Notes under the pieces: model-generated | The model's input: only the letters and a program-made list of their open reading frames with translations | Told to the model about the DNA's origin: nothing | Databases searched by the model: none | In this document: piece by piece, positions 1 through 64,000 of the stretch | Layout of the letters: each line of letters begins with the position of its first letter | How positions within the stretch are numbered: position 1 is the first letter of the stretch | Source of the DNA: Serpula lacrymans var. lacrymans S7.9 | Taxonomy: Eukaryota > Basidiomycota > Agaricomycetes > Boletales > Serpulaceae | Reading direction: 5' to 3' | DNA length: 64,000 nt | Assembly (NCBI RefSeq): GCF_000218685.1 | Contig: NW_006763301.1 | Location: 1,416,053-1,480,052, forward strand | Made by a program: the position numbers and the translations under genes

Positions 1-150
1 GTGAGCCATTTTGCAAGCTGTGAGTATAAACACTATGGCAATGGTGACTTTCCTTCTGGCCGATACCGTGTAGTTCTCTCGTTAGACCGAGTAAGTCCTA
101 TAATTCTCATCCATCCCAACAAGATTTAATCCTAGCCAATACAGAATTAA
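1..150 (+). CDS. 3' end of a gene cut by the left window edge
   Basis: Frame 1 is open from the first base and reads a protein-like stretch (YGNGDFPSGRYRVVLSLDR) up to a good donor (gtaagt at 91). A 54-nt intron would end in tacag at 144, and the next two codons are Asn and a stop (145-150). If the intron is not used, the frame stops near 129. Too little remains to name a family. The call rests on protein-like composition plus a plausible terminal intron. Confidence 0.4.
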
Positions 151-1985
151 ACGTTCATACAAATATTAAATGATACTGTACATAATTGCAATATACTGAT
201 ATCCCAAAGCTGGCCCCTGCAGGCCTGGCAACGCAAGAACAGTGACATTGAAGGCATCAGGTCAGCTCCTAATCAATGCTCATGCAGACCCCAGTTAGCT
301 CCCAACGATCAGAGGTAAGTGGCAGCGCAGCGAAAGTAGCGCAGCGTGGCCAAGCCGTTACATGAATAAACCTTTGTGAACCAGCCGCGTGACAGCGGGT
401 CGAGTCTTCAATGCTGGAACTTAAAACTGATGATTTGTGAAAGAACCGCCACCTCTCTTCTCTTCTTTGATAAGATGGGAGAAGAAGAACAATCATAGAT
501 CTTCGGGCTTTAGCTGCATGCTAGCCTGTCTCCGCCACTTTCGATATTTTGAAACTTGGTAGTATAAAGCCGAAGTCACGACCACACCAGAGCTTAGCGT
601 ACAAGGACTGTGATAGTTTGCCTGAGCGGGGCATGTTGCTCACAAATAAAGGTGTGTACTGACATTGGGGCTCTCAGCCTTGATCTCAATAAACCGCCTC
701 GGAACCAAAGGTAATACGTTAGAACAAAGGACAGAACTAATGCATTGAAACAAGTTAGGCTGATACATGATTGAATAATAGAACTCAAGTGGTGTTTGGG
801 CATGCCGTTCACTCACAATCTTAGGCAATAGCAGTACAGCTGTTGCATACCTTGTAATACTTGAATCTGGTGGTTATCGGCCGAACTGATGATCCCGCCA
901 AAAATATTAGGTTCACGCCCATATCCGTGGTAATTCGGAATAGCTACCACGCTTTCTTGCCCGTGGTGTTTGAATCCTTTAAATTTGGCTCAGTGGGAAA
1001 ATTGCAGCGTCCATGGACTCATATACTATTGCTGGGAGTCGTTATAGCATCACTTTCAGATCGTGATCTTTACTCAAGTTCGTCCGTGGGGATCTTTAGA
1101 ACGTATTCTAAGGCTATAAAGTGCAGCCTCATCTCGCATTTTCGCTCCAACGTGTACACTGTACATATTTCTAGTTGGCCGGCACCATTCCTCGCTCAGC
1201 TTCAATAAAGGAAAAGTCCACACGCTGTCTGTGAAATGGCGAAGAGTCTGAATTACAGACCTTGGTTGCTGTCGTGATATCCACCCCCGTCCTACCAGTC
1301 TGCGATCCGCTACCCTCGGTATCCCCCAGGTGGCCCGGCCTTTCACACCAGTATCCTGGAGCTTCAGCACGTTTCAAGCTTATCATACCTTACTTTAGAC
1401 ATCAAACAAAGCCTTGAATAAACAGCGAAACAGATGGTATGAGGATAGCCATGAACTGACATGGTCGTTAAGTAAAGCACGATCATCATCTTGCTATCTT
1501 TATGGTCGAAGCTTATAGGAGATAGGTCGCTCAACAGATCTGTTCAGTTTATTACCAGCAACGGTTCGGTTTTGAAATCGGTGTGCTCGGAAAGCGCGTC
1601 CAGCGTCTTTTTATTCCTTGGGTCTACGCACCGTCCCTTACCCCCTATTTACTCAGTCACAGCCATATACACCGCAGGTATGTTGTGTCGTGCTTTCAAA
1701 TTATCCTTGTCTCACCTTAGCGGAAGACGTGGTACAAAATAATCATAGCAATTTCCCGAGGGCGTCATCGGGATTCTGTAGGACTGACCATTGATATTCA
1801 TATGAGCCCAGCTAGAAACGGGACCCCGTAGACGGCTTTGACTGAACCATTTGTGAGTAACAAATACACTTCATAACGTTATCAATAATGTACAAAATCT
1901 GCAGATGCGACTTTCACTGGATCTGATGGCGATGGTCAATATGGACTATGCAAGCTGTGTAATATGAGAGCACCTTGTTCGATAT
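151..1985. other. Intergenic, no gene recognised
   Basis: The reading frames here are short, overlap on both strands and show no family motif. It serves as the 3' flank of the gene cut by the left edge and of the UPF0303 gene. I saw no RNA gene or mobile element. Confidence 0.5.
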
Positions 1986-2545
1986 TTAAGAATATTGCGC
2001 CAGATATTCTTTGATACTTTCCACTATGACGGCATGGTCATCCTCTTGACTTAACCCACTCACAACGATGACGCCGACCAACCCTTCCACACCTTTCACC
2101 TTGAGCGGAAAGCCTCCTCCATGGACAGCATACACGCTTGGGTCGTTCATCTCATATTTTTGTTGTAATGAACTCCCCATATCTGAAAGTCTCTGACGCA
2201 TCAAAAGCGTTGATACTTCCCAGCGAAGAACAACTGCTTCCTTGCGTTTCACCCAGTGCATATTATCGGGAAGCGTTCCGGGACCAGATGGGGCAAAGAA
2301 CATAAGCTGGTTCGAGTTTGCGCGGGCTATGTATACCACGACTGGCCTGGTGAATTTTTTTTGTACATTCTTACGAATGATACAGCCCAATTCCCAAGCG
2401 ACATTGCTGTCAAAGGAGGGAAGTTGGCATTCGGCCTCTTGTTGGATGATCGCTTGAACCTGTGAGTATGATAATCATTTAGAACCCGTCTGCATTGACA
2501 ATTTGTTCATGAGCGCAGAAAGACTTCACCTACCGATAGAGACAT
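1986..2545 (-). CDS. UPF0303 / HbpS-like (DUF336-type) small protein
   Basis: Predicted small cytosolic protein of 161 residues in the UPF0303 branch of the HbpS/GlcG-like fold, related to yeast YBR137W. Members of this fold have been linked to haem or cofactor binding, but the role is not settled. Two exons are proposed: a four-codon first exon (2545-2534, MSLS), a phase-0 intron with gtaggt donor and cacag acceptor, and exon 2 (2459-1986). Family features seen are QLPSFDS near the N-terminus, ELGCIIRKN, the basic stretch VVVYIARANSNQLMFFA, and the C-terminal GLSQEDDHAVIVESIKEYL, which matches the family's conserved 'GLPQREDH' end. It lies about 3 kb from the next gene and has no cluster motif upstream, so it is probably not part of the cluster. 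The tiny first exon is the weakest part of the model. Confidence 0.75.
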
Positions 2546-5500
2546 GATATGACCTTGCGCGCTTGGTGTGTCGTTGCTAGGTCGAACGATTTTCCCATCG
2601 AGCTTTACATTCTTATACCTGTGAAATCAGTACTGCCTAGGTCAAAAGACCGCCCCCGTACTAAGATAACGATACGCTCATTGGCTGAAGAAAACTTGTC
2701 GGTCAAAATCGTTCGCCTTTGAATGTCAGGAGGACATCTCGGAATGGCACGCTCTTCCTTCGGCCCGATGCAGTATGCACGTGACTCTGACAAAATGTCA
2801 CGTGTGGCGTCTCGTATTGAGTCGCATGTTCGTAACTATTCCTTATGATCGCGACTGCTATCTTAGTCACTGCTTGTGTTCCACTTTGAAAGTTGACAAG
2901 CGACTCACATTCTACCCCTATCACACTGATCGTTACTAACGTCTTAAGCTAGTGCCAACCACTGTCAATGGCTGTTGACTCTACTTGCTTTCGCAAGCAT
3001 TGTGGCCTTTTGTCCCTTTTTGTAATAGTACGAGCTTTGATCTTTTTGTTGTGTCATGATGTACTAATGGCAAGGCAGCTGGGCGCAAATATTAGCTTAA
3101 TGCATCCAGTCTAGCCTTGTGGCTGTGTATATCTTTCAACCAGCAGCCCGCCAGACAAGCTGATAATCACACTTGGAGCGCCAGGATAATAGGCTACCGA
3201 TCACTAGCTCGACTGATCGAGTCGCTCTTACGAATACTTACTTCAGTCTTGAACGTTATGGCGTTTGTGCTCCTCCTTTGGACAGATTAGGAGCATGTGG
3301 CGCAGATACTAACGCGATACGGCCTCGAGCATGCTTGTTTAAACGTGCCGTGTTAGTTACGGTTGCTTTCAGTCACTGTAGACAACCACTGGTTTGCGTC
3401 TGTTCTCAAACGGTATGGTATCACTTTCTCTGGATAGGTATAGTTAGGTGCACGCGGCGCTCACACTAGCTCAATTCACCCTCGTCTAGCCACCCTTTGC
3501 TATTGCACTTTATTACTTTTGGACTGTCGCTTGTCTTCGAGTGCTTCAAGTGGAGTATGGGGTCATTCGTCCACTTTCAGCATCAGGACTTGGTGTTTGC
3601 AGTATAGTGACCGGTACGCTTTTTTTATGATGTCACCTCTGTACCTAACTGCTGTGGTTCAAGTTATTGCAAAGATGGGCTATTCTCACACAAGCCTTGT
3701 GGCCGCACCCAATTCAATCGGGACTATTCAACGTTGTCAAGGTCCTTGGTGCTAATGCCGGTGAATTGATGCAACCATCGTATCTGGAACTCGATAAGCC
3801 GGGTATCCTATAAGCAATAGCACTAATGGCAAGATATTCTCGTACCCGTAAAAGCGGATCCGAGTTTAGAGCTGAAGGTGAACCGATCTCGGTGCTACGA
3901 GGTAATTCAGCTATCTTAATGGTACAACTTCCCTTCAAGATTACTTGAAACAGAAAGAGTGAAATCAGATCAACGATATCGACACTTGAGTCATGTTCTG
4001 GTGGGAAACGTATACTGCGAGTGTCCTCGCCGTTGATTCGAGGACCGAAAGCTGTGTCTAATTGTTTCCGATCATATTTGAGGACTCGAGCACGCTGTCT
4101 TCGTTCATTTATAAGCAAGTTCATACTACATACTGGACCTCTTTCGTGTGCTGATTCGCATTACAGTCCACTGGCTATAACCGGTGTTGGTTTGGGGCGC
4201 GCAAGTCACAACACTGATCCATGAATACGTTACTATGCGGTGTCGCGCCAAACCCTGGTAAGGAAACCAAATCTTCAGTGTAGCCATGCCGAGCTCGTAT
4301 AGCGACATTCCGATGATGGAGCCGAATGGCGGCATCGCAATGTCTCAACTTTGCATTCTCTAAGCTTCGGCATTTTGGACCATCCGGAGAGCTGTTGTGC
4401 TTTATGAAGAGCGCCACGCGGGGACGCGACGAAGACTGATATTCGAGCTTGGGTCTGTCGAGGTCTGACGCGAGCAAACCTGATTGAAGCTAACTGGCTG
4501 ATCCAGTTCTTTCGATGTGAGTGATCGGTCCTAATAACATTTACTGAGGTTTTGCTCTCTGGTGGATTGTGTTTGCTTGGCAAGTTTCGTTGGCTACGAG
4601 ACGAACATTGGCTCGAAAAGGGGAGCATTTGACACGGCAATATATCTTGCATGTATAGCTGCTTACTAGCAACAGGTACTTGCACTGCTTTTGATGAATG
4701 TAACTTTACTGAAAGGGCGCTTCGGCAATCAGGATGACCGTGCAGTGACTAATAGGGTAGAATAGGGTCCAGGGTGCTGAAAAGCAAGGCCGTTGAAGTG
4801 AAATAGCATCGCGACGAGCAGATGCGGTGTGATGCGGCCTCTGAGCTGGAGCACAAAGGCATAATATGATCAATTAGGAACGTTGACCCGAGACTTACGG
4901 TCGGGTGTTATTGCTGCAAAAGCAGATCTCGCCAAAGCGCTAAATTTAAGTTACGGTGTGCCTTTTCCTGCCATTTCTTAGGATATTATTCAGTCACCGA
5001 CCTATAAATGCCACTTCTCAGATCTCAGCGATTGCACTGCGACGTGTATGAGAAACGCGGATCGGTCGGAGATATCAAGGCGGACTGATATGTTTGTGAA
5101 AATATTGTCGTAAGTTGTCGTAAGTTACTAGGAACAAGATCCTGGCAGGAGTGGTAAAACATGGCGTCTGAGAGCCCCGCGATGAGAACTAAATCTGCAC
5201 ACAGCATCACGTAAGTCTGGAGAGCATGTCCAGACCGATCTCAAGCGTACTTAGATACTGGAATGATGGTTAATAAAATCACAGACGGCTTCACAGATTT
5301 GCGGAGAGGATGCCGTTGATTGGCCGAATATATGTGGATATCCGGATCTGGACGGTATGCAGACAAAAAATATGACAGCGTCAAATGATCAGCGCTAACG
5401 TGGATATTACTACTACAGCCTCGTCTGGCACATTAGGATAGCATCATTCTCTCGCTTTTGCGAAGTATATTAGAACAGCTCTTTCTTTCTCTTTGCTACA

Positions 5501-5571
5501 GATCCCATATATCCGTTTGCTGTCCTATTTGAATGCTCTAACGCCCGCCTTGCTCTTACTCTCAGACCAAC
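2546..5571. other. 3-kb gene-poor stretch, then promoter of the Zn2Cys6 gene
   Basis: No reading frame has recognisable protein motifs or a convincing exon chain. A short direct repeat (ttgtcgtaag twice) lies at about 5105-5126. The last 150 bases are pyrimidine-rich, as fungal 5' leaders often are, and lead into the ATG at 5572. The stretch may hold decayed sequence, but I could not identify its source. Confidence 0.45.
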
Positions 5572-7917
5572 ATGTCCACTCCAAAGTCATCAGCATCCAT
5601 ATCCACCAAACCAGACAGAGCAAAAGCAGCCACAGCTTGCAATAACTGCAGGCAACGCAAGCTTCGCTGCAACGGCAATACCCCACTGTGTAGCAACTGC
5701 CAACTGCACGAGACCGTCTGCGAGTACGCCAAGGGTCGAAATAAATCGGGCCCGCCAAAAGGATTCAAGCGCAAAAGACCCGCCACCCCGCCAGATGACA
5801 TGCCCAGCGCTATCCGTCCTCGCTCTGATTCGCCGTCATCTGTCCATCACGAGCCAATACAAATGGCAACGCCACCAATGAGCAGCTCATCATCCAATGT
5901 TTCGAACAAATCCTCTCCCAGCCCACCAGACCATACTGGTCGCTCCGATGTAGATACCCAGAACTGGTCTGACTTGATCCCCACCTATATGGGCCCCATC
6001 GCACCCAACTGGCTCGCCATGTTTGGCATGTCATCAAAGGAGCCATCATGTCAGTTGATCGCTCTTCGTTCGTCAGATGTGACATGCTCATAATATCTTT
6101 CCAGCCGCAGATGCACCTTCTCCATTCCCTGGAGATTACACCGACCCATCATTACCGTATTCTTTCGGAGTCAACAACTTTAATTTGGACCCCATGCTAC
6201 TCACGCCATTGCCTAGCACATCCGATACAACTCACTCTACACCCCCTGCTACTCATTCATCACATTGCTCTCCATCATTGCGTACTCAAGATCTGTCTAA
6301 TTTTGGCGGCTTCTATAACCTTTCGAATAACATCCCATCATTTGCAACACCTCCTCCCCCCGCCTTTGTTCCCCCACAGCCCGCAACCACCCAGACCTTG
6401 CACGAGGACCTTTCTCGCCAATACAACTCTTCTTACCTCAGCGCTGTGCGCTCAGCACATCCTTTCGCTCCACTATTCCCGCTACCACAGCTCTTGCGCT
6501 TATTGTCGGATTGCTCGACTCGCAAAGATGCTAGTGTGCATGCCTCCTTCTGTCTTAGCGCGTTCAGCGCGTTGTGTGCCATCACTGCCCCCGACCCTAC
6601 ACTATCAAGTCCTTCAGAACGAGCAAATCACTACGCTTCAGCACAGAAACAAGCCATGCTTGCATACTTCGGCATACTTTCGGGTCCCACAACTCATGAT
6701 GACGATGTTGTCTGTACTGCCTCTGGTCTCATCTACCTTGCCGTACGCGACGTATTTGTATTTGGGTGGGGAAAGGAAGCCTCAACGTGGCTTTGGCTTG
6801 CCGCGGATGTCGTGCAAACCATGCCACGGGCAAATTCTGTTCAGATAGGTGTACAACGCTGGTTTGCCCGAACAATATGGCTGTGGAACAAGGCGCTTGC
6901 GGGGTGTGGGGTTGTCGGTGCAGAGTCGCGCTTACGAGCATGTTTTGGAGAAGCTGAATTTCAGAGAATAAGGGACGAGACACCATTGGCTATTCTCGAT
7001 TTGGATGAAGACCAGCGCACCTTCTCTGGATTGGTCACTTTGTGTTTGGATCTCGAACGGATGATCAATGCCGCGATCGATAGAAGTATGCAGGCACTTC
7101 AACATCATCAAACTTCGCTTGGGCAGCCCAGCCAGTCGTTCTTCTCGGACATTACCAACTTCCCCACTCTGCCACTCTGTCAGCGTGTACGCCAATGGGT
7201 TCTATCCACGCCTGTCGCGCAAGATTCACTACTTCAGTTGACAGGGGATAGCGAAGAGGACGGTGATTGCATCCGGGAGACGGTGTCCCGAATACTTCAT
7301 TTGATCTACTACGGTCTATCAATCAAATTCGAGCAGAGTGACAAAGCACGGTGTAGCATCAAAAAGACATCTCTGTATGTGGCTGTTGTACGTGCCTTCC
7401 CATTAGTTTTAAATGGAGTGTTACTGACGTGACCATATTCTCAAAATAGACTCGTATAGTTGACGCAGCGGATTGGCTTACTCGGTCTAAACGGATATGG
7501 CTATGGCCGTTTGCAGAACCTGCCCTACTCCTCGCTCGTGATTTCTTATTGGAGCGTTCGACATTCGGGCCTACGAGATCGGAGAGCACAGCCTCCCCTA
7601 ATCATATTTCCCGAGGCGGAAGCCCCATATCCTCTTCACTGCTTTCCGATTCTGCATGTTCTTCAGGCACCGTTCCTCTAGCTCTGGCACCCGGAGAGCG
7701 GACTCTCCTTGCGCTCATACGAGATGTCTTTGCAGATGCCGCCCCAGCACTTGACCCAGGATCAGCGCGCGCTCTTGTGGCGGCGCAAGCGCTCAAAAAC
7801 ATTACCGACGTGCTGGAACAAATGCCACAACCGCGTGAGCCAGTTACCAAGGGCGATATTTTGGTAGGGATCCGACAACTGTTAGCTGGCATTGAGCCTC
7901 CTGCTACTATTGGGTGA
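5572..7917 (+). CDS. Zn2Cys6 transcription factor, possible cluster regulator
   Basis: Three exons (5572-6049, 6105-7387, 7450-7917) join in frame to about 742 residues. The donors are gtcagt and gtacgt. Near residue 23 is a complete GAL4-type zinc cluster: ACNNCRQRKLRC followed by CSNC and a final VC, giving the six cysteines that bind two zinc ions and contact CGG triplets. A basic linker (RNKSGPPKGFKRKRP) and Ser/Pro-rich low-complexity segments follow. The middle (about 230-420) has the Leu/Trp-rich helical character of fungal regulatory domains (LWLAADVVQTMPRA, IWLWNKALAG). It is the only regulator near the metabolite genes, which fits a pathway-specific activator. Its own upstream region has no CCGCGG palindrome, so autoregulation through that site is not supported. 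The assignment as cluster regulator is inference. Confidence 0.85.
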
Positions 7918-9394
7918 TATATCTTGTAGTGATTATGATATGAATATGGCTTGATCTGTAGCAGTGCTGGGTTAGTGGCCTTTTGTCTCCACTAAGCATA
8001 TTTCGCGACATTTTTTCATTACCCATTTTACTTTTCCGTGTATGTCGGTGGTCGTGTAATTGCATCTTGTATTAATTTTACTACTACATCTACCGCTTTC
8101 GTTTTTTTTTGTCCATGATGACCTCTACTATCACGATTGGATCGCGACTTGTTTATAGAGGATTATTACCGCGTGTAATGATATCTACGACATTCTGCAG
8201 TGGTTGACACTGTGATTTGCAACCACCGGGGTAACTTGAGTTCGTAGAATGAAGTGAGACGGGGTCAAAAAGTCGGGGGCGAGCCGAAAAGAAGGCGAAC
8301 CGAAATTTAGGATAAAATACCTTAAAACTTTATCGACCAGGTATGTTACTCATTACTGACACACTGCGGATCGAATGACCTTTTGCAAGACATTTTTTTC
8401 GTGACTGTTCGAACACCGCACGCCACAACACAGCCCTCCCCCGCTAGCTCCCGGCTCAACAGAGCCCGGCTTGCTACAAGAAAGACAGAATATTACGATC
8501 CGACTCTCGGGCAGTTGGGATCCCACTGCTGCGGCATGACACTAATAGTTACGTTATCTGTTTAAATCATATCATAAGTGTACGATGTCCCGGAGGAACA
8601 AGTCTGGGTCGCGGCACCTTGGAATACGAAACGGATAATCGGACCTAGAGCCGATCATGTATGTGAGAAGACATGAGAGATAACGGATGAGCCTATGAAT
8701 TTGTGTCCTAGCCGCTGTCACTGGCCCATCCGCTATTCTCAGTCTTTAACACCAATCCATCCACCTTGACCCGAGTTGCCATACAGTCTTGATCCTGTTT
8801 GCAGGTGATCGGCACACTCCTCCACGAACAGCGGATCAAATGCTGTGTGCCGTTCAGTTGTGGGTGTGCCCGAATCCAAGCCAGTACTGACTTTCCTTGT
8901 GAAGGCTTTCGGACATTTAAACGGCGGAGCACAGATCGTCGTAGGAGAAATATTTATGTGATGAGTCTAGCCGTGAATGGCGCAATGTATAGCTTCTGAT
9001 TCATGGAGACCGGGGATATCATAAGTGGCCAGAGCTTGATGCGCTTGTTGTAACACACGTGACCGACCTGTAAATGAGAACGGCATTAGTTCCATAGGAA
9101 ATAGACGCAGCTTTGGATGCAAACCTTCTGGCGAGACTACAGTCCACGACCAAAATGAAGGAAGTCAAGATCGCACTGAGACGAGACAAAAAAGGAAGGT
9201 GTTAATGAAGTCGAGGTCATGTGATCGGCGCGTCATTGGTTTGTCTATGACGCGAAGACTCTTTCTATGACACTACACATTAAATCATCCTCCTTCACTC
9301 TCCTAAGTATATATATACGAGCAACCGTGACATAGAAATCGAGAAAACTCTTCTCACTATCACCACAACAACCCCACCACATACCGTTCATATC
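7918..9394. other. Intergenic between the regulator and the alcohol dehydrogenase
   Basis: It holds the 3' flank of the regulator, about 1 kb without recognised features, and the dehydrogenase promoter with a long TATA element near 9308. No CCGCGG palindrome is present. Confidence 0.5.
9308..9317 (+). promoter_or_regulatory. TATA element of the alcohol dehydrogenase gene
   Basis: A tatatatata run lies about 78-87 nt upstream of the ATG at 9395 and is followed by a C/A-rich leader, a usual fungal core-promoter layout. Confidence 0.5.
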
Positions 9395-11043
9395 ATGCAA
9401 GCAGCAGCCAACGCAGCCCAGGCGGTGGGTGTTTCTTACTATACCACTCTATTCCAAAGAATATGTTATCTCAGATACGAAATCTCCGCAGAAATTGGGG
9501 AAGGAGCCAACTATCGTGGATGCGCAGTACAAACACCGTGAAGATGGAAAAACAATGAAAGCATTGGCCTGGTTTAGTGCCAACGACGTTCGCATGGTTG
9601 ACGCACCCATTCCAGATATCACTGAGCCGGATGACGTTATCGTCAAAGTTACTGGAACAACAATCTGTGGTTCTGATCTGCACCTATACCATGGTGAGAT
9701 ATTAGCCCTTCAAAAGGGAGATATTCTGGGCCATGAGGTATGTAAGATATGTTTTTGGCTTCTTTCATCATTCAATATTGATTCATTACTTTCATGTAGT
9801 TCATGGGCAAGGTTGATCGCATTGGCCCAAATGTCAAGAATCTCAAGGTTGGCCAACGTGTCGTAGCATCATTCCAGATTGCATGCGGCAATTGTCGGTT
9901 CTGCAAGCAAAAACTCTCATCATTTTGTGATCGAACAAACAGTTCCTCGTGAGATGACCATCGCTTTCCGTTTTCGTATCTTATACCCTCTCTTCAGCCT
10001 ACAAAACTACATGTACGGCACCCGTGATGCAGGGTTCTTTGGCTATTCCCACTTCACAGGGGGCTTCCCAGGTGGTCAAGCAGAATACGTCCGTGTTCCT
10101 CTTGGCCAGGTCAATCTCCTCCCAATCCCCGATGACGTCTCCGACGAGAGAGCACTTTACCTCTCCGATGTGCTTCCGACAAGTTATCATTGTGTTGTTG
10201 ACACAGGGGTAAAGGAAGGAGACGTTGTTGGAATATGGGTGCGTTGAAGTTAATGCTGTGGGTACGTATTATCTAAATATTATTTCAGGGATTGGGTCCC
10301 ATTGGACAATGTGCCGCACGGTGGGCGAAGCTCAAAGGGGCCTCACGCATCATAGGAATAGATCGGGTTCCTGAACGCCTGACCTTTGCGAAGGAGAAAT
10401 CTGGCATCGAAGTTCTCGATTTTAGTAAACATAAAGATGTTATCAAAGAAATACACAGACTTGTTCCAGGTGGTCTGGATGTTGCTTTGGACTGTGGTAT
10501 GTGATGTTTAGTATATTGGTATACTCACAACCCACCCATTACAAGGAACCTTCCACGAGCCGAAGACCTTATTACATCGTGGCATGAAGATGCTAATGCT
10601 AGAAACTGATGTGCCTGAGACAGTCAATGAGATGCTCGGTTCGGTTCGGAAAATGGGCAGCTGCGGGCTTATTGCTGCATATGCTGGATTCACGAATGGT
10701 TTTAACATCGGTGCACTAATGGAAAAAGGCATCAGGCTGATCGGTAATGGACAAGCTCCCGTACACAAATATTGGGAAGAAATTATCAAGGACTACATTA
10801 TCCCGGGGAAATTTGACCCGACTTTGTGCGTCAAGTGTTCTCTATTTTATGGTATCATGTTGCTGATAGCTATTTTGTAGCATGATAACTCATCGTGTGC
10901 CGATTGATGATATGGCGAAGCTGTACCCAGCCTTTGACAAACGTGTCGGTGGCGTAGAAAAAGTGTTCGTGGAAACACAGTTCTCTGCACCTCCCAGCGA
11001 AGGTTGTCCTACTATAAGTCGAGTGGATGACTGGAAAAATTGA
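9395..11043 (+). CDS. Zinc-dependent alcohol dehydrogenase (MDR family)
   Basis: Predicted medium-chain dehydrogenase that oxidises or reduces an alcohol/aldehyde with NAD(P). The start is ATG at 9395. The first exon (9395-9424) joins in phase 0 to the exon beginning at 9492, and five more introns follow. Features in order: catalytic-zinc region TICGSDLHLYHG, then GHE at the next splice site; structural-zinc region with four cysteines (ACGNCRFC and a later FC); GGFPGGQAEYVRV; Rossmann glycine motif G-L-G-P-I-G just after an intron; and a C-terminal region ending MITHRVPIDDMAKLYPAF, typical of formaldehyde-dehydrogenase-like members. The usual catalytic residues are present. It lies next to the regulator but lacks the cluster palindrome, so its membership is uncertain. 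The substrate cannot be read from the sequence. Confidence 0.9.
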
Positions 11044-11532
11044 AAACTGTCGTGAGACAGCGCGGCGTGCCACAAGGATATTTGTATTTGTAGGGTTTAA
11101 AGCGTTTGTTCTATAGGACAACCATGCTGTATTTGTTATAATATATATTATAACTGTAACTTAGCTTGTACACTAATGGCGGTATAAACGTGATTCGCAA
11201 AATGGTATCGCATCCTTTCGCCTCGAAACATGTAAGGGAAATGTATATATTGATTATCAGTCACATTTATAAGTACGAGAAGGCTGAACTACATAATCAA
11301 GGCCTGGTGAACTCAGATGTAATTCGTGAAGCGTTTTTACACGGCTAAATGTCTCACTTCAAGCTTAATGGACTGCCTCAATTAATACATAAGAGATTCT
11401 TGATAGCTCCAACATGATGAAACAATCTCTATGAAAATGCTGATGATTATATGGCTAGGACGTGATACAAAGACGGATAACGAGTCCACAGAATGACACG
11501 AAGGAATGCTTGATTGATTTATTGTTGACCCA
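11044..11532. other. AT-rich convergent 3' flank
   Basis: The dehydrogenase and the hemerythrin-like gene end here, tail to tail. The sequence is AT-rich with no recognisable gene. Confidence 0.5.
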
Positions 11533-12487
11533 TCAACCGCTCAATGGGTAAGCAGAGTATTTCCACCATCTGTAATAAATTAGCACCGTCATCCAAGTAA
11601 AGATTCAACAAGTATACTGACCCTTTATGAGTTTCGTAGAGCTGCGGCGGCATTTTGAATTCTGCAGTCATCTCCCATGGCACAGGCGGCCAGTCAAGAG
11701 CACCGCCGTTGTGTGTGATACAAGGCACAACGTCGGTGAAGGGGTTCAAAAGAGTTTTCGAGCGTTCGGAAACACCTTGTGTTCCGACCTTGAGTTCGTC
11801 TACTGTGAACCCACTGTTCTTGAGGAGATCAGGGTCGAGGGTGTATAGTTCCTCGACGAAATGGTGCATCAAGGTGGGAAGGAAAGCCTGAGAGAGTTCT
11901 TTGGCTTTGGAACCGGACCAAGCCTCGGCGCCAGAAGATACAGCTTCGAGGTAGTTCTTGAAACCAGACAAAGTGCCCATAAGCTCCACATGCTCATCGT
12001 GATTCTTGACCATTTCTGAGTTCAGATGAGCGTCCCAGCATGGGAACTGGACCTCCTCCTCAAGCTGATGGTGAACTTCGATCTATAAGAGAAGTAGGAA
12101 TATGTTCAAGGGCCAGTTGTAGACGATCGAATCTTAAGCAGCGTACGTACCATCCTCACCCACTGTTTAGCGTATCCGAGGTAGTTCTCAGCGTCGTCTA
12201 CGGGAGCCGAGGTATCAAATTCCTGTCAACCAGAGTTCAGTAAAGTTTAGGACGAGTTTCGACCAATATATGTACCTTCTGGACCTGCACCCAGTAATCG
12301 ATGAGACACTTGTGAGTCCTCGCCATTTCCCTAAATCATGCATCATATTCTCAGAAGGTGCGTGAAACCGAGGAAACAAATAAGCTGACCATTGGATCTT
12401 GTAGTAGATGTCTGTGGGCTTTGCAGGGGAAGCCAGTTCAGCGATCTTTGCTAGATCCTGGTTGAATTTTTCTTGAGTGTACGCCAT
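11533..12487 (-). CDS. Hemerythrin (HHE)-domain protein
   Basis: Predicted soluble four-helix HHE cation-binding protein of about 239 residues that could bind a di-iron centre. Five exons from ATG 12487 are proposed. The last splice (gtcagt donor, ttattacag acceptor) puts the end in a frame closing with WWKYSAYPLSG and stop at 11533; reading through the intron instead gives an unlikely tail. Ligand-like residues are spaced as in the family: RTHKCLI, EVHHQLEEE, KNHDEHVE and LMHHFVEEL. Known roles of the fold are oxygen or nitric-oxide binding and peroxide chemistry; none can be assigned here. The upstream region carries the long cluster palindrome at 12711, which ties it to the metabolite genes. 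An HHE protein is an uncommon member of such a cluster, so it may be a tailoring oxygenase or an iron/oxidant handling factor (inference). Confidence 0.8.
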
Positions 12488-14123
12488 GGTGGATAGTCTG
12501 AAGCGTTGAAAGTCGTATGTCAAAGGAGTAGTTGGTTTGAATTGAGGCCTAAGTCGAGGCAAAGATGTTATACGCAGACAGCGATACATTCAACAGCTCT
12601 GCTTTATGGTATTCCATTAGAAGTATAAGGACTATTATAACTTTACCCCATTTACCCCTTCGAACAGTCAGTAAGACCAGTGCACTTTTAGTGTGAGAGA
12701 TCTAAGGGGAGTTCATCCGCGGATGGATTTCAAATACAATCCGAGTCGGTATTAGGAAAAGACATAGCCCAACGCCCTCGGTCCGGTGTATAATGTCTCC
12801 CCGCAGCAAACGCTGCGCTGTTGAGATGATGATATGTGGGGGTGTACCAACTCGCCGCCGACTCGGAGCTTCTGCCGTATCTGTCATAAAAAGAAAAACA
12901 TGTTCGATGGATACGAGGGTTTGGATGAAATGAAATCATGAGTTCAGCATACACTACTTACCCAGATCAAACGGGTCACTCACAGCCTCGTATCAGCAAA
13001 CCGATTAAGAAGGGGGTGCTGTGCTGACCCCATATGTCAGATTCAATCTGAATGGATGCATTATATTGCAAAGACCCAAAAATCGGAGATCAAAGTTAGT
13101 CTGGTCCGAAGGACCTTTGGCAGGAACCCCCGCTTCGGTAGTAATAGAGAAGGCACCATGAGCGGCACGTTCGGCTTGAACTCGGCATTTTGTGGCTAGT
13201 CACACCAGGAAAAAGCACATAAAGGTTTCAGCTGAAACAGCTACTGTAGAGAACAAATGTTATGTATATGATCCCTACTATTGTATCGCAACTACGACAA
13301 TTTATGTAGCACCTTGAACCTATATGACTCTGAATATCCCATTTCTTTTTGCCCATGTTTTGGTTCAGGTGTGTCTGCAATTCGTAGCGGCGTTTTAATT
13401 GGAGTGGCTGACAGTTTCACTATCTCAATGGCTCAGCATCTGTTTGGGATGGAAGAAAATTTTGAAACTAGCGTTTTTCGTCATCTGAGAGCTTCACTAT
13501 CAACTCTACCGATTCGCACAAAGGCTCAGTGGTGAGTTACGCTGGTTGAAGCAATAGCTAGCCTTTACTGTGATGCTCAGCCATATTCAATCGGAGCGGT
13601 TGAGTTTAAAATCAAGGTGCAAACAATATTCGTGTTATTGGTACCGAAGGGGGGTTCACGCCAAATGGTCTTACTTTGGTGCAGACCTTATTTACAAGAT
13701 ATCGACTTGACATATGTTGAATTAGGTAAGCAAGGGAGACTAGATCAAAGTGGAAAGTTTAAAAGATCTATTTGATTTCGGGGTTACCGTCTCGAGGACG
13801 ACAGTTGTTTTTTGTCACAGCCACATTTACTGTGCATGATATGACAGCTCGGTGATACTATGATCTTCCAGTATATTGCTCTAGTTCAAAAAGCGAATAT
13901 CATACCGTCCTGATTAGGGCGGCCTCTGAATATAACAAAGCCAAATAACAAGTGGACCAATTTGGAAGGTCGGCGCTCAAGCGCTCTGGCACTAACTTCA
14001 CTTATGTCATTTTATATCTCTTGAAACCGATGGTATGCAGTGATCAACGATTCAAAACTAGGATTACAACACACAACAAGTATAATTTATGGTGCTCTAA
14101 GTACTCGTCGCATATTACATCCC
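12488..14123. other. Promoter of the HHE gene, then unassigned DNA
   Basis: It carries the cluster palindrome about 225 nt upstream of the HHE start. From about 13000 to 14100 no exon chain or family motif was found. Confidence 0.5.
12711..12727. promoter_or_regulatory. Cluster palindrome, long form (HHE gene)
   Basis: Reads gttcatccgcggatgga. The core TCATCCGCGGATG is a near-perfect inverted repeat with two CGG triplets back to back, the triplet bound by Zn2Cys6 proteins. A 17-base identical copy lies in the MFS/P450 promoter at 30658. Confidence 0.75.
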
Positions 14124-14766
14124 TCAGAAGTCTTGTGCCTCAGGATAAACGAAAAGGAATTCCTTCTGGAAAGTCTCTCCGCCAACCTTGAGCAGCTTGG
14201 CAATGTTGGTGCGAACGTCAGGGGTCAAGGCCTCTGGGTGCGCCTTGAGCCACCAGGCGGCCATCATAGCACGTCCGTAGTTCTCGTTTCCAAACCATTC
14301 TCTGCAGTATCGTGTCAGTCTCGTCCGGAACAAAGCGTAGGAAAAATAGACTTACTCGGGTTGGAAGTATTCGAAAATGCCTGCGAGTGGCCTCTGTCAA
14401 AATCGTAGTCTGCGGAGCCACGCGAACGGACTTACCACTGGCGTCAATTGTTGGCAGGAAATCTTCGAGATCCTCCGTAATGCTGTGCAATTTGGCCTCA
14501 CGCTCAGCGTTTGGCTCAGGCGCCTTGAAGATCCTAAGGTTGATTTCACAGATGATGAGCGGCGATGTAACATCGTTAAGAAAATCGAATACCCACTTGT
14601 TGAACTCAGAGGCGTTAATCATGGCAACGAGGAGAGAGCCCTTCTTCAAGAGGCCTCCGGAGTGGTCAATGTGAGTGTCGGCCTCAGCGGTAACAGACTA
14701 TCATTGATGTCTGGTGAGATATTAGCCAGGCAACAAAGGGATGGTACGGACCTCGTAAACAACCAT
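14124..14766 (-). CDS. Unknown small protein, family A copy 1
   Basis: Four exons are proposed, giving about 154 residues. A five-codon first exon (MVVYE, 14766-14752) joins to ADTHIDHSGG. After the next intron the protein continues GIFEYFQPEEWFGNENYGR and ends PEAQDF. The splice set was chosen because only it keeps GIFEYFQPE and EWFGNENYG in one frame. I do not recognise the family. No signal peptide or membrane segment is seen. It is clearly homologous to the gene at 38808-39382: both share a KKGS/RKGS start block, an FEYF/FEFF..EEW/VEW block, and PEA(L/I)TP(D/E)V followed by a G(E)T..F block. It is divergently transcribed from the GST gene with a shared promoter carrying CCGCGG, and a TATA-like element lies about 85 nt upstream. 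The first-exon assignment is tentative. Confidence 0.75.
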
Positions 14767-15382
14767 GTCTAATGTGTGGAAGGAGAAGAAAGATAAGATG
14801 CGAGTGGTTGGTGGATGAGGAAGTGAGAAATGCAGGAATGAGTTGGATGGCCTTATACCGCCTGCCTTTAAATTCAAGTTTCCACTCGAAGGCAGTCATG
14901 CCATGCAGATTTGATCGCGAATAATGTCATAGCATCAAATTCGAGTGTACGTCCATGGCAAGTGCCTGGTGTAGACTCGGAGCATTCGTATGTTTTGCAA
15001 GTGCCATGCCGAGACCTTTAGAGGCACAATTCTTCCGCGGAGGGATTTGTGAGGGTCTCCCTCGCTGTAGTCTCCAATGTCACTGCCGTCGGGGGGTTCG
15101 TTGTCCCCGTTGCTGTCTCGAGTGATCCGTGGCTAGTCCCCCTGATCGTGTCAAGAAGCGACGAGGCATGGCGCATTGCCCAACATGGCGACAGTTCTGT
15201 TCAGAACAGGTATCTTAGGTCTCCGAGCTACTTGTAAACAGGATGTAGGTAATAAACTTGTGTTGTTTAAAGGTCGAGCTAAACAAGTATCGCCCATTCG
15301 ATATTCACCATAATCACGTTCCCCATAGATCCGTCTCTCCCAAACAATTAGATCTTTCCATTCCAATTTTCGCACTTTGAAC
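14767..15382. other. Divergent promoter of small protein copy 1 and GST
   Basis: 616 bases separate two divergent starts. A TATA-like element on the minus strand lies near 14851-14857 and a CCGCGG core at 15035. No gene is seen. Confidence 0.6.
15035..15040. promoter_or_regulatory. Cluster palindrome core (GST / small protein copy 1)
   Basis: A CCGCGG core in ttcttccgcggaggg. Only the core and the TTC to the left resemble the long form, so this is a weaker site than those at 12711 or 30658. Confidence 0.5.
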
Positions 15383-16257
15383 ATGGCTACAGTCGAGTCT
15401 TACGAAATCCACTACTGGCCTATCCATGGTCGCTCGGATGTGTCTCGAATGCTCCTTGAGGCTGCGGGAAAGCCTTACAAGAACGTGTTCATTGGCAGTG
15501 CAGTACATATTTTAAATCTGATCATTCCTTCGAGGAGTACTCAAAATGTGAACAGGAGTGGGCTACCCTTAAGAAGCAACAACGTTTCGGCCACACGCCT
15601 TGGCTTGTTGTGAAATACACCGACGGCACCTCGAAAACTCTCTGGGAACAGCTTGCCATCGATGTTTACCTCGCCGAAACATTCGGTTTCATGCCATCAA
15701 CTGAAGCTGGAGAGGATGAGGCATTTTCCCGTGCTTTCTGCGTTGCCCACCACACCTCTTGGCTCGAGCTTTCAGACAAGTTCGGTGTCGCCATGGGCCT
15801 TCCTACTCTCGAAGAGCGGAGGGAGCAGATTAACAAGCTGAGAAACGACGTTGCTCCTTTACACATGAGCTTCCACGAGAAGATCCTTGCAGAGAGTAAG
15901 GGGCCATTCTACTACGGCGAGAAGGTGTGTGCATATAATCAACTGATCAATACGTACGAAAATACTAACCTACTTGAATTCCAGCCCACCCTCCCTGATT
16001 TCATGGCACTCTCCACTTACCTCCGCATGGAAGAGCTCCTCGGGGAATGCTCACACGAGCAGTTCCCCAACCTCCTGAAACTCAACGAGGCTGTCCTTAA
16101 AGTCCCTCACGTTGCTGACTACGTCCAGAAACGACGTGACTTTGGGTGAGTTTGAAAGAAACCTATGTTAGCATTTGAGAAGCGATCCTAACGCGTCTGT
16201 TATAGTGTCATCAGGTTCGACAAAGACCAGTTGAAGGGAGTGCCGGCGAAGCAATGA
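15383..16257 (+). CDS. Glutathione S-transferase
   Basis: Predicted cytosolic GST of 233 residues that would join glutathione to an electrophile. Four exons: 15383-15502, 15556-15924, 15985-16145 and 16206-16257, all in frame. The first splice was chosen because it yields NVFIGSA directly followed by EWATLKKQQRFGHTPWLVV, the thioredoxin-like N-domain pattern ending in the conserved cis-proline (TPWL). The N-terminus reads YEIHYWPIHGRSDVSRMLLE, as in Sigma-type enzymes. The helical C-domain follows (FCVAHHTSWLELSDKFG, GPFYYGEK-PTLPDFMALSTYL). In gliotoxin-type pathways a GST (GliG) installs the sulfur. Here a sulfur-adding or a detoxifying role is equally possible. It shares a promoter with the unknown small protein. 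Confidence 0.92.
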
Positions 16258-16610
16258 TCGCTTTGCGTGAGAGGTTTTGTTGGAGAATCTTAATTTATCT
16301 CTTGTACAGTACATAGAACTTCATCTATATTGCATATCAGCTATCAGGGTGTTTCTGAGCACAAATAAAACACGAAACCCAAGTTGTAGGCCTACAGCCA
16401 AGTTGAGAAATCACGGCACGTGCCTGGAACGCGTCGCGTCATTAAAGGCAACTTCTCCGGTCACATCACGCTCCCGTTCCTCTTTCCTTTGACCGCCATG
16501 ATACCCTCACACTGCACATGTCTTGTTATCCTTTTCTTTATTTATCTTCTTCTCTCCTGAACACCTATTTCGCTGTCGAAGCTGTATCATCACTACTATC
16601 TTTCACCATC

Positions 16611-16698
16611 ATGGGTAACGTTTTCCCAGTTTTACGTTTGACTCTTTACTATCGAAAAATGCTAGTTGCCCTCAAACACCTCCAGTCAAATAAGTAAT
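16611..16698 (+). pseudogene. Possible relic of a gene 5' end
   Basis: ATGG, a putative intron (gtaacg to atgctag) and a second exon that stops at once. The preceding leader is pyrimidine-rich, as in real genes here. The simplest reading is the start of a truncated gene. A chance arrangement is also possible. Confidence 0.25.
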
Positions 16699-16882
16699 CT
16701 CACGTGAATATCCGTTTTTTAAGGATCCACAAGAGGACCGGTGTAACACATCTATCTTTAAATCGGGTGGATAGCAATTAATCAATCTCTCCTCACTCAA
16801 GCTTCGAGTGTTTCAAAAAAATCAATCGTGGCGTAGGACGGTACAAACTTCTTTGGTGTGGTACTATGTCAACCCAGGAAGT

Positions 16883-16921
16883 CCCTTGATTACCTTCCGG
16901 ATTCATCGTTATCTCCTTGCA
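16883..16921. repeat. Diverged direct repeat, copy 1
   Basis: A 39-base segment (ccttgattaccttccggatt and on) resembles the one at 17205-17243 over its whole length, with about eight mismatches by eye. Source element unknown. Confidence 0.5.
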
Positions 16922-17204
16922 TCACTAAACAGCCCCCAGCGCCCGCCCAGAAGTACACTGCATTACGTGAGGCAACTGGACCCAGACGTGTACAAGCATA
17001 GTCTGATACTAAGACTCGGCTTCGGAGACCATTACTCAATGTTGCAGAGCCTTAAAGCGAGCTCCGAAAACATTGCAATGAGACCACATCAAGCACGAGT
17101 CAAAGTTGATCTACTGTCAACGCTATCCTTTTTTCTCTATTTCTAGTACCACATGGTGCAGCCCATTTGATACGCCACTGGAGGCACCTATCTGACCCAC
17201 AAAT

Positions 17205-17243
17205 GCTCCTTATTACCTCCCAGATTCACCGTTATCCCCTTGG
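17205..17243. repeat. Diverged direct repeat, copy 2
   Basis: Partner of the repeat at 16883-16921, 322 bases away in the same orientation. Shared blocks include ttacct, gattca and cgttat. Confidence 0.5.
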
Positions 17244-17976
17244 GGGAATTCAACAGCATATTCGTCATTTGTAACATAGGCCTTACCCTTAGCACAGCAA
17301 CAAAAACGCATCGTTCAAAGTTTTGGTGCGGTGTGCAGATCTCGATCACAACGATATGCTGAAAAAGAAAATTTGGATGACAGCGATGTACTCAGCGTGG
17401 GTTTCAAGGTCAAGGTGACAGGTCATGTGTTGTATCTCGTACCAACACCTGACTTGAGTTCGGACAGGAGACTTCATGTCAAGGCGGGCCTCTCTCCTAT
17501 CTATGTCTTGGACCTAAGGCAAGACTAACTCATTGTAGCAAAGTCTGTATCGCCGCCTATCACCCTACCCCGTCCAACCCGGTCTTATTCTCGAATAGGC
17601 AATTTGGAGATATAACACGACAGAACTCTTGTGCACACGGCCCGCCCCAAATTTGTGCACCCTGGCATGACTTACTGAGTTAATATGGCGTTCACTCTAG
17701 GTGAGTTTGGAACGATTCGCATCCCTGACGCACAGAGGACTTTTCATAATGTCCGGACCCATCCCAGCCCTCCGCCTAAGCACACGATACTCCTGAGTGT
17801 AGCTAACGAAAAATCCAAGAGCATCTTGCTCCAATTATTAAGGAAAAAGTGTAATGATGAAGAGCGTTCCCTCTAGCTCGATCTTCCTCCAACACAGGGA
17901 GCCAAGCAAGCTGATGGATGATGAATAAAATTATGCTTCTATCTCTATTATACATGGATGCGAATAATACTAGAAT

Positions 17977-20900
17977 CTATTTTATCAAATCAAATTGGGC
18001 ACAAGAAACGATCCCTTCGATGGATGGTGTTGTGAAGATCTCGACCATACTCACGTGCGCGCCCCTCGTGGCTAGCTCACGCAACAGCATAGGCGTCTGG
18101 ATGGATGATCCACCAAGATCAAAGAATGTCTTGTCTGAAGGTATTTCACTTGGCGGCCCCGAGGAGCGCAGGACGGCTAGCATAGCATCTCGCACAAGAC
18201 CAATCTTCTCATCGTGGGATGGTACACGAACGACCGAGGGCATGATGGCAGAACATATTTCAGCAGGAGTTGATTTCGGGTTTGCAAGCATTGAAAGAAC
18301 CGTGCGCATCGACGACTCGATGGCTGATATCAGAATGTAGTCGTAGATATCGGCTGCTTCTAGCCTCAGTCGAATTCCTTGGCCTTTAGGTAGCAGCTGG
18401 TAGCCAAAGAGCAAGTCAAACTAAAAGGTGATGGTAAGAATGGCACAATTATTGGGAAAACACACATAGTACTTACCGTAGCCCCTGTACCTGCAACAGG
18501 CACAATGTCTACGATGGCATCTCCTATCCGTAGTTTTGAGGCGGTCTCAGTATCATTCTCTACTGACAACATAACTTGGAATATAGGATGACGGCTTAGA
18601 TTACGAGAAATGCCAATGCCACTAGCGATATCGTTGAAAGCGAGCTTGAAATTTAGAGAGGCAGCCTGCTGCGAGGAAACAACTGATCGAATCAAAGACT
18701 CGATGGAGGTTTGATTCTTCTCGGTAAGCTGCATGCGGAAAGGTATCCGATCGAGGAAGAGACCACATAGTTCGAACTGTTCTGTGGTGAATCTATTTGC
18801 ATGCGAAGCACCAACGACAATGTCTCGTTGGTTTGCAAAGGTAGAAAGGACAAGAAGGAGTGCAGCGCTGAAGTATTGATGAAGAGTCACACCATACGAT
18901 GCTGATGCTCGCTCGACAATGATCCGGAGCTCCTCAGGGATATTGAACATGTGCGACTGGCCAGCATATGATTTGACTGGTGGTCGAGGCTTCGTTAGGG
19001 GGAGAGATATGCAATCTGGGATGCCTTTCAGATAATCGGACCAAAATGAAAGTGCTTTCGACTGGTCAGGTTTCTGAGCGGCTGAGGCAGCCCATTGAGG
19101 ATAATCGAGTGAAGGAGGCATATCGTAAGGGTCCTCTCCGCTCACAAGAACTGCATAATTGCTGGATACTTCTCTCATGATGATATCCAAGGACCAATCT
19201 AAGATAATGTCGTCAATGCAAGCATGTTTATAGATATTAATATGACTTACGATCAGTTATAATGTGATTGGCAGAGAACAAAATCAGCGAGTCGTTGTCG
19301 TTGCATGAGAGACGGACTCGGACAAGCTCCTCGGCCGAAAGATTGAAAGCGTGGTTCAAGTTTTGATCCAGCGAACGATTGAACTCGTCCCTAGACACCA
19401 ACTGTGCTTCGGGAGGGTCTTCTGCCAGGTACCTTTGAGGCCTTCCTGTACTGTCCATGTCATATCTTGCTCGGAAGATCGTGTGACGACCCAGAGCAAC
19501 ATCAAATGCCTCCTTCAGCTGCTCGCCGTCAATATGCCCCGCAATGGAGTACATAGCAGAGACGGTGAATGGCGTCTTGGTGGTCGCGAGCTGATATGCG
19601 AGCCACATACCATCTTCACTGGGCGATAGCTTTTCAGGGGATGGTATGAGTATTTCCATTTCTTCGACTACATGGCCGGTCTGACGGAGAGTGTCGATAG
19701 CAGCAGCAAGGTTACGCAGTACGGGCGTGCTGATGACCGTCAATAAGGGTACCTCGATACCGTACAACCGTGATAAAGCCGAAACCATGCGTATCTGACT
19801 GAGCGACGTAGCACCAAGGCGCAAGAAATGAGCGGTAGCAGATATGTCTTCCTCAGATTCTAGCAATGACTTCCAGATCTTAGCGAGGTCGCGCTCTGTT
19901 TGGGTCGCTGGAGGTTCGTAGCGGACTGCTGGTAGTTCTGGTAAGGGCAGAGCAGCCAGTACCTTTCGATCGACCTTGTGATTGTTCGACATAGGAACCT
20001 CATCGACGGCAATGATGAATCTAGGGACACCGAAATGAGGCTCAGTTTCTGCCAAACGATCGCGAAGAGCCTCGACGTCAATGTTGGATGGAGTAATATA
20101 AGCAACAAGCGCATCTTTGACAACTAGACATTTCGCGGAGGCATTCAGCAGCGTAACGTGACTGGATTTAAGGGATGGAACTTACGGAGAACCGTCGCGG
20201 ACGCCAGGGGTGTACCCAAAAAGTCATTGGCTTCACGGCTGAGTGATTTTTCCACTCCTGCCAAGCTCAACCTGAATCCACCTTTGATCTTGACCGTATC
20301 ATCCACTCTGTCATACAACAACATTTAGGATAAAACAAAGCCTAGGCAGAAGACCAAACACACCTTCCAATATATTCGATTTCTCCGTTGAGAAGCCAAC
20401 GCCCAATATCGCCAGTACGATATACGCGTTCTCCTGGGAAACCAAATGGATCCGGGATGAATTTCTCCTTGCTCATCTCAGGTAGACCGACATAACCAAA
20501 GGTAGGAGGAGTACCACCAATCCATATTTCACCAGGTAACCCAACAGGAACTTCGAAAGAGATTAAGCAGACTTTTCATGAAAGTCATAAAAATGATATC
20601 TCACCTGGTGTGCATGAAACAGGATCAACCATGTAAATTCGTGCCTCTGGCGTTGGACGCCCAAGAGATATTGGATCACCAGGCGTAACTCGTTTGTAAG
20701 TTGCGAAGATATGACCCTGTCACAAAGCTCAAGGAAAGTTGGATCCAACCATGAAGCACTGCTTACCTCACAAGGTCCGTACATATTTCCGAATTTCCTA
20801 CCTACAGACCACGTATCTGCGAGTCCTTGTGGTAAAGCCTCTCCAGCAGTCAACAACTAAACGACACCAATCAGACAATGAACGACTACGATGAAATAAA

Positions 20901-23900
20901 GACGCACCGCTCCGAAATTTCTGTATTCTTCTTCGTTCAAACTGGCAAGCATCGAGGGCGTGCAGATGGATGTGTCTGCGTATTTCAGGTATCCGAGAGG
21001 GTCGTCAGCGTCCTTCAAAAGGAGCGTCGCGCCATACATAAGGGCACCAAAAGTGGTGAAGATGGCACCATCGAAGCCTACCAAAGAACATGTTAAGAGC
21101 AGCTCAAGTAACGGAGATAATCAGTACACACCAAGGGCCATCATTAACGCTACGTTACGACCAGGTGCTGACCACATATGTCCGAAATCTGGTGCCAAGG
21201 CAGTGTCAAGCCCACCATGTTGCAAAGGAACACCTTTCTGTGGAACGACGGGGTAAGCATGCTACCAGAAATATTTATCGTGGAAATAAATTACCGGCAC
21301 TCCAGTAGATCCAGAGGTGTAGATATATGCTACGACATCGTCAACGCTGGGTCGCTTCAAGGGGAATGGTGGCGCATGTGCAGTAACTATATCTGAGATC
21401 TTGAGTTGCTCGAGTTTGAAGGCATTGTGATCTGGAACGCGAGGTACGAGAACTACGCCAACATTATCCCCACGCTCGAGTAACCAGTTCTGCCGTTCTG
21501 GAGGGAGATTACTGTCAAGTGCCAAATACGACGCTCCTGCCTTGATAATACCGAAAACACCAACCATCCAATCGATGCTGTGCGTGGCATAGACACCAAC
21601 AGTGGATCCCACAGTGACATTGTGATGTCTGGCAAGGTAGTAAGCCACCAATGTTGATTGACGATCCAACTCCGCGTAGGTGATCGAATTAGGCCCCTGT
21701 GTGATGGCTACGAGTTCCCTGTGAGCGACAAAGGATTGTTCGACGCGATCCAAGATAGTCGTGGTCGGGTAGAACGGTTTGGTGTGATGAGAGTTCAAAC
21801 CGTGCGTCAAGAAACGCCGCTCGTCATCGTCGGTGATCTGAACTTCCTTAACATGTTTGGAGTGCATAAATGCAGCGACAACATTGCAGAAATGACGACC
21901 AAGATTCTCAGCATGAGATTGATGGAGTTGCTGAGGCTGTTGTCGGATCCGCACAGAGGCCGTCTGCTTGGAACTTCTCTCAAAGGTGATCGAATAAGGA
22001 AACTCAGTTTGTTCGGTGGTGACGGCATCGGAGATTTGCAGTCCCATGGGCACTGGAGATTTCACATTCTCGGCACTGAAGTCATCTGCGAACGAGAATG
22101 CAAAGTCGAAGAGAGACAGGTCTGAAGAGATACCACAAGCGGCCATAGCAGATCCAAGGGAGGACCATTCCCATTCGGTGGCAGACATCACTTTGTTGGA
22201 GGTCGCAAGAAGGAGATCCTTCACCAGGAGCGCATCGTCTTCTATATCCAAGTGAATGGGGAGCGTGTTCACGACAGGGCCTACGACTCGATCTGAATCG
22301 GGTTGCACAGACCTTCCAGTCAACACAACACCCACGTTGGTGTTGGACTTGCCTGTGTACCGACAAAGTACGACGGCGGCGGCGGCGAGGAAGACAGTGG
22401 TCATCGTCACACCTTGAGAACGAGCGAAATTCGCGACAAGATCCAACGCAAGAGTAGAGTTGTAGACAAGCTCATGGGATGGAGCTACCAATGCGCCAGT
22501 CAAACGAGGAAGAGCAACGGGCATAGTGGCGTCTGCACCATCTAGATGCTTGCGCCAGAACTCGGTTGCGGCCTGTGCTAATTCACTTTGACGCTTGACG
22601 ATAGCACGCGCAATAGACGTGAACGAACGGGCAGGGAGAAGTGCGGGTGCCTGCATAGCACCTTTGTAGGAGTTGTATTCTTGGACGAGCTCATCGCGCA
22701 AAAGAGGAGCCGACAAGCCATCGACAAGACCATGATGCACCGTCCACACGAAGAAGGTGAGACCTGCACTAGGGCACGTAAAGAGCGCTATACGAGAGAG
22801 TAAACCAGGTTTGACAAATTCTTCAGTACCGAACCCTCTTTCTACGTCCTCTTGCAGATACATGTCAAGGGCTGACTTGACGGCTGCTTCCGTCTCCAAA
22901 ACCATCAGGCGACGCGGAATGCTAGGAGCATTGCGATGTACGATCTGTACACCGTGCTCTCCAGCATCCAGATGGAATGATGATCTGAAGATTGCATGCC
23001 TTTGGGCGAGCTGTTGCCACGCACCGAAGAAACGTTCGGGATCGAATGGTCCACTGGCGTCTCGTAGAACTGCATACGTCTGAAGCGCATATACGGACCG
23101 CTTAGAAGCTGTAGTAATGAACATAGCTCTCTGAGAAGGCGTCAATGGCGCGATATCCTCTGCAATAGTATCTGCCTCCTTCCCAACTATCTCCTGCAGC
23201 AACTTCCAGTCTTCTGAAGATGGACCTTCGTCCACTTCCGCTTCTGTTGGGGAGCCTAGCGGAGCCGCCACCTTGGAGATGGCCTCGATAGTAGCCAGCT
23301 GCAAGACATTCTGGAACGTTATACTGTAGCCAGCTGTACGAACGTGTGAGACGAGACGAATGGCAGTGATGGAATCGCCTCCGAGTTCCAAGAAGTTTGC
23401 TCTGATCCCAATCTGGGTGTTGATATTGAAGAGTAAGGTGAAACCTGAAGCCACTGCTTTTTGGATCTTTGTGGTAGGTAGAGGACCGGACGACGATGTA
23501 TCCTCATCAGCAAGGGACTCTATCAGGGCTTGGAGTTGTCTCCGGTCTACTTTATCGTTGGACGTGCGGGGGAACGAAGGCAGAGCGAAAATCTTGTTGC
23601 AAACCATGTATGCTGGGGTCTTAACCAGTAGGTCATCGCGCAGTGTTTTGGTATCGATGTTGTCGGGAGTGACCACGCCGAGAAGACGTCCGGCTATCAT
23701 GAAGGCTTTGGCATCTGCAACGGCAGGATGAGCGATCATAGCGCCTTCAACATCACCCTCTAGATCAATGAGGAAGCCTCGGTTCTTGACACGCCTACAA
23801 GACATCGATGAGCTGTGCGTAAACGTGAACAGATCATAGATCACTCACCAATCACTACGTCCAAGATATTCCAACATTCCATCAGAAGTCCACTTGGCGC

Positions 23901-25437
23901 TGTGAGATAGTCAATGAGACATAAACTCTGTGACGAGTCGATTAACTTACAAATCTCCTGTGCGATACCACCGTCCTGTTCGCTTCAGTCCGAGCATAAT
24001 CTCTACCCACTCCATCTTTACGAACTTCTCACTCGTCAACTTTGGGTTGTTATAATATCCTCTAGCCACACCCAATCCGCCAATGATCAGCTCTCCAGAT
24101 TGACCAATAGGAACAGGTCGCAGACTCTCATCTACGACAAGCACGGCGTAACCAGCCAGGGGGCCACCAATCGTGACTTGCTTCGTACTGGGACCCACTT
24201 CTGTCATTGTAGACACACAGGTAGTTTCCGTAGGTCCGTAACAATTGAATATACGACGTCCTGCGAAAGCCCAGCTTTGAACCAGAGAGATAGGAAGTAC
24301 TTCTCCACCGCAATAGATACCACGAATGTTAGGGTAATCGGAAGGAATGAGAGATGATAATAGGGAGGGGGTCACGGGAAGGTGAGAGACGCTTTTCGCT
24401 ACTGTAGCTAAATTTGACCTGTCTGCGAGGCATATAGTCCCTCCATTGCAAAGTGTGCTCCAAATCACACCAGAAAAGGCTGAGAAAGTAAAACGTTAGA
24501 CAGTCTAAATGCATAGATACTTTGAAGCATACTACATACCATCAAATGCGACAGAATAAACGAGGAAAACACGATCTCCAGGATGAACATCCATGTTAGC
24601 TGGTCTGTCTTGTTCGAAGCGCCGTACATATTGAATCAGATTTTTATGTTCGACCATGACTCCCTTTGGTGCACCACTGGTGCCACTAGTCATGATTACA
24701 TACGCTAAACGATTTGAGGAGGGCTGGAGATGCATAGATAACTCTAGGGAAAGATACTGAATATTTCGTGTAGGTACTGGAGGGACTTTCAAAACAGTTG
24801 CGCGACGCTGAGATGTATAGTCCGTGACGAGCGGAGCATAGTGCTCTTCGGTCAGAATGATTTGCTTTGGTTCTATCGTAAACAGAACGGTATTGATTCG
24901 ATCCTGAGTCCAATCTTCGGCATCGAATGGAACATATGCGCCACCTAGGATTGGTAAAGGTGAGTTTTCAGGCTAGATAGATCAGAGGAAAGGAAGGGAC
25001 GAACCTGCTTTGAGTACACCGATGATAGCAGCGATTGCATGAGGAGTGCGAGAAGCTATTACAGGAACGAGATCCTCCTCTTGAATGCCTGCATTGAAGA
25101 GTCTTTCTGCGGTCTCGTTCGCCAAACTGTTGAGTTGTCCATATGTGAGCTTTGGCCCATCTACACCCTGTTCGAGAGCAGTCCAGTCTGGATATGCCTG
25201 GGCTACTTCTTCTATGTCTGTGTGGATACCTCTAGCGATTGAGCTGTAGCTGGTAGCTCTGCGAAGATCTTTGACGCCAGAAAACGCGATGAGACGTTCC
25301 AAGTCAAACTGGATGGCGCTGATACGTTTGCTGCGACGATCGCGACGACGGGTTAGGGTGGGCGATACTGGGGTGCGAGCGACTGTTGTGGATGGTGGCA
25401 GTCGAGTGACGATGGGCGGGAGAAGAGGAGCCGACAT
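17977..25437 (-). CDS. Bimodular NRPS, A-T-C-A-T-C-T (GliP-like architecture)
   Basis: Predicted non-ribosomal peptide synthetase that joins two amino acids and likely releases a cyclic dipeptide. Fourteen exons from ATG 25437 sum to 6,744 coding bases in frame, giving 2,247 residues. A1: TSGTSGAPKG, NCYGPTETT, YRTGDF, NDKVDR. T1: LGGDSI (Ser about 613). C1: intact HHGLVDG (about 826). A2: YTSGSTGVPKG, MYGPCE, YRTGDI, GRVDD, NHKVDR. T2: LGATSL (Ser about 1674). C2: NHIITD followed by HWS (about 1855). T3: LGGSSI (Ser about 2206). The order and size match GliP of the gliotoxin pathway (2,135 residues), where C2-T3 closes the diketopiperazine. A hand reading of the pocket gives D-A-G-T-I-C-C-C-V for A1, loosely like phenylalanine-type codes, and D-G-F-S-L-A-M-I-F for A2; treat both as tentative. 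It is divergent from a P450 gene, with CCGCGG between them. Confidence 0.93.
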
Positions 25438-25901
25438 CGTGAATGGCCAAGCCTTGCTTGTAGAGTGTAAGGAAAGGTGTACTTAACAGATAAGTTTTTG
25501 TGAGCGGTGCTGGGCCTTATTGTGAAGCGAGGATGTGGACAGTGTAGTTCCTGGGTGGACCACCATCGAACAGAGGCAACCCGCGGGTCAATCTCGCCCT
25601 CAGCCATGGAAGCGCAACGGATCAGCACACCGAAATTAGCCTCCCGAGCTCGACGCGGGGGCTGTGCAGGCTCCAATGGCCGTGTCCGTCCCTGGGTGCA
25701 CCGCCCATCTGCAGGCTAATCACTGAATGATATATCATTTCTCTAATCCTCATGTCATAGGTTTCTCCACGGAAGAATGTCACCATTGGCGTGCTCAACA
25801 ACCCGTCATCGCAATTTCCATTTCATATCTCTTCTTCTCTTCTTCGTGAAAAGCACTCACTTCAACCGTCATCCCCTTCATCTTTATTCTTTCTTTCCAA
25901 C
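25438..25901. other. Divergent promoter of the NRPS and P450-1
   Basis: 464 bases between two divergent starts, with the palindrome core at 25581 and a pyrimidine-rich leader before the P450. No gene is seen. Confidence 0.65.
25581..25586. promoter_or_regulatory. Cluster palindrome core (NRPS / P450-1)
   Basis: Reads acccgcgggt, a ten-base perfect palindrome around CCGCGG, about 145 nt upstream of the NRPS ATG. The outer TTCAT/ATGAA arms are absent. Confidence 0.5.
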
Positions 25902-27872
25902 ATGAGTTTTCTTAATTCTTCATCACTCACATCTTCCATCACTCTCCCAACTAGCGTCCAAAACAACTGGGCCGCCGTCGGTCTTGCTTTCTTGTCTGCT
26001 GGTGCAGTCTTTGGCGTTTCGAGAACCTTCATTTCCTCCTCAAGATCCACCTACATAATAAATTCTAGCGGTGAACGCTTGCCCCATGCTGATGAAGACA
26101 CTCGCTTTTCTCGCTTCAGCCATGGCAAGGAGCTGGGTGACCGTCTCGTAAAAGAGCTCGGTCCAATTTACACCTTCCAGTCAGGGACTTTGCGCGAACT
26201 GTCAGTTCTACTCATTTTTTGACATTAACAACTTGGCTAATTTATTTACCTCTTCAAAAAGCGTTCTGACTCAACCTGAAGACATCAAAGTTTACTACAG
26301 AGATGCATTGGGCAAGGACGAGTCAAAAGCTCACATCAAGTCACTTGCCATAAGCTTTGGAGATTACATGCGTCGGTATGTCGTGTTCCTCTAATTCTTT
26401 ATTCGAACTCCTTTGTAATTCAACATTCTTGTCAGTTTCCTGAGTCAGTCAGTCGGCTTCAAGTTTGGAAACGACTGGAAGCGAATCCGTGATGCAGTCG
26501 ACCCTCATTTCATTCGGGTGAGTATCTTTCCTATCTGCAATTTAACTCCTAGTTGATTCACTTTGCTCTAGAAAATGGCGCTGGACGCTGTTCCGAATAT
26601 GAAGATCGACTACGACTCGTGGATGAAGGCTCTGCGCGGTAACGCAGCCGCCGTTGCCAAAGGCTCGAGCCCAAATGACCCATTCGAAATTGAGGCTGTC
26701 GCTGCAACGAAAGAACTCCCTTTCAAAGCTATTGCAAAGTCGATCTACGGTGAGACGCTGAATGACAAGGTTCGCGTTATCTTCGCTTCTTTTGTTGGTG
26801 CTTTTACTGATTTACGCGTTCCCTTCCAGTGGTACGAGCGTCTCTGGGAACTGCACATGATCCACGAGCGGGTAATGGCAAACGCAATTGGCAACAAAAA
26901 CGCGACAAAAGCATGGTACCGATTCTTCCCAACTCAGGCCAACAAGGATCTGCGAGCATTCAAGAACGGTTACAAGGCTTTCAACTTTGAAATCGTCGCC
27001 GAATCTGAAAAGGTTCGTTACACCGTGACTCACCCTAAGTTAATGCTGATATTTCACTCCTAAATTGTAGTTGGGTTATGATACTGTTGCCGTCAGGATG
27101 TACGGGAGTGTGGCGGATGGACTGATCTCAGAAGATGAGGTGCGTGTTCTCAATGACCCTACTCAGTGACAAAGCTGAACGAATCTCCTTATAGTTTAAC
27201 CAAACGCTCGACGAGATCCTTTTCGCAAACATCGATGTTACCTCTGTCGCTCAAGCTTGGTTCCTCCTCGACATCGGCAAGTACCCCGACATACAGGAGC
27301 GTCTACGTGCCGAAGTCGCTTCCGTTGACGAGTACGACCCCAAAGCCGTCGCCGACTACCTCTCCTCCACCACAAACCTCATGCACCTCGTCCACTCCGA
27401 ATCCGCCAGACTGCACCCCATCCTGTGGTACAACATCCCCGAAGGTAAGCTATCCAAGCGCCCTCTCTTACCGTTCAGCAACTAATTCTTAACTCTCTCG
27501 TTAGTTATCTCGGTTGAGAAGAACATTGGTGGCTACCACATTCCTAGAGGAACATCCGTCTGCATCTCCACCTACCACGTCAACACCAACCCCGCCATCT
27601 GGGGCTCCGACTCAACCTCTTTCCGCCCCGAACGATTCAAGGAAATCTCCTCAAGTCAGTACCGACACGCATTCTGGCGCTACGGGCTGGGCCCACGCCA
27701 ATGTCTCGGAAAGAACTTTGCCCCACTCATCGTCAAACTCGTCGCCTTGAAAGTTCTCAAGACACACCGGATCGAGACCGTCACCGACGTTGACTTTGAC
27801 AGGATGCAGTTCACGGTGACGCCCAAAGCTGCGCTGCGGTTCACCCCTCTTCGCATGAGCTTCTTGTCTTGA
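25902..27872 (+). CDS. Cytochrome P450 (P450-1)
   Basis: Predicted haem monooxygenase of 520 residues from eight exons (25902-26200, 26262-26375, 26436-26517, 26572-26769, 26830-27012, 27071-27139, 27195-27444, 27505-27872), which sum in frame. An N-terminal membrane anchor is likely (WAAVGLAFLSAGAVFGV, about 26-42). The I-helix reads FANIDVTSVAQAW, the K-helix ExxR is ESARLHP, PERF follows, and the haem-binding loop is YGLGPRQCLG with the proximal cysteine. All core residues are present. The ANIDVT form of the I-helix, in place of AGxDTT, recurs as ANVDVS in the second P450 of the cluster, which suggests the two are related. It shares a divergent promoter with the NRPS and is the best candidate for oxidising the dipeptide. 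The position oxidised cannot be told. Confidence 0.93.
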
Positions 27873-28048
27873 TTGGGAAGGAGGAAAGCAAGGAGGACTT
27901 TTTTGTGTGCAGGTGGAATTATTGTATTCAGCTAGTCTGAGAATTGTTTATAGTCGTCTATCCTTTGGGCCTTTATATAATTTATAACATTTCTTTTCAA
28001 CACCAAACTTCACGGTCAGTCAGTGTGTGCTCTGAGTCTCAAGGATAG

Positions 28049-28220
28049 CAAGCCTCCTCCTATTTGCTGATAGTTGCGCCAACCAAACTCACAATTTGAT
28101 CCTAACCAGATGTCGTATAAGTCTTAGGGCTGTCTACGCCGTGGTTTCTCTCTCATGACAAAGTTGAATACGCGGCATGAACGGTCATTCATGTCCTTTT
28201 CATGACCTATCGAGAACAAG
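28049..28220. repeat. Tandem duplication, copy 1
   Basis: A 172-base segment from caagcctcc to cgagaacaag, repeated at once at 28226-28400 with a few substitutions and short indels. The most conserved part spans the catgacaaagttgaatacgc block. Confidence 0.85.
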
Positions 28221-28225
28221 AATAC

Positions 28226-28400
28226 CAAGCCTCATATTTGCTGATAGCGCCAACCAAGCTCACAACTTGGTCCTAACCAGATGTAGTATAGGTCTTAGGG
28301 CTACCTACGCCGTGGTGGGGTTTCTCCCTCATGACAAAGTTGAATACGCGGCATGAACGGTCACTCATGTCCTTTTCATGACCTATATATCGAGAACAAG
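28226..28400. repeat. Tandem duplication, copy 2
   Basis: A 175-base partner of copy 1, in the same orientation and separated by five bases. It differs by small insertions (for example gggg before tttctccctc, and tata before cgagaacaag). Confidence 0.85.
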
Positions 28401-28793
28401 ACCGATCAGGATCTGGATCATACTTCGAAGCTCGCAGAATGACCGCTCATCTAGCGTTCATCGCCCGATCTTCCTACTTGGAGTTGGCAATATAAAGTCG
28501 GCCTGGTGACAGACACATTGGTGATACGGTTTTATATTTCAACGTGTGAAAACAATAAAGAACATGCGGTATGATTGCGCTGTGTATATAAAGTATGAGG
28601 GTGAAGAGAGTCCGTAAAATCTACAAAATGCGAGTGCACGTATATATATCATCATGAGAGCAAGGCAACGTTAAGAGACCAAGAAACGATTGAGCGCCTT
28701 TCCTAGCGGTCGTAAACACAGCATGAGCTTCTATGCAATTAGGGTATGTACAAGTCTATATCCCCTCCTCCTTCCACGGAAGTATTCGACGGA

Positions 28794-30559
28794 TTAGAAC
28801 TTGACAAAAAGTCCGGGTGCAAACTTGAAGCGAGCAGCCCAGAAGAGGCAGGCGCCGGCTGTGCAGACGACACCAGAGAAGATGATCATGTCTCGGAAGT
28901 TACCCCCGTCGTGGTTGATGAGTGCTAAAGTCGATAATGAGTGACTGGTGTCTTTATGAGCAGAAAGTGAAACGCTACTTACCACCAGCAATAGGAGGTC
29001 CCGTGAGGCCAGCAAACGAGACGAATCCGAAAAGAAGCCCGGCCCGTCCACCGTATTTCGTGGTGTCGGGTGTGATCTTACCGATACACGCAGGCATAAG
29101 CTGAGAGATTGAAAAATCAGTATGCGTTGCAGAAGCAGAAAAGACACAAACTGACAGCAATGAATGCTCCACTGGTGAAACCGTAAGCAACCGCCCAGAC
29201 GATAAGTCCAGCGGGAGAATCGACTGCAAGCCAGGTGTAGAGAACAAGCGCAGCGCCACTACAAGCGAGAGCGAGGATGTTCATGCTATACGAAGAAAGA
29301 AATTTAATCAAGGAGTCATGTCAAAAAACAATATCAACGTACAATCCAAGCTTGTCAGCCATAATACCGGGGATAACACGGCCGAAGAATGAACCTGCAT
29401 TTTGAATAGCAAGGACATAGAGATAGACATTGGGACTGTAATTATGCGCAACGGCAAAGGTCTCAATGTAGTAGTAAGGGTTGTACGCTATAAAGATAGA
29501 TCAATAAGTGAGGCAAGACAAGACACTACACCAGAACACTCACTTCCTAGAACTGTAACGAAGGATCCAACCAAGAAAAGCAAATATACTGGATCCTTAA
29601 GTCCACCAAAGTCAAGAAGGGACCCAAAGCCAGCGAACTGGCGGCGAGGGAGACGACCCTTGATGAGGTAAATGGCAGGGATGAGGAATGCGAGGCAAAT
29701 AAAGGCCACAACTCGAACCGCCCAGGGGAACCCGACTGCGGGGATGAGCTTGTTAAGAACAATAGGGAAGACGACACCACCGAGGGAAGAACCTAGACAA
29801 ATGGGAGAAGTTAGCGATGTAAACAATAGAGTGGAGATACCAACACTCACCAGCCGTGGTCAATCCCATCATCGTACCACGCCTCTTAAGGTACCAGTGA
29901 GTGATGGCGCTCAATGCAGGGCTAAGGAGAAAGTTAGAGGTGATTAATCATGACGAAGAGAGTTACACATACTAGAATACCATGGCACTACCAATTCCGA
30001 ATACCAAGCCTTGTGCGAGGAAGAATTGATAATACTCCTTGCAAAGAGAGGTCATCATCAACCCGAAAACCAGAAGAATGGATCCGGGAACGATAAGAGG
30101 GGTGGGTCCGAATGAATCAAACAGACGTCCAATGAAGGCACCCTGAGACACGAGATGAGAACAATTCATATGAGATTGATTAGAAGGAAACTTACGGCAA
30201 AAAAGAATGTAAATAGTTGGAAAGTGCCTATCCATGAAATAGAAGATGCCGTGTCGGTACGCAACTGGTCTGCGAGATATCTTCAAGGTCGGGCGTTGAG
30301 CATGCGCAGTCACGTGATAGAAGTAGTTTGGGAATACTCACTGGGACTCGAAGATACCGTACGAGTTCATGACACCGAACTGAACGAAGAGAACCAGGAA
30401 TGCACCCCATACCACTCTCGTAGCTTCCTTTCCTCCCTCAGGAAACTCGCCGAGCTGTGGTGCTACTGGTTTCTCCTGGATGAGGTCTTCAGGTTCATAA
30501 GACTTTGGTTCTGCTTCAGCGGTCAGGGTGTTAACCGGGCTTCTGTCGTTTGCAGACAT
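28794..30559 (-). CDS. MFS transporter, monocarboxylate-transporter-like
   Basis: Predicted 12-helix major facilitator protein of roughly 440 residues in the plasma or organelle membrane. It probably exports the cluster product or moves a precursor. ATG at 30559 begins a soluble N-terminal tail ([10 protein letters not shown]...), and the first helix follows ([20 protein letters not shown]). Later exons carry the loop 2-3 motif GRLFDSFGP, the repeat [17 protein letters not shown], and [13 protein letters not shown] in the second half, as in fungal MCT-like (MCH-type) proteins. The final exon ends FAPGLFVKF. About eight introns interrupt the gene. A TATA element lies about 85 nt upstream and the long palindrome about 100 nt upstream, so it is a strong candidate member of the regulon. 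The substrate is unknown. Confidence 0.9.
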
Positions 30560-31171
30560 GGTGAGCGTCGTCTAGAGTGAAAATGAGACGCTAATGTTGT
30601 TGTTTTCTTAGATTTTCTCTGAGACCCATCGTCGAAGTGTATATACCAAGGTGTGCAGTTCATCCGCGGATGGACTCGAATGAGGCAGTTACATAATCCG
30701 ACGCGGCTCGGAGGCGGCGCGTCCGTCGAGATGACAAGAACATTCAAGTGTTCCAGTGCAGAAGCCTTGTTCCGTCCATAAAATCACCTAGTACAGCTGT
30801 AAGTCCCGTGTTTCTGGTGATAACAATGGTCCGCATGACTTGCTGCTGACTATAGACCGGGAAAACACCCATCCTCCGCAGTCTTATAGACGCCCACAGG
30901 ATTTTCGCCATTTGAAATGATGCATTGCCACCGCGTGTCGACATGTTAGATTGTTCTATTCCATCAATTATCTACGGCAACACTCCATGGAACATGGCTC
31001 AAACATCCGAGCTAATAAATCACTGTGGGCACTGCCTACAGTGCTCTATCACTTCGTATATCATATAACGTTTCACCCTCGTCCACTGCTTATCAACTTG
31101 TTCTCCACTTTCATTCCCTTACATTCGGTCACTTGGTTTTTTCTCTTTCAATCCTTTTTCTACTATCGACT
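30560..31171. other. Divergent promoter of the MFS transporter and P450-2
   Basis: 612 bases. The long palindrome lies near the MFS side, with further CGG triplets at about 30700-30725. The P450 side is a pyrimidine-rich leader. No gene is seen. Confidence 0.6.
30658..30674. promoter_or_regulatory. Cluster palindrome, long form (MFS / P450-2)
   Basis: Reads gttcatccgcggatgga, identical over 17 bases to the site at 12711 some 18 kb away. It lies about 100 nt upstream of the MFS start, just beyond a TATA element (gtatatacc). Confidence 0.8.
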
Positions 31172-33463
31172 ATGTCTATTCTTCCATTTTCACCGTCAAG
31201 TGACATCTTTTCAACCCTCAATGTTTCGGTCCTTTCTGCTGTTATCGCCGCATGGATTGTCCTGAAGGTATGTGAGACAATTCATTCACTAGGCTTGGAT
31301 TCTTAGTTCTTCCACATCACACAGAGCTCTGGACTTAACCGTGTCCTTAAAAACCTTATTGTCGGACCCAGTGACCCTACCTTTGGCGTCAAAGGGGGCA
31401 GGTCCATTAATGGCCCCGCTTTCAAGTGGCCTTTCGGTAAGAAAATACTACTATTCCTTTGCAAACACTCATCCATTTCGCATAATCAGGAAACCTCGAA
31501 GATAAATTCATGCGCGGGCGCGTGAAAGGTATAGAATGGCAGGCCAAGTATGGCTCCGTATATCGCATCTGGTCTGGCGACCAAGCAGAAGTGTGAGTCA
31601 CTTGTTCAGGCAGCATTTTTACGAGGGGGGTTCTGAAGGCATCATCATATCTTTCTTGCAGTGTACTTACCCGCTGGCAAGATGCTCTCGAATTTTACCG
31701 TGACTCCCACTTGCACATCAAGCCAAGAGACTCTGATGGTGGCTGGATGTTCAAGGCTATTTTAGGTTTCGGGTATGTAACAATTACCCGGGATACTCAC
31801 AATACTGACGCTAACTATTTTTGGGCTTTCAGCTTGGGTCTTGTTAGGTAATATTACGCTACCCATTACGGGTCTGGCCTATACTGATCGATAAACTGCA
31901 GCGAGTCCCAATGGCGTCGTCTGCGAGGTCACTTTGACCCTCATTTCAACTTTGGCATCGTTGTAAGTGTGCTTTTATTCATTCCCATTCCATTTATTTA
32001 ATGTTCCCTTATAGTCCAAATTCGTCCCTGATATTCTCCTCGAGGCCGATGGTAAGTCTTTTCTCTTTGTTTTTCATGTTTCGCCTCCCGCATATGCGAT
32101 CCTTTTTTCAGTCTGTTTTTCTTACGCAGTAAACTAACACGTTTGATTTTTTCGATAGAATTCGTCCAGGGTATCTCACCTTCGGGTTCGGCAAATACAA
32201 TTGACATGCACACGGGTGACGACTTCAAGCCCTTTGGTTTCTTCCTTGTTGCCAAATTCCTCTTCGGTGAATTGGACAAGAGCCAGAGACAGATACTTAC
32301 TGAGCTCATCGACATGCACAGTACGTTCATTTCATATCTCTTTCTTATCTTCGGACCTGACGTCATATGTCCACGCAAACAGCCAGCATCTTCAAGCTCA
32401 TTTTCACTGACGTCAAAGCCATGATTCCTGTGGCCAGATACCTCCCATTCCTTCAGTAAGTTTTCCGGACTTACACAATTGAACATACACTCAAGGGTTT
32501 ATTCAATTGTTCCACGTTCTTCAGAGTCAGTCGCACTATCAAGACTTTCCACGATAGATGGTTGGACTTCAACCACGATGCGTTTGAGAAAGTTAAAGGC
32601 GACCCCAACTATCCAATCACGCACTTGTGGCAAGCAAAGGAGAACGGGACAATGTCAGAAAAGGAGGTCTGTCCGCTTCCTTTCTACCTTATAGTGTTCA
32701 AGGACTGACGGTATCGTAGTTGCTTAACACCGTTGACGAATCCCTCTTTGCAAGTCAGTTTTTATGTTGACTATCTCAATCCCGACTGGAGTACTAATCA
32801 CAATCATGACACGTTTAGATGTCGATGTATCTGCTGGCGTTGTAGCCTGGTCTATTCTCATGACGTCCGTCCATCAATCCCATCAAAAGCGACTACGTGC
32901 AGAAATCGCCGAAAATGCTCATGATCTTGATGGATACGTCCGACGTTCCGATACTTATCTCCACCACACCCTGTTAGAAACCCTGCGCGTGCACCCTGTT
33001 GCCCCCCTCATTCCCCCCGAAAGCGCCACCGTCGACAAAGTCCTGGATGATGGTTACGTCATCCCTCGTGGCGTTAAAGTTATCACGGATGTGGTAGCGG
33101 TCAACGTCCGCGACGAGTTCTGGGGTGATGACCGAGAGCTGTTCAAACCTGAACGCTTCGAGAAACTCACTGCGGAGGAGGTCAAGAGACATTTGTTCCA
33201 ATTCGGCTTCGGACCAAGACAGTGTCTTGGAAAATATATTGCAGACCGCATGGTCAAGGTGCGTTAACACTTCAAAAAAATGACTGCGCATTAATTAAAA
33301 TTTGCTGCAGGCCCTATTGGTATATATGTTCGGTCGATTTGAAGGTGTCGAGCTGCCAAATGGTCAGGACGCTAAGGGTGACTGGAAAGTCAAGGTGGAC
33401 ACATTTGTGCAGCTACCAGATGCACGTGTACGATTCACAAAGCTAGCAAAGCCCCTTGTGTAA
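31172..33463 (+). CDS. Cytochrome P450 (P450-2)
   Basis: Predicted haem monooxygenase of roughly 515 residues in about 13 exons, some very short (one of five codons near 31831-31845). The ATG at 31172 begins an N-terminal hydrophobic segment (VSVLSAVIAAWIVLK, about 19-33). Core motifs are all present: I-helix ANVDVSAGVVAW, K-helix ETLRVHP, PERF, and haem loop FGFGPRQCLGK. The C-terminus ends KLAKPLV. A motif WRRLRGHFDPHF in the C-helix region parallels WKRIRDAVDPHF in P450-1, so the two are probably related in-cluster enzymes. It is divergent from the MFS gene with the shared palindrome. It is likely a second oxidation step in the same pathway (inference). Confidence 0.92.
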
Positions 33464-34472
33464 GGATGGAGGCGTGTAGAGTGATTAAAGTATCTTTGCA
33501 GAATGTCTTATAGTATTACTATTTATTGAGAGGGAATAATACTCTGTAGCTCCGATATCACAAGTACTCAGGAAGTGAGGTGATCTAACGATTACATGTC
33601 GAGTGTGTTCAGACGAGATTGCGTGCTTAGGGTCTGGCAAATAGTTACGAAAGGATTTAGATGAGACTGCGGTGTTCTCGTAGTTGAGATGAAGCCTCTG
33701 GAAGCCTTGGAGCATGTACAGCCTCGGGTTGGCAAAGTGACAACCCACTGGCCCGGGTATGGCGGTCACCCTCATGGAGATATGTCGGTATTTCTTCTCC
33801 TCCAAAGCGAAGCGCAAAAAATTGCGAGGGATCACTGGCATAAAGTTTCGATCACGATTGCCGCTCAGGATCGCTCGTGCTTAAGCGTGATGGGCATCGA
33901 GGATGAACCAATACGCTTATAATTTGACATCGATCACCAAAAGTGCAGTGCCAGGGGGGCTGAAGCGCTCAAGTCCCCTGGCAACTATGTATGCTAGGTA
34001 CGCCACAAATATATCAGTAATTTGGTCTGACTGAGGATGCTAATATCGAAGTATGATCGCCATGCTTGTTTTCGACTCCGGTCCTCTGCAGAACATAGCT
34101 CTAAATTTAACTACAACGTGCTTTTGACATTGCCCCTCTTGCGCCTCAGCAAAGTCACGTTTGTGATCTCAAAAAATACGATGTTACGATGTTTTACAGC
34201 AAACGTTTGGAGCTCCCTCAACAGATATACACCAATTAAGACCGGCCATGTTTTTCTTCCTATGCAATGACTGTTACATGCTGCTTTGCCAATGTTCGTG
34301 ACTCAATAAATAAGTAATCAATAAACAAACATGCCTACGCTAGCGCAGGATGTATAACTTATGTAAAAGAATGTTTGTATGAGAGGAAAGAGTCACGAAC
34401 GGCGATAAAAATGAATGAACCTCAAAGAAAACAAAAAAAGAGAAATGAAGGATAGTATATGAGTAGGATAGA
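33464..34472. other. Convergent 3' flank between P450-2 and the prenyltransferase
   Basis: About 1 kb with no recognisable gene. The two flanking genes end toward each other. No repeat or RNA gene was seen. Confidence 0.5.
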
Positions 34473-36124
34473 TTATAGGAATCGCTCCGGAGCGTATGCC
34501 TCTGGGTTGAAATAACTTGTCACCTCAAAGTCCGACTTCTTGATTGCCAACGAAACGTATGTGTGGATTCCTGTTCTCGCACTTAATGAACGATGTCTGC
34601 CAAAGATGGACTCCACATCGCGGATGTAACCGTCCACAAATACGCCACCCTTCTTACGGTGATACGCCTCCATACCCTCAGCGATCGCAAGATCGTCGGA
34701 GCAGTAGTGACGAACGGGCAGATAGACTTTTGGGAATGGTAGTGGGCAACCTGGCTTGAGTTCGTAGTAAAGCAACAAGCCTCCTGTAATATGGTTGTCA
34801 TTGGCTTCAACCGACAGGCGAGGAGTAAGGCGCTGTTCTTTCCAGTCTGGAGCAGACGTGTCGACGCGCATGATCATCTCCCAAAGGCTGGTCAGATTCT
34901 ACAATAATAATAAATTAAGCAACAAGTAGAGCGTCAAGGACGAGAAGAACTTACGCTCATTGCGTCCTCGATGACCTTACCCTTCAATTTTCCTCCCAAA
35001 GTCATGAGGCCTTCGAGGTCAGAAAACTTGGTCGATCGAGTACGAACGTAAACCTTGATTCTGCTGTCTTTTGGTGCCGCACAGTCGGTGGCAATGATCT
35101 CCACGCTCGGTCTTATTGAGGATGGGAGAGTGTCAAAGTAGTCCACAGTTGCTGGAAAATAAAATATCAACCACTGCCACCGGATGCGTTGTGCAAGAAG
35201 CAAATATTTACCTTTCCAGGGTGTTTCCAAACCGTGGTCCAATGCCACGAGCGCACGGGAAACAAGCTCATCTTTGGAAACCCGTGTCTTGACTGACTTG
35301 ATTTCAGGAAGGAAGTACGCCTTAAGAGTGACGTTTCCGGTGTGTGCGCAATCAAAACCTGAATGAGTTCGCGAAAGGAGTTTTGAGCATGTGTAGGGGG
35401 CATGGACAAATTGTGTGGAAAACGTACCTAAGAAATACTGCGTAGCGTGCTTTGCGCCAGCAATGTTGCTGTTTCCATGCCAAACCAAAGCATCGTTCAA
35501 GATATCGAACCACTCGAGGTTAAGGTTTCGAATAGCGGGCTTGAGTTCTTCAACCATTTGGAGAGCAGCAGCCTTGGAGTTGTCACTGTTGAGGTCGATG
35601 GGCTCAATAGCATACCGAACAGTGGCTGTCCCGTCAGGGTTGACGATCCAGCTGACTTCTATTGGGGTGTGGTCATCGGTCTAAACAAGTCACGTTGAGC
35701 ACTTGCACTTGAATAATAATGGGACCTGTACTAACCATATAGGACTTGAACTCCGCCTGATTCTGCCAGTTGGGTCGCGGACCCATGTATGGCCGAACAC
35801 GGAGGTGGAAAAAGAGCATGTGGAAATACTGGACGTGGACATCATATCCTAAAAGACTGAACATGCTCGCGAGCATACGTCCTGTCGTATCCCACCAGAA
35901 TTTCCCGTCATTGGTAAAACTAAGTGACTATGCGCGTACATGAGCACTTGGTACACGGGGTCACCTGAAAGGAGAACAGCACATACTTTGCTTAAAATAT
36001 CATATACGCTTTGAACTTGAACGCTTTGAACTTGGGTCTTCCTCTGTTGGGGCGGCCAAATCGCAGGGAATGTCTCTCTAATAGGCGAAATAGGAGAAAG
36101 AGCCACAAGAGGAGAGTGCAACAT
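34473..36124 (-). CDS. DMATS-type aromatic (indole) prenyltransferase
   Basis: Predicted ABBA-fold prenyltransferase of about 445 residues that would move a dimethylallyl group onto an indole or another aromatic ring, with no Asp-rich metal motif. Six exons from ATG 36124. The first intron (gtatgt to gcgcatag) joins DILSK to SLSFTNDGKFWWDTTGRML, which matches the family's conserved FWWDTTG-type N-terminus. Later blocks: YMGPRPNW, VSWIVNPDG, VRYAIEPID, LVWHGNSN, KAYFLPEI, RIKVYVRTRST, and near the end KVYLPVRHYCSDDLAIAEG, the usual C-terminal lysine/arginine-rich strand. A 15-base direct duplication in exon 1 gives QSVQVQSV. In fungi such enzymes commonly act on tryptophan-containing diketopiperazines, which fits the adjacent dipeptide synthetase. 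A TATA element lies about 115 nt and the palindrome about 345 nt upstream. Confidence 0.92.
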
Positions 36125-37280
36125 GTTTCACTAGAATAAAATTAATGTGAAAAGTTGAATAGGAATAGGAATAAGAAAGAGAAAAGAAGTGGAAGAGTGC
36201 CTGGTCAAAATGGAAGAGAGAAAGAAGAGTGGCAATCCCTTTATAAAAGATTGCGGGTCCTGCGTATAACCAATCAGTGAGGTCCAGAAGATCCGATTGG
36301 ATTTCGGTTTCGGCCATGGGGGACGAATAAAGAGACGCCTATCATTATTGGATTGCTGCCTGACAGGCACAGCTATACAGTCATGTAACATACTTGGAAA
36401 CGAGTAGCTGCCATGGATTCAATCGACGGGTTCACTGGCAGACATTGGCTGTCGGAGCCAAATCCGCGGATGAACTCCGGTGGCTAACGGCGATGATGTC
36501 CACAACCTGTCCGTTCTGTAGAGGTAACTAAATCTCAGGGAGAAGAACCAGCTGAGGCTATAGGTACGTCGAGTACCTGGCTGTTCTTCGATACATTCTG
36601 AACATGAAGCTTTTTAGTCTTTTAAGACACACGTTCATTGATGGAGGGTTCAAATGCATACAACAATCGGTGTATGACGCTTCCGAGGATTATACTCTCG
36701 TGATATGATTGATGGCTGTACCCGGTACTGCGACGAGGTGTCAAATCATATCGTTTCCTTAGGAGATGATGACTGATTTTGATGTAGCCAATATACGAGC
36801 TGCTTCAACAACGGGATCACAGCACGATCGTCAGTACTCAATGTCACAGATAGAAGTTCTTAGTGTAACTGACATTGAAAGCTTGACGTCGATCCGTCGA
36901 TGCTGGGCCGCTGCCTCGTCCTTGCCATCGAGGACATTCCTACATACTCGACCAAAGAGATGGTCCGGCCCTCACTCGGATGGAGCACATGAATCAGCGA
37001 GAACAGCCACGAAGTTACTCGAGCGTCGTGAAGTACCTTCATTGCATCGCCAGCACAGAACAGCACCCGCTAGCTAGTAATGAATTGCATGCGGACTCGG
37101 ACTCGGACGAACACTAGACTCGAACTTTGTATAGCCAAAAAAGGTGACACCGACGGTCATAAATTACGTAATAATAGCCATTTTGGGATATCCAAGATAA
37201 ACATCCCCTCCACGTTTCTAGTACGAGCCATACCATACACTACTGTACTACAATACACACAGTTTCTACTAGTAATACCT
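36125..37280. other. Prenyltransferase promoter and 3' flank of the unknown gene
   Basis: Holds a TATA-like element (tttataaaag near 36240), the palindrome at 36461 and about 700 bases without recognised features. Confidence 0.55.
36461..36477. promoter_or_regulatory. Cluster palindrome, long form (prenyltransferase)
   Basis: Reads aatccgcggatgaactc. On the other strand this is gagttcatccgcggatt, matching the sites at 12711, 30658 and 38530. It is the best copy of the right-hand arm GGATGAAC. Confidence 0.75.
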
Positions 37281-38355
37281 CTACTCATAAGAGTACTCGT
37301 GCATCTCAGGCTCTTGCTTCAAGGTCTCTCCGTTGAAAGTGATCACTCCAACGAGAAGCCTCTTGGATATCCTGTACAACAACCGCCATTTCGCAGCCAC
37401 GGGCTTGCCTTGCTGAGGAAGCTGGACAACGTTCAAGACGATTGTCTGCTGAAGCAAGTAAAAGCGAGAGTCTTCACCCTCAGACAAGTCATCCATACTG
37501 AAGACCTTGCCGTCGGTGACAGTGGCGTTGAGGCCGCTGCTAATGTGGCCCTCAACAGCGAATCCTTTGGCAATCTGGCCAGGGAAAGGGAACACGAATT
37601 TGGCAGCTGCTTCGAGATCAATCTCCTTGATCACTGCACTACCAGCGTCGTTCATCCAGTGCTGCGATTTCGAGAAGGGCTTAGCACGGACATCGTCGCG
37701 GAAGAAGTTGACACGGAGTAAGGCGCCTTTGGCATCAGGGGTGGTGGGAGTGGAGAAGAAGGGGAAGACGGCGACACGGATCTGGTCGTTGGGTTGGAAG
37801 ACAAGCTCGCCGAAGAAGGGAGCACCCCATTTGATCTGCTTGACGAAAACTGATCCGTGACCTATATGAGAACGAAGTTCTTTAGTCAAAGATTTTTCAG
37901 AAAATTTGGTACATGAACTTACCGGTAGGGGGGAAAGCGAACAGGCGGAGGTTGGCAGCCATTGGGCCCTCTGGTAGGCACGCCATACCATCATCGAGGA
38001 GATTCTCACTCTTGGGAAGAGCATATCTCCTGTGCTCTTCACCGGTAGCCTTCTGGTAACGCTTCTCGTGGTAAACCTCGCCGGTTTCGTCACGAGAGAA
38101 GCCTCGGACACCGCTGTAGTGGTCGATGAGAGGGTAGATTCCGTCTTTTGGTTGGGTCATGTCGAAAGTCTGACAGTAGCAACCCCACTCGCGCAAGTTC
38201 CACCTCCATGAGTCCCACTGCTTCTCTTTCCAGTATTCGGGGTCGTCTTTAGCATTAAGTTCTTCGACAGTCTCGACGCCATAGAAGTCGAGAAGAGCTT
38301 TGAGTCTTTGGCGGTTAAGCTCTGAGGGTGCGACGGGGACAGACATGTTTGACAT
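37281..38355 (-). CDS. Unknown cluster protein, possibly calycin/DUF3598-like
   Basis: Two exons (38355 to about 37922, then about 37862 to 37281) encode about 338 residues. The joint reads PPTG-HGSVF. ATG at 38355 is followed by a second in-frame ATG three codons later, which could also be the start. I do not recognise it firmly. It is soluble, with no signal peptide or membrane helix. An N-terminal helical part (LNRQRLKALLDFYGVETVEEL) is followed by strand-rich sequence with WRWNLREWG and a half reading GAPFFGELVFQPNDQIRVAVF. Alternating strands, an early Trp-rich block and 'G..FG.E..F...D.IRV' loosely recall calycin-type DUF3598 proteins. The promoter, shared with small protein copy 2, holds two CCGCGG cores. 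Lipocalin-like folds serve as cyclases in some fungal pathways, so a cyclase role is conceivable but unproven. Confidence 0.7.
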
Positions 38356-38529
38356 GGTTGCGAAATGCAAGGACGTGAAGTGTGTTTAGGTGCCTTTCGA
38401 CGGAGAACAGGTCCACATTATAACTACCAAGAGGAACATACGACATCGCAGCATGAAAAAACTATGCTGTTCGCCGTGATTGAAACCATCAACGGTTGCT
38501 AGAGTATACTCTGCGACGCCGAGTGTCGA

Positions 38530-38542
38530 GTTCATCCGCGGA
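38530..38542. promoter_or_regulatory. Cluster palindrome, long left arm (unknown protein / copy 2)
   Basis: Reads gttcatccgcgga, with gag before it as in other copies. The right arm is broken after GGA. Confidence 0.7.
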
Positions 38543-38585
38543 ACATCAGCGCGCACTTGCTCATGTTTTTCGCCATTTTCATTTC

Positions 38586-38591
38586 CCGCGG
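38586..38591. promoter_or_regulatory. Second palindrome core in the same promoter
   Basis: CCGCGG in tttcccgcggaagc, 51 bases from the better site. Only the core and a weak TTC/GAA pair are kept. Confidence 0.45.
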
Positions 38592-38807
38592 AAGCGATAG
38601 CAGTGCCGCAGCTCAAACGCGTCCATGGTCCATCCGCCACGCCAGTGTTCAGGTCGTGGCGATGACTTTTCACTGACAACGCTTTCGATCAAAGTGATAT
38701 ATTCTCCAAGACCCAATAAAAGGATTCAACAGGATACCTCAAGACTCAGACTTAAACGAAAAACCACTTTCACCACTTATCAACCACCACTTCATTCTCG
38801 ATTCACT

Positions 38808-39382
38808 ATGGTCAAGTACGATGAGCTTACAAAGATGGGTGAGGCCTCTGTCGTGATGAACGGCGAGACGTGAGTCGAGCATCTTTTCAAAGCTACGCAC
38901 CGTGCTGAACGCTTCATACAGTGTCCGCAAAGGTTCCTTCTACGTCGGAATGGTGAACGGTGTTGCTTTTGAGAAGCTTGCCGAAGACCCTCCTGCCCAC
39001 GCTGGGGAACTGGCCGACGTTATCATTGCTGATATCGATAAGCTTCCCCTTGTCAACGCCGGTATGTAGATCTCCGATCCGATGGCCTTCTGTTCCGTGC
39101 TGACGATCCATTCAGGTGCCTTCGAATTTTTCACGTGAGTTACCGAAGAGACCCCGTTTTATTGACAGTGTCCTGATAATATGGTTCTTCAGCCCCGTAG
39201 AGTGGCTTGCCAATGGTGGAGAGGGACGCAGCTTGATCTGCCTTGTATACCTTCGACGTGTCCCTGAAGCTATCACCCCTGAAGTCCAACAGGCTCTGAA
39301 CGCTCGGGCAAAGAGGGGCACATCATTGTTCCGTCAAACCGTCAAGAAGGTCCTGAACAACCCTTCTTGGTACGAGTACTAG
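38808..39382 (+). CDS. Unknown small protein, family A copy 2
   Basis: Four exons (38808-38869, 38922-39061, 39116-39134, 39193-39382) join in frame to 136 residues. One exon is only 19 nt. It begins MVKYDELTKMGEASVVMNG and ends NNPSWYEY. It is soluble, with no signal peptide. It is homologous to copy 1 at 14124-14766: RKGSFYVGMVNG against KKGSLLVAMINA, GAFEFFTPVEW against GIFEYFQPEEW, and PEAITPEVQ against PEALTPDVR. The N-terminal part is shorter than in copy 1. The family is not one I can name. Being present twice, at the two ends of a co-regulated cluster, suggests a role in the pathway: perhaps a small enzyme, a scaffold or a self-protection factor. None of these can be chosen from sequence. 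Confidence 0.8.
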
Positions 39383-39917
39383 ATAGAGATCGTAATAGAG
39401 CTGTTGCGAGGCGACGATCTTGAAGAGAGGCATTGTACCTATTGGCTGTAATCCTTGCATTTATCATTAAGTTATCATTATCACTCCTGTCCTCGGAGAA
39501 AATATATATTTTCTTCCCATTTCCTTGATTAAGATCATCTCCTGGACGTCTTACCTTCGACTTACCACAGTGACATGGGTGAGACTCTCGGAATACAGTA
39601 GGAGCTTTAACCCAAAAAAAAAAAAAAAAAAAAACTAAATTTGATGATTTTGACGACTTGCCAGTTGTTCCGTATCAAAGAAAGTGGTTATATCGACTTT
39701 CAGTGACAGATCCTGAGGCTTGAGGATAGGTGTCCACGATGCAAATTGAATGTCGAAAGAAACCTGTATAAACGCTGTGTTCCAGTGTCATAGTGATCAC
39801 ATGACCGTCATTCTCACGCTTACTTCAGCTTTACCACGGCTCTCTTGCGATTCTGCTCCTTTGGCGTTGTTCAGAGGCGTTCACTTTCTTGTCTTCATCT
39901 TATTCGACGGCGACAAC
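39383..39917. other. Right cluster boundary, with a poly(A) run
   Basis: Between the last cluster gene and CUS1. It contains a run of 21 A at 39614-39634 and no palindrome. No gene is seen. Confidence 0.6.
39614..39634. repeat. Poly(A) run of 21 bases
   Basis: A homopolymer of A following gctttaaccc. It could be a retroposition scar or simple slippage. No retrotransposon sequence or target-site duplication was recognised around it. Confidence 0.7.
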
Positions 39918-42042
39918 ATGGCTACAGAGGTTCAGACAGCTGTCAATGGTATAAACACGAATTCTAAGGTGAACGGAAAGGCCATTAAATCCAGAAACCA
40001 GCTTCGACGTGCCAAAGCAAAGCAGAAAAAGGCTTCCCAATCCACAACGGTGAGTCCCAGCTGATTCCAACCAAGTAATTGCATTCATACGAGACCTCAA
40101 ATGTGTGATAGCCAAACGGAGACTCGAGAGATATAAGCGTTAAGGAGGAGGAGGATGAAATGGTTCAAAATGTAGAGTACGTATCTGAGCAGCTGGATAT
40201 TAAAGGCCCTGCTTTAGAAGCGTTCTCCGAAGTTTTTGCTCGCTTTCAGCTACCGCCAGAACCAACCTCAGTGCGTCTTCTGTTTCACATACAATATATC
40301 TGGTTTTTTACGGTGCATATTCCGCTATAGACAAGAGACGACGAGCCAACAAAAGGCGAGGTAATCTACTCTGATGACGACATGGCTTCGGACGCCGACT
40401 CAGAATCGGGCGAGAAAAAACCCCTCTCGAAGAAGAAGCAGAGGAAAATGGCACGTCTTACGGTTGCTGAACTCAAACAGCTTGTCTCGAAACCCGAGGT
40501 TGTCGAGTGGACGGACGTCACTGCCGCTGATCCTCGTCTCCTTTTACACATGAAGAGTTATCGCAACACCATTCCTATCCCGATACATTGGAGCGCCAAG
40601 CGGGATTATCTACAAGGAAAGCGTGGTATTGAAAAACCTCCGTTCCAGCTTCCAGCCTACATAGCCGACACCGGCATTGCAACCATGAGAGACGCTGTGA
40701 AGGAGAAAGAGGCTAACATGTCACTCAAGGCAAAGACTCGAGAAAGAGTACAACCGAAAATGGGTAAAGTTGATATTGACTACCAAAAGCTTCACGACGC
40801 ATTCTTCAAGTTTGCGACTAAGCCACCCGTGACGGGCTTTGGTGAAATGCAAGTTTTCGCACATCCTTTTCTCAAAGTACGACTGATAATTTTTATTAGG
40901 TATTATGAGGGGAAAGAATTTGAAACATCACTGAAGGAAAAGAGACCAGGTGATCTATCGCCAGAACTTGTGGAGGCCCTCTCGATTCCTCCTCTCGCAC
41001 CTCCACCATGGTTGATCAGCATGCAACGGTTTGGACCTCCACCAAGTTATCCGACGCTGCGGATACCTGGTCTCAATGCTCCCATTCCTGAGGGGTGAGC
41101 TTACCGTATTGTCAAATCGTATATATCATTGATCAATTCAGAGCACAATGGGGTTTCCATCCGGGTGGGTGGGGAAAACCACCTTTGGATGAATATAATC
41201 GACCACTTTACGGTGATGTCTTTGGTGTATTGCCCAAGACTAGCGATGCGAATGTGCGCTTCTTTATGATATTCACCTAATTGACGAAGCTCAAATTACG
41301 CCGTTTTTTTAGATGGGTGAACCTGTAGATAAGAACTTGTGGGGAGAACTCGAACCAGAAGAGGGTGAGTGAAGCTATTCTAAGAGTCGTCCTCAGTCTA
41401 ACCGCAAAATCCGCAGAGGAAGAAGAGTCCTCGGAGGATGAATCGGAAGAGGAGGAAGAGGAGACTACAGAGCCGGCTCCAACCGATGGCCTACAGACTC
41501 CGTCAGGATTGGAGACACCTTCTGGCATGACCAGTGTGGTCTCCACCGTTGCTGGTGGACTGGAAACTCCAGATTTCTTGGAACTACGGAAAAGCTCTGG
41601 TCGGGCAGGTACGGAAACTGCAGAGACTGGCCCGCGCTCGTTATATCACGTTGTTCCGGAGAAACAGACATCCGTACGTGGCCTTATGGGCAGCGAGCGC
41701 GGATACGATGTCTCTGCGGTTGCTGGTGCGCCCATTCCCGTTCTTGGCGAAGAAAGAGGAACAAAGGTAAGCGTAGTAATAGCTGATGAGGTGATGGTGT
41801 TAACATTGTCGTTACAGCGCAAAGCCAATGGCGGCGTGGATATCTCTATCGATGCTGGAGAGCTGGAGGGTCTTTCGGAAGATGAGCTCCGTAGGAGGTA
41901 CGATGCTCACTCGAAAGGCTCCGCTGGTGTTAGTGGGTCGAACGAAGACTTTTCAGATATGGTTGCGAAAGAGATGGCGAAAAAGAAACAAAAGATGGAA
42001 AAAGAGCGGGAGACGAAGAAAGGGAAGGAGTACAAGTTTTGA
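39918..42042 (+). CDS. CUS1: Splicing factor 3B subunit 2 (CUS1/SAP145)
   Basis: Nuclear U2 snRNP component of the SF3b complex that anchors U2 at the branch site. About 580 residues in eight exons from ATG 39918. A lysine-rich N-terminus (KSRNQLRRAKAKQKK) and acidic stretch lead to KKQRKMARLTVAELKQLVS and the DUF382 core (VEWTDVTAADPRLLLHMKSY, IPIPIHWSAKRDYLQGKRG). The PSP domain follows (LNAPIPEGAQWGFHPGGWGKPP, split by an intron, then DEYNRPLYGDVFG). An acidic EEEESSEDES segment and a basic coiled C-terminus end it. One intron, 40849-40899, uses a GC donor (gcaagt); splicing it yields the conserved YYEGKEFET. It is the first clear housekeeping gene to the right of the cluster. Confidence 0.95.
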
Positions 42043-42414
42043 TAGCACCTGCACCTGCGTTTCTTTTCCGTCGACTGTTGATTTCCTCCCGTACTGTACT
42101 GCTGTTCTTTTTATTGTGTAGCAACATGCTTTTCTGCTGATGATGTTTGGATGTGACTAAGTGATCATTTGATCATCGACGGGGAAATTTTGAAGGCGGT
42201 GGCAACGAGGAAGATATGGGCGCTAGTGGGGTGATGAGTCGCGGCAGCACTAAAGAAAGTGGTGCACAGGCTGTGCAGCGCCCGGCGTGGTGATAAATCT
42301 GACCTTTTTACACTCGAGACTTGTGTGAGTGATGAGCTGCTAAGGCACGCGGTGCCTCAAGGATATCGTTCTTCATTCCCTTCTCTCTCCAGTCTTCTTT
42401 CCTTTCCTTCTCAA
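42043..42414. other. Intergenic CUS1 to arrestin-like gene
   Basis: 3' flank of CUS1 and a pyrimidine-rich leader (cttctttcctttccttctc) before the next ATG. Nothing else is seen. Confidence 0.6.
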
Positions 42415-45400
42415 ATGTCCCAGGTAAAGCTGTAAGTCTCCAGTCTATTTCCTTGCTCCAATCCACGCTTAATGTCCACAAAAGAGCATTACAGCCGCCT
42501 CCAAATGTCGACTTTGTAATTGGTAAGTACTCTGGCGGACTGGCCGTCCTCGTAGCTTACAGTTTATCCTAGGATACCCTGGAATACCACCAGGCGCGCG
42601 AGATCGCCCACAGGCAGCGGTGAAAGGTGTACGTGCTGGGAACATCCCGGAACTTGGCTGGCGTTGACGCTGCGTTTTATTCTTGGCAGGCCGTCGAAGT
42701 GCGCGTTGGCCCACAGGGTGTCAAAGCAAAGTGGGTAAGGGTCGAGTTGAAGAAGATCGAGACCCTACCAGGCGGTGGGCAGGCAAATTCGTACTACGAC
42801 CATGTTGGGCCCAGTCCAATCCATCTCTGGCAGTCAAGTGAAGAGTATAAGATGCTACTATCTGTGAGTGTTCGTTTGTCAAGTCAGTCTCTTGGGTTTT
42901 TGCCGACTTCTGTTGCGTACGCATGCTGTGCTTGTTAGCAAGACTTTCCATTCTATATCCGTATACCAGAATCCATACCACCAAGCATTGCTCTGGAGAA
43001 AGGAGGTTTGTGCTTATCTTCAACACTCTTTCTATTTTAGACATTCTGATGCTCCCAACGTACATTGCCAGCTGGAATTAGGTATGAACTAGTCGCAACT
43101 GTTTGCACCCTGGGTAAAAAGTGAGTAATTGGGCCATATCTGATTCGCAGCTATCTCATGTTCTCCCAGGGGTTTCTTTCGACGGAGAAAATCCCTTGTC
43201 ACAACAACGTCCGCGATTATTACCATAGATAAACACGAGCTTCATTCAACTTGGCCAGTCTATTCACAACCTGATTCTCGCCGAGCCAGCCACGACGGTG
43301 TACATCTTATCATAGAACGCTCGCACACCTGCTTTGGTCCCGGCGATCGTGTGTCTGTCATGGCAGTTGTTAAGTCGGATAGCGTCCACACAGTGATTTT
43401 GCGCGGGTTCGAGTTCGCGTTGGTGGAGACTACGATCTTTCGCCCCGGGCCTTACGCGTCAGGCAAAAAAGGTGGTCCAGACAAGAAGACTAATATTATA
43501 GGTGATCAGAAAGTGCCTGTGAACGCTACATTGTACGGAGGTGCACAGCACAAGGCGGAACTGGGCTGTCTGATTCCTAACACGCATACTACGACGTCAC
43601 TTAATGCTGCAAGGCATATCGACATCACTTATTCGATAGTTGTGATGGCTTGGCTAGCAACTGGACAAGTGATCAAGCTGGAACTTCCTGTCATCGTATC
43701 AAATTGGCCCAGGTATGTGATCATGTTGTGACAATATCCTTAAAACCTGTGCTCATAGCTATTTCTGAAGGAGCGTTTCTCTTGAAGCAGTAAGGTACTG
43801 GTTTAGAATCTGTTGTCTGTGTGCATCAATAACCCAGCATTTTATTCAGGCGTATCGGCAACGCACCAAGTCTCTCCCTCCAGCAACATGCAGCTGCAGT
43901 GCCAGTCGTTCCAGCAATGACAAGGTCTACTCATGCTCCTACGAGCAGTATAGTATCAGACGATCTATATACGACTACTAAATCTGACGGTACTCACGGC
44001 GTTGCTTCATCTATCCAATACAACACAGCTCCTACTAACTACAAAAGCGATCTTAAAAGTACTCTGCAAGCCGATGAGATGGGCTATGGAAAACCCACTG
44101 CTCTGCCCGCTGCTACCATCGATCATGTAGGCTATGCCTCACCAGGCTCTGTTACAGCAGGCTCTGTTCGTGCACGGCCATCTGTTAGTCTCAAGCAGAA
44201 ACTGCATCTAGATAGAAGCTACACACGGCCACACTGCGAGTACCACTGGCGGCAGATGCGGGATCTGCGCGCAATACACGGAGTTCTCGTCNNNNNNNNN
44301 NNNNNNNNNNNNNNNNNNNNNNNNNNNNNNNNNNNNNNNNNNNNNNNNNNNNNNNNNNNNNNNNNNNNNNNNNNNNNNNNNNNNNNNNNNNNNNNNNNNN
44401 NNNNNNNNNNNNNNNNNNNNNNNNNNNNNNNNNNNNNNNNNNNNNNNNNNNNNNNNNNNNNNNNNNNNNNNNNNNNNNNNNNNNNNNNNNNNNNNNNNNN
44501 NNNNNNNNNNNNNNNNNNNNNNNNNNNNNNNNNNNNNNNNNNNNNNNNNNNNNNNNNNNNNNNNNNNNNNNNNNNNNNNNNNNNNNNNNNNNNNNNNNAT
44601 TATATGAGAAAGCCAGGGCGGATGTTGAGAGGGTGCAGGGTACCGCTGCATTGGCGCACACTCCGTCGATTGGAAAGGTACATAATGTGTTGTCATACGT
44701 ATACCTCACATCGTTGATTACCTCATCCGCAGACCTCCCCCAGTCCTCAGTCTAGTCCAAAACCGAAGTCCTCCTCTGCCAGAATGGATCAGTGGGTCAG
44801 CGCTGAGCAAGAGAAGATTCGTCTTTTCAACCACGCCAAGGCTACTGCGGCGCGAATGCAGGCAGGCGCGCATTCTCCTCCCCATAGTCGCTCAAACTCC
44901 GAAGCAAACGGGTCAAGTTCCCAAGCGAAACCAGTATCAAACAGCCAATCCATTCCAACGATATCTCCTGGTGCAGCATTGTATCAACAGGCCATATCGT
45001 CAATGAACAATGCTCTGGAATCAAACAAAGGATCCCGGCAACCACCTGCATCACCTTCAACCGGGCGTTCCATCCCTTACTACCCCTCCGCTGAGCAAGA
45101 GAAGGCTGCTCTCAAGCGGTATGAGCAGGCTAAACTTGCAGTTGACCGGATTCAGACCGCTCAATATGCGTCAAACGATGATATATCGTCTTCTGCACCA
45201 ATCTCCTACGACGCTCTCTACCCACAAACTACTGGGCAGTCTCAATCTTATACTCCAGTGAACAACGCTAGAGGAGATATGCCACCGCCGTTTGAGTCAT
45301 CCAGTAGCCAACAACCTGCTTATATCAACGAAAAAGAACGACTGCGGCGAGCTTACGAAATTCAGGATGCGGCGGCTAGCAGTCAGCAGCAGCAGATATC

Positions 45401-46025
45401 GCCGATGCCATACACTCCTCCAGTACACCCATATTCGCCTCCCCCATCATTGGCTAACAACGCTCTTTCAGAGAAGGAGAGGCTGCGGAGAAGATATGAA
45501 GAGCAGGATGCTGCTGCTATGGGTCAGGTTTTACCGCCACAACCACCACCACCTAGAATAGCGAATGGAGCGCGATCCTCTCCGCGGTCTCCCCCAATGC
45601 CGCCTGGCGGGAGTGGGGGTGGTGGATTTAGACCACTCACGGCTGCTGAAGAGAAGGCACAATTGAAGGCGAGATATGAGGCGGAAGAACAACAAGGAAA
45701 TGGTTCTATTCGCCAAAACTCATCGACGGGCCATGACAGTTACACTCCAGCAGTTCCTCCCCCTCCTCCTTTAGCACCGCGGCCTCCAGCCGAATATATC
45801 AAGGAGACACAAGAGGAGGACGCACGTGTACAGTCGTATATAGGAAATGGACTCGTTATGGACGACCCTCATCCTTATTCCGCTTCGTCGCTCAATGGCA
45901 ACGGAAGACAGATAGCGCTGGATATGAGGCCTTTCACTCCTTTCAGTATCGGGCTTCATGGTACTGAGGAGGGCAGCCCCTCCCTTCCGGGTCCACCGAA
46001 ATTTTATTCAAAAAACTCCTACTAA
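42415..46025 (+). CDS. Arrestin-domain protein (ART-like), with assembly gap
   Basis: Predicted alpha-arrestin adaptor that would recruit a ubiquitin ligase to membrane proteins. ATG at 42415 gives MSQVKL, joined to ALQPPPNVDFVIG. The arrestin N-domain reads VEVRVGPQGVKAKWVRVELKK and PFYIRIPESIPPSIAL, and the C-domain includes HLIIERSHTCFGPGDRVSV and LELPVIVSNWPR. A long disordered tail carries at least five imperfect copies of a motif of the form EK.RLRRRYE.QDAAA, between Pro/Ser-rich linkers, so it may form short helices or coiled coils. A run of 307 N (44292-44598) removes part of the tail; the frame on each side is open. Total length is unknown because of the gap. Confidence 0.85.
44292..44598. 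other. Assembly gap (307 N)
   Basis: An unresolved stretch within the arrestin-like coding region. The neighbouring tail is repetitive, which may explain the gap. Confidence 0.99.
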
Positions 46026-46620
46026 CGAGTACTATCTTTTTATATTGATTTCTGCATCTCATTTCTTGAATACATATGCAGTCTAACGTTCATAAATCAT
46101 ATGTTCTTTCATGGGCCCCAAGTGCCGTACCATACGCTACAATAATAACTACAAGCTACACACACTCATTCGACTTCTCCCTCGCTATTTATTTTTCTTT
46201 CTCGTTTTACTTTCGACGTTGATTGGCTAGTAGAGGAAACAAATATTATAATAAAGATGTACCTCATGTCATCTACATCCGACCTCTGTTTCCTGGTTTG
46301 CGACTCTGATGCGATTTGAGAACTGCGTCTGGCCTGGCCTTGAAGTGATGCTGTATTTCATTTAATGTGCATCGCTATGTGCAAGGGATCAGGAGTAGGC
46401 GGTACAGGTCGCCATTCATCATGATCGCCGATTCCGTGATAGATCCGCGAAGAAGCGAACTGCACTTCTGGAAGCTTCTGATCTGGATAGGTGCATTGAC
46501 AATACATTAAGGAATAAATATTTAAGGTATATTTAAGTTATTGGTTACTGGTGTAATCTCTAGGTAGCCGGAACTGCGCTGTAGACTTGAAGAGTGGCAA
46601 CGGCTCTTGCGTTTCTAGTT
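46026..46620. other. Intergenic holding a decayed HSF 3' end
   Basis: Most of this stretch is the degenerate HSF copy described at 46068-46475. The rest is 3' flank of the arrestin-like and decarboxylase genes. Confidence 0.6.
46068..46475 (-). pseudogene. Decayed copy of the HSF gene 3' end
   Basis: This stretch aligns by eye with the 3' flank and last coding part of the HSF gene (about 48533-48995), in the same orientation. Shared blocks include ataataactacaag with the following cattcaacttctc-type sequence, catccgac/catccgat with tgtttcc/cgtttcc, and gtgatagatccg(c/t)gaagaa. Internal deletions and substitutions leave no usable frame. It gives a duplicated HSF end on the far side of the decarboxylase gene. 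Confidence 0.7.
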
Positions 46621-47893
46621 CTAGTTGGCCACATACGCAATGCCCAGATTGAGTTCAACCATTTTACCATCATCAGCAGTCTCCGTGAACACGACTTTTG
46701 TCTCTGGGCGTAAGACAAGACAGTATGTTGACCCACCATAATGAAACATTCCGATTTGATCTCCCTTTTTGACTGCATCTCCTGGCTTGACAGTAATTTC
46801 ACAGCTCGAAATCTCCGCCATGCCTACAGCTATGAAACACATTAAGCCAACACTTGGGTTGTCAAACTCGATGAAGACTAATGCGCGAGTGGCGATGGCG
46901 GTAATGAAGGAAGGATTGAGATCGACAAATAACGTCTACGTCTCCCTCGTCTGGGATCGCAGCATAATAAGTACCTGGAACTGAGACGGTCTTCACGACC
47001 TTGCCATTGACAGGGCTATGCCAACGATGATAGTTAAAGGGGCTCAGGAAAGCCTGGTAAACAGTCCCACCAACGAACAGAGGTGTAAACGTGTCATTGT
47101 CAAGCATATTGACAAGGGAATATGGCTGGCCTTTAAGCCAGAAAGTATCTCGCTTTTTTACGCCGAAGGCCTTGCGGTAGACGGTAGACTCGCAAGCGTT
47201 GCTGATGAAGTTGTCATCGTCAGGATAAACCGGGCGTACAACGTCTCGAAAAGATCTGGTGAAGAAGGCGTCCCAGGACACAAATCCGGGGTACTCCTTG
47301 TTTGGATCTGAGACAAAGAACTCGTCGAAATTCGGCATGAGCTTCAGGGCCTCGGGGCAGAACCACCCATCAGGTTTATTCGTAAGCACGCTACGTGAGG
47401 CAGGCGACTCAAGAAACTCCGACCATACTTTAAGCACCTTAGAGAAATGTTCATTGACCTTGGGATGGGTGAATGCATCCATTCCTGCCCGAGTGTTCAT
47501 AACCAAGTCAAGGACAGCATTGAGGGGAGTTCCTGACAGAGTACCGTGCTGTCCATATCGAGGCGATTCGGTGATAATGGCGTCGAACAAACGCAACATT
47601 GTTTTCCAGTCCTGGACCTATAGATAGTGAGCCTCTTTTAAAAGATTAGCAGTCAACAGTTCATTGCACACCTGCCGTCGATTTGTCTGATTGTTCTCTA
47701 CAGCGAATTGGTCAAACATCCGAGTAAAGCAGTCGCAAATATGGGTATCGCGTTCAATCAACTTTCCAAATTCTTTGATGACTGGATGCAATCCATCGTC
47801 TGAATTATCGCCAGTCTCGGATTGTATTATCATAGTGTGAATAAAATCTCTGAGCTTCTCGGAGTCTGACGTGAGATAGGTAAGGGTAGACAT
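46621..47893 (-). CDS. PsiD-like phosphatidylserine-decarboxylase-family enzyme, apparent frameshift
   Basis: Pyruvoyl-dependent decarboxylase of about 420 residues, of the group that includes the basidiomycete tryptophan decarboxylase PsiD. Exon 1 runs from ATG 47893 (MSTLTYLTSDSEKLRDF) to NRRQ; a phase-0 intron leads to VQDWKTMLRLFDAI. Family blocks: LVMNTRAGMDAFT, FNYHRWHSPVNGKVVKTV, VPGTYYAAIPDEG, MCFIAVGMAEISSCE, and FHYGGSTYCLVL, where the GGST serine would form the pyruvoyl group. After VDVI near 46930 the expected continuation FVDLNPSFITAIATRALVF lies one base out of frame. This implies a one-base loss in a T run, or a 48-nt intron starting gtcgat that would remove those residues. True phosphatidylserine decarboxylase is the alternative function. 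It lacks the cluster palindrome. Confidence 0.85.
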
Positions 47894-48648
47894 GTTATAC
47901 TGGTGATATCCTTGGTCAGATTAGGTTCCGTGAAGAATAGTTCTGGCTTACGAGTGGCTACGATGACGGTGGGTTCTCTAGCTGGAGAAACGTAGCTGTA
48001 AACACAGATCCTTATATAGGGAACATGTTAGGTGTTAAGTTTTGAATGAATGTTCCTACTCGGGTACTCACATTAGTATTGCGGAATGGATCGCGCTAGA
48101 TACAATATTGCGAAGGGACTCATTTGCAATGCATGTGTTGCAAATCGGTACACTAAATGATGAGTGAGAGTCGCAATAGCACTGTTTCAGGTGAAGACTG
48201 TAAGTGATAATTATAAAGGCAAACATTATGCTGTGGACTCAACTTACCGTGAAGCAATGACCACATCCTCAACGACCACATCCTCAACGTTCATATTATA
48301 TTTACACAGGTGTGTGCAGATACTGACCGTACTAGCACTTAGCATCGATCCAGAACGCCAAGGCATCTGAGTCTAAGCTGAATAGTTGACACCGATGCAA
48401 ACGGTATCAACTTCTTAGCTTCCGGTTTTGAAGCTTGAAGTTCATTGTGGCAGCAACCAAGGAGTAGTCCCCCTTCCAATCCCACGCCTCGTAATGCTTC
48501 AAGTCCGAAGTTCAAGTTATTTCAAACACCTAGTATAATACAAATGCAATCTATAATCGATAAATCATGTCTTCTTACACCCGCGTACGTACTAGTACAA
48601 TACTATAATAACTACAAGATAAGCACACCCATTCAACTTCTCTCCTAT
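47894..48648. other. Intergenic between the decarboxylase and HSF
   Basis: Upstream region of the decarboxylase and 3' flank of HSF. It holds two copies of gaccacatcctcaac near 48258-48290. The last 115 bases are the parent of the decayed copy at 46068. No CCGCGG is present. Confidence 0.55.
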
Positions 48649-50879
48649 TTATCTCTTCTTTTTTGCTTTTTGTCCCGGCATTGATTGATTACCATTGACG
48701 GAGGCAACACCTCCTGGAACAGTAGTACCTATATCTGCTACATCCGATTTGCGTTTCCGGTTTTGTGACATTGGTGCGACTGGAGAGCTGTGCATTTGAC
48801 CTGGCATTGAACCCGTCGTGCCGTCTTGAGATGCGACTTCATCTAGAAAGGCGTGTAGTTGTTCAGGTGAAGGATTATTGAGCTTAGTCGGTGCATCGGT
48901 GTGTGCAACGGAAGGATCAAGCTTATCAGCGAGTCGATCCAAGTCCGCGTCTTCATCGCCGCTACGTGATAGATCCGTGAAGAATGCATCAAAATCAAAG
49001 TCCTGCCCCGGATCTCCTTGACCGTGATCCAAGGGCCCGTCAACGCTACCATCCGTGAAAGGCATATCTTGAGATACTGTGTTAGATGTGTTCATAGCAT
49101 TGGGATCCATGCCTAGACTCTCAATCAAAGAATTAATACTGCTGTGCAAAGCATTCACATCAGCATCTATCTCTGCAGCATCCCGATACGTTTTCTGTAG
49201 TCTGTCCTCGCTTTCTACCAGAGGCTCAAAAGGAACAATTTCGTCTGCGGCTGATGGGGCAAGAAGTGAAAGAGAGGAGGGAGAGAAGGACGCGTTGTAT
49301 TGCTCTGGATTAAAACCGCGCGAAACATCCATAGATGGGTCATACGGAGTCAACTGGGAGGTGTGCTGAGGTAAGGGAGGAGCTGGCATCTCTGGTATAG
49401 CATAATTTGATTGCGCAGACAAGGCGGCTAATAAACGTTGCATCTGCGTTGGTGATTGAAGCATTTGAGCCAGGGCAGCTTGAACCATGGCATCATTATT
49501 GTTAGGAGGATTGGTTGTCGTTAGTGAATTCGAATTGGGAGGAGCGGTCTGTGTAGGCTGAGTTGGTTGCCCGTGTAAAGCTCCAAATTGGGGAGATTGT
49601 GAAGCGTATGGTTCCTGCATCCGCGTAGAATCTTGCATCCGAATAGAATCCTGCGTCCGCGCAGAATCCGTTTTATTGGTGGTATTTGACGCGACAAAGG
49701 ATTCACCTGACGAGAATCTAGCTATAGGTGGTTCTATGGACATGAAGCGAGGCGACGCCTCCCGAGATGATGCAAATATTTCTGAGGGAACTACTGATGA
49801 TTCGTGGGTAGCATTAGAAACTGGTGTATCCGTCGATGAAAAATAATCTGAACAATCAACGTGAGATGGACATCAGCAGGTAGCATTGAACGTAAGACAT
49901 ACCTGGCGGCGAGAGATTGGTATTCATACTTGATCGGGACTCTTCGTCTACAATTTCATTGATTTCAACACTCCTTTTCTTGGCGGGGCCATCTGCTATC
50001 ATGAGCCTCTGGGGTTTGCGAGATACTACGGCATGCGAAGGACTATGACTTCCATTTTCCTTGCGTATGGGACTATCAGCATGACCGAAAACACCGGCCA
50101 AGAACTTTAGAATACGATTGATGGTGTCTTGGTGTTTCTTATGGCGTTCGCGAGCAGCCATGGCCTCTTGCCACAAATGCTGATTCGAGTTTTTCAATTC
50201 GTTCAAGTCCGCTGATATCGCTGTTTGATGACGTTTGATAACTGCGATTCCATTAACGATCGAGTTTATGTCTAGTATTTGACCAGCTGAGAGGTTACCG
50301 ACAGCAGTACTGCCATTGGTCGTATCTCTACTGGCACTGGCAACTTCATCTGCGGATTGGGTGGTCTGCTTTTTTCGTTGTATGAGACATAGTAGATCAG
50401 GTTGGCCTCTAAGAAAGTTGGGATGTTCAAAATTCCAGAACTCTGTCTCGTTATCACTCCTAAGGACGCCTTGTTGTAAATGGGTTATTTTGTGAAATCC
50501 GTACATGTTGAGTTGTCGAACAAAAGAGCTGAAGTTCTTATGTTTGAACCATCGCCCCAATACATCGCTGGCGAAGCGTTCTTGATCCAATACTACAGAA
50601 CGAGTGAGCGCCAATAGGAGCGACGCGAATGATTACTGACCAAAAAACGAGTCTCCCGTGTCTGACCATCTGATTAGATCATGGTTCGCATGGTCATTTA
50701 CCATTCTGGAGGACCCAGTGATAGTCATTGATTCAACACTCGCTCAAAGATCGAGAATGTAGCACTTACTCGTACAACTTTTGTAGAAAAGCCGGGACTA
50801 CCTGCCTTGCAGGTCTGTTGAGATGGCTTGAACCCCCGCGTGGTGCTACGGCCAGAGATACTTGCTGATCAGATGCCAT
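48649..50879 (-). CDS. HSF1: Heat shock transcription factor
   Basis: Nuclear trimeric activator that binds nGAAn repeats in stress promoters. ATG at 50879 gives MASDQQVSLAVAPRGG. The DNA-binding domain spans three exons: VVPAFLQKLYE-MVNDHANHDL, IRWSDTGDSFF-VLDQERFASDVL, then KHKNFSSFVRQLNMYGFHKI, the recognition helix and its flank. A heptad-rich segment follows (IVNGIAVIKRHQTAISADLNELKNSNQHLWQEA, shown here only to mark the coiled coil), then RKPQRLMIADGPAKKR and an acidic, Gln/Ser/Pro-rich activation region. The protein ends in a basic KAKKKR. An 18-base repeat codes for RxQDS-type units in the tail. The fold and order are unmistakable. Exon borders in the C-terminal half are less certain. 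Confidence 0.93.
49614..49667. repeat. Three 18-base tandem repeats in the HSF coding region
   Basis: Units at 49614, 49632 and 49650 read like cctgcatccgcgtagaat with 3-4 changes each. They stay in frame and give a repeated Arg-x-Gln-(Asp/Glu)-Ser unit. Confidence 0.85.
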
Positions 50880-51082
50880 GGTTGTGGTTCATGTACAAGC
50901 CGTGAAGGCTGCGGGATGATGGAGAGACGAGTGAAAGGGCTGTGATATCCTGGTACAACACAAACTTGGTGCCACAGTATATTACCTTATTCTTCATCCA
51001 GAACAAATAACTACAAACACATAATTACTCTACTTGCAACGTGGCGGTTACCGGACCGGGCCTCAAGTCTGTCCAGGCTATA

Positions 51083-51903
51083 ATGCTAGGTATGTTGCTT
51101 TTCTACATAGTCAATAGCACACAGCACTGAGTCATCTTTCTCGCAGTGGTTGGACTGACAGGAGGTATTGCCACTGGCAAATCTACCGTATCCAGTTCTT
51201 TGAAATCGAGGCAAATACCTATCATCGACGCTGACATTCTTGCACGCGAAGTTGTCCAACCTGGAACCCGTGGACTTGCTCAAATTGTTGATTACTTTGG
51301 CTCGTCTGTCCTTTTAGCGGACGGGAGCCTTGACCGTAGGAAGCTAGGCTCAATCATTTTCAGCGACGAAGTCAAGAGGAAGAAGCTCAACTCCATCATA
51401 CACCCCGCGGTCACACGGGCTATCTTCTGGAATATTGTTCGTTGCTGGATAAGAGGCGAAAAGATTTGCATCGTCGATGTGCCTTTATTGATTGAAGGTG
51501 GCCTGTGGAAGTGGGTAGGGAGAGTGGTTGTTGTTTACTGGTGCGAGCAATCTTTGGTTCCACCGCTGTACTAGATATTGACCACAAATGCAGTTCGACC
51601 GAAATTCAGCTTCAACGTCTGATGAAACGAGACAACTCATCGCGTGAAGAAGCCTCTGCTCGTCTGAATTCGCAGCTACCTATCTCTCAGAAAGTCGAAT
51701 ACGCAGACATAGTCATCGAAAATTCAGGATCTCTCAAAGATCTCGAGGCCCAAGTTAGCTTTTCCTTGACAAAAATAGAAAGAGAGCTAGGGTGGTCTTG
51801 GAGGATTAGTTGGCTGTTCCCGCCCTTCGGCGTGCTATCTGCCTTATCTGTATTGGCTTGGAGGGCTCTCAAACGGAAAGGACCGCCGGCACGGAGAACA
51901 TGA
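51083..51903 (+). CDS. CAB5: Dephospho-CoA kinase
   Basis: Last enzyme of coenzyme A synthesis: phosphorylates the 3'-OH of dephospho-CoA with ATP. Three exons: ATGCTAG (51083-51089), 51147 to about 51536, and a last exon to 51903. The P-loop GLTGGIATGKST stands at the N-terminus; IPIIDADILAREVVQPG and the HPAV segment (SIIHPAV) are typical, followed by DVPLLIEGGLWKW. The last intron (gtgcga donor) joins VVVVYC to STEIQLQRLMKRDN, restoring the conserved C-x-x-E-x-Q-x-x-R-L block. A hydrophobic C-terminal stretch (WLFPPFGVLSALSVLAW) suggests a membrane anchor, as in fungal mitochondrial forms. It lies head to head with HSF. Confidence 0.95.
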
Positions 51904-52211
51904 TAGATATTTGGTTTACCACCTCGCCATCCTTTATCTTAAAATATACTCCATAAAGACGACGCACGGTCTTTAGTCCGACCCTGTGGCTCATAGTAGC
52001 CCTAATACTTGAATTTGAGGCTCGTCCAAAGCTGCACCCAGCTCTACTATAGTATGTCCGATCTTGGTACGTACGTGCAGTTTCCCCTTATACAAAACTA
52101 GAGTGAAATAATAATAATAGCCGTTGGTAGTCTTTTCTATATTGCAAATAGTCCGTGGTCCGTGTCCTGCACAATAAATACTAGTAAGAATTTAACTACC
52201 GAATCAAATTT
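51904..52211. other. Convergent 3' flank
   Basis: Dephospho-CoA kinase and IML2 end toward each other here. AT-rich, nothing else seen. Confidence 0.6.
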
Positions 52212-55054
52212 CTAGACAATTCCAATCATCTCGCTCTTCGTCGTAATTTCATCCCTAAGCATGCTAATCCTGCTATCGAGCCTCGACGACAGATCAGTGT
52301 TGCTCGTCGCAAGAGCAAGAGCCTGGTCTAACTTCTCGTTCGCAGCCTTCAACACAGGGATCCAAAACTTCTTCCGCTCGTCACCGACTAGCTCCTTCGA
52401 CAAGCAAGTCGCATCCGCTTCTTTAAGCTCAAGAACAGTGAGCTCGAAGATCGACACGCTGGAGACCCAAGAACTGATTTCCGCCATCTTGGCCTGTTGC
52501 TGCGCATCGGCTAAAAATGCACGCGATGCAGAATAGTCGCGTAGCGTTCGATGGACAATGGCGAGTAGCAGAGATCGGACAGCAAGTTCGTCGGGGGTGT
52601 CGAGGTCGACAGGTCCGCTCGTAGGGGATGCGGCAGGGACAATATACGCACTTTCTACGTTGACGGGTGGAGACAGAGAACTCCAGTCCTTGATATGTGC
52701 AATAGCAATGTCTTTGTCGATACGTGCATGAGCATTCCAGACTATAGTGATGGATCGATCAGTAAGGCAAAGCAAGGTCAATGTAGTTCGTGTCAACGCA
52801 CAGATGGCAATTTCTGCAGCATAGGAAATGTTTCATCAATCAGACAGTTTCATCAATCAGACAGTTTAAATGATCATGATGGATGTTGGTTACAGACCTT
52901 CGGCAGGACTAATCTTGATGGCCTCCACAAATCGCCCTTCTGCTCCTCCTCTGCGCTGTTGTTTCTTCTTGTAAAATGCGACTGTACCAAGGCGTTAGAT
53001 GTAGATAATGATGTGCGCGGTGAGTGGCTAACGTTTTTTCTTGATAAAGACTTCTGTGGGCAGATCCTTTCCGGACAGCTTCCGTTTGTCGAGCAAATCA
53101 GGGATCTTATCAAATAGCTCCTGTGCTTTGTCGTAGTTTTGAAGTGAGAATTGACATCCTGGAAGTTGATTAATGGTGAGTATGCACAGATCTTTTTGAG
53201 ACCCACCAGCGGCGATGAAATAGTAGGTAGCGTGACTCCTACGTGGTGTAACGCCTTTTAGTAGACTGCATTGTTTGGGAGGGGAGATCATACCAGGTAT
53301 TGAGCTCCGTCATTCTGATAAACATTTCCGACGACTCTTCGAACCGCCGTTGTGCTAGGAGAGTCCAAGCTAACTCGAATACCAACTAAATGCTATCTGA
53401 GCTAGCATCAAGGATTAGTAGAAAAAACCAACCAATGTATCGGCTTGCGAGAACGAATGCTCTCTTTCTGGCTTCAAACCATCTTGAAGTGTCTTTATAG
53501 CACCCTCAGCATCATGGGTCATGCGGAGGATTTTAGCCTAATGAAATCAATGAATTTATACAGAATGAAAATATAAAGTAGCGACTAACTCGGTTCAATA
53601 TCCACAAGGCACCTGTAGGGTAACGGGAACTGATTCTTGAAAAACAAGCCAATCAGCACAAGGATGTCTGTGCGCAAAGGCCAGGTAATTTGTAGATCAA
53701 CGAACTTCTCTACCAATGCTTTGTATTGTTTGATTATATGTGCTTCATCAGCTTGATACCCAGACATGAGAAGGATGACTCCGTGGTATGTCATCAATAC
53801 AAGACTGTTGCGCGAGTTTGAGTTCAACTACGCAGAATAGAAAGAGCTCTAAACAATCGACTAACCCGGCAAAAATGGCATGCACGTCGGTCCTAGCAGC
53901 GGAAACAGCTAATGCTTGAAGCGCAAGTTTTCTATCATGGTTGAATCCAAAGAACCCTACCACGCCTCTTGAGGGCAGTCAGTGATGATATTGGCGACAA
54001 GATATATCCGTTTCTAACCTAACTTTAGCCGGAAGTAGCGAGAAAACAAGATTGAAGAGGCCAAATCCTGTGGAAAGTAAGTAAATGAAGGGAATACAGT
54101 GTCTTAAGTACCGACCAAAAGCTGTTCCGCCGAGGATGAGCTCTTCTATTGTCCCATTGGCGGCATTTCCGACTGTACCCGGAGCTGCGGTTGGAACTGA
54201 AAGAGTATTAGAGCCAGTCCATCGTCCAAAGAAGCCTGATTTGGTAGATGCCTGGGTGGTAACGGACGGAGTTAAGGAGTTAAGACTGAGGGTAGATGGT
54301 TTGGGAGATGGCGCAGGAGTAGTAGCTGGAGTTGAGTAAGCATCCAAACCGGCAGGATATACAGTCTTGTAAAGTCTGGGTTTGCGTAAGGATATGGAGC
54401 TCATCCTCATGTAGGGTACTCACTTAGTAAACTTGGAGTGGGCACTAGATGATATTAGCTATTTACGAATCATCACGGGTTGATAGTACCTACCTGTTCA
54501 ACTCATACCTACGAAATAATCAGTTGATGATGAGACCATGATCTGAAATTATTCACATACAAGCACTGCAGATATCCGCGATAAGATTCGCTATTCGTGT
54601 GAATTGTTTGACCTGTCAATGGGCATACGGCGCATATTAATGAGGATGAAGTACCTCAGTGCATGGGTTAGACCCAGTAGCACAACAGCATCGGCATGCA
54701 GAATTTCCCATTCTATTCCCGCTTGAAAACGATGCAAGGTGGCAGAAGACTTGGCAGCTTTCACTTGCTTTCTAGCCCCGGCTTCGGATAAGGTTAGGCA
54801 GCGAGTGGCTTCTGCCATCAACGTCGTCTGAGATTATCAAAATAAGCAGCTGATGAATGAAAGGAGATCATGAGACGTACTTCCATTCCCAAGGCAGCCT
54901 CGAGAAATGCGCAAACGCCCAAGCCTAACAAGTGGAAGGGAGATTCCTGCTCGGAGAACGTTTCCCTAGCCGAAATTAATTGATTCGAGAACAAGTGATC
55001 AAAACCCTCGGATGCTGAACGGTACTTGGCTTCAAGTTCCTGTAACGAGGACAT
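52212..55054 (-). CDS. IML2: IML2 / TTC39-like outer-membrane TPR protein (DUF3808)
   Basis: Predicted TPR-type protein of roughly 640 residues. Yeast Iml2 helps clear protein inclusions and is linked to lipid droplets. ATG at 55054 begins [19 protein letters not shown]. Conserved parts include [34 protein letters not shown], the central block [32 protein letters not shown], and a C-terminal ISMLRDEI helix. Thr/Ser/Pro-rich sequence ([15 protein letters not shown]) marks a disordered insert in the middle. Many short introns interrupt the gene. One near 52833-52866 carries a 17-base unit (catcaatcagacagttt) twice in tandem. The gene is unrelated to the metabolite cluster. Confidence 0.88.
52833..52866. 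repeat. Tandem 17-base repeat
   Basis: Two perfect adjacent copies of catcaatcagacagttt, within an IML2 intron. Confidence 0.9.
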
Positions 55055-55344
55055 GGTTAATATTTGAGGAGGAGATGGGGGGTAAGAGTAAGAATGTTGT
55101 TTCTAAATATCACTCCAGTACCAGTGAAACGTCGGCACGGCGCCAAAATGAAATGCTATCCACGCGTACCTGCCGAGGTGCGCCCAAGGTCCATGGACCA
55201 TCGAATTCTCACGGTTACTCCATGTCCATTAATGCTGCTCAAATGAGTCCTTGTTGGGTTTTCGCCATTACAGACTCGGATGAACTGTAGACCAAGCATA
55301 TCAACCACAATTCAACGGTAGCCTGTTAGAAGAGCTGACGGTCA

Positions 55345-58126
55345 ATGAACATGGCGGTCACAGCAATCGATCCGACAACACTCAAGCAGCGAAAGAACTT
55401 AGTGATAGGAAATCCTTCCGCGAAACTGGCTCTTGCCAAAGATACTGCATTTATTCAATCGTGAGTGCGACAGCTATCTCCATAATCGGGTCCGGAAATC
55501 ATCGTCGTTGACTGGTGTAAAGGCTAGTTGGCTGTTTGAGCCGCGCACCCTTACCCCAAAGTGAAGCCCAAGGCTCCCAGGACGACGTCCGTATCGAAGC
55601 TGCTCATGTGATCTCTTCTATTTCTTACGGTGAGTGTTCTCAGGAGCTGTGGTGTGGAACCAGGAGATAGCTGACGAGTCATTCGAAGGTTCGGACGATG
55701 CTCTTCGTAGTCTGCTACAAGCTAGTGCTCTCCATGCGTTACTCTTCGCGCTCTCCACCTTGAAACCATATGACCCCATTGCGCTACAGACTGCACTGTT
55801 ACGAGCACTACGAACAATGTCTACAGCAGTAGCTGAAGTCGTCGGTCCTTCTCAGCTTGGCCTTTGTTCATACTCTTCTGACACTCGGGATGAGGCCAAA
55901 GCAGTACTTGATTTCCTATTCGAAGTACTCCCCTTTTCATCCCTATCTGTGCGGTCTAACGTACTGCTCAGCTCGAAAATTTAGACGTTTTTCTACCCCT
56001 CCTGGACAACAAGAATGTACAACTAAGTACTTTTGTAGCACAGCTCATTGGCGCCACAGTACGAAACAAATCCCATCGATCTGCTGTTGCTGAATGGCTA
56101 CCATTCACCGATAGAATCAAAGAAGTCAAAGGAAAGCGTGGATGGGAGAAACCAGAAGCAGCCAATTCCAATGCACCGAGTAGGCTGGGTGGATGGGTTG
56201 TACGAAACCTGAGCACACTTCTGCAATACAGGAATAATAACGTAAGGAGTATTTACGGCTACTGTTCATATCAAAGATAACCACCGGATGCAGGTGCAGG
56301 AGGCTGCTCTATCTGCTATCGCTGCGCTAGCAATGGATAACCCGAATGTCACTGCGGCTTTAACCAAATTAACTCATGACAGAGAATGTTCGTATTATAT
56401 ATACCGTCTTCAAATAGGTCTGATATCATATACAGCGCCTACTCTGTTACCGACCGTTTTATCCCTCACCACCAGTCGCTCCACCGAAGTTCAGCTAGCA
56501 GCATGCTTGTGGTATTTTAACGTATTCCATCTCTGTTTTAGGCACTAACTAACTCTGACAAGCGCAACACACATCATTCGGGCAAATGCGAGTAATCATC
56601 CAGGTACCGTTGATCAAGCTATTGCATCCAACATTATACACGCAATCAACCGTGTACTTTCCTCATCATCTGAACGCCCTCCAATGCGCATAAGGGCTTG
56701 CTACACTTTGTGTAAGTACTTAATATATCTTTTGCTAGCATAATTCACATGTAGCACAGATTACCTTGTGAAAGACGACAAAGATATCTGTCAAGCAGCA
56801 GTTGATCATGGCGCGTTAGAAAAAATAGCATCGTTGACTAAATCTATAACCCCTCTTACGAAGGACGAGGAGCGGGACGAAGATGAGCCCGAGAGCACAG
56901 CTGCGTTGAGAGAGGTACGTAAATCAGACTACTATCACTTGTAACTGTACGAACACAGGTTTTTCAGGCGGCGCTCATTGTCATCGCGGCGCTATCGCTT
57001 TTCGACAATGACATACGCCGTGAAATAGCTGATACACTGCAGCTGATCCCAGTCATACACATATCTCTGTCTAATCGGCATGTCGGCGTTCGCTATGCGG
57101 CCTGCCAGTGCGTCAGAGCACTTAGTCGCGCAGTCGCAATCTTGCGCACCAATATCATGGACAGTGGATTGGGTTCAAGCTTGTTTCAAATTTTCAAGAA
57201 AGAAGAGGAAGATCCACGTGTGACAGCCGCTGCGTTGGCTGCTATTACTAACATGATAAACGACTTTTCACCCCTTCAGCCAGTGAGCGATCCGATAAAC
57301 GTATGGTGTAAATTAATTAATAACTTGCATTCAGAAACTGTTAGCACAGGGGTTAATGCCACGGCTCAAGCAACTACTGGATTCCGGTAATTCGCCCACT
57401 AAAGTCAATGTTTTGTGGGCTATCAAAAACCTTCTGCGAAAAAGCACGTTAGAAACTAAGCAGGAAGTCATGACCTGTCTTAAATGGAGGCAACTCGCGA
57501 AGTAGGCTCCTTACAGTCTATAACTAACATCGTGTTGACCAGCGTAGTTTTTGTATGGACCCAGATACCGGTATACAGGAACAGGCAACTGCAATTTTCC
57601 GGAATTTGGCTGAGAATGATTCGGGCGTCGACCTTATTTTTCAAGAAATGGAGAAAGACCTCCTTTTCCACGCCTTGCTGACAGGCTTGGATTCGCCAGA
57701 TGAGGACGTGAAACTCCAAGTACGAAACTGTTTGCATCTGGCGCGCGTCCACCACTAATCATGAGAAAATAGGCTGCATACTTCTTGGCAAATTTGGCCA
57801 ACGGACAGATTACTCATCAAGACTGCATATTTACCTATCCAGATATTCTGCATTCTATGCATTCTTGCATCACGGATGCGAAACCAGAAATACGTCATCC
57901 CATCATGGGTTGCATCTACCAAATGCTATCATGTAACCCCAAGAGACGAGACGACCTCAACGACTTTGGTATCATGGCAACTTTAAGACACATGTGCGAT
58001 CACACAGGAGGTGTGAGTATGAGTCCTGGTGGCCGGTACCCAAGTCACCACATTCCTATGGATGATGACAAGGACACTGTCTTGTTGGCTCGGCAAATAT
58101 TGGAATTAGATCGTGTTGATCATTAG
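55345..58126 (+). CDS. VID28: GID-complex armadillo subunit VID28/ARMC8
   Basis: Predicted ARM-repeat scaffold of the GID/CTLH ubiquitin ligase, which in yeast degrades gluconeogenic enzymes. Two in-frame starts lie six bases apart (55345, 55351). The N-terminus reads MAVTAIDPTTLKQRKNLVIG, the family's NxVIGN region. Helical repeats follow: RIEAAHVISSIS, ALHALLFALSTLKPYDP, NKNVQLSTFVAQLIGATVRN, VQEAALSAIAALAMDNP, GVRYAACQCVRALSRAV, and VKLQVRNCLHL. The C-terminus ends CIYQMLSCNPKRRDDL with ILELDRVDH. A 47-nt intron starting gtactccc after the LFE codons is needed to avoid a stop near 55980. About ten introns overall. Confidence 0.9.
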
Positions 58127-58754
58127 TCATTCAAAATCTTCAGCGAATTCTTATGTACGATGAGGTGGGATATTATCTAGGTCTGGGGTTCTTACTGTTT
58201 GTATTAATGATGTGGAGCTATGCTATAATGTAAACCGTTAAAGATAGCAGAAGGGCTTGTTTAGAAGTCGATTTCTTAAAAAGCAGTGGGCATCGACCTC
58301 GTTAAACAAGACCAAGTGAAGTTATAGTGGCAGATTAAATGGCCATACTCCGATTTTCCTGTCGCCAACAAGGCAAAGATACACATGTTTAATAACTTCA
58401 AGTTACAGGTAAGCACATTTGAAAGATAGACAATCCAAATACACAAACGTTCAGGCTGATTCAGAGGTAAAGTGACATCAACCGGATTCCAACTCGAGAC
58501 TTTCGAATAGGAGCATTTGTGATCAAGCAAAGTTGAGATACCGTGACTGAGACAGCCTCGACATGTAATAAAATTGCCAGAAATATAAAGGCCCATAGCA
58601 ACTGTGTTCGATGTCGTCTTTCCAAATGGTATACTTATGCTTAGAATTTGTAGGGGCGAGTATTATAACATCAAGAGAAGAGTTACCAGAAACGTGGCCC
58701 TAACCCGAGGCTCGCTGTCTTTCTCCGTATTCCATCTTCGCCCGCTCGTACCAG
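58127..58754. other. Intergenic VID28 to COG6
   Basis: 3' flank and promoter, no gene recognised. Confidence 0.55.
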
Positions 58755-61700
58755 ATGTCTATTCCATCTCCGCAACTAACGCCAGTCAAAACATCAGCAT
58801 CTCCTTCTCCATTTCCTTCAACGAACCCGCGAAATCCAGTTGCGCTGCGGCTTCGCAAGATCCTTGGGACTAACTTTACAGATGAAGCCACCAAAGATGC
58901 ACTAAAGACGCTGTCTGAGCTCTATGGCGTGCCATCGCAATCCAACGGCAGAAACGAAAAGCAGGTAACATTGGAATCGGACGACGAGGATAGCAGCGAC
59001 AACGAACGAATAGACAGCGTTAACTTGGATTCTCTTACGTGTGAGACGGCGTCTAGAGCTCGTAAACATCTCCGGAGGGACTTGGAGAACAAGCTGGGGG
59101 AGGGAAGTCATAAGTTCTTGACCGCATTTGCTGAGGTAGATAGGGTGAGCTATCAATTTTACTTGTATATGCTGAGCATTAAGTAGTGTCACGTCCTGAG
59201 CAGAAGCTTGATGAACTTCAAACCCACGTTTCGACCATGCGAGTATGCTGTGATGATGCAGAGGCTCAATTACTGCTTACAAGTACAGCAAGTAAATCTC
59301 TGCTAGACCGCGCGGAGAGTCTAAGGGATGAACGGCACGTCTGGTTTCTTATATATCCTCTTCGATATCTGACAAATTTCAACTATAGTAACGAGGTTGA
59401 ATCCAGGAAATCAATCATCACCCTTTTCCTCTCCCGATTTACCCTTACCCGGTCCGAAATTGATGCACTCACCGCTCGTGACGTGCCCGTTGGTCCAACA
59501 TTTTTTGCCGCTATGTCCAAAGCAGAACACGTAAGAAGAGACTGTAGGGTGCTTATGGTGGGTGAAGATGGGCCCACGAAAGCTGGGTACGTGTTTTGCC
59601 TTTTATACTGCGCCCAATTCGCCTCCTTCTGTACTCTTATACACAATTGACATCTCATACAGACTCGATATAATGTCTACCACTTCTTCTTATCTTGAAC
59701 AAGCCTACGATAAAATTTCCCGATGGTGTACGTTTGAGTTCAGGGAGATCGGGCGAGAGCCGCACTTTGAAGCATCCCCTGCTATGCGTGAGGCTATTAG
59801 GAGATTGAAAGTCAGGGCTGAATTACTGAGGTGAGTTTGTGGCTTTTGTTCTCTTGTACTAGTCTGCTCTTTCCGCCCACTGCAAGCGCATGTATGCCTA
59901 TTTTGAATGTCTACACACATATTTATAGTAGCTACAAGTGTTACTTCGGACAATACTCGTACTGTAGTGGCATATATGCCGTTATTCGGTCCTGATATCT
60001 ATTTTCTAGTAATCTTTCACGTTCTTTTTATTCCTTTTATCTTTTATTGTGAACTACTTCGCTAATCAATCCTTTTTTCTTTCGGTAAAATCAGCGAAAC
60101 ATTGCCCACGCTTGCACATGCACGTTCCCAGACACTTCTCGCTGCGTTCACAAACGCTCTGACTCGTGGTTCTTCATCCTCATCTATCGTCCCTTCCCAA
60201 GTAAAACAATCAGAGAAGTCAATGGATTTCACTGGAACGAGGCCAATTGAACTGCACGCGCATGATCCACTACGATACGTCGGTGACATGTTGGCATGGG
60301 TACACCAAGCGGTTGCTGCAGAGAGAGAGGGTATGGAGGGCCTGTTTGGCATTGGGGAAGGAGAAGAGGGCAATTACGACGACATTGATGATGAAATGGG
60401 GGATTACGACACAGAAACGGAATCGGGAGGAGAAGGCGTCGACGATGATGGCGATAGCGAGGTCGAAGACAGAAAGAACAGACGAGTCGAAGAGCGTGCA
60501 AGGTCTTCGAACGTACGGAGAGGGCGGATGGTGGGCGCTCCGCGAGTTTTCGGATCGACTGACGAAGACGGGTGGGTTGGTGCGTTAGTAGACGGGGCTA
60601 TCGGCGGGTTATGCGTACCATTGAGGGTAGGTTTTATTTCGCTTGCTCACTGTGCCCTTTCGAGACGCTTACTGACGCTACTTCACAATTTTAATCTCAC
60701 CTACCATCCTGCCAGGCCCGTATCACGCAAACCATCCAAGCCCAAGACCAATCACCTCTCACGTCGTACAAGCTCGCCAATCTCATGTCGTACTACGCGC
60801 TTACCATGGCACGTGTCGTGGGGAAAGGGGCAATAGTTGTTAAAGTTCTATATGCGTGAGTGCAGCCACTAGTCAATTATATGTTTTGAATCGATAAAGA
60901 TCATCGAGCAACGAGCGTACTGTTGATCAGTGTGGCCATTATTCTTATGTTATTAACAGACGAGTCCTGACGCTCATCATTCTCGATATGATTACTATCC
61001 AGACTTACGGAAATGGGGTATAAAGTGTTCTTTGATGGCATAGAGGCACAAGGTAGGGCGTTGCTGAGAATACCTTTGGTGAGCGGACACTTTCATTTCC
61101 AACTTCTCGTGACTGAGTACTCTTATATCCTTATGTTCCCCAGGACCTCGACGATCCAGATGTCTCGCCTCCTCTTCCCATCCTCGAACATGCACAGCGG
61201 TTGCGGGAAATCATGAATGTTTACGACTCGTCACTTCTAGGTGACGGCGACCCTGTTCTTGACGACGAAGATGTATCCGAAACAGAGAGGAGTGGTTCCG
61301 AATCTGGCCCCGGTGAAAAGTCTGCTACTTCGGCAAACTCTACAATTTTTTCCGTAGTTCCCTCAAAGCGTAACTCGAATCATTATACTTCAATTCAACG
61401 TATACTAGATGTCATGCTTGACCCTGCGGTGTCGATGTGTCTTGGGGCTGCAGCTGAGAAGAAGCGAGTACGACCTCGGTGGGACGACGGTGTGTTTGGA
61501 TTGAATTGCTTAGACTATATACAGGTATGATTTGCTTTATGCGAAAACTCTGTGTCATTCCCTCTCGAATGGAGTAATGACTGTGTTCTACGGATCAGAC
61601 CTTATTAGAACCTTTTGCGTTCACTGTCGACAAACAAGGAGAGTTGCAAGACATGATTGACGAGAGAGTTCAGGCACTTACAGATGAGCACGTAAGTCTC

Positions 61701-62215
61701 CGGATTTCTTCTGCCATTTTCTTTCCATTTAACTCTCTTCTTTTATTCAGTATGAAAACGTTCTAAAGGATGCGGGTTTGCATGATGCTGTCGTTGCGTG
61801 TGAGACCTGTAGCTCGAATGTACGACCCTTCCTACAGTCCTTTTTTGTTGCTGAAAAGCCTTGTTTGCAGGATCCCCTTTCCCACATCCCTGCAACTCAG
61901 CCCTCTGAGCTTGTCACTACTCTCGCCCGCTTCTCCCAGTGGCTCTCTGGCCTCGAAGTTGTTCAATCCCCACGTCTCGCTCGTCTTTCACAACAGCGAT
62001 TACACGATGCTATTCACCATGCTGCATTAGCTCGCCTTGCACGTTCATATGAGCGGCTGTGCACCATGATAAGGGATGTGAAGAGTAGATATGAGGCGCC
62101 TGGAACTTTGCTCGGGAGTGAAAGGCCCTTTGGGCAGGTGGCACTACTTTGGCAGATATTTGGACTCGAAGAGGAAGACTGGAGAGAAGATGAGATTGAG
62201 AGTGAGGGGCCGTAA
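58755..62215 (+). CDS. COG6: Conserved oligomeric Golgi complex subunit 6
   Basis: Tethering-complex subunit (lobe B of COG) acting in retrograde Golgi traffic. ATG at 58755 begins [19 protein letters not shown], then [17 protein letters not shown], the family N-terminus. Diagnostic parts: [70 protein letters not shown], and [18 protein letters not shown]. An acidic, disordered insert (about 60350-60480) interrupts the middle. The C-terminus ends [18 protein letters not shown]. Roughly 750-800 residues in about nine exons. No sign of damage was noticed. Confidence 0.93.
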
Positions 62216-62588
62216 ACAAGACAGTCAGGATTCAGATAGTCCATGCGATATGACCCTTCTGCTATGAGTTGATGCCTAACACACCAACGTAGCAGGTGTG
62301 CTTACTTTCAGTGACTGGTCTACTCCCTCTGATGAACCATGTAACAGACTCATCTCGTATATACAGGTTTTTTATGTCATTTTTACTGCTTACCAGGCTT
62401 CTACTTGATTGTCGGCAAAATCACCACGACCTTTCTCGAGCATAATGGTTATAGGCCAAGACTATATTTCTGCAAGTTCTTTCCCGCCTGACTAGCCCAC
62501 ATTACAAGACATATTACAAGACATATTACAAGACATCGAAACATATGTTTAACCCCTAAATGTATGAATTTCCCACAGCACCGGCCTA
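62216..62588. other. Convergent 3' flank with a 12-base triple repeat
   Basis: COG6 and the flavin monooxygenase end toward each other. It contains the perfect 12-base triple repeat at 62501. Confidence 0.6.
62501..62536. repeat. Perfect triple 12-base repeat
   Basis: Three adjacent exact copies of attacaagacat. Confidence 0.95.

Positions 62589-64000
<1,412 letters not shown>

Follow-up and report, generated by a model that had tools for sequence, protein, structure and literature searches.

A Serpula lacrymans gene cluster that probably couples tyrosine, in prenylated form, with another amino acid: a possible pathway to himanimides and antrodins, maleimides of wood-decay mushrooms

The NRPS GliP of gliotoxin biosynthesis has the domain order A-T-C-A-T-C-T, and in this family the terminal C-T pair is known to release a diketopiperazine. 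In sirodesmin biosynthesis, the early product of SirP and SirD is an O-prenyl-tyrosine diketopiperazine. SirD is treated as a tyrosine enzyme in the relevant passages of PMC11443524. A basidiomycete cluster that is likewise built around a tyrosine-type DMATS, Laetiporus sulphureus cluster 24, is outlined in parts of PMC9602373, where its neighbours are given as phenylalanine ammonia-lyase, an FAD protein, an esterase and others, and where no NRPS is named.

The window analysed here comprises 64,000 nucleotides of Serpula lacrymans var. lacrymans S7.9, in which an earlier note had proposed a basidiomycete cluster spanning 11533 to 39382. With a probability of about three in four, the genes of this 28-kb block are regulated together and direct the synthesis of 4-prenyloxyphenyl maleimides like the himanimides and antrodins. 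The block shares with SirP/SirD of Leptosphaeria a tyrosine-type DMATS adjoining a two-module NRPS, but differs in having no sulfur-bridge genes in the scanned models, in carrying a sigma-type GST, g11, hemerythrin-like and DUF7709-like genes, and in its expected product, a maleimide. With GliP it has the domain order in common, whereas the rest of the gliotoxin set was not seen in the scanned models; the likeness is one of architecture, with no sequence relation shown among the 120 NRPS matches listed. Functions were assigned by homology, and the maleimide product is inferred. The Pfam scan took in 15 of 20 gene models, with g13 covered in part and g15 to g19 outside it. The genes concerned are as follows.

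5572..7917, + strand: Zn2Cys6 transcription factor, candidate regulator (Zn_clus E=2.1e-9; start picked by eye)
11533..12487, - strand: g3, hemerythrin-like, 240 aa, five exons (predicted four-helix bundle, conserved His/Glu)
14124..14766, - strand: g4, small protein with weak DUF7709 likeness, 138 or 159 aa depending on the exon model, which is uncertain (paralogue of g12)
15383..16257, + strand: GST, 230 aa (sigma type by its best solved-structure match)
17977..25437, - strand: NRPS, A-T-C-A-T-C-T, 2247 aa, 14 exons (gene model and deposited protein)
25902..27872, + strand: cytochrome P450 a, 545 aa (Pfam p450 E=1e-39)
28794..30559, - strand: MFS transporter, 438 aa (Pfam MFS_1 E=3.7e-34)
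31172..33463, + strand: cytochrome P450 b, 512 aa (modelled with 13 exons; Pfam p450 E=8.8e-46)
34473..36124, - strand: DMATS-family prenyltransferase, 450 aa, six exons (Trp_DMAT E=6.5e-96)
37281..38355, - strand: g11, orphan protein, 337 aa (very weak DUF3598_N similarity)
38808..39382, + strand: g12, 136 aa, paralogue of g4 (DUF7709 E=3.3e-4, under the Pfam cut-off; alignment to g4)

The proposal of a basidiomycete cluster was correct. The NRPS model matched the deposited S. lacrymans protein SERLA73DRAFT_76920 with 100% identity across 100% of its length, and the DMATS model was 100% identical to SERLA73DRAFT_187119. The proposed NRPS structure (2247 residues, 14 exons) was borne out by the deposited protein, by Pfam (AMP-binding twice, Condensation twice, PP-binding three times) and by motifs. 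Carrier motifs lie at 610-614, 1671-1675 and 2202-2206, all three ending in serine, and the C domains carry HHGLVDG at 826 and NHIITDH at 1854; domain order, intact carrier serines and HxxxD motifs are thus those of a GliP-type enzyme. For the C2-T3 region the best solved-structure match was 6p1j (E=1.1e-35), in a comparison that included no fungal cyclising-clade reference. The DMATS, both P450s, the GST and the MFS transporter that had been proposed were all recovered by the Pfam scan.

Four further genes had gone unnamed: the hemerythrin-like g3, which forms the left border, the orphan g11, and the DUF7709-like paralogues g4 and g12, the latter forming the right border. Assignment of g3 to the hemerythrin-like HHE type is based on the conserved His/Glu set within the predicted bundle; it scored 23.6 bits against Pfam Hemerythrin (cut-off 25.3), and its homologues P0177 and P0180 bear precomputed PF01814 annotations. 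The 138-aa model of g4 matched DUF7709 at E=1.3e-7 and 32.1 bits, below the cut-off of 33.3. For the g11 family, Pfam gave only DUF3598_N (0.039) and Lipid_bd (0.098), each in one of three members. AlphaFold models of two g11 homologues were of no use (mean pLDDT 31.8), and a g11 profile run against solved structures returned designed repeat proteins in its top rows, with no stretch passing alone; no fold is claimed. The Zn2Cys6 gene adjoining the cluster is a candidate regulator whose membership is unproven.

A palindromic element recurs in the promoters of the block.

12710..12729: palindromic element, 18/20 to AGTTCATCCGCGGATGAACT, upstream of g3
15028..15047: element, 15/20, between g4 and the GST
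25579..25588: variant element ACCCGCGGGT, core CCGCGG, within the divergent promoter of the NRPS and P450 a
30657..30676: element, 19/20, between the MFS transporter and P450 b
36457..36476: element, 15/20, upstream of the DMATS
38529..38548: element, 16/20, between g11 and g12

The window contains five copies of TCCGCGGA, distributed one each among five of the six promoter regions of the cluster; the NRPS/P450 a promoter is without the full palindrome. These six regions (3346 bases) were chosen by the authors, which makes the search partly post hoc. In 200 shuffles no 8-mer was found in five regions, and four regions were reached in 11. 7-mers reached at least five regions in 17 of the 200 and so carry little meaning alone. 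Among 2000 random sets of six windows, an 8-mer was present in five windows once, and never while also absent elsewhere. The best 20-mer match per simulated window (n=40) ranged from 13 to 16, and beyond the cluster two more 15/20 matches are present, at 54123 and 55267. The shared TCCGCGGA element supports a single regulon whose borders coincide with those first proposed. Since two deposited genes were matched exactly and the promoter element was not reproduced by random window sets, the observation exceeds chance.

Relatives of the NRPS were sought among 7981 scored candidates. Near relatives among the 120 matches listed, the query itself excluded, came from Taiwanofungus camphoratus (62%) and Sparassis latifolia (59%); the remaining listed matches reached at most 29%, the named ones being bacterial. 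DMATS relatives were found in the same genera (T. camphoratus 68%, S. latifolia 67%, S. crispa 57%), together with two further proteins at 63% and 70%, and also in Somion occarium (53%) and Meripilus lineatus (46%), for neither of which a near NRPS was listed. In a linkage comparison covering the NRPS, DMATS, g11 and hemerythrin-like homologues of T. camphoratus, the first three had an identical longest contig of 1,741,554 bases and so appear to lie on one contig, a reading based on equal contig sizes, not map distance; the longest contig for the hemerythrin-like homologue was 780,258, unlike the other three. A comparison with basidiomycete relatives, as had been suggested, yielded near NRPS and DMATS proteins in Taiwanofungus and Sparassis.

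The compounds reported from these fungi bear on the product. Himanimides A and B are reported from Serpula himantioides, the sister species of S. lacrymans, antrodins from T. camphoratus (in a table with structures), and antrodins C and D, by mass spectrometry, among the alkaloids of S. crispa. Maleimides or succinimides of a single type are accordingly on record for all three genera, among them both of the other genera in which NRPS and DMATS relatives occur, the Sparassis NRPS being from S. latifolia and the compounds from S. crispa. The word antrodin also appears in a part of the triquinane review PMC6225328, so the name may cover other compounds too. No gene cluster for himanimides, antrodins or camphorataimides was found in the open-access literature, subscription journals falling outside that scope; the earlier note had likewise matched the genes to no described pathway, and none was met here in that literature.

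The DMATS shows the Trp_DMAT profile and active-site set of its family. According to passages of PMC11443524, two positions separate 4-O-dimethylallyl-tyrosine synthases from FgaPT2, a C4-tryptophan enzyme; the Serpula protein has Phe in place of FgaPT2 Lys174 and Lys in place of FgaPT2 Gln343, as in the tyrosine enzymes. Eight of nine other FgaPT2 positions are kept (E89, R100, K187, Y189, R257, K259, Y261, Y345), with Leu replacing Y191. The Phe/Lys pair is not exclusive, being present in 45 of 51 DMATS matches, in Fusarium DMATS1 and in a second Serpula DMATS, and this wide occurrence means that it argues solely against the C4-tryptophan type. The second Serpula DMATS, at locus C17, is 34% identical to the Taiwanofungus enzyme; inspection by eye of 20 kb around it gave an adenylating-enzyme-like and a permease-like gene and no multi-module NRPS. 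For the cluster DMATS, O-prenylation of tyrosine is a more probable function than prenylation of an indole.

The earlier designation as an indole prenyltransferase is weakened by these residues, and a prenylated indole diketopiperazine is an improbable product. The name of the DMATS family and the layout of the NRPS would suit it, as would the best solved-structure match, Fusarium DMATS1 (155 bits), a tryptophan N-prenylating enzyme with the same Phe/Lys pair. Against it stand the replaced FgaPT2 residues, the lower scores of the cyclic-dipeptide prenyltransferases (4ld7, which we take to be AnaPT, 83 bits; NotF 60; FtmPT1 56) and the tyrosine-synthase name borne by two near DMATS relatives, P0003 and P0005, the first of which also has a tryptophan name. 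Still less credible is a basidiomycete epipolythiodioxopiperazine cluster of the gliotoxin/sirodesmin kind: the NRPS layout, GST and P450s would fit, but the best solved-structure match of the GST is of sigma type, and C-S lyase, dipeptidase and thioredoxin-reductase-like genes were found in none of the 12 Pfam-scanned models between 5.8 and 39.4 kb. The description gliotoxin-type holds for domain architecture alone.

An oxidised O-prenyl-tyrosine diketopiperazine, phomamide-like rather than a maleimide, is unlikely as the end product, though it is the most plausible of these alternatives. In its favour, A-T-C-A-T-C-T and the tyrosine-type DMATS residues parallel SirP/SirD of sirodesmin. Against it, what has been reported from the genera in which the NRPS and DMATS have relatives is maleimides and succinimides, and no such diketopiperazine from them was met in open-access literature searches aimed elsewhere. 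On the first of these two grounds, a diketopiperazine, as proposed earlier, more probably serves as an intermediate of the pathway than as its final compound.

The adenylation pockets were compared using a profile of three A1 domains, onto which A2 was aligned afterwards. For Serpula, Taiwanofungus and Sparassis the A1 codes are DAGHYGCCV, DAGHFGCCA and DAGHFGCCA, and the A2 codes DGFTLAMIF, DGMCAGMIL and DGMCVGMIA. The A1 pocket is nearly constant across species and the A2 pocket variable: Serpula differs from either other species at two of nine positions in A1 and five of nine in A2, while whole A domains diverge comparably between Serpula and Taiwanofungus (67% and 64%). Gly at A1 position 239 was present in 12 of 391 background domains (440 less 49 with gapped codes), all from bacterial or unnamed NRPS among the matches listed, not fungal ones. 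Passages of PMC12959268 describe a GrsA with one pocket mutation that accepts propargyl-tyrosine. Substrate assignment by nearest code decided neither A1 nor A2: leucine 5/9, then phenylalanine and isoleucine 4, for Serpula A2; leucine and isoleucine tied at 3 for Taiwanofungus A2; tyrosine and leucine tied at 4 for Serpula A1.

In the favoured maleimide pathway, the DMATS, judged by family and residues, would prenylate tyrosine, either free or already incorporated, by placing a dimethylallyl group on its phenol oxygen. T. camphoratus is reported also to hold non-prenylated phenols, so prenylation may come late. On the NRPS, A1 would load (prenyl)tyrosine and A2 the residue with which it is coupled; the expectation for this residue is phenylalanine in Serpula but leucine in the other two genera. 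The NRPS would then release the dipeptide through its terminal C-T pair, most likely as a diketopiperazine. The P450s, possibly with the hemerythrin-like protein, would oxidise the dipeptide. Atom mapping suggests that a bond forms between the tyrosine beta-carbon and the second residue's alpha-carbon, with loss of the tyrosine carboxyl and of the second residue's nitrogen, so that the maleimide nitrogen would be that of tyrosine; some products would then be N-hydroxylated. A bolder reading, less likely than not, is that enzymes contract the diketopiperazine ring while decarboxylating and deaminating it, the work being done by g11 together with the hemerythrin-like iron protein. Placing g11 at the unusual step that forms the maleimide ring is a guess prompted by its single occurrence here and the apparent linkage of its homologue to the NRPS and DMATS in Taiwanofungus. 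Export by the MFS pump and protection by the GST are likewise conjectured.

Antrodin C and its relatives are reported to have been studied for liver and tumour effects. Antrodin C is termed a sesquiterpene in a passage of PMC12355660, and Sparassis DMATS genes are listed as indole-alkaloid genes in a portion of PMC6720900. If the proposed pathway is true, the locus would supply genes for antrodins and himanimides, the Sparassis DMATS genes would gain an alternative role, and the unexplained dipeptide-to-maleimide reaction would become directly testable. Should the ring contraction also prove true, it would constitute a new route from peptides to maleimides, by way of the g11 family, which has no known function.

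Splice-aware gene prediction across the window (C12:1416053-1480052 of the 42.6-Mb assembly) gave ten genes between 11.5 and 39.4 kb, as follows.

11533..12487 (-): g3, hemerythrin-like protein
14124..14766: g4, small protein weakly matching DUF7709
GST, with a sigma-type enzyme as best match among solved structures
17977..25437 (-): NRPS
25902..27872 (+): P450a, one of two P450s
MFS transporter
The other P450
34473..36124 (-): DMATS, prenyltransferase
37281..38355 (-): g11, orphan protein of 337 residues
38808..39382: g12, small paralogue of g4 and like it weakly matching DUF7709, the two lying near either cluster end

The modelled NRPS was identical over its full length (100%) to SERLA73DRAFT_76920, and the modelled DMATS likewise showed 100% identity, full length, to SERLA73DRAFT_187119, which assigns the window to Serpula lacrymans var. 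lacrymans S7.3. The A-T-C-A-T-C-T order, 2247 residues and 14 exons given in the earlier note for the NRPS were exactly right. The left flank of the cluster holds an alcohol dehydrogenase and a Zn2Cys6 regulator; on the right come a DUF382/PSP-domain gene and after it a phosphatidylserine decarboxylase, both housekeeping genes. An N run at 44292-44598, either a gap or withheld sequence, falls inside gene models right of the cluster, where model g13 is unreliable. Near the right end of the window (62589-63925), a phenol-hydroxylase-like FAD enzyme has a Phe_hydrox_dim domain and an FAD_binding_3 match that sets in at profile position 262; the gene probably starts outside the window.

By the coordinates of the gene models, four divergent pairs account for 8 of the 10 cluster genes, and six promoter regions (3346 bases) were compared. 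The cluster proposed from the sequence in the earlier note is real and was correctly seen, and it appears to be co-regulated as one regulon. Five of the six regions share the 8-mer TCCGCGGA, with no further copies in the 64-kb window. An extended palindrome, AGTTCATCCGCGGATGAACT, matched these five regions at 18, 15, 19, 15 and 16 of 20 positions, against best matches of 13 to 16 across 40 simulated windows; matches of at least 15/20 numbered 7 in the real window (two outside the cluster) compared with a mean of 0.35 in the simulated ones, statistics that are partly post hoc because the motif was discovered in these same regions. Random window sets did not reproduce the motif pattern. A genome-wide search that allowed a single mismatch reported TTCATCCGCGGATGAA in two places, both at the cluster, and ten more came up with two mismatches (two for a reversed-pattern control); TCATCCGCGGA was reported in 17 places, four of them at the cluster (control, five). 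The NRPS/P450a promoter carries only the shorter ACCCGCGGGT. As CGG-type half-sites are often bound by Zn2Cys6 proteins, the adjoining Zn2Cys6 gene is a candidate regulator of the cluster.

Among the best 120 of 7978 matches to the NRPS, near relatives were limited to Taiwanofungus camphoratus (62%) and Sparassis latifolia (59%), apart from the protein itself; all others were at or below 29%. Near relatives among these matches thus occur only in Boletales (Serpula) and Polyporales (Taiwanofungus and Sparassis), a distribution that may reflect transfer between lineages or many losses. Elsewhere in the Serpula genome, open frames of 668, 589 and 589 residues (L005, L006 and L007, at G000:C11:1318905, C2:880506 and C11:1808138) each hold a near-complete NRPS condensation-domain match.

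The 51 matches of the DMATS search are headed by proteins of T. camphoratus (68%), S. latifolia (67%) and S. crispa (57%) together with P0004 and P0006 (63% and 70%); Somion occarium (53%) and Meripilus lineatus (46%) come next. Joined pieces of g3 and g11 used as query gave 9 matches, seven to g3 and two to g11. In the S. lacrymans genome itself, g3 and g11 were matched at the cluster locus only. The T. camphoratus g11 homologue is listed with a contig of 1,741,554 bases, equal in length to the one given for the NRPS and DMATS of that species. The T. camphoratus g3 homologue is listed with a different contig (780,258) and so gives no sign of linkage; the S. crispa g3 homologue is listed with one of 1,251,708, which is also the longest given for DMATS group P0003. 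Protein P0173 is related to g3 (64%) and P0175 to g11 (59% over the query piece), which, with P0004 and P0006, suggests that pieces of the cluster occur in more fungi.

Against solved structures, the DMATS scored best with Fusarium DMATS1 (155 bits), followed by GliD1 (133), FgaPT2 (101), 4ld7 (83; AnaPT), NotF (60) and FtmPT1 (56). In section 6 of PMC11443524, Phe at FgaPT2 Lys174 is ascribed to all 4-O-dimethylallyl-tyrosine synthases, and Lys at Gln343 is described as common to them and frequent in other groups too. The Serpula DMATS has both residues, but so do 45 of the 51 matches, Fusarium DMATS1 and a second Serpula DMATS on C17. Judged by this pair, widespread as it is, the enzyme does not resemble DMATS proteins of the C4-tryptophan type, and tyrosine would be its likeliest substrate. 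The second, diverged gene (L001, G000:C17:187824-188945; 34% to the Taiwanofungus enzyme, Phe/Lys pair kept) adjoins an adenylating-enzyme-like gene, and the 20 kb around it showed no multi-module NRPS.

Nine pocket residues per adenylation domain were then read by profile alignment. For the first domain (A1) these are DAGHYGCCV in Serpula and DAGHFGCCA in both Taiwanofungus and Sparassis; for the second (A2), DGFTLAMIF, DGMCAGMIL and DGMCVGMIA, respectively. Serpula thus differs from each other genus at 2/9 positions in A1 and 5/9 in A2, although the whole domains have diverged similarly (67% and 64% identity to Taiwanofungus), a pattern consistent with A1 loading (prenyl)tyrosine throughout while the residue loaded by A2 has changed. 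Comparison with known codes did not decide the substrate of either domain. Of 391 background domains, 12 have the Gly that A1 carries at position 239; at this position GrsA was reportedly mutated (W239S) for propargyl-tyrosine. PMC12959268 describes a single GrsA pocket mutation giving a large switch to that substrate.

Himanimides carry benzyl where antrodins have isobutyl. PMC3095428 gives the T. camphoratus antrodins A to E as maleimides, anhydrides and succinimides of the 3-isobutyl-4-[4-(3-methyl-2-butenyloxy)phenyl] type, part of them with an N-hydroxyl group, and lists free phenols too. Antrodins C and D are among the Sparassis crispa alkaloids found by mass spectrometry and were already known from that genus (PMC6720900). 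Serpula himantoides is named as the source of himanimides A and B, with camphorataimides mentioned as related targets (PMC12402884); himanimide C is described as analogous to YMGKI-1 from Antrodia cinnamomea (PMC3703405). PMC12355660 calls antrodin C a triquinane-type sesquiterpene, in conflict with the maleimide structure of PMC3095428; the name is possibly shared by different compounds (cf. PMC6225328). The maleimide/succinimide compound type is thus reported from all three genera in which the NRPS and DMATS have relatives, for Serpula from a sister species and for Sparassis from S. crispa, the NRPS relative being that of S. latifolia. No gene assignment for himanimide- or antrodin-type compounds was found in the open-access papers searched. 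The cluster is most plausibly the basidiomycete equivalent of the SirP/SirD module and would yield prenyloxyphenyl maleimides where SirP/SirD gives sulfur-bridged diketopiperazines.
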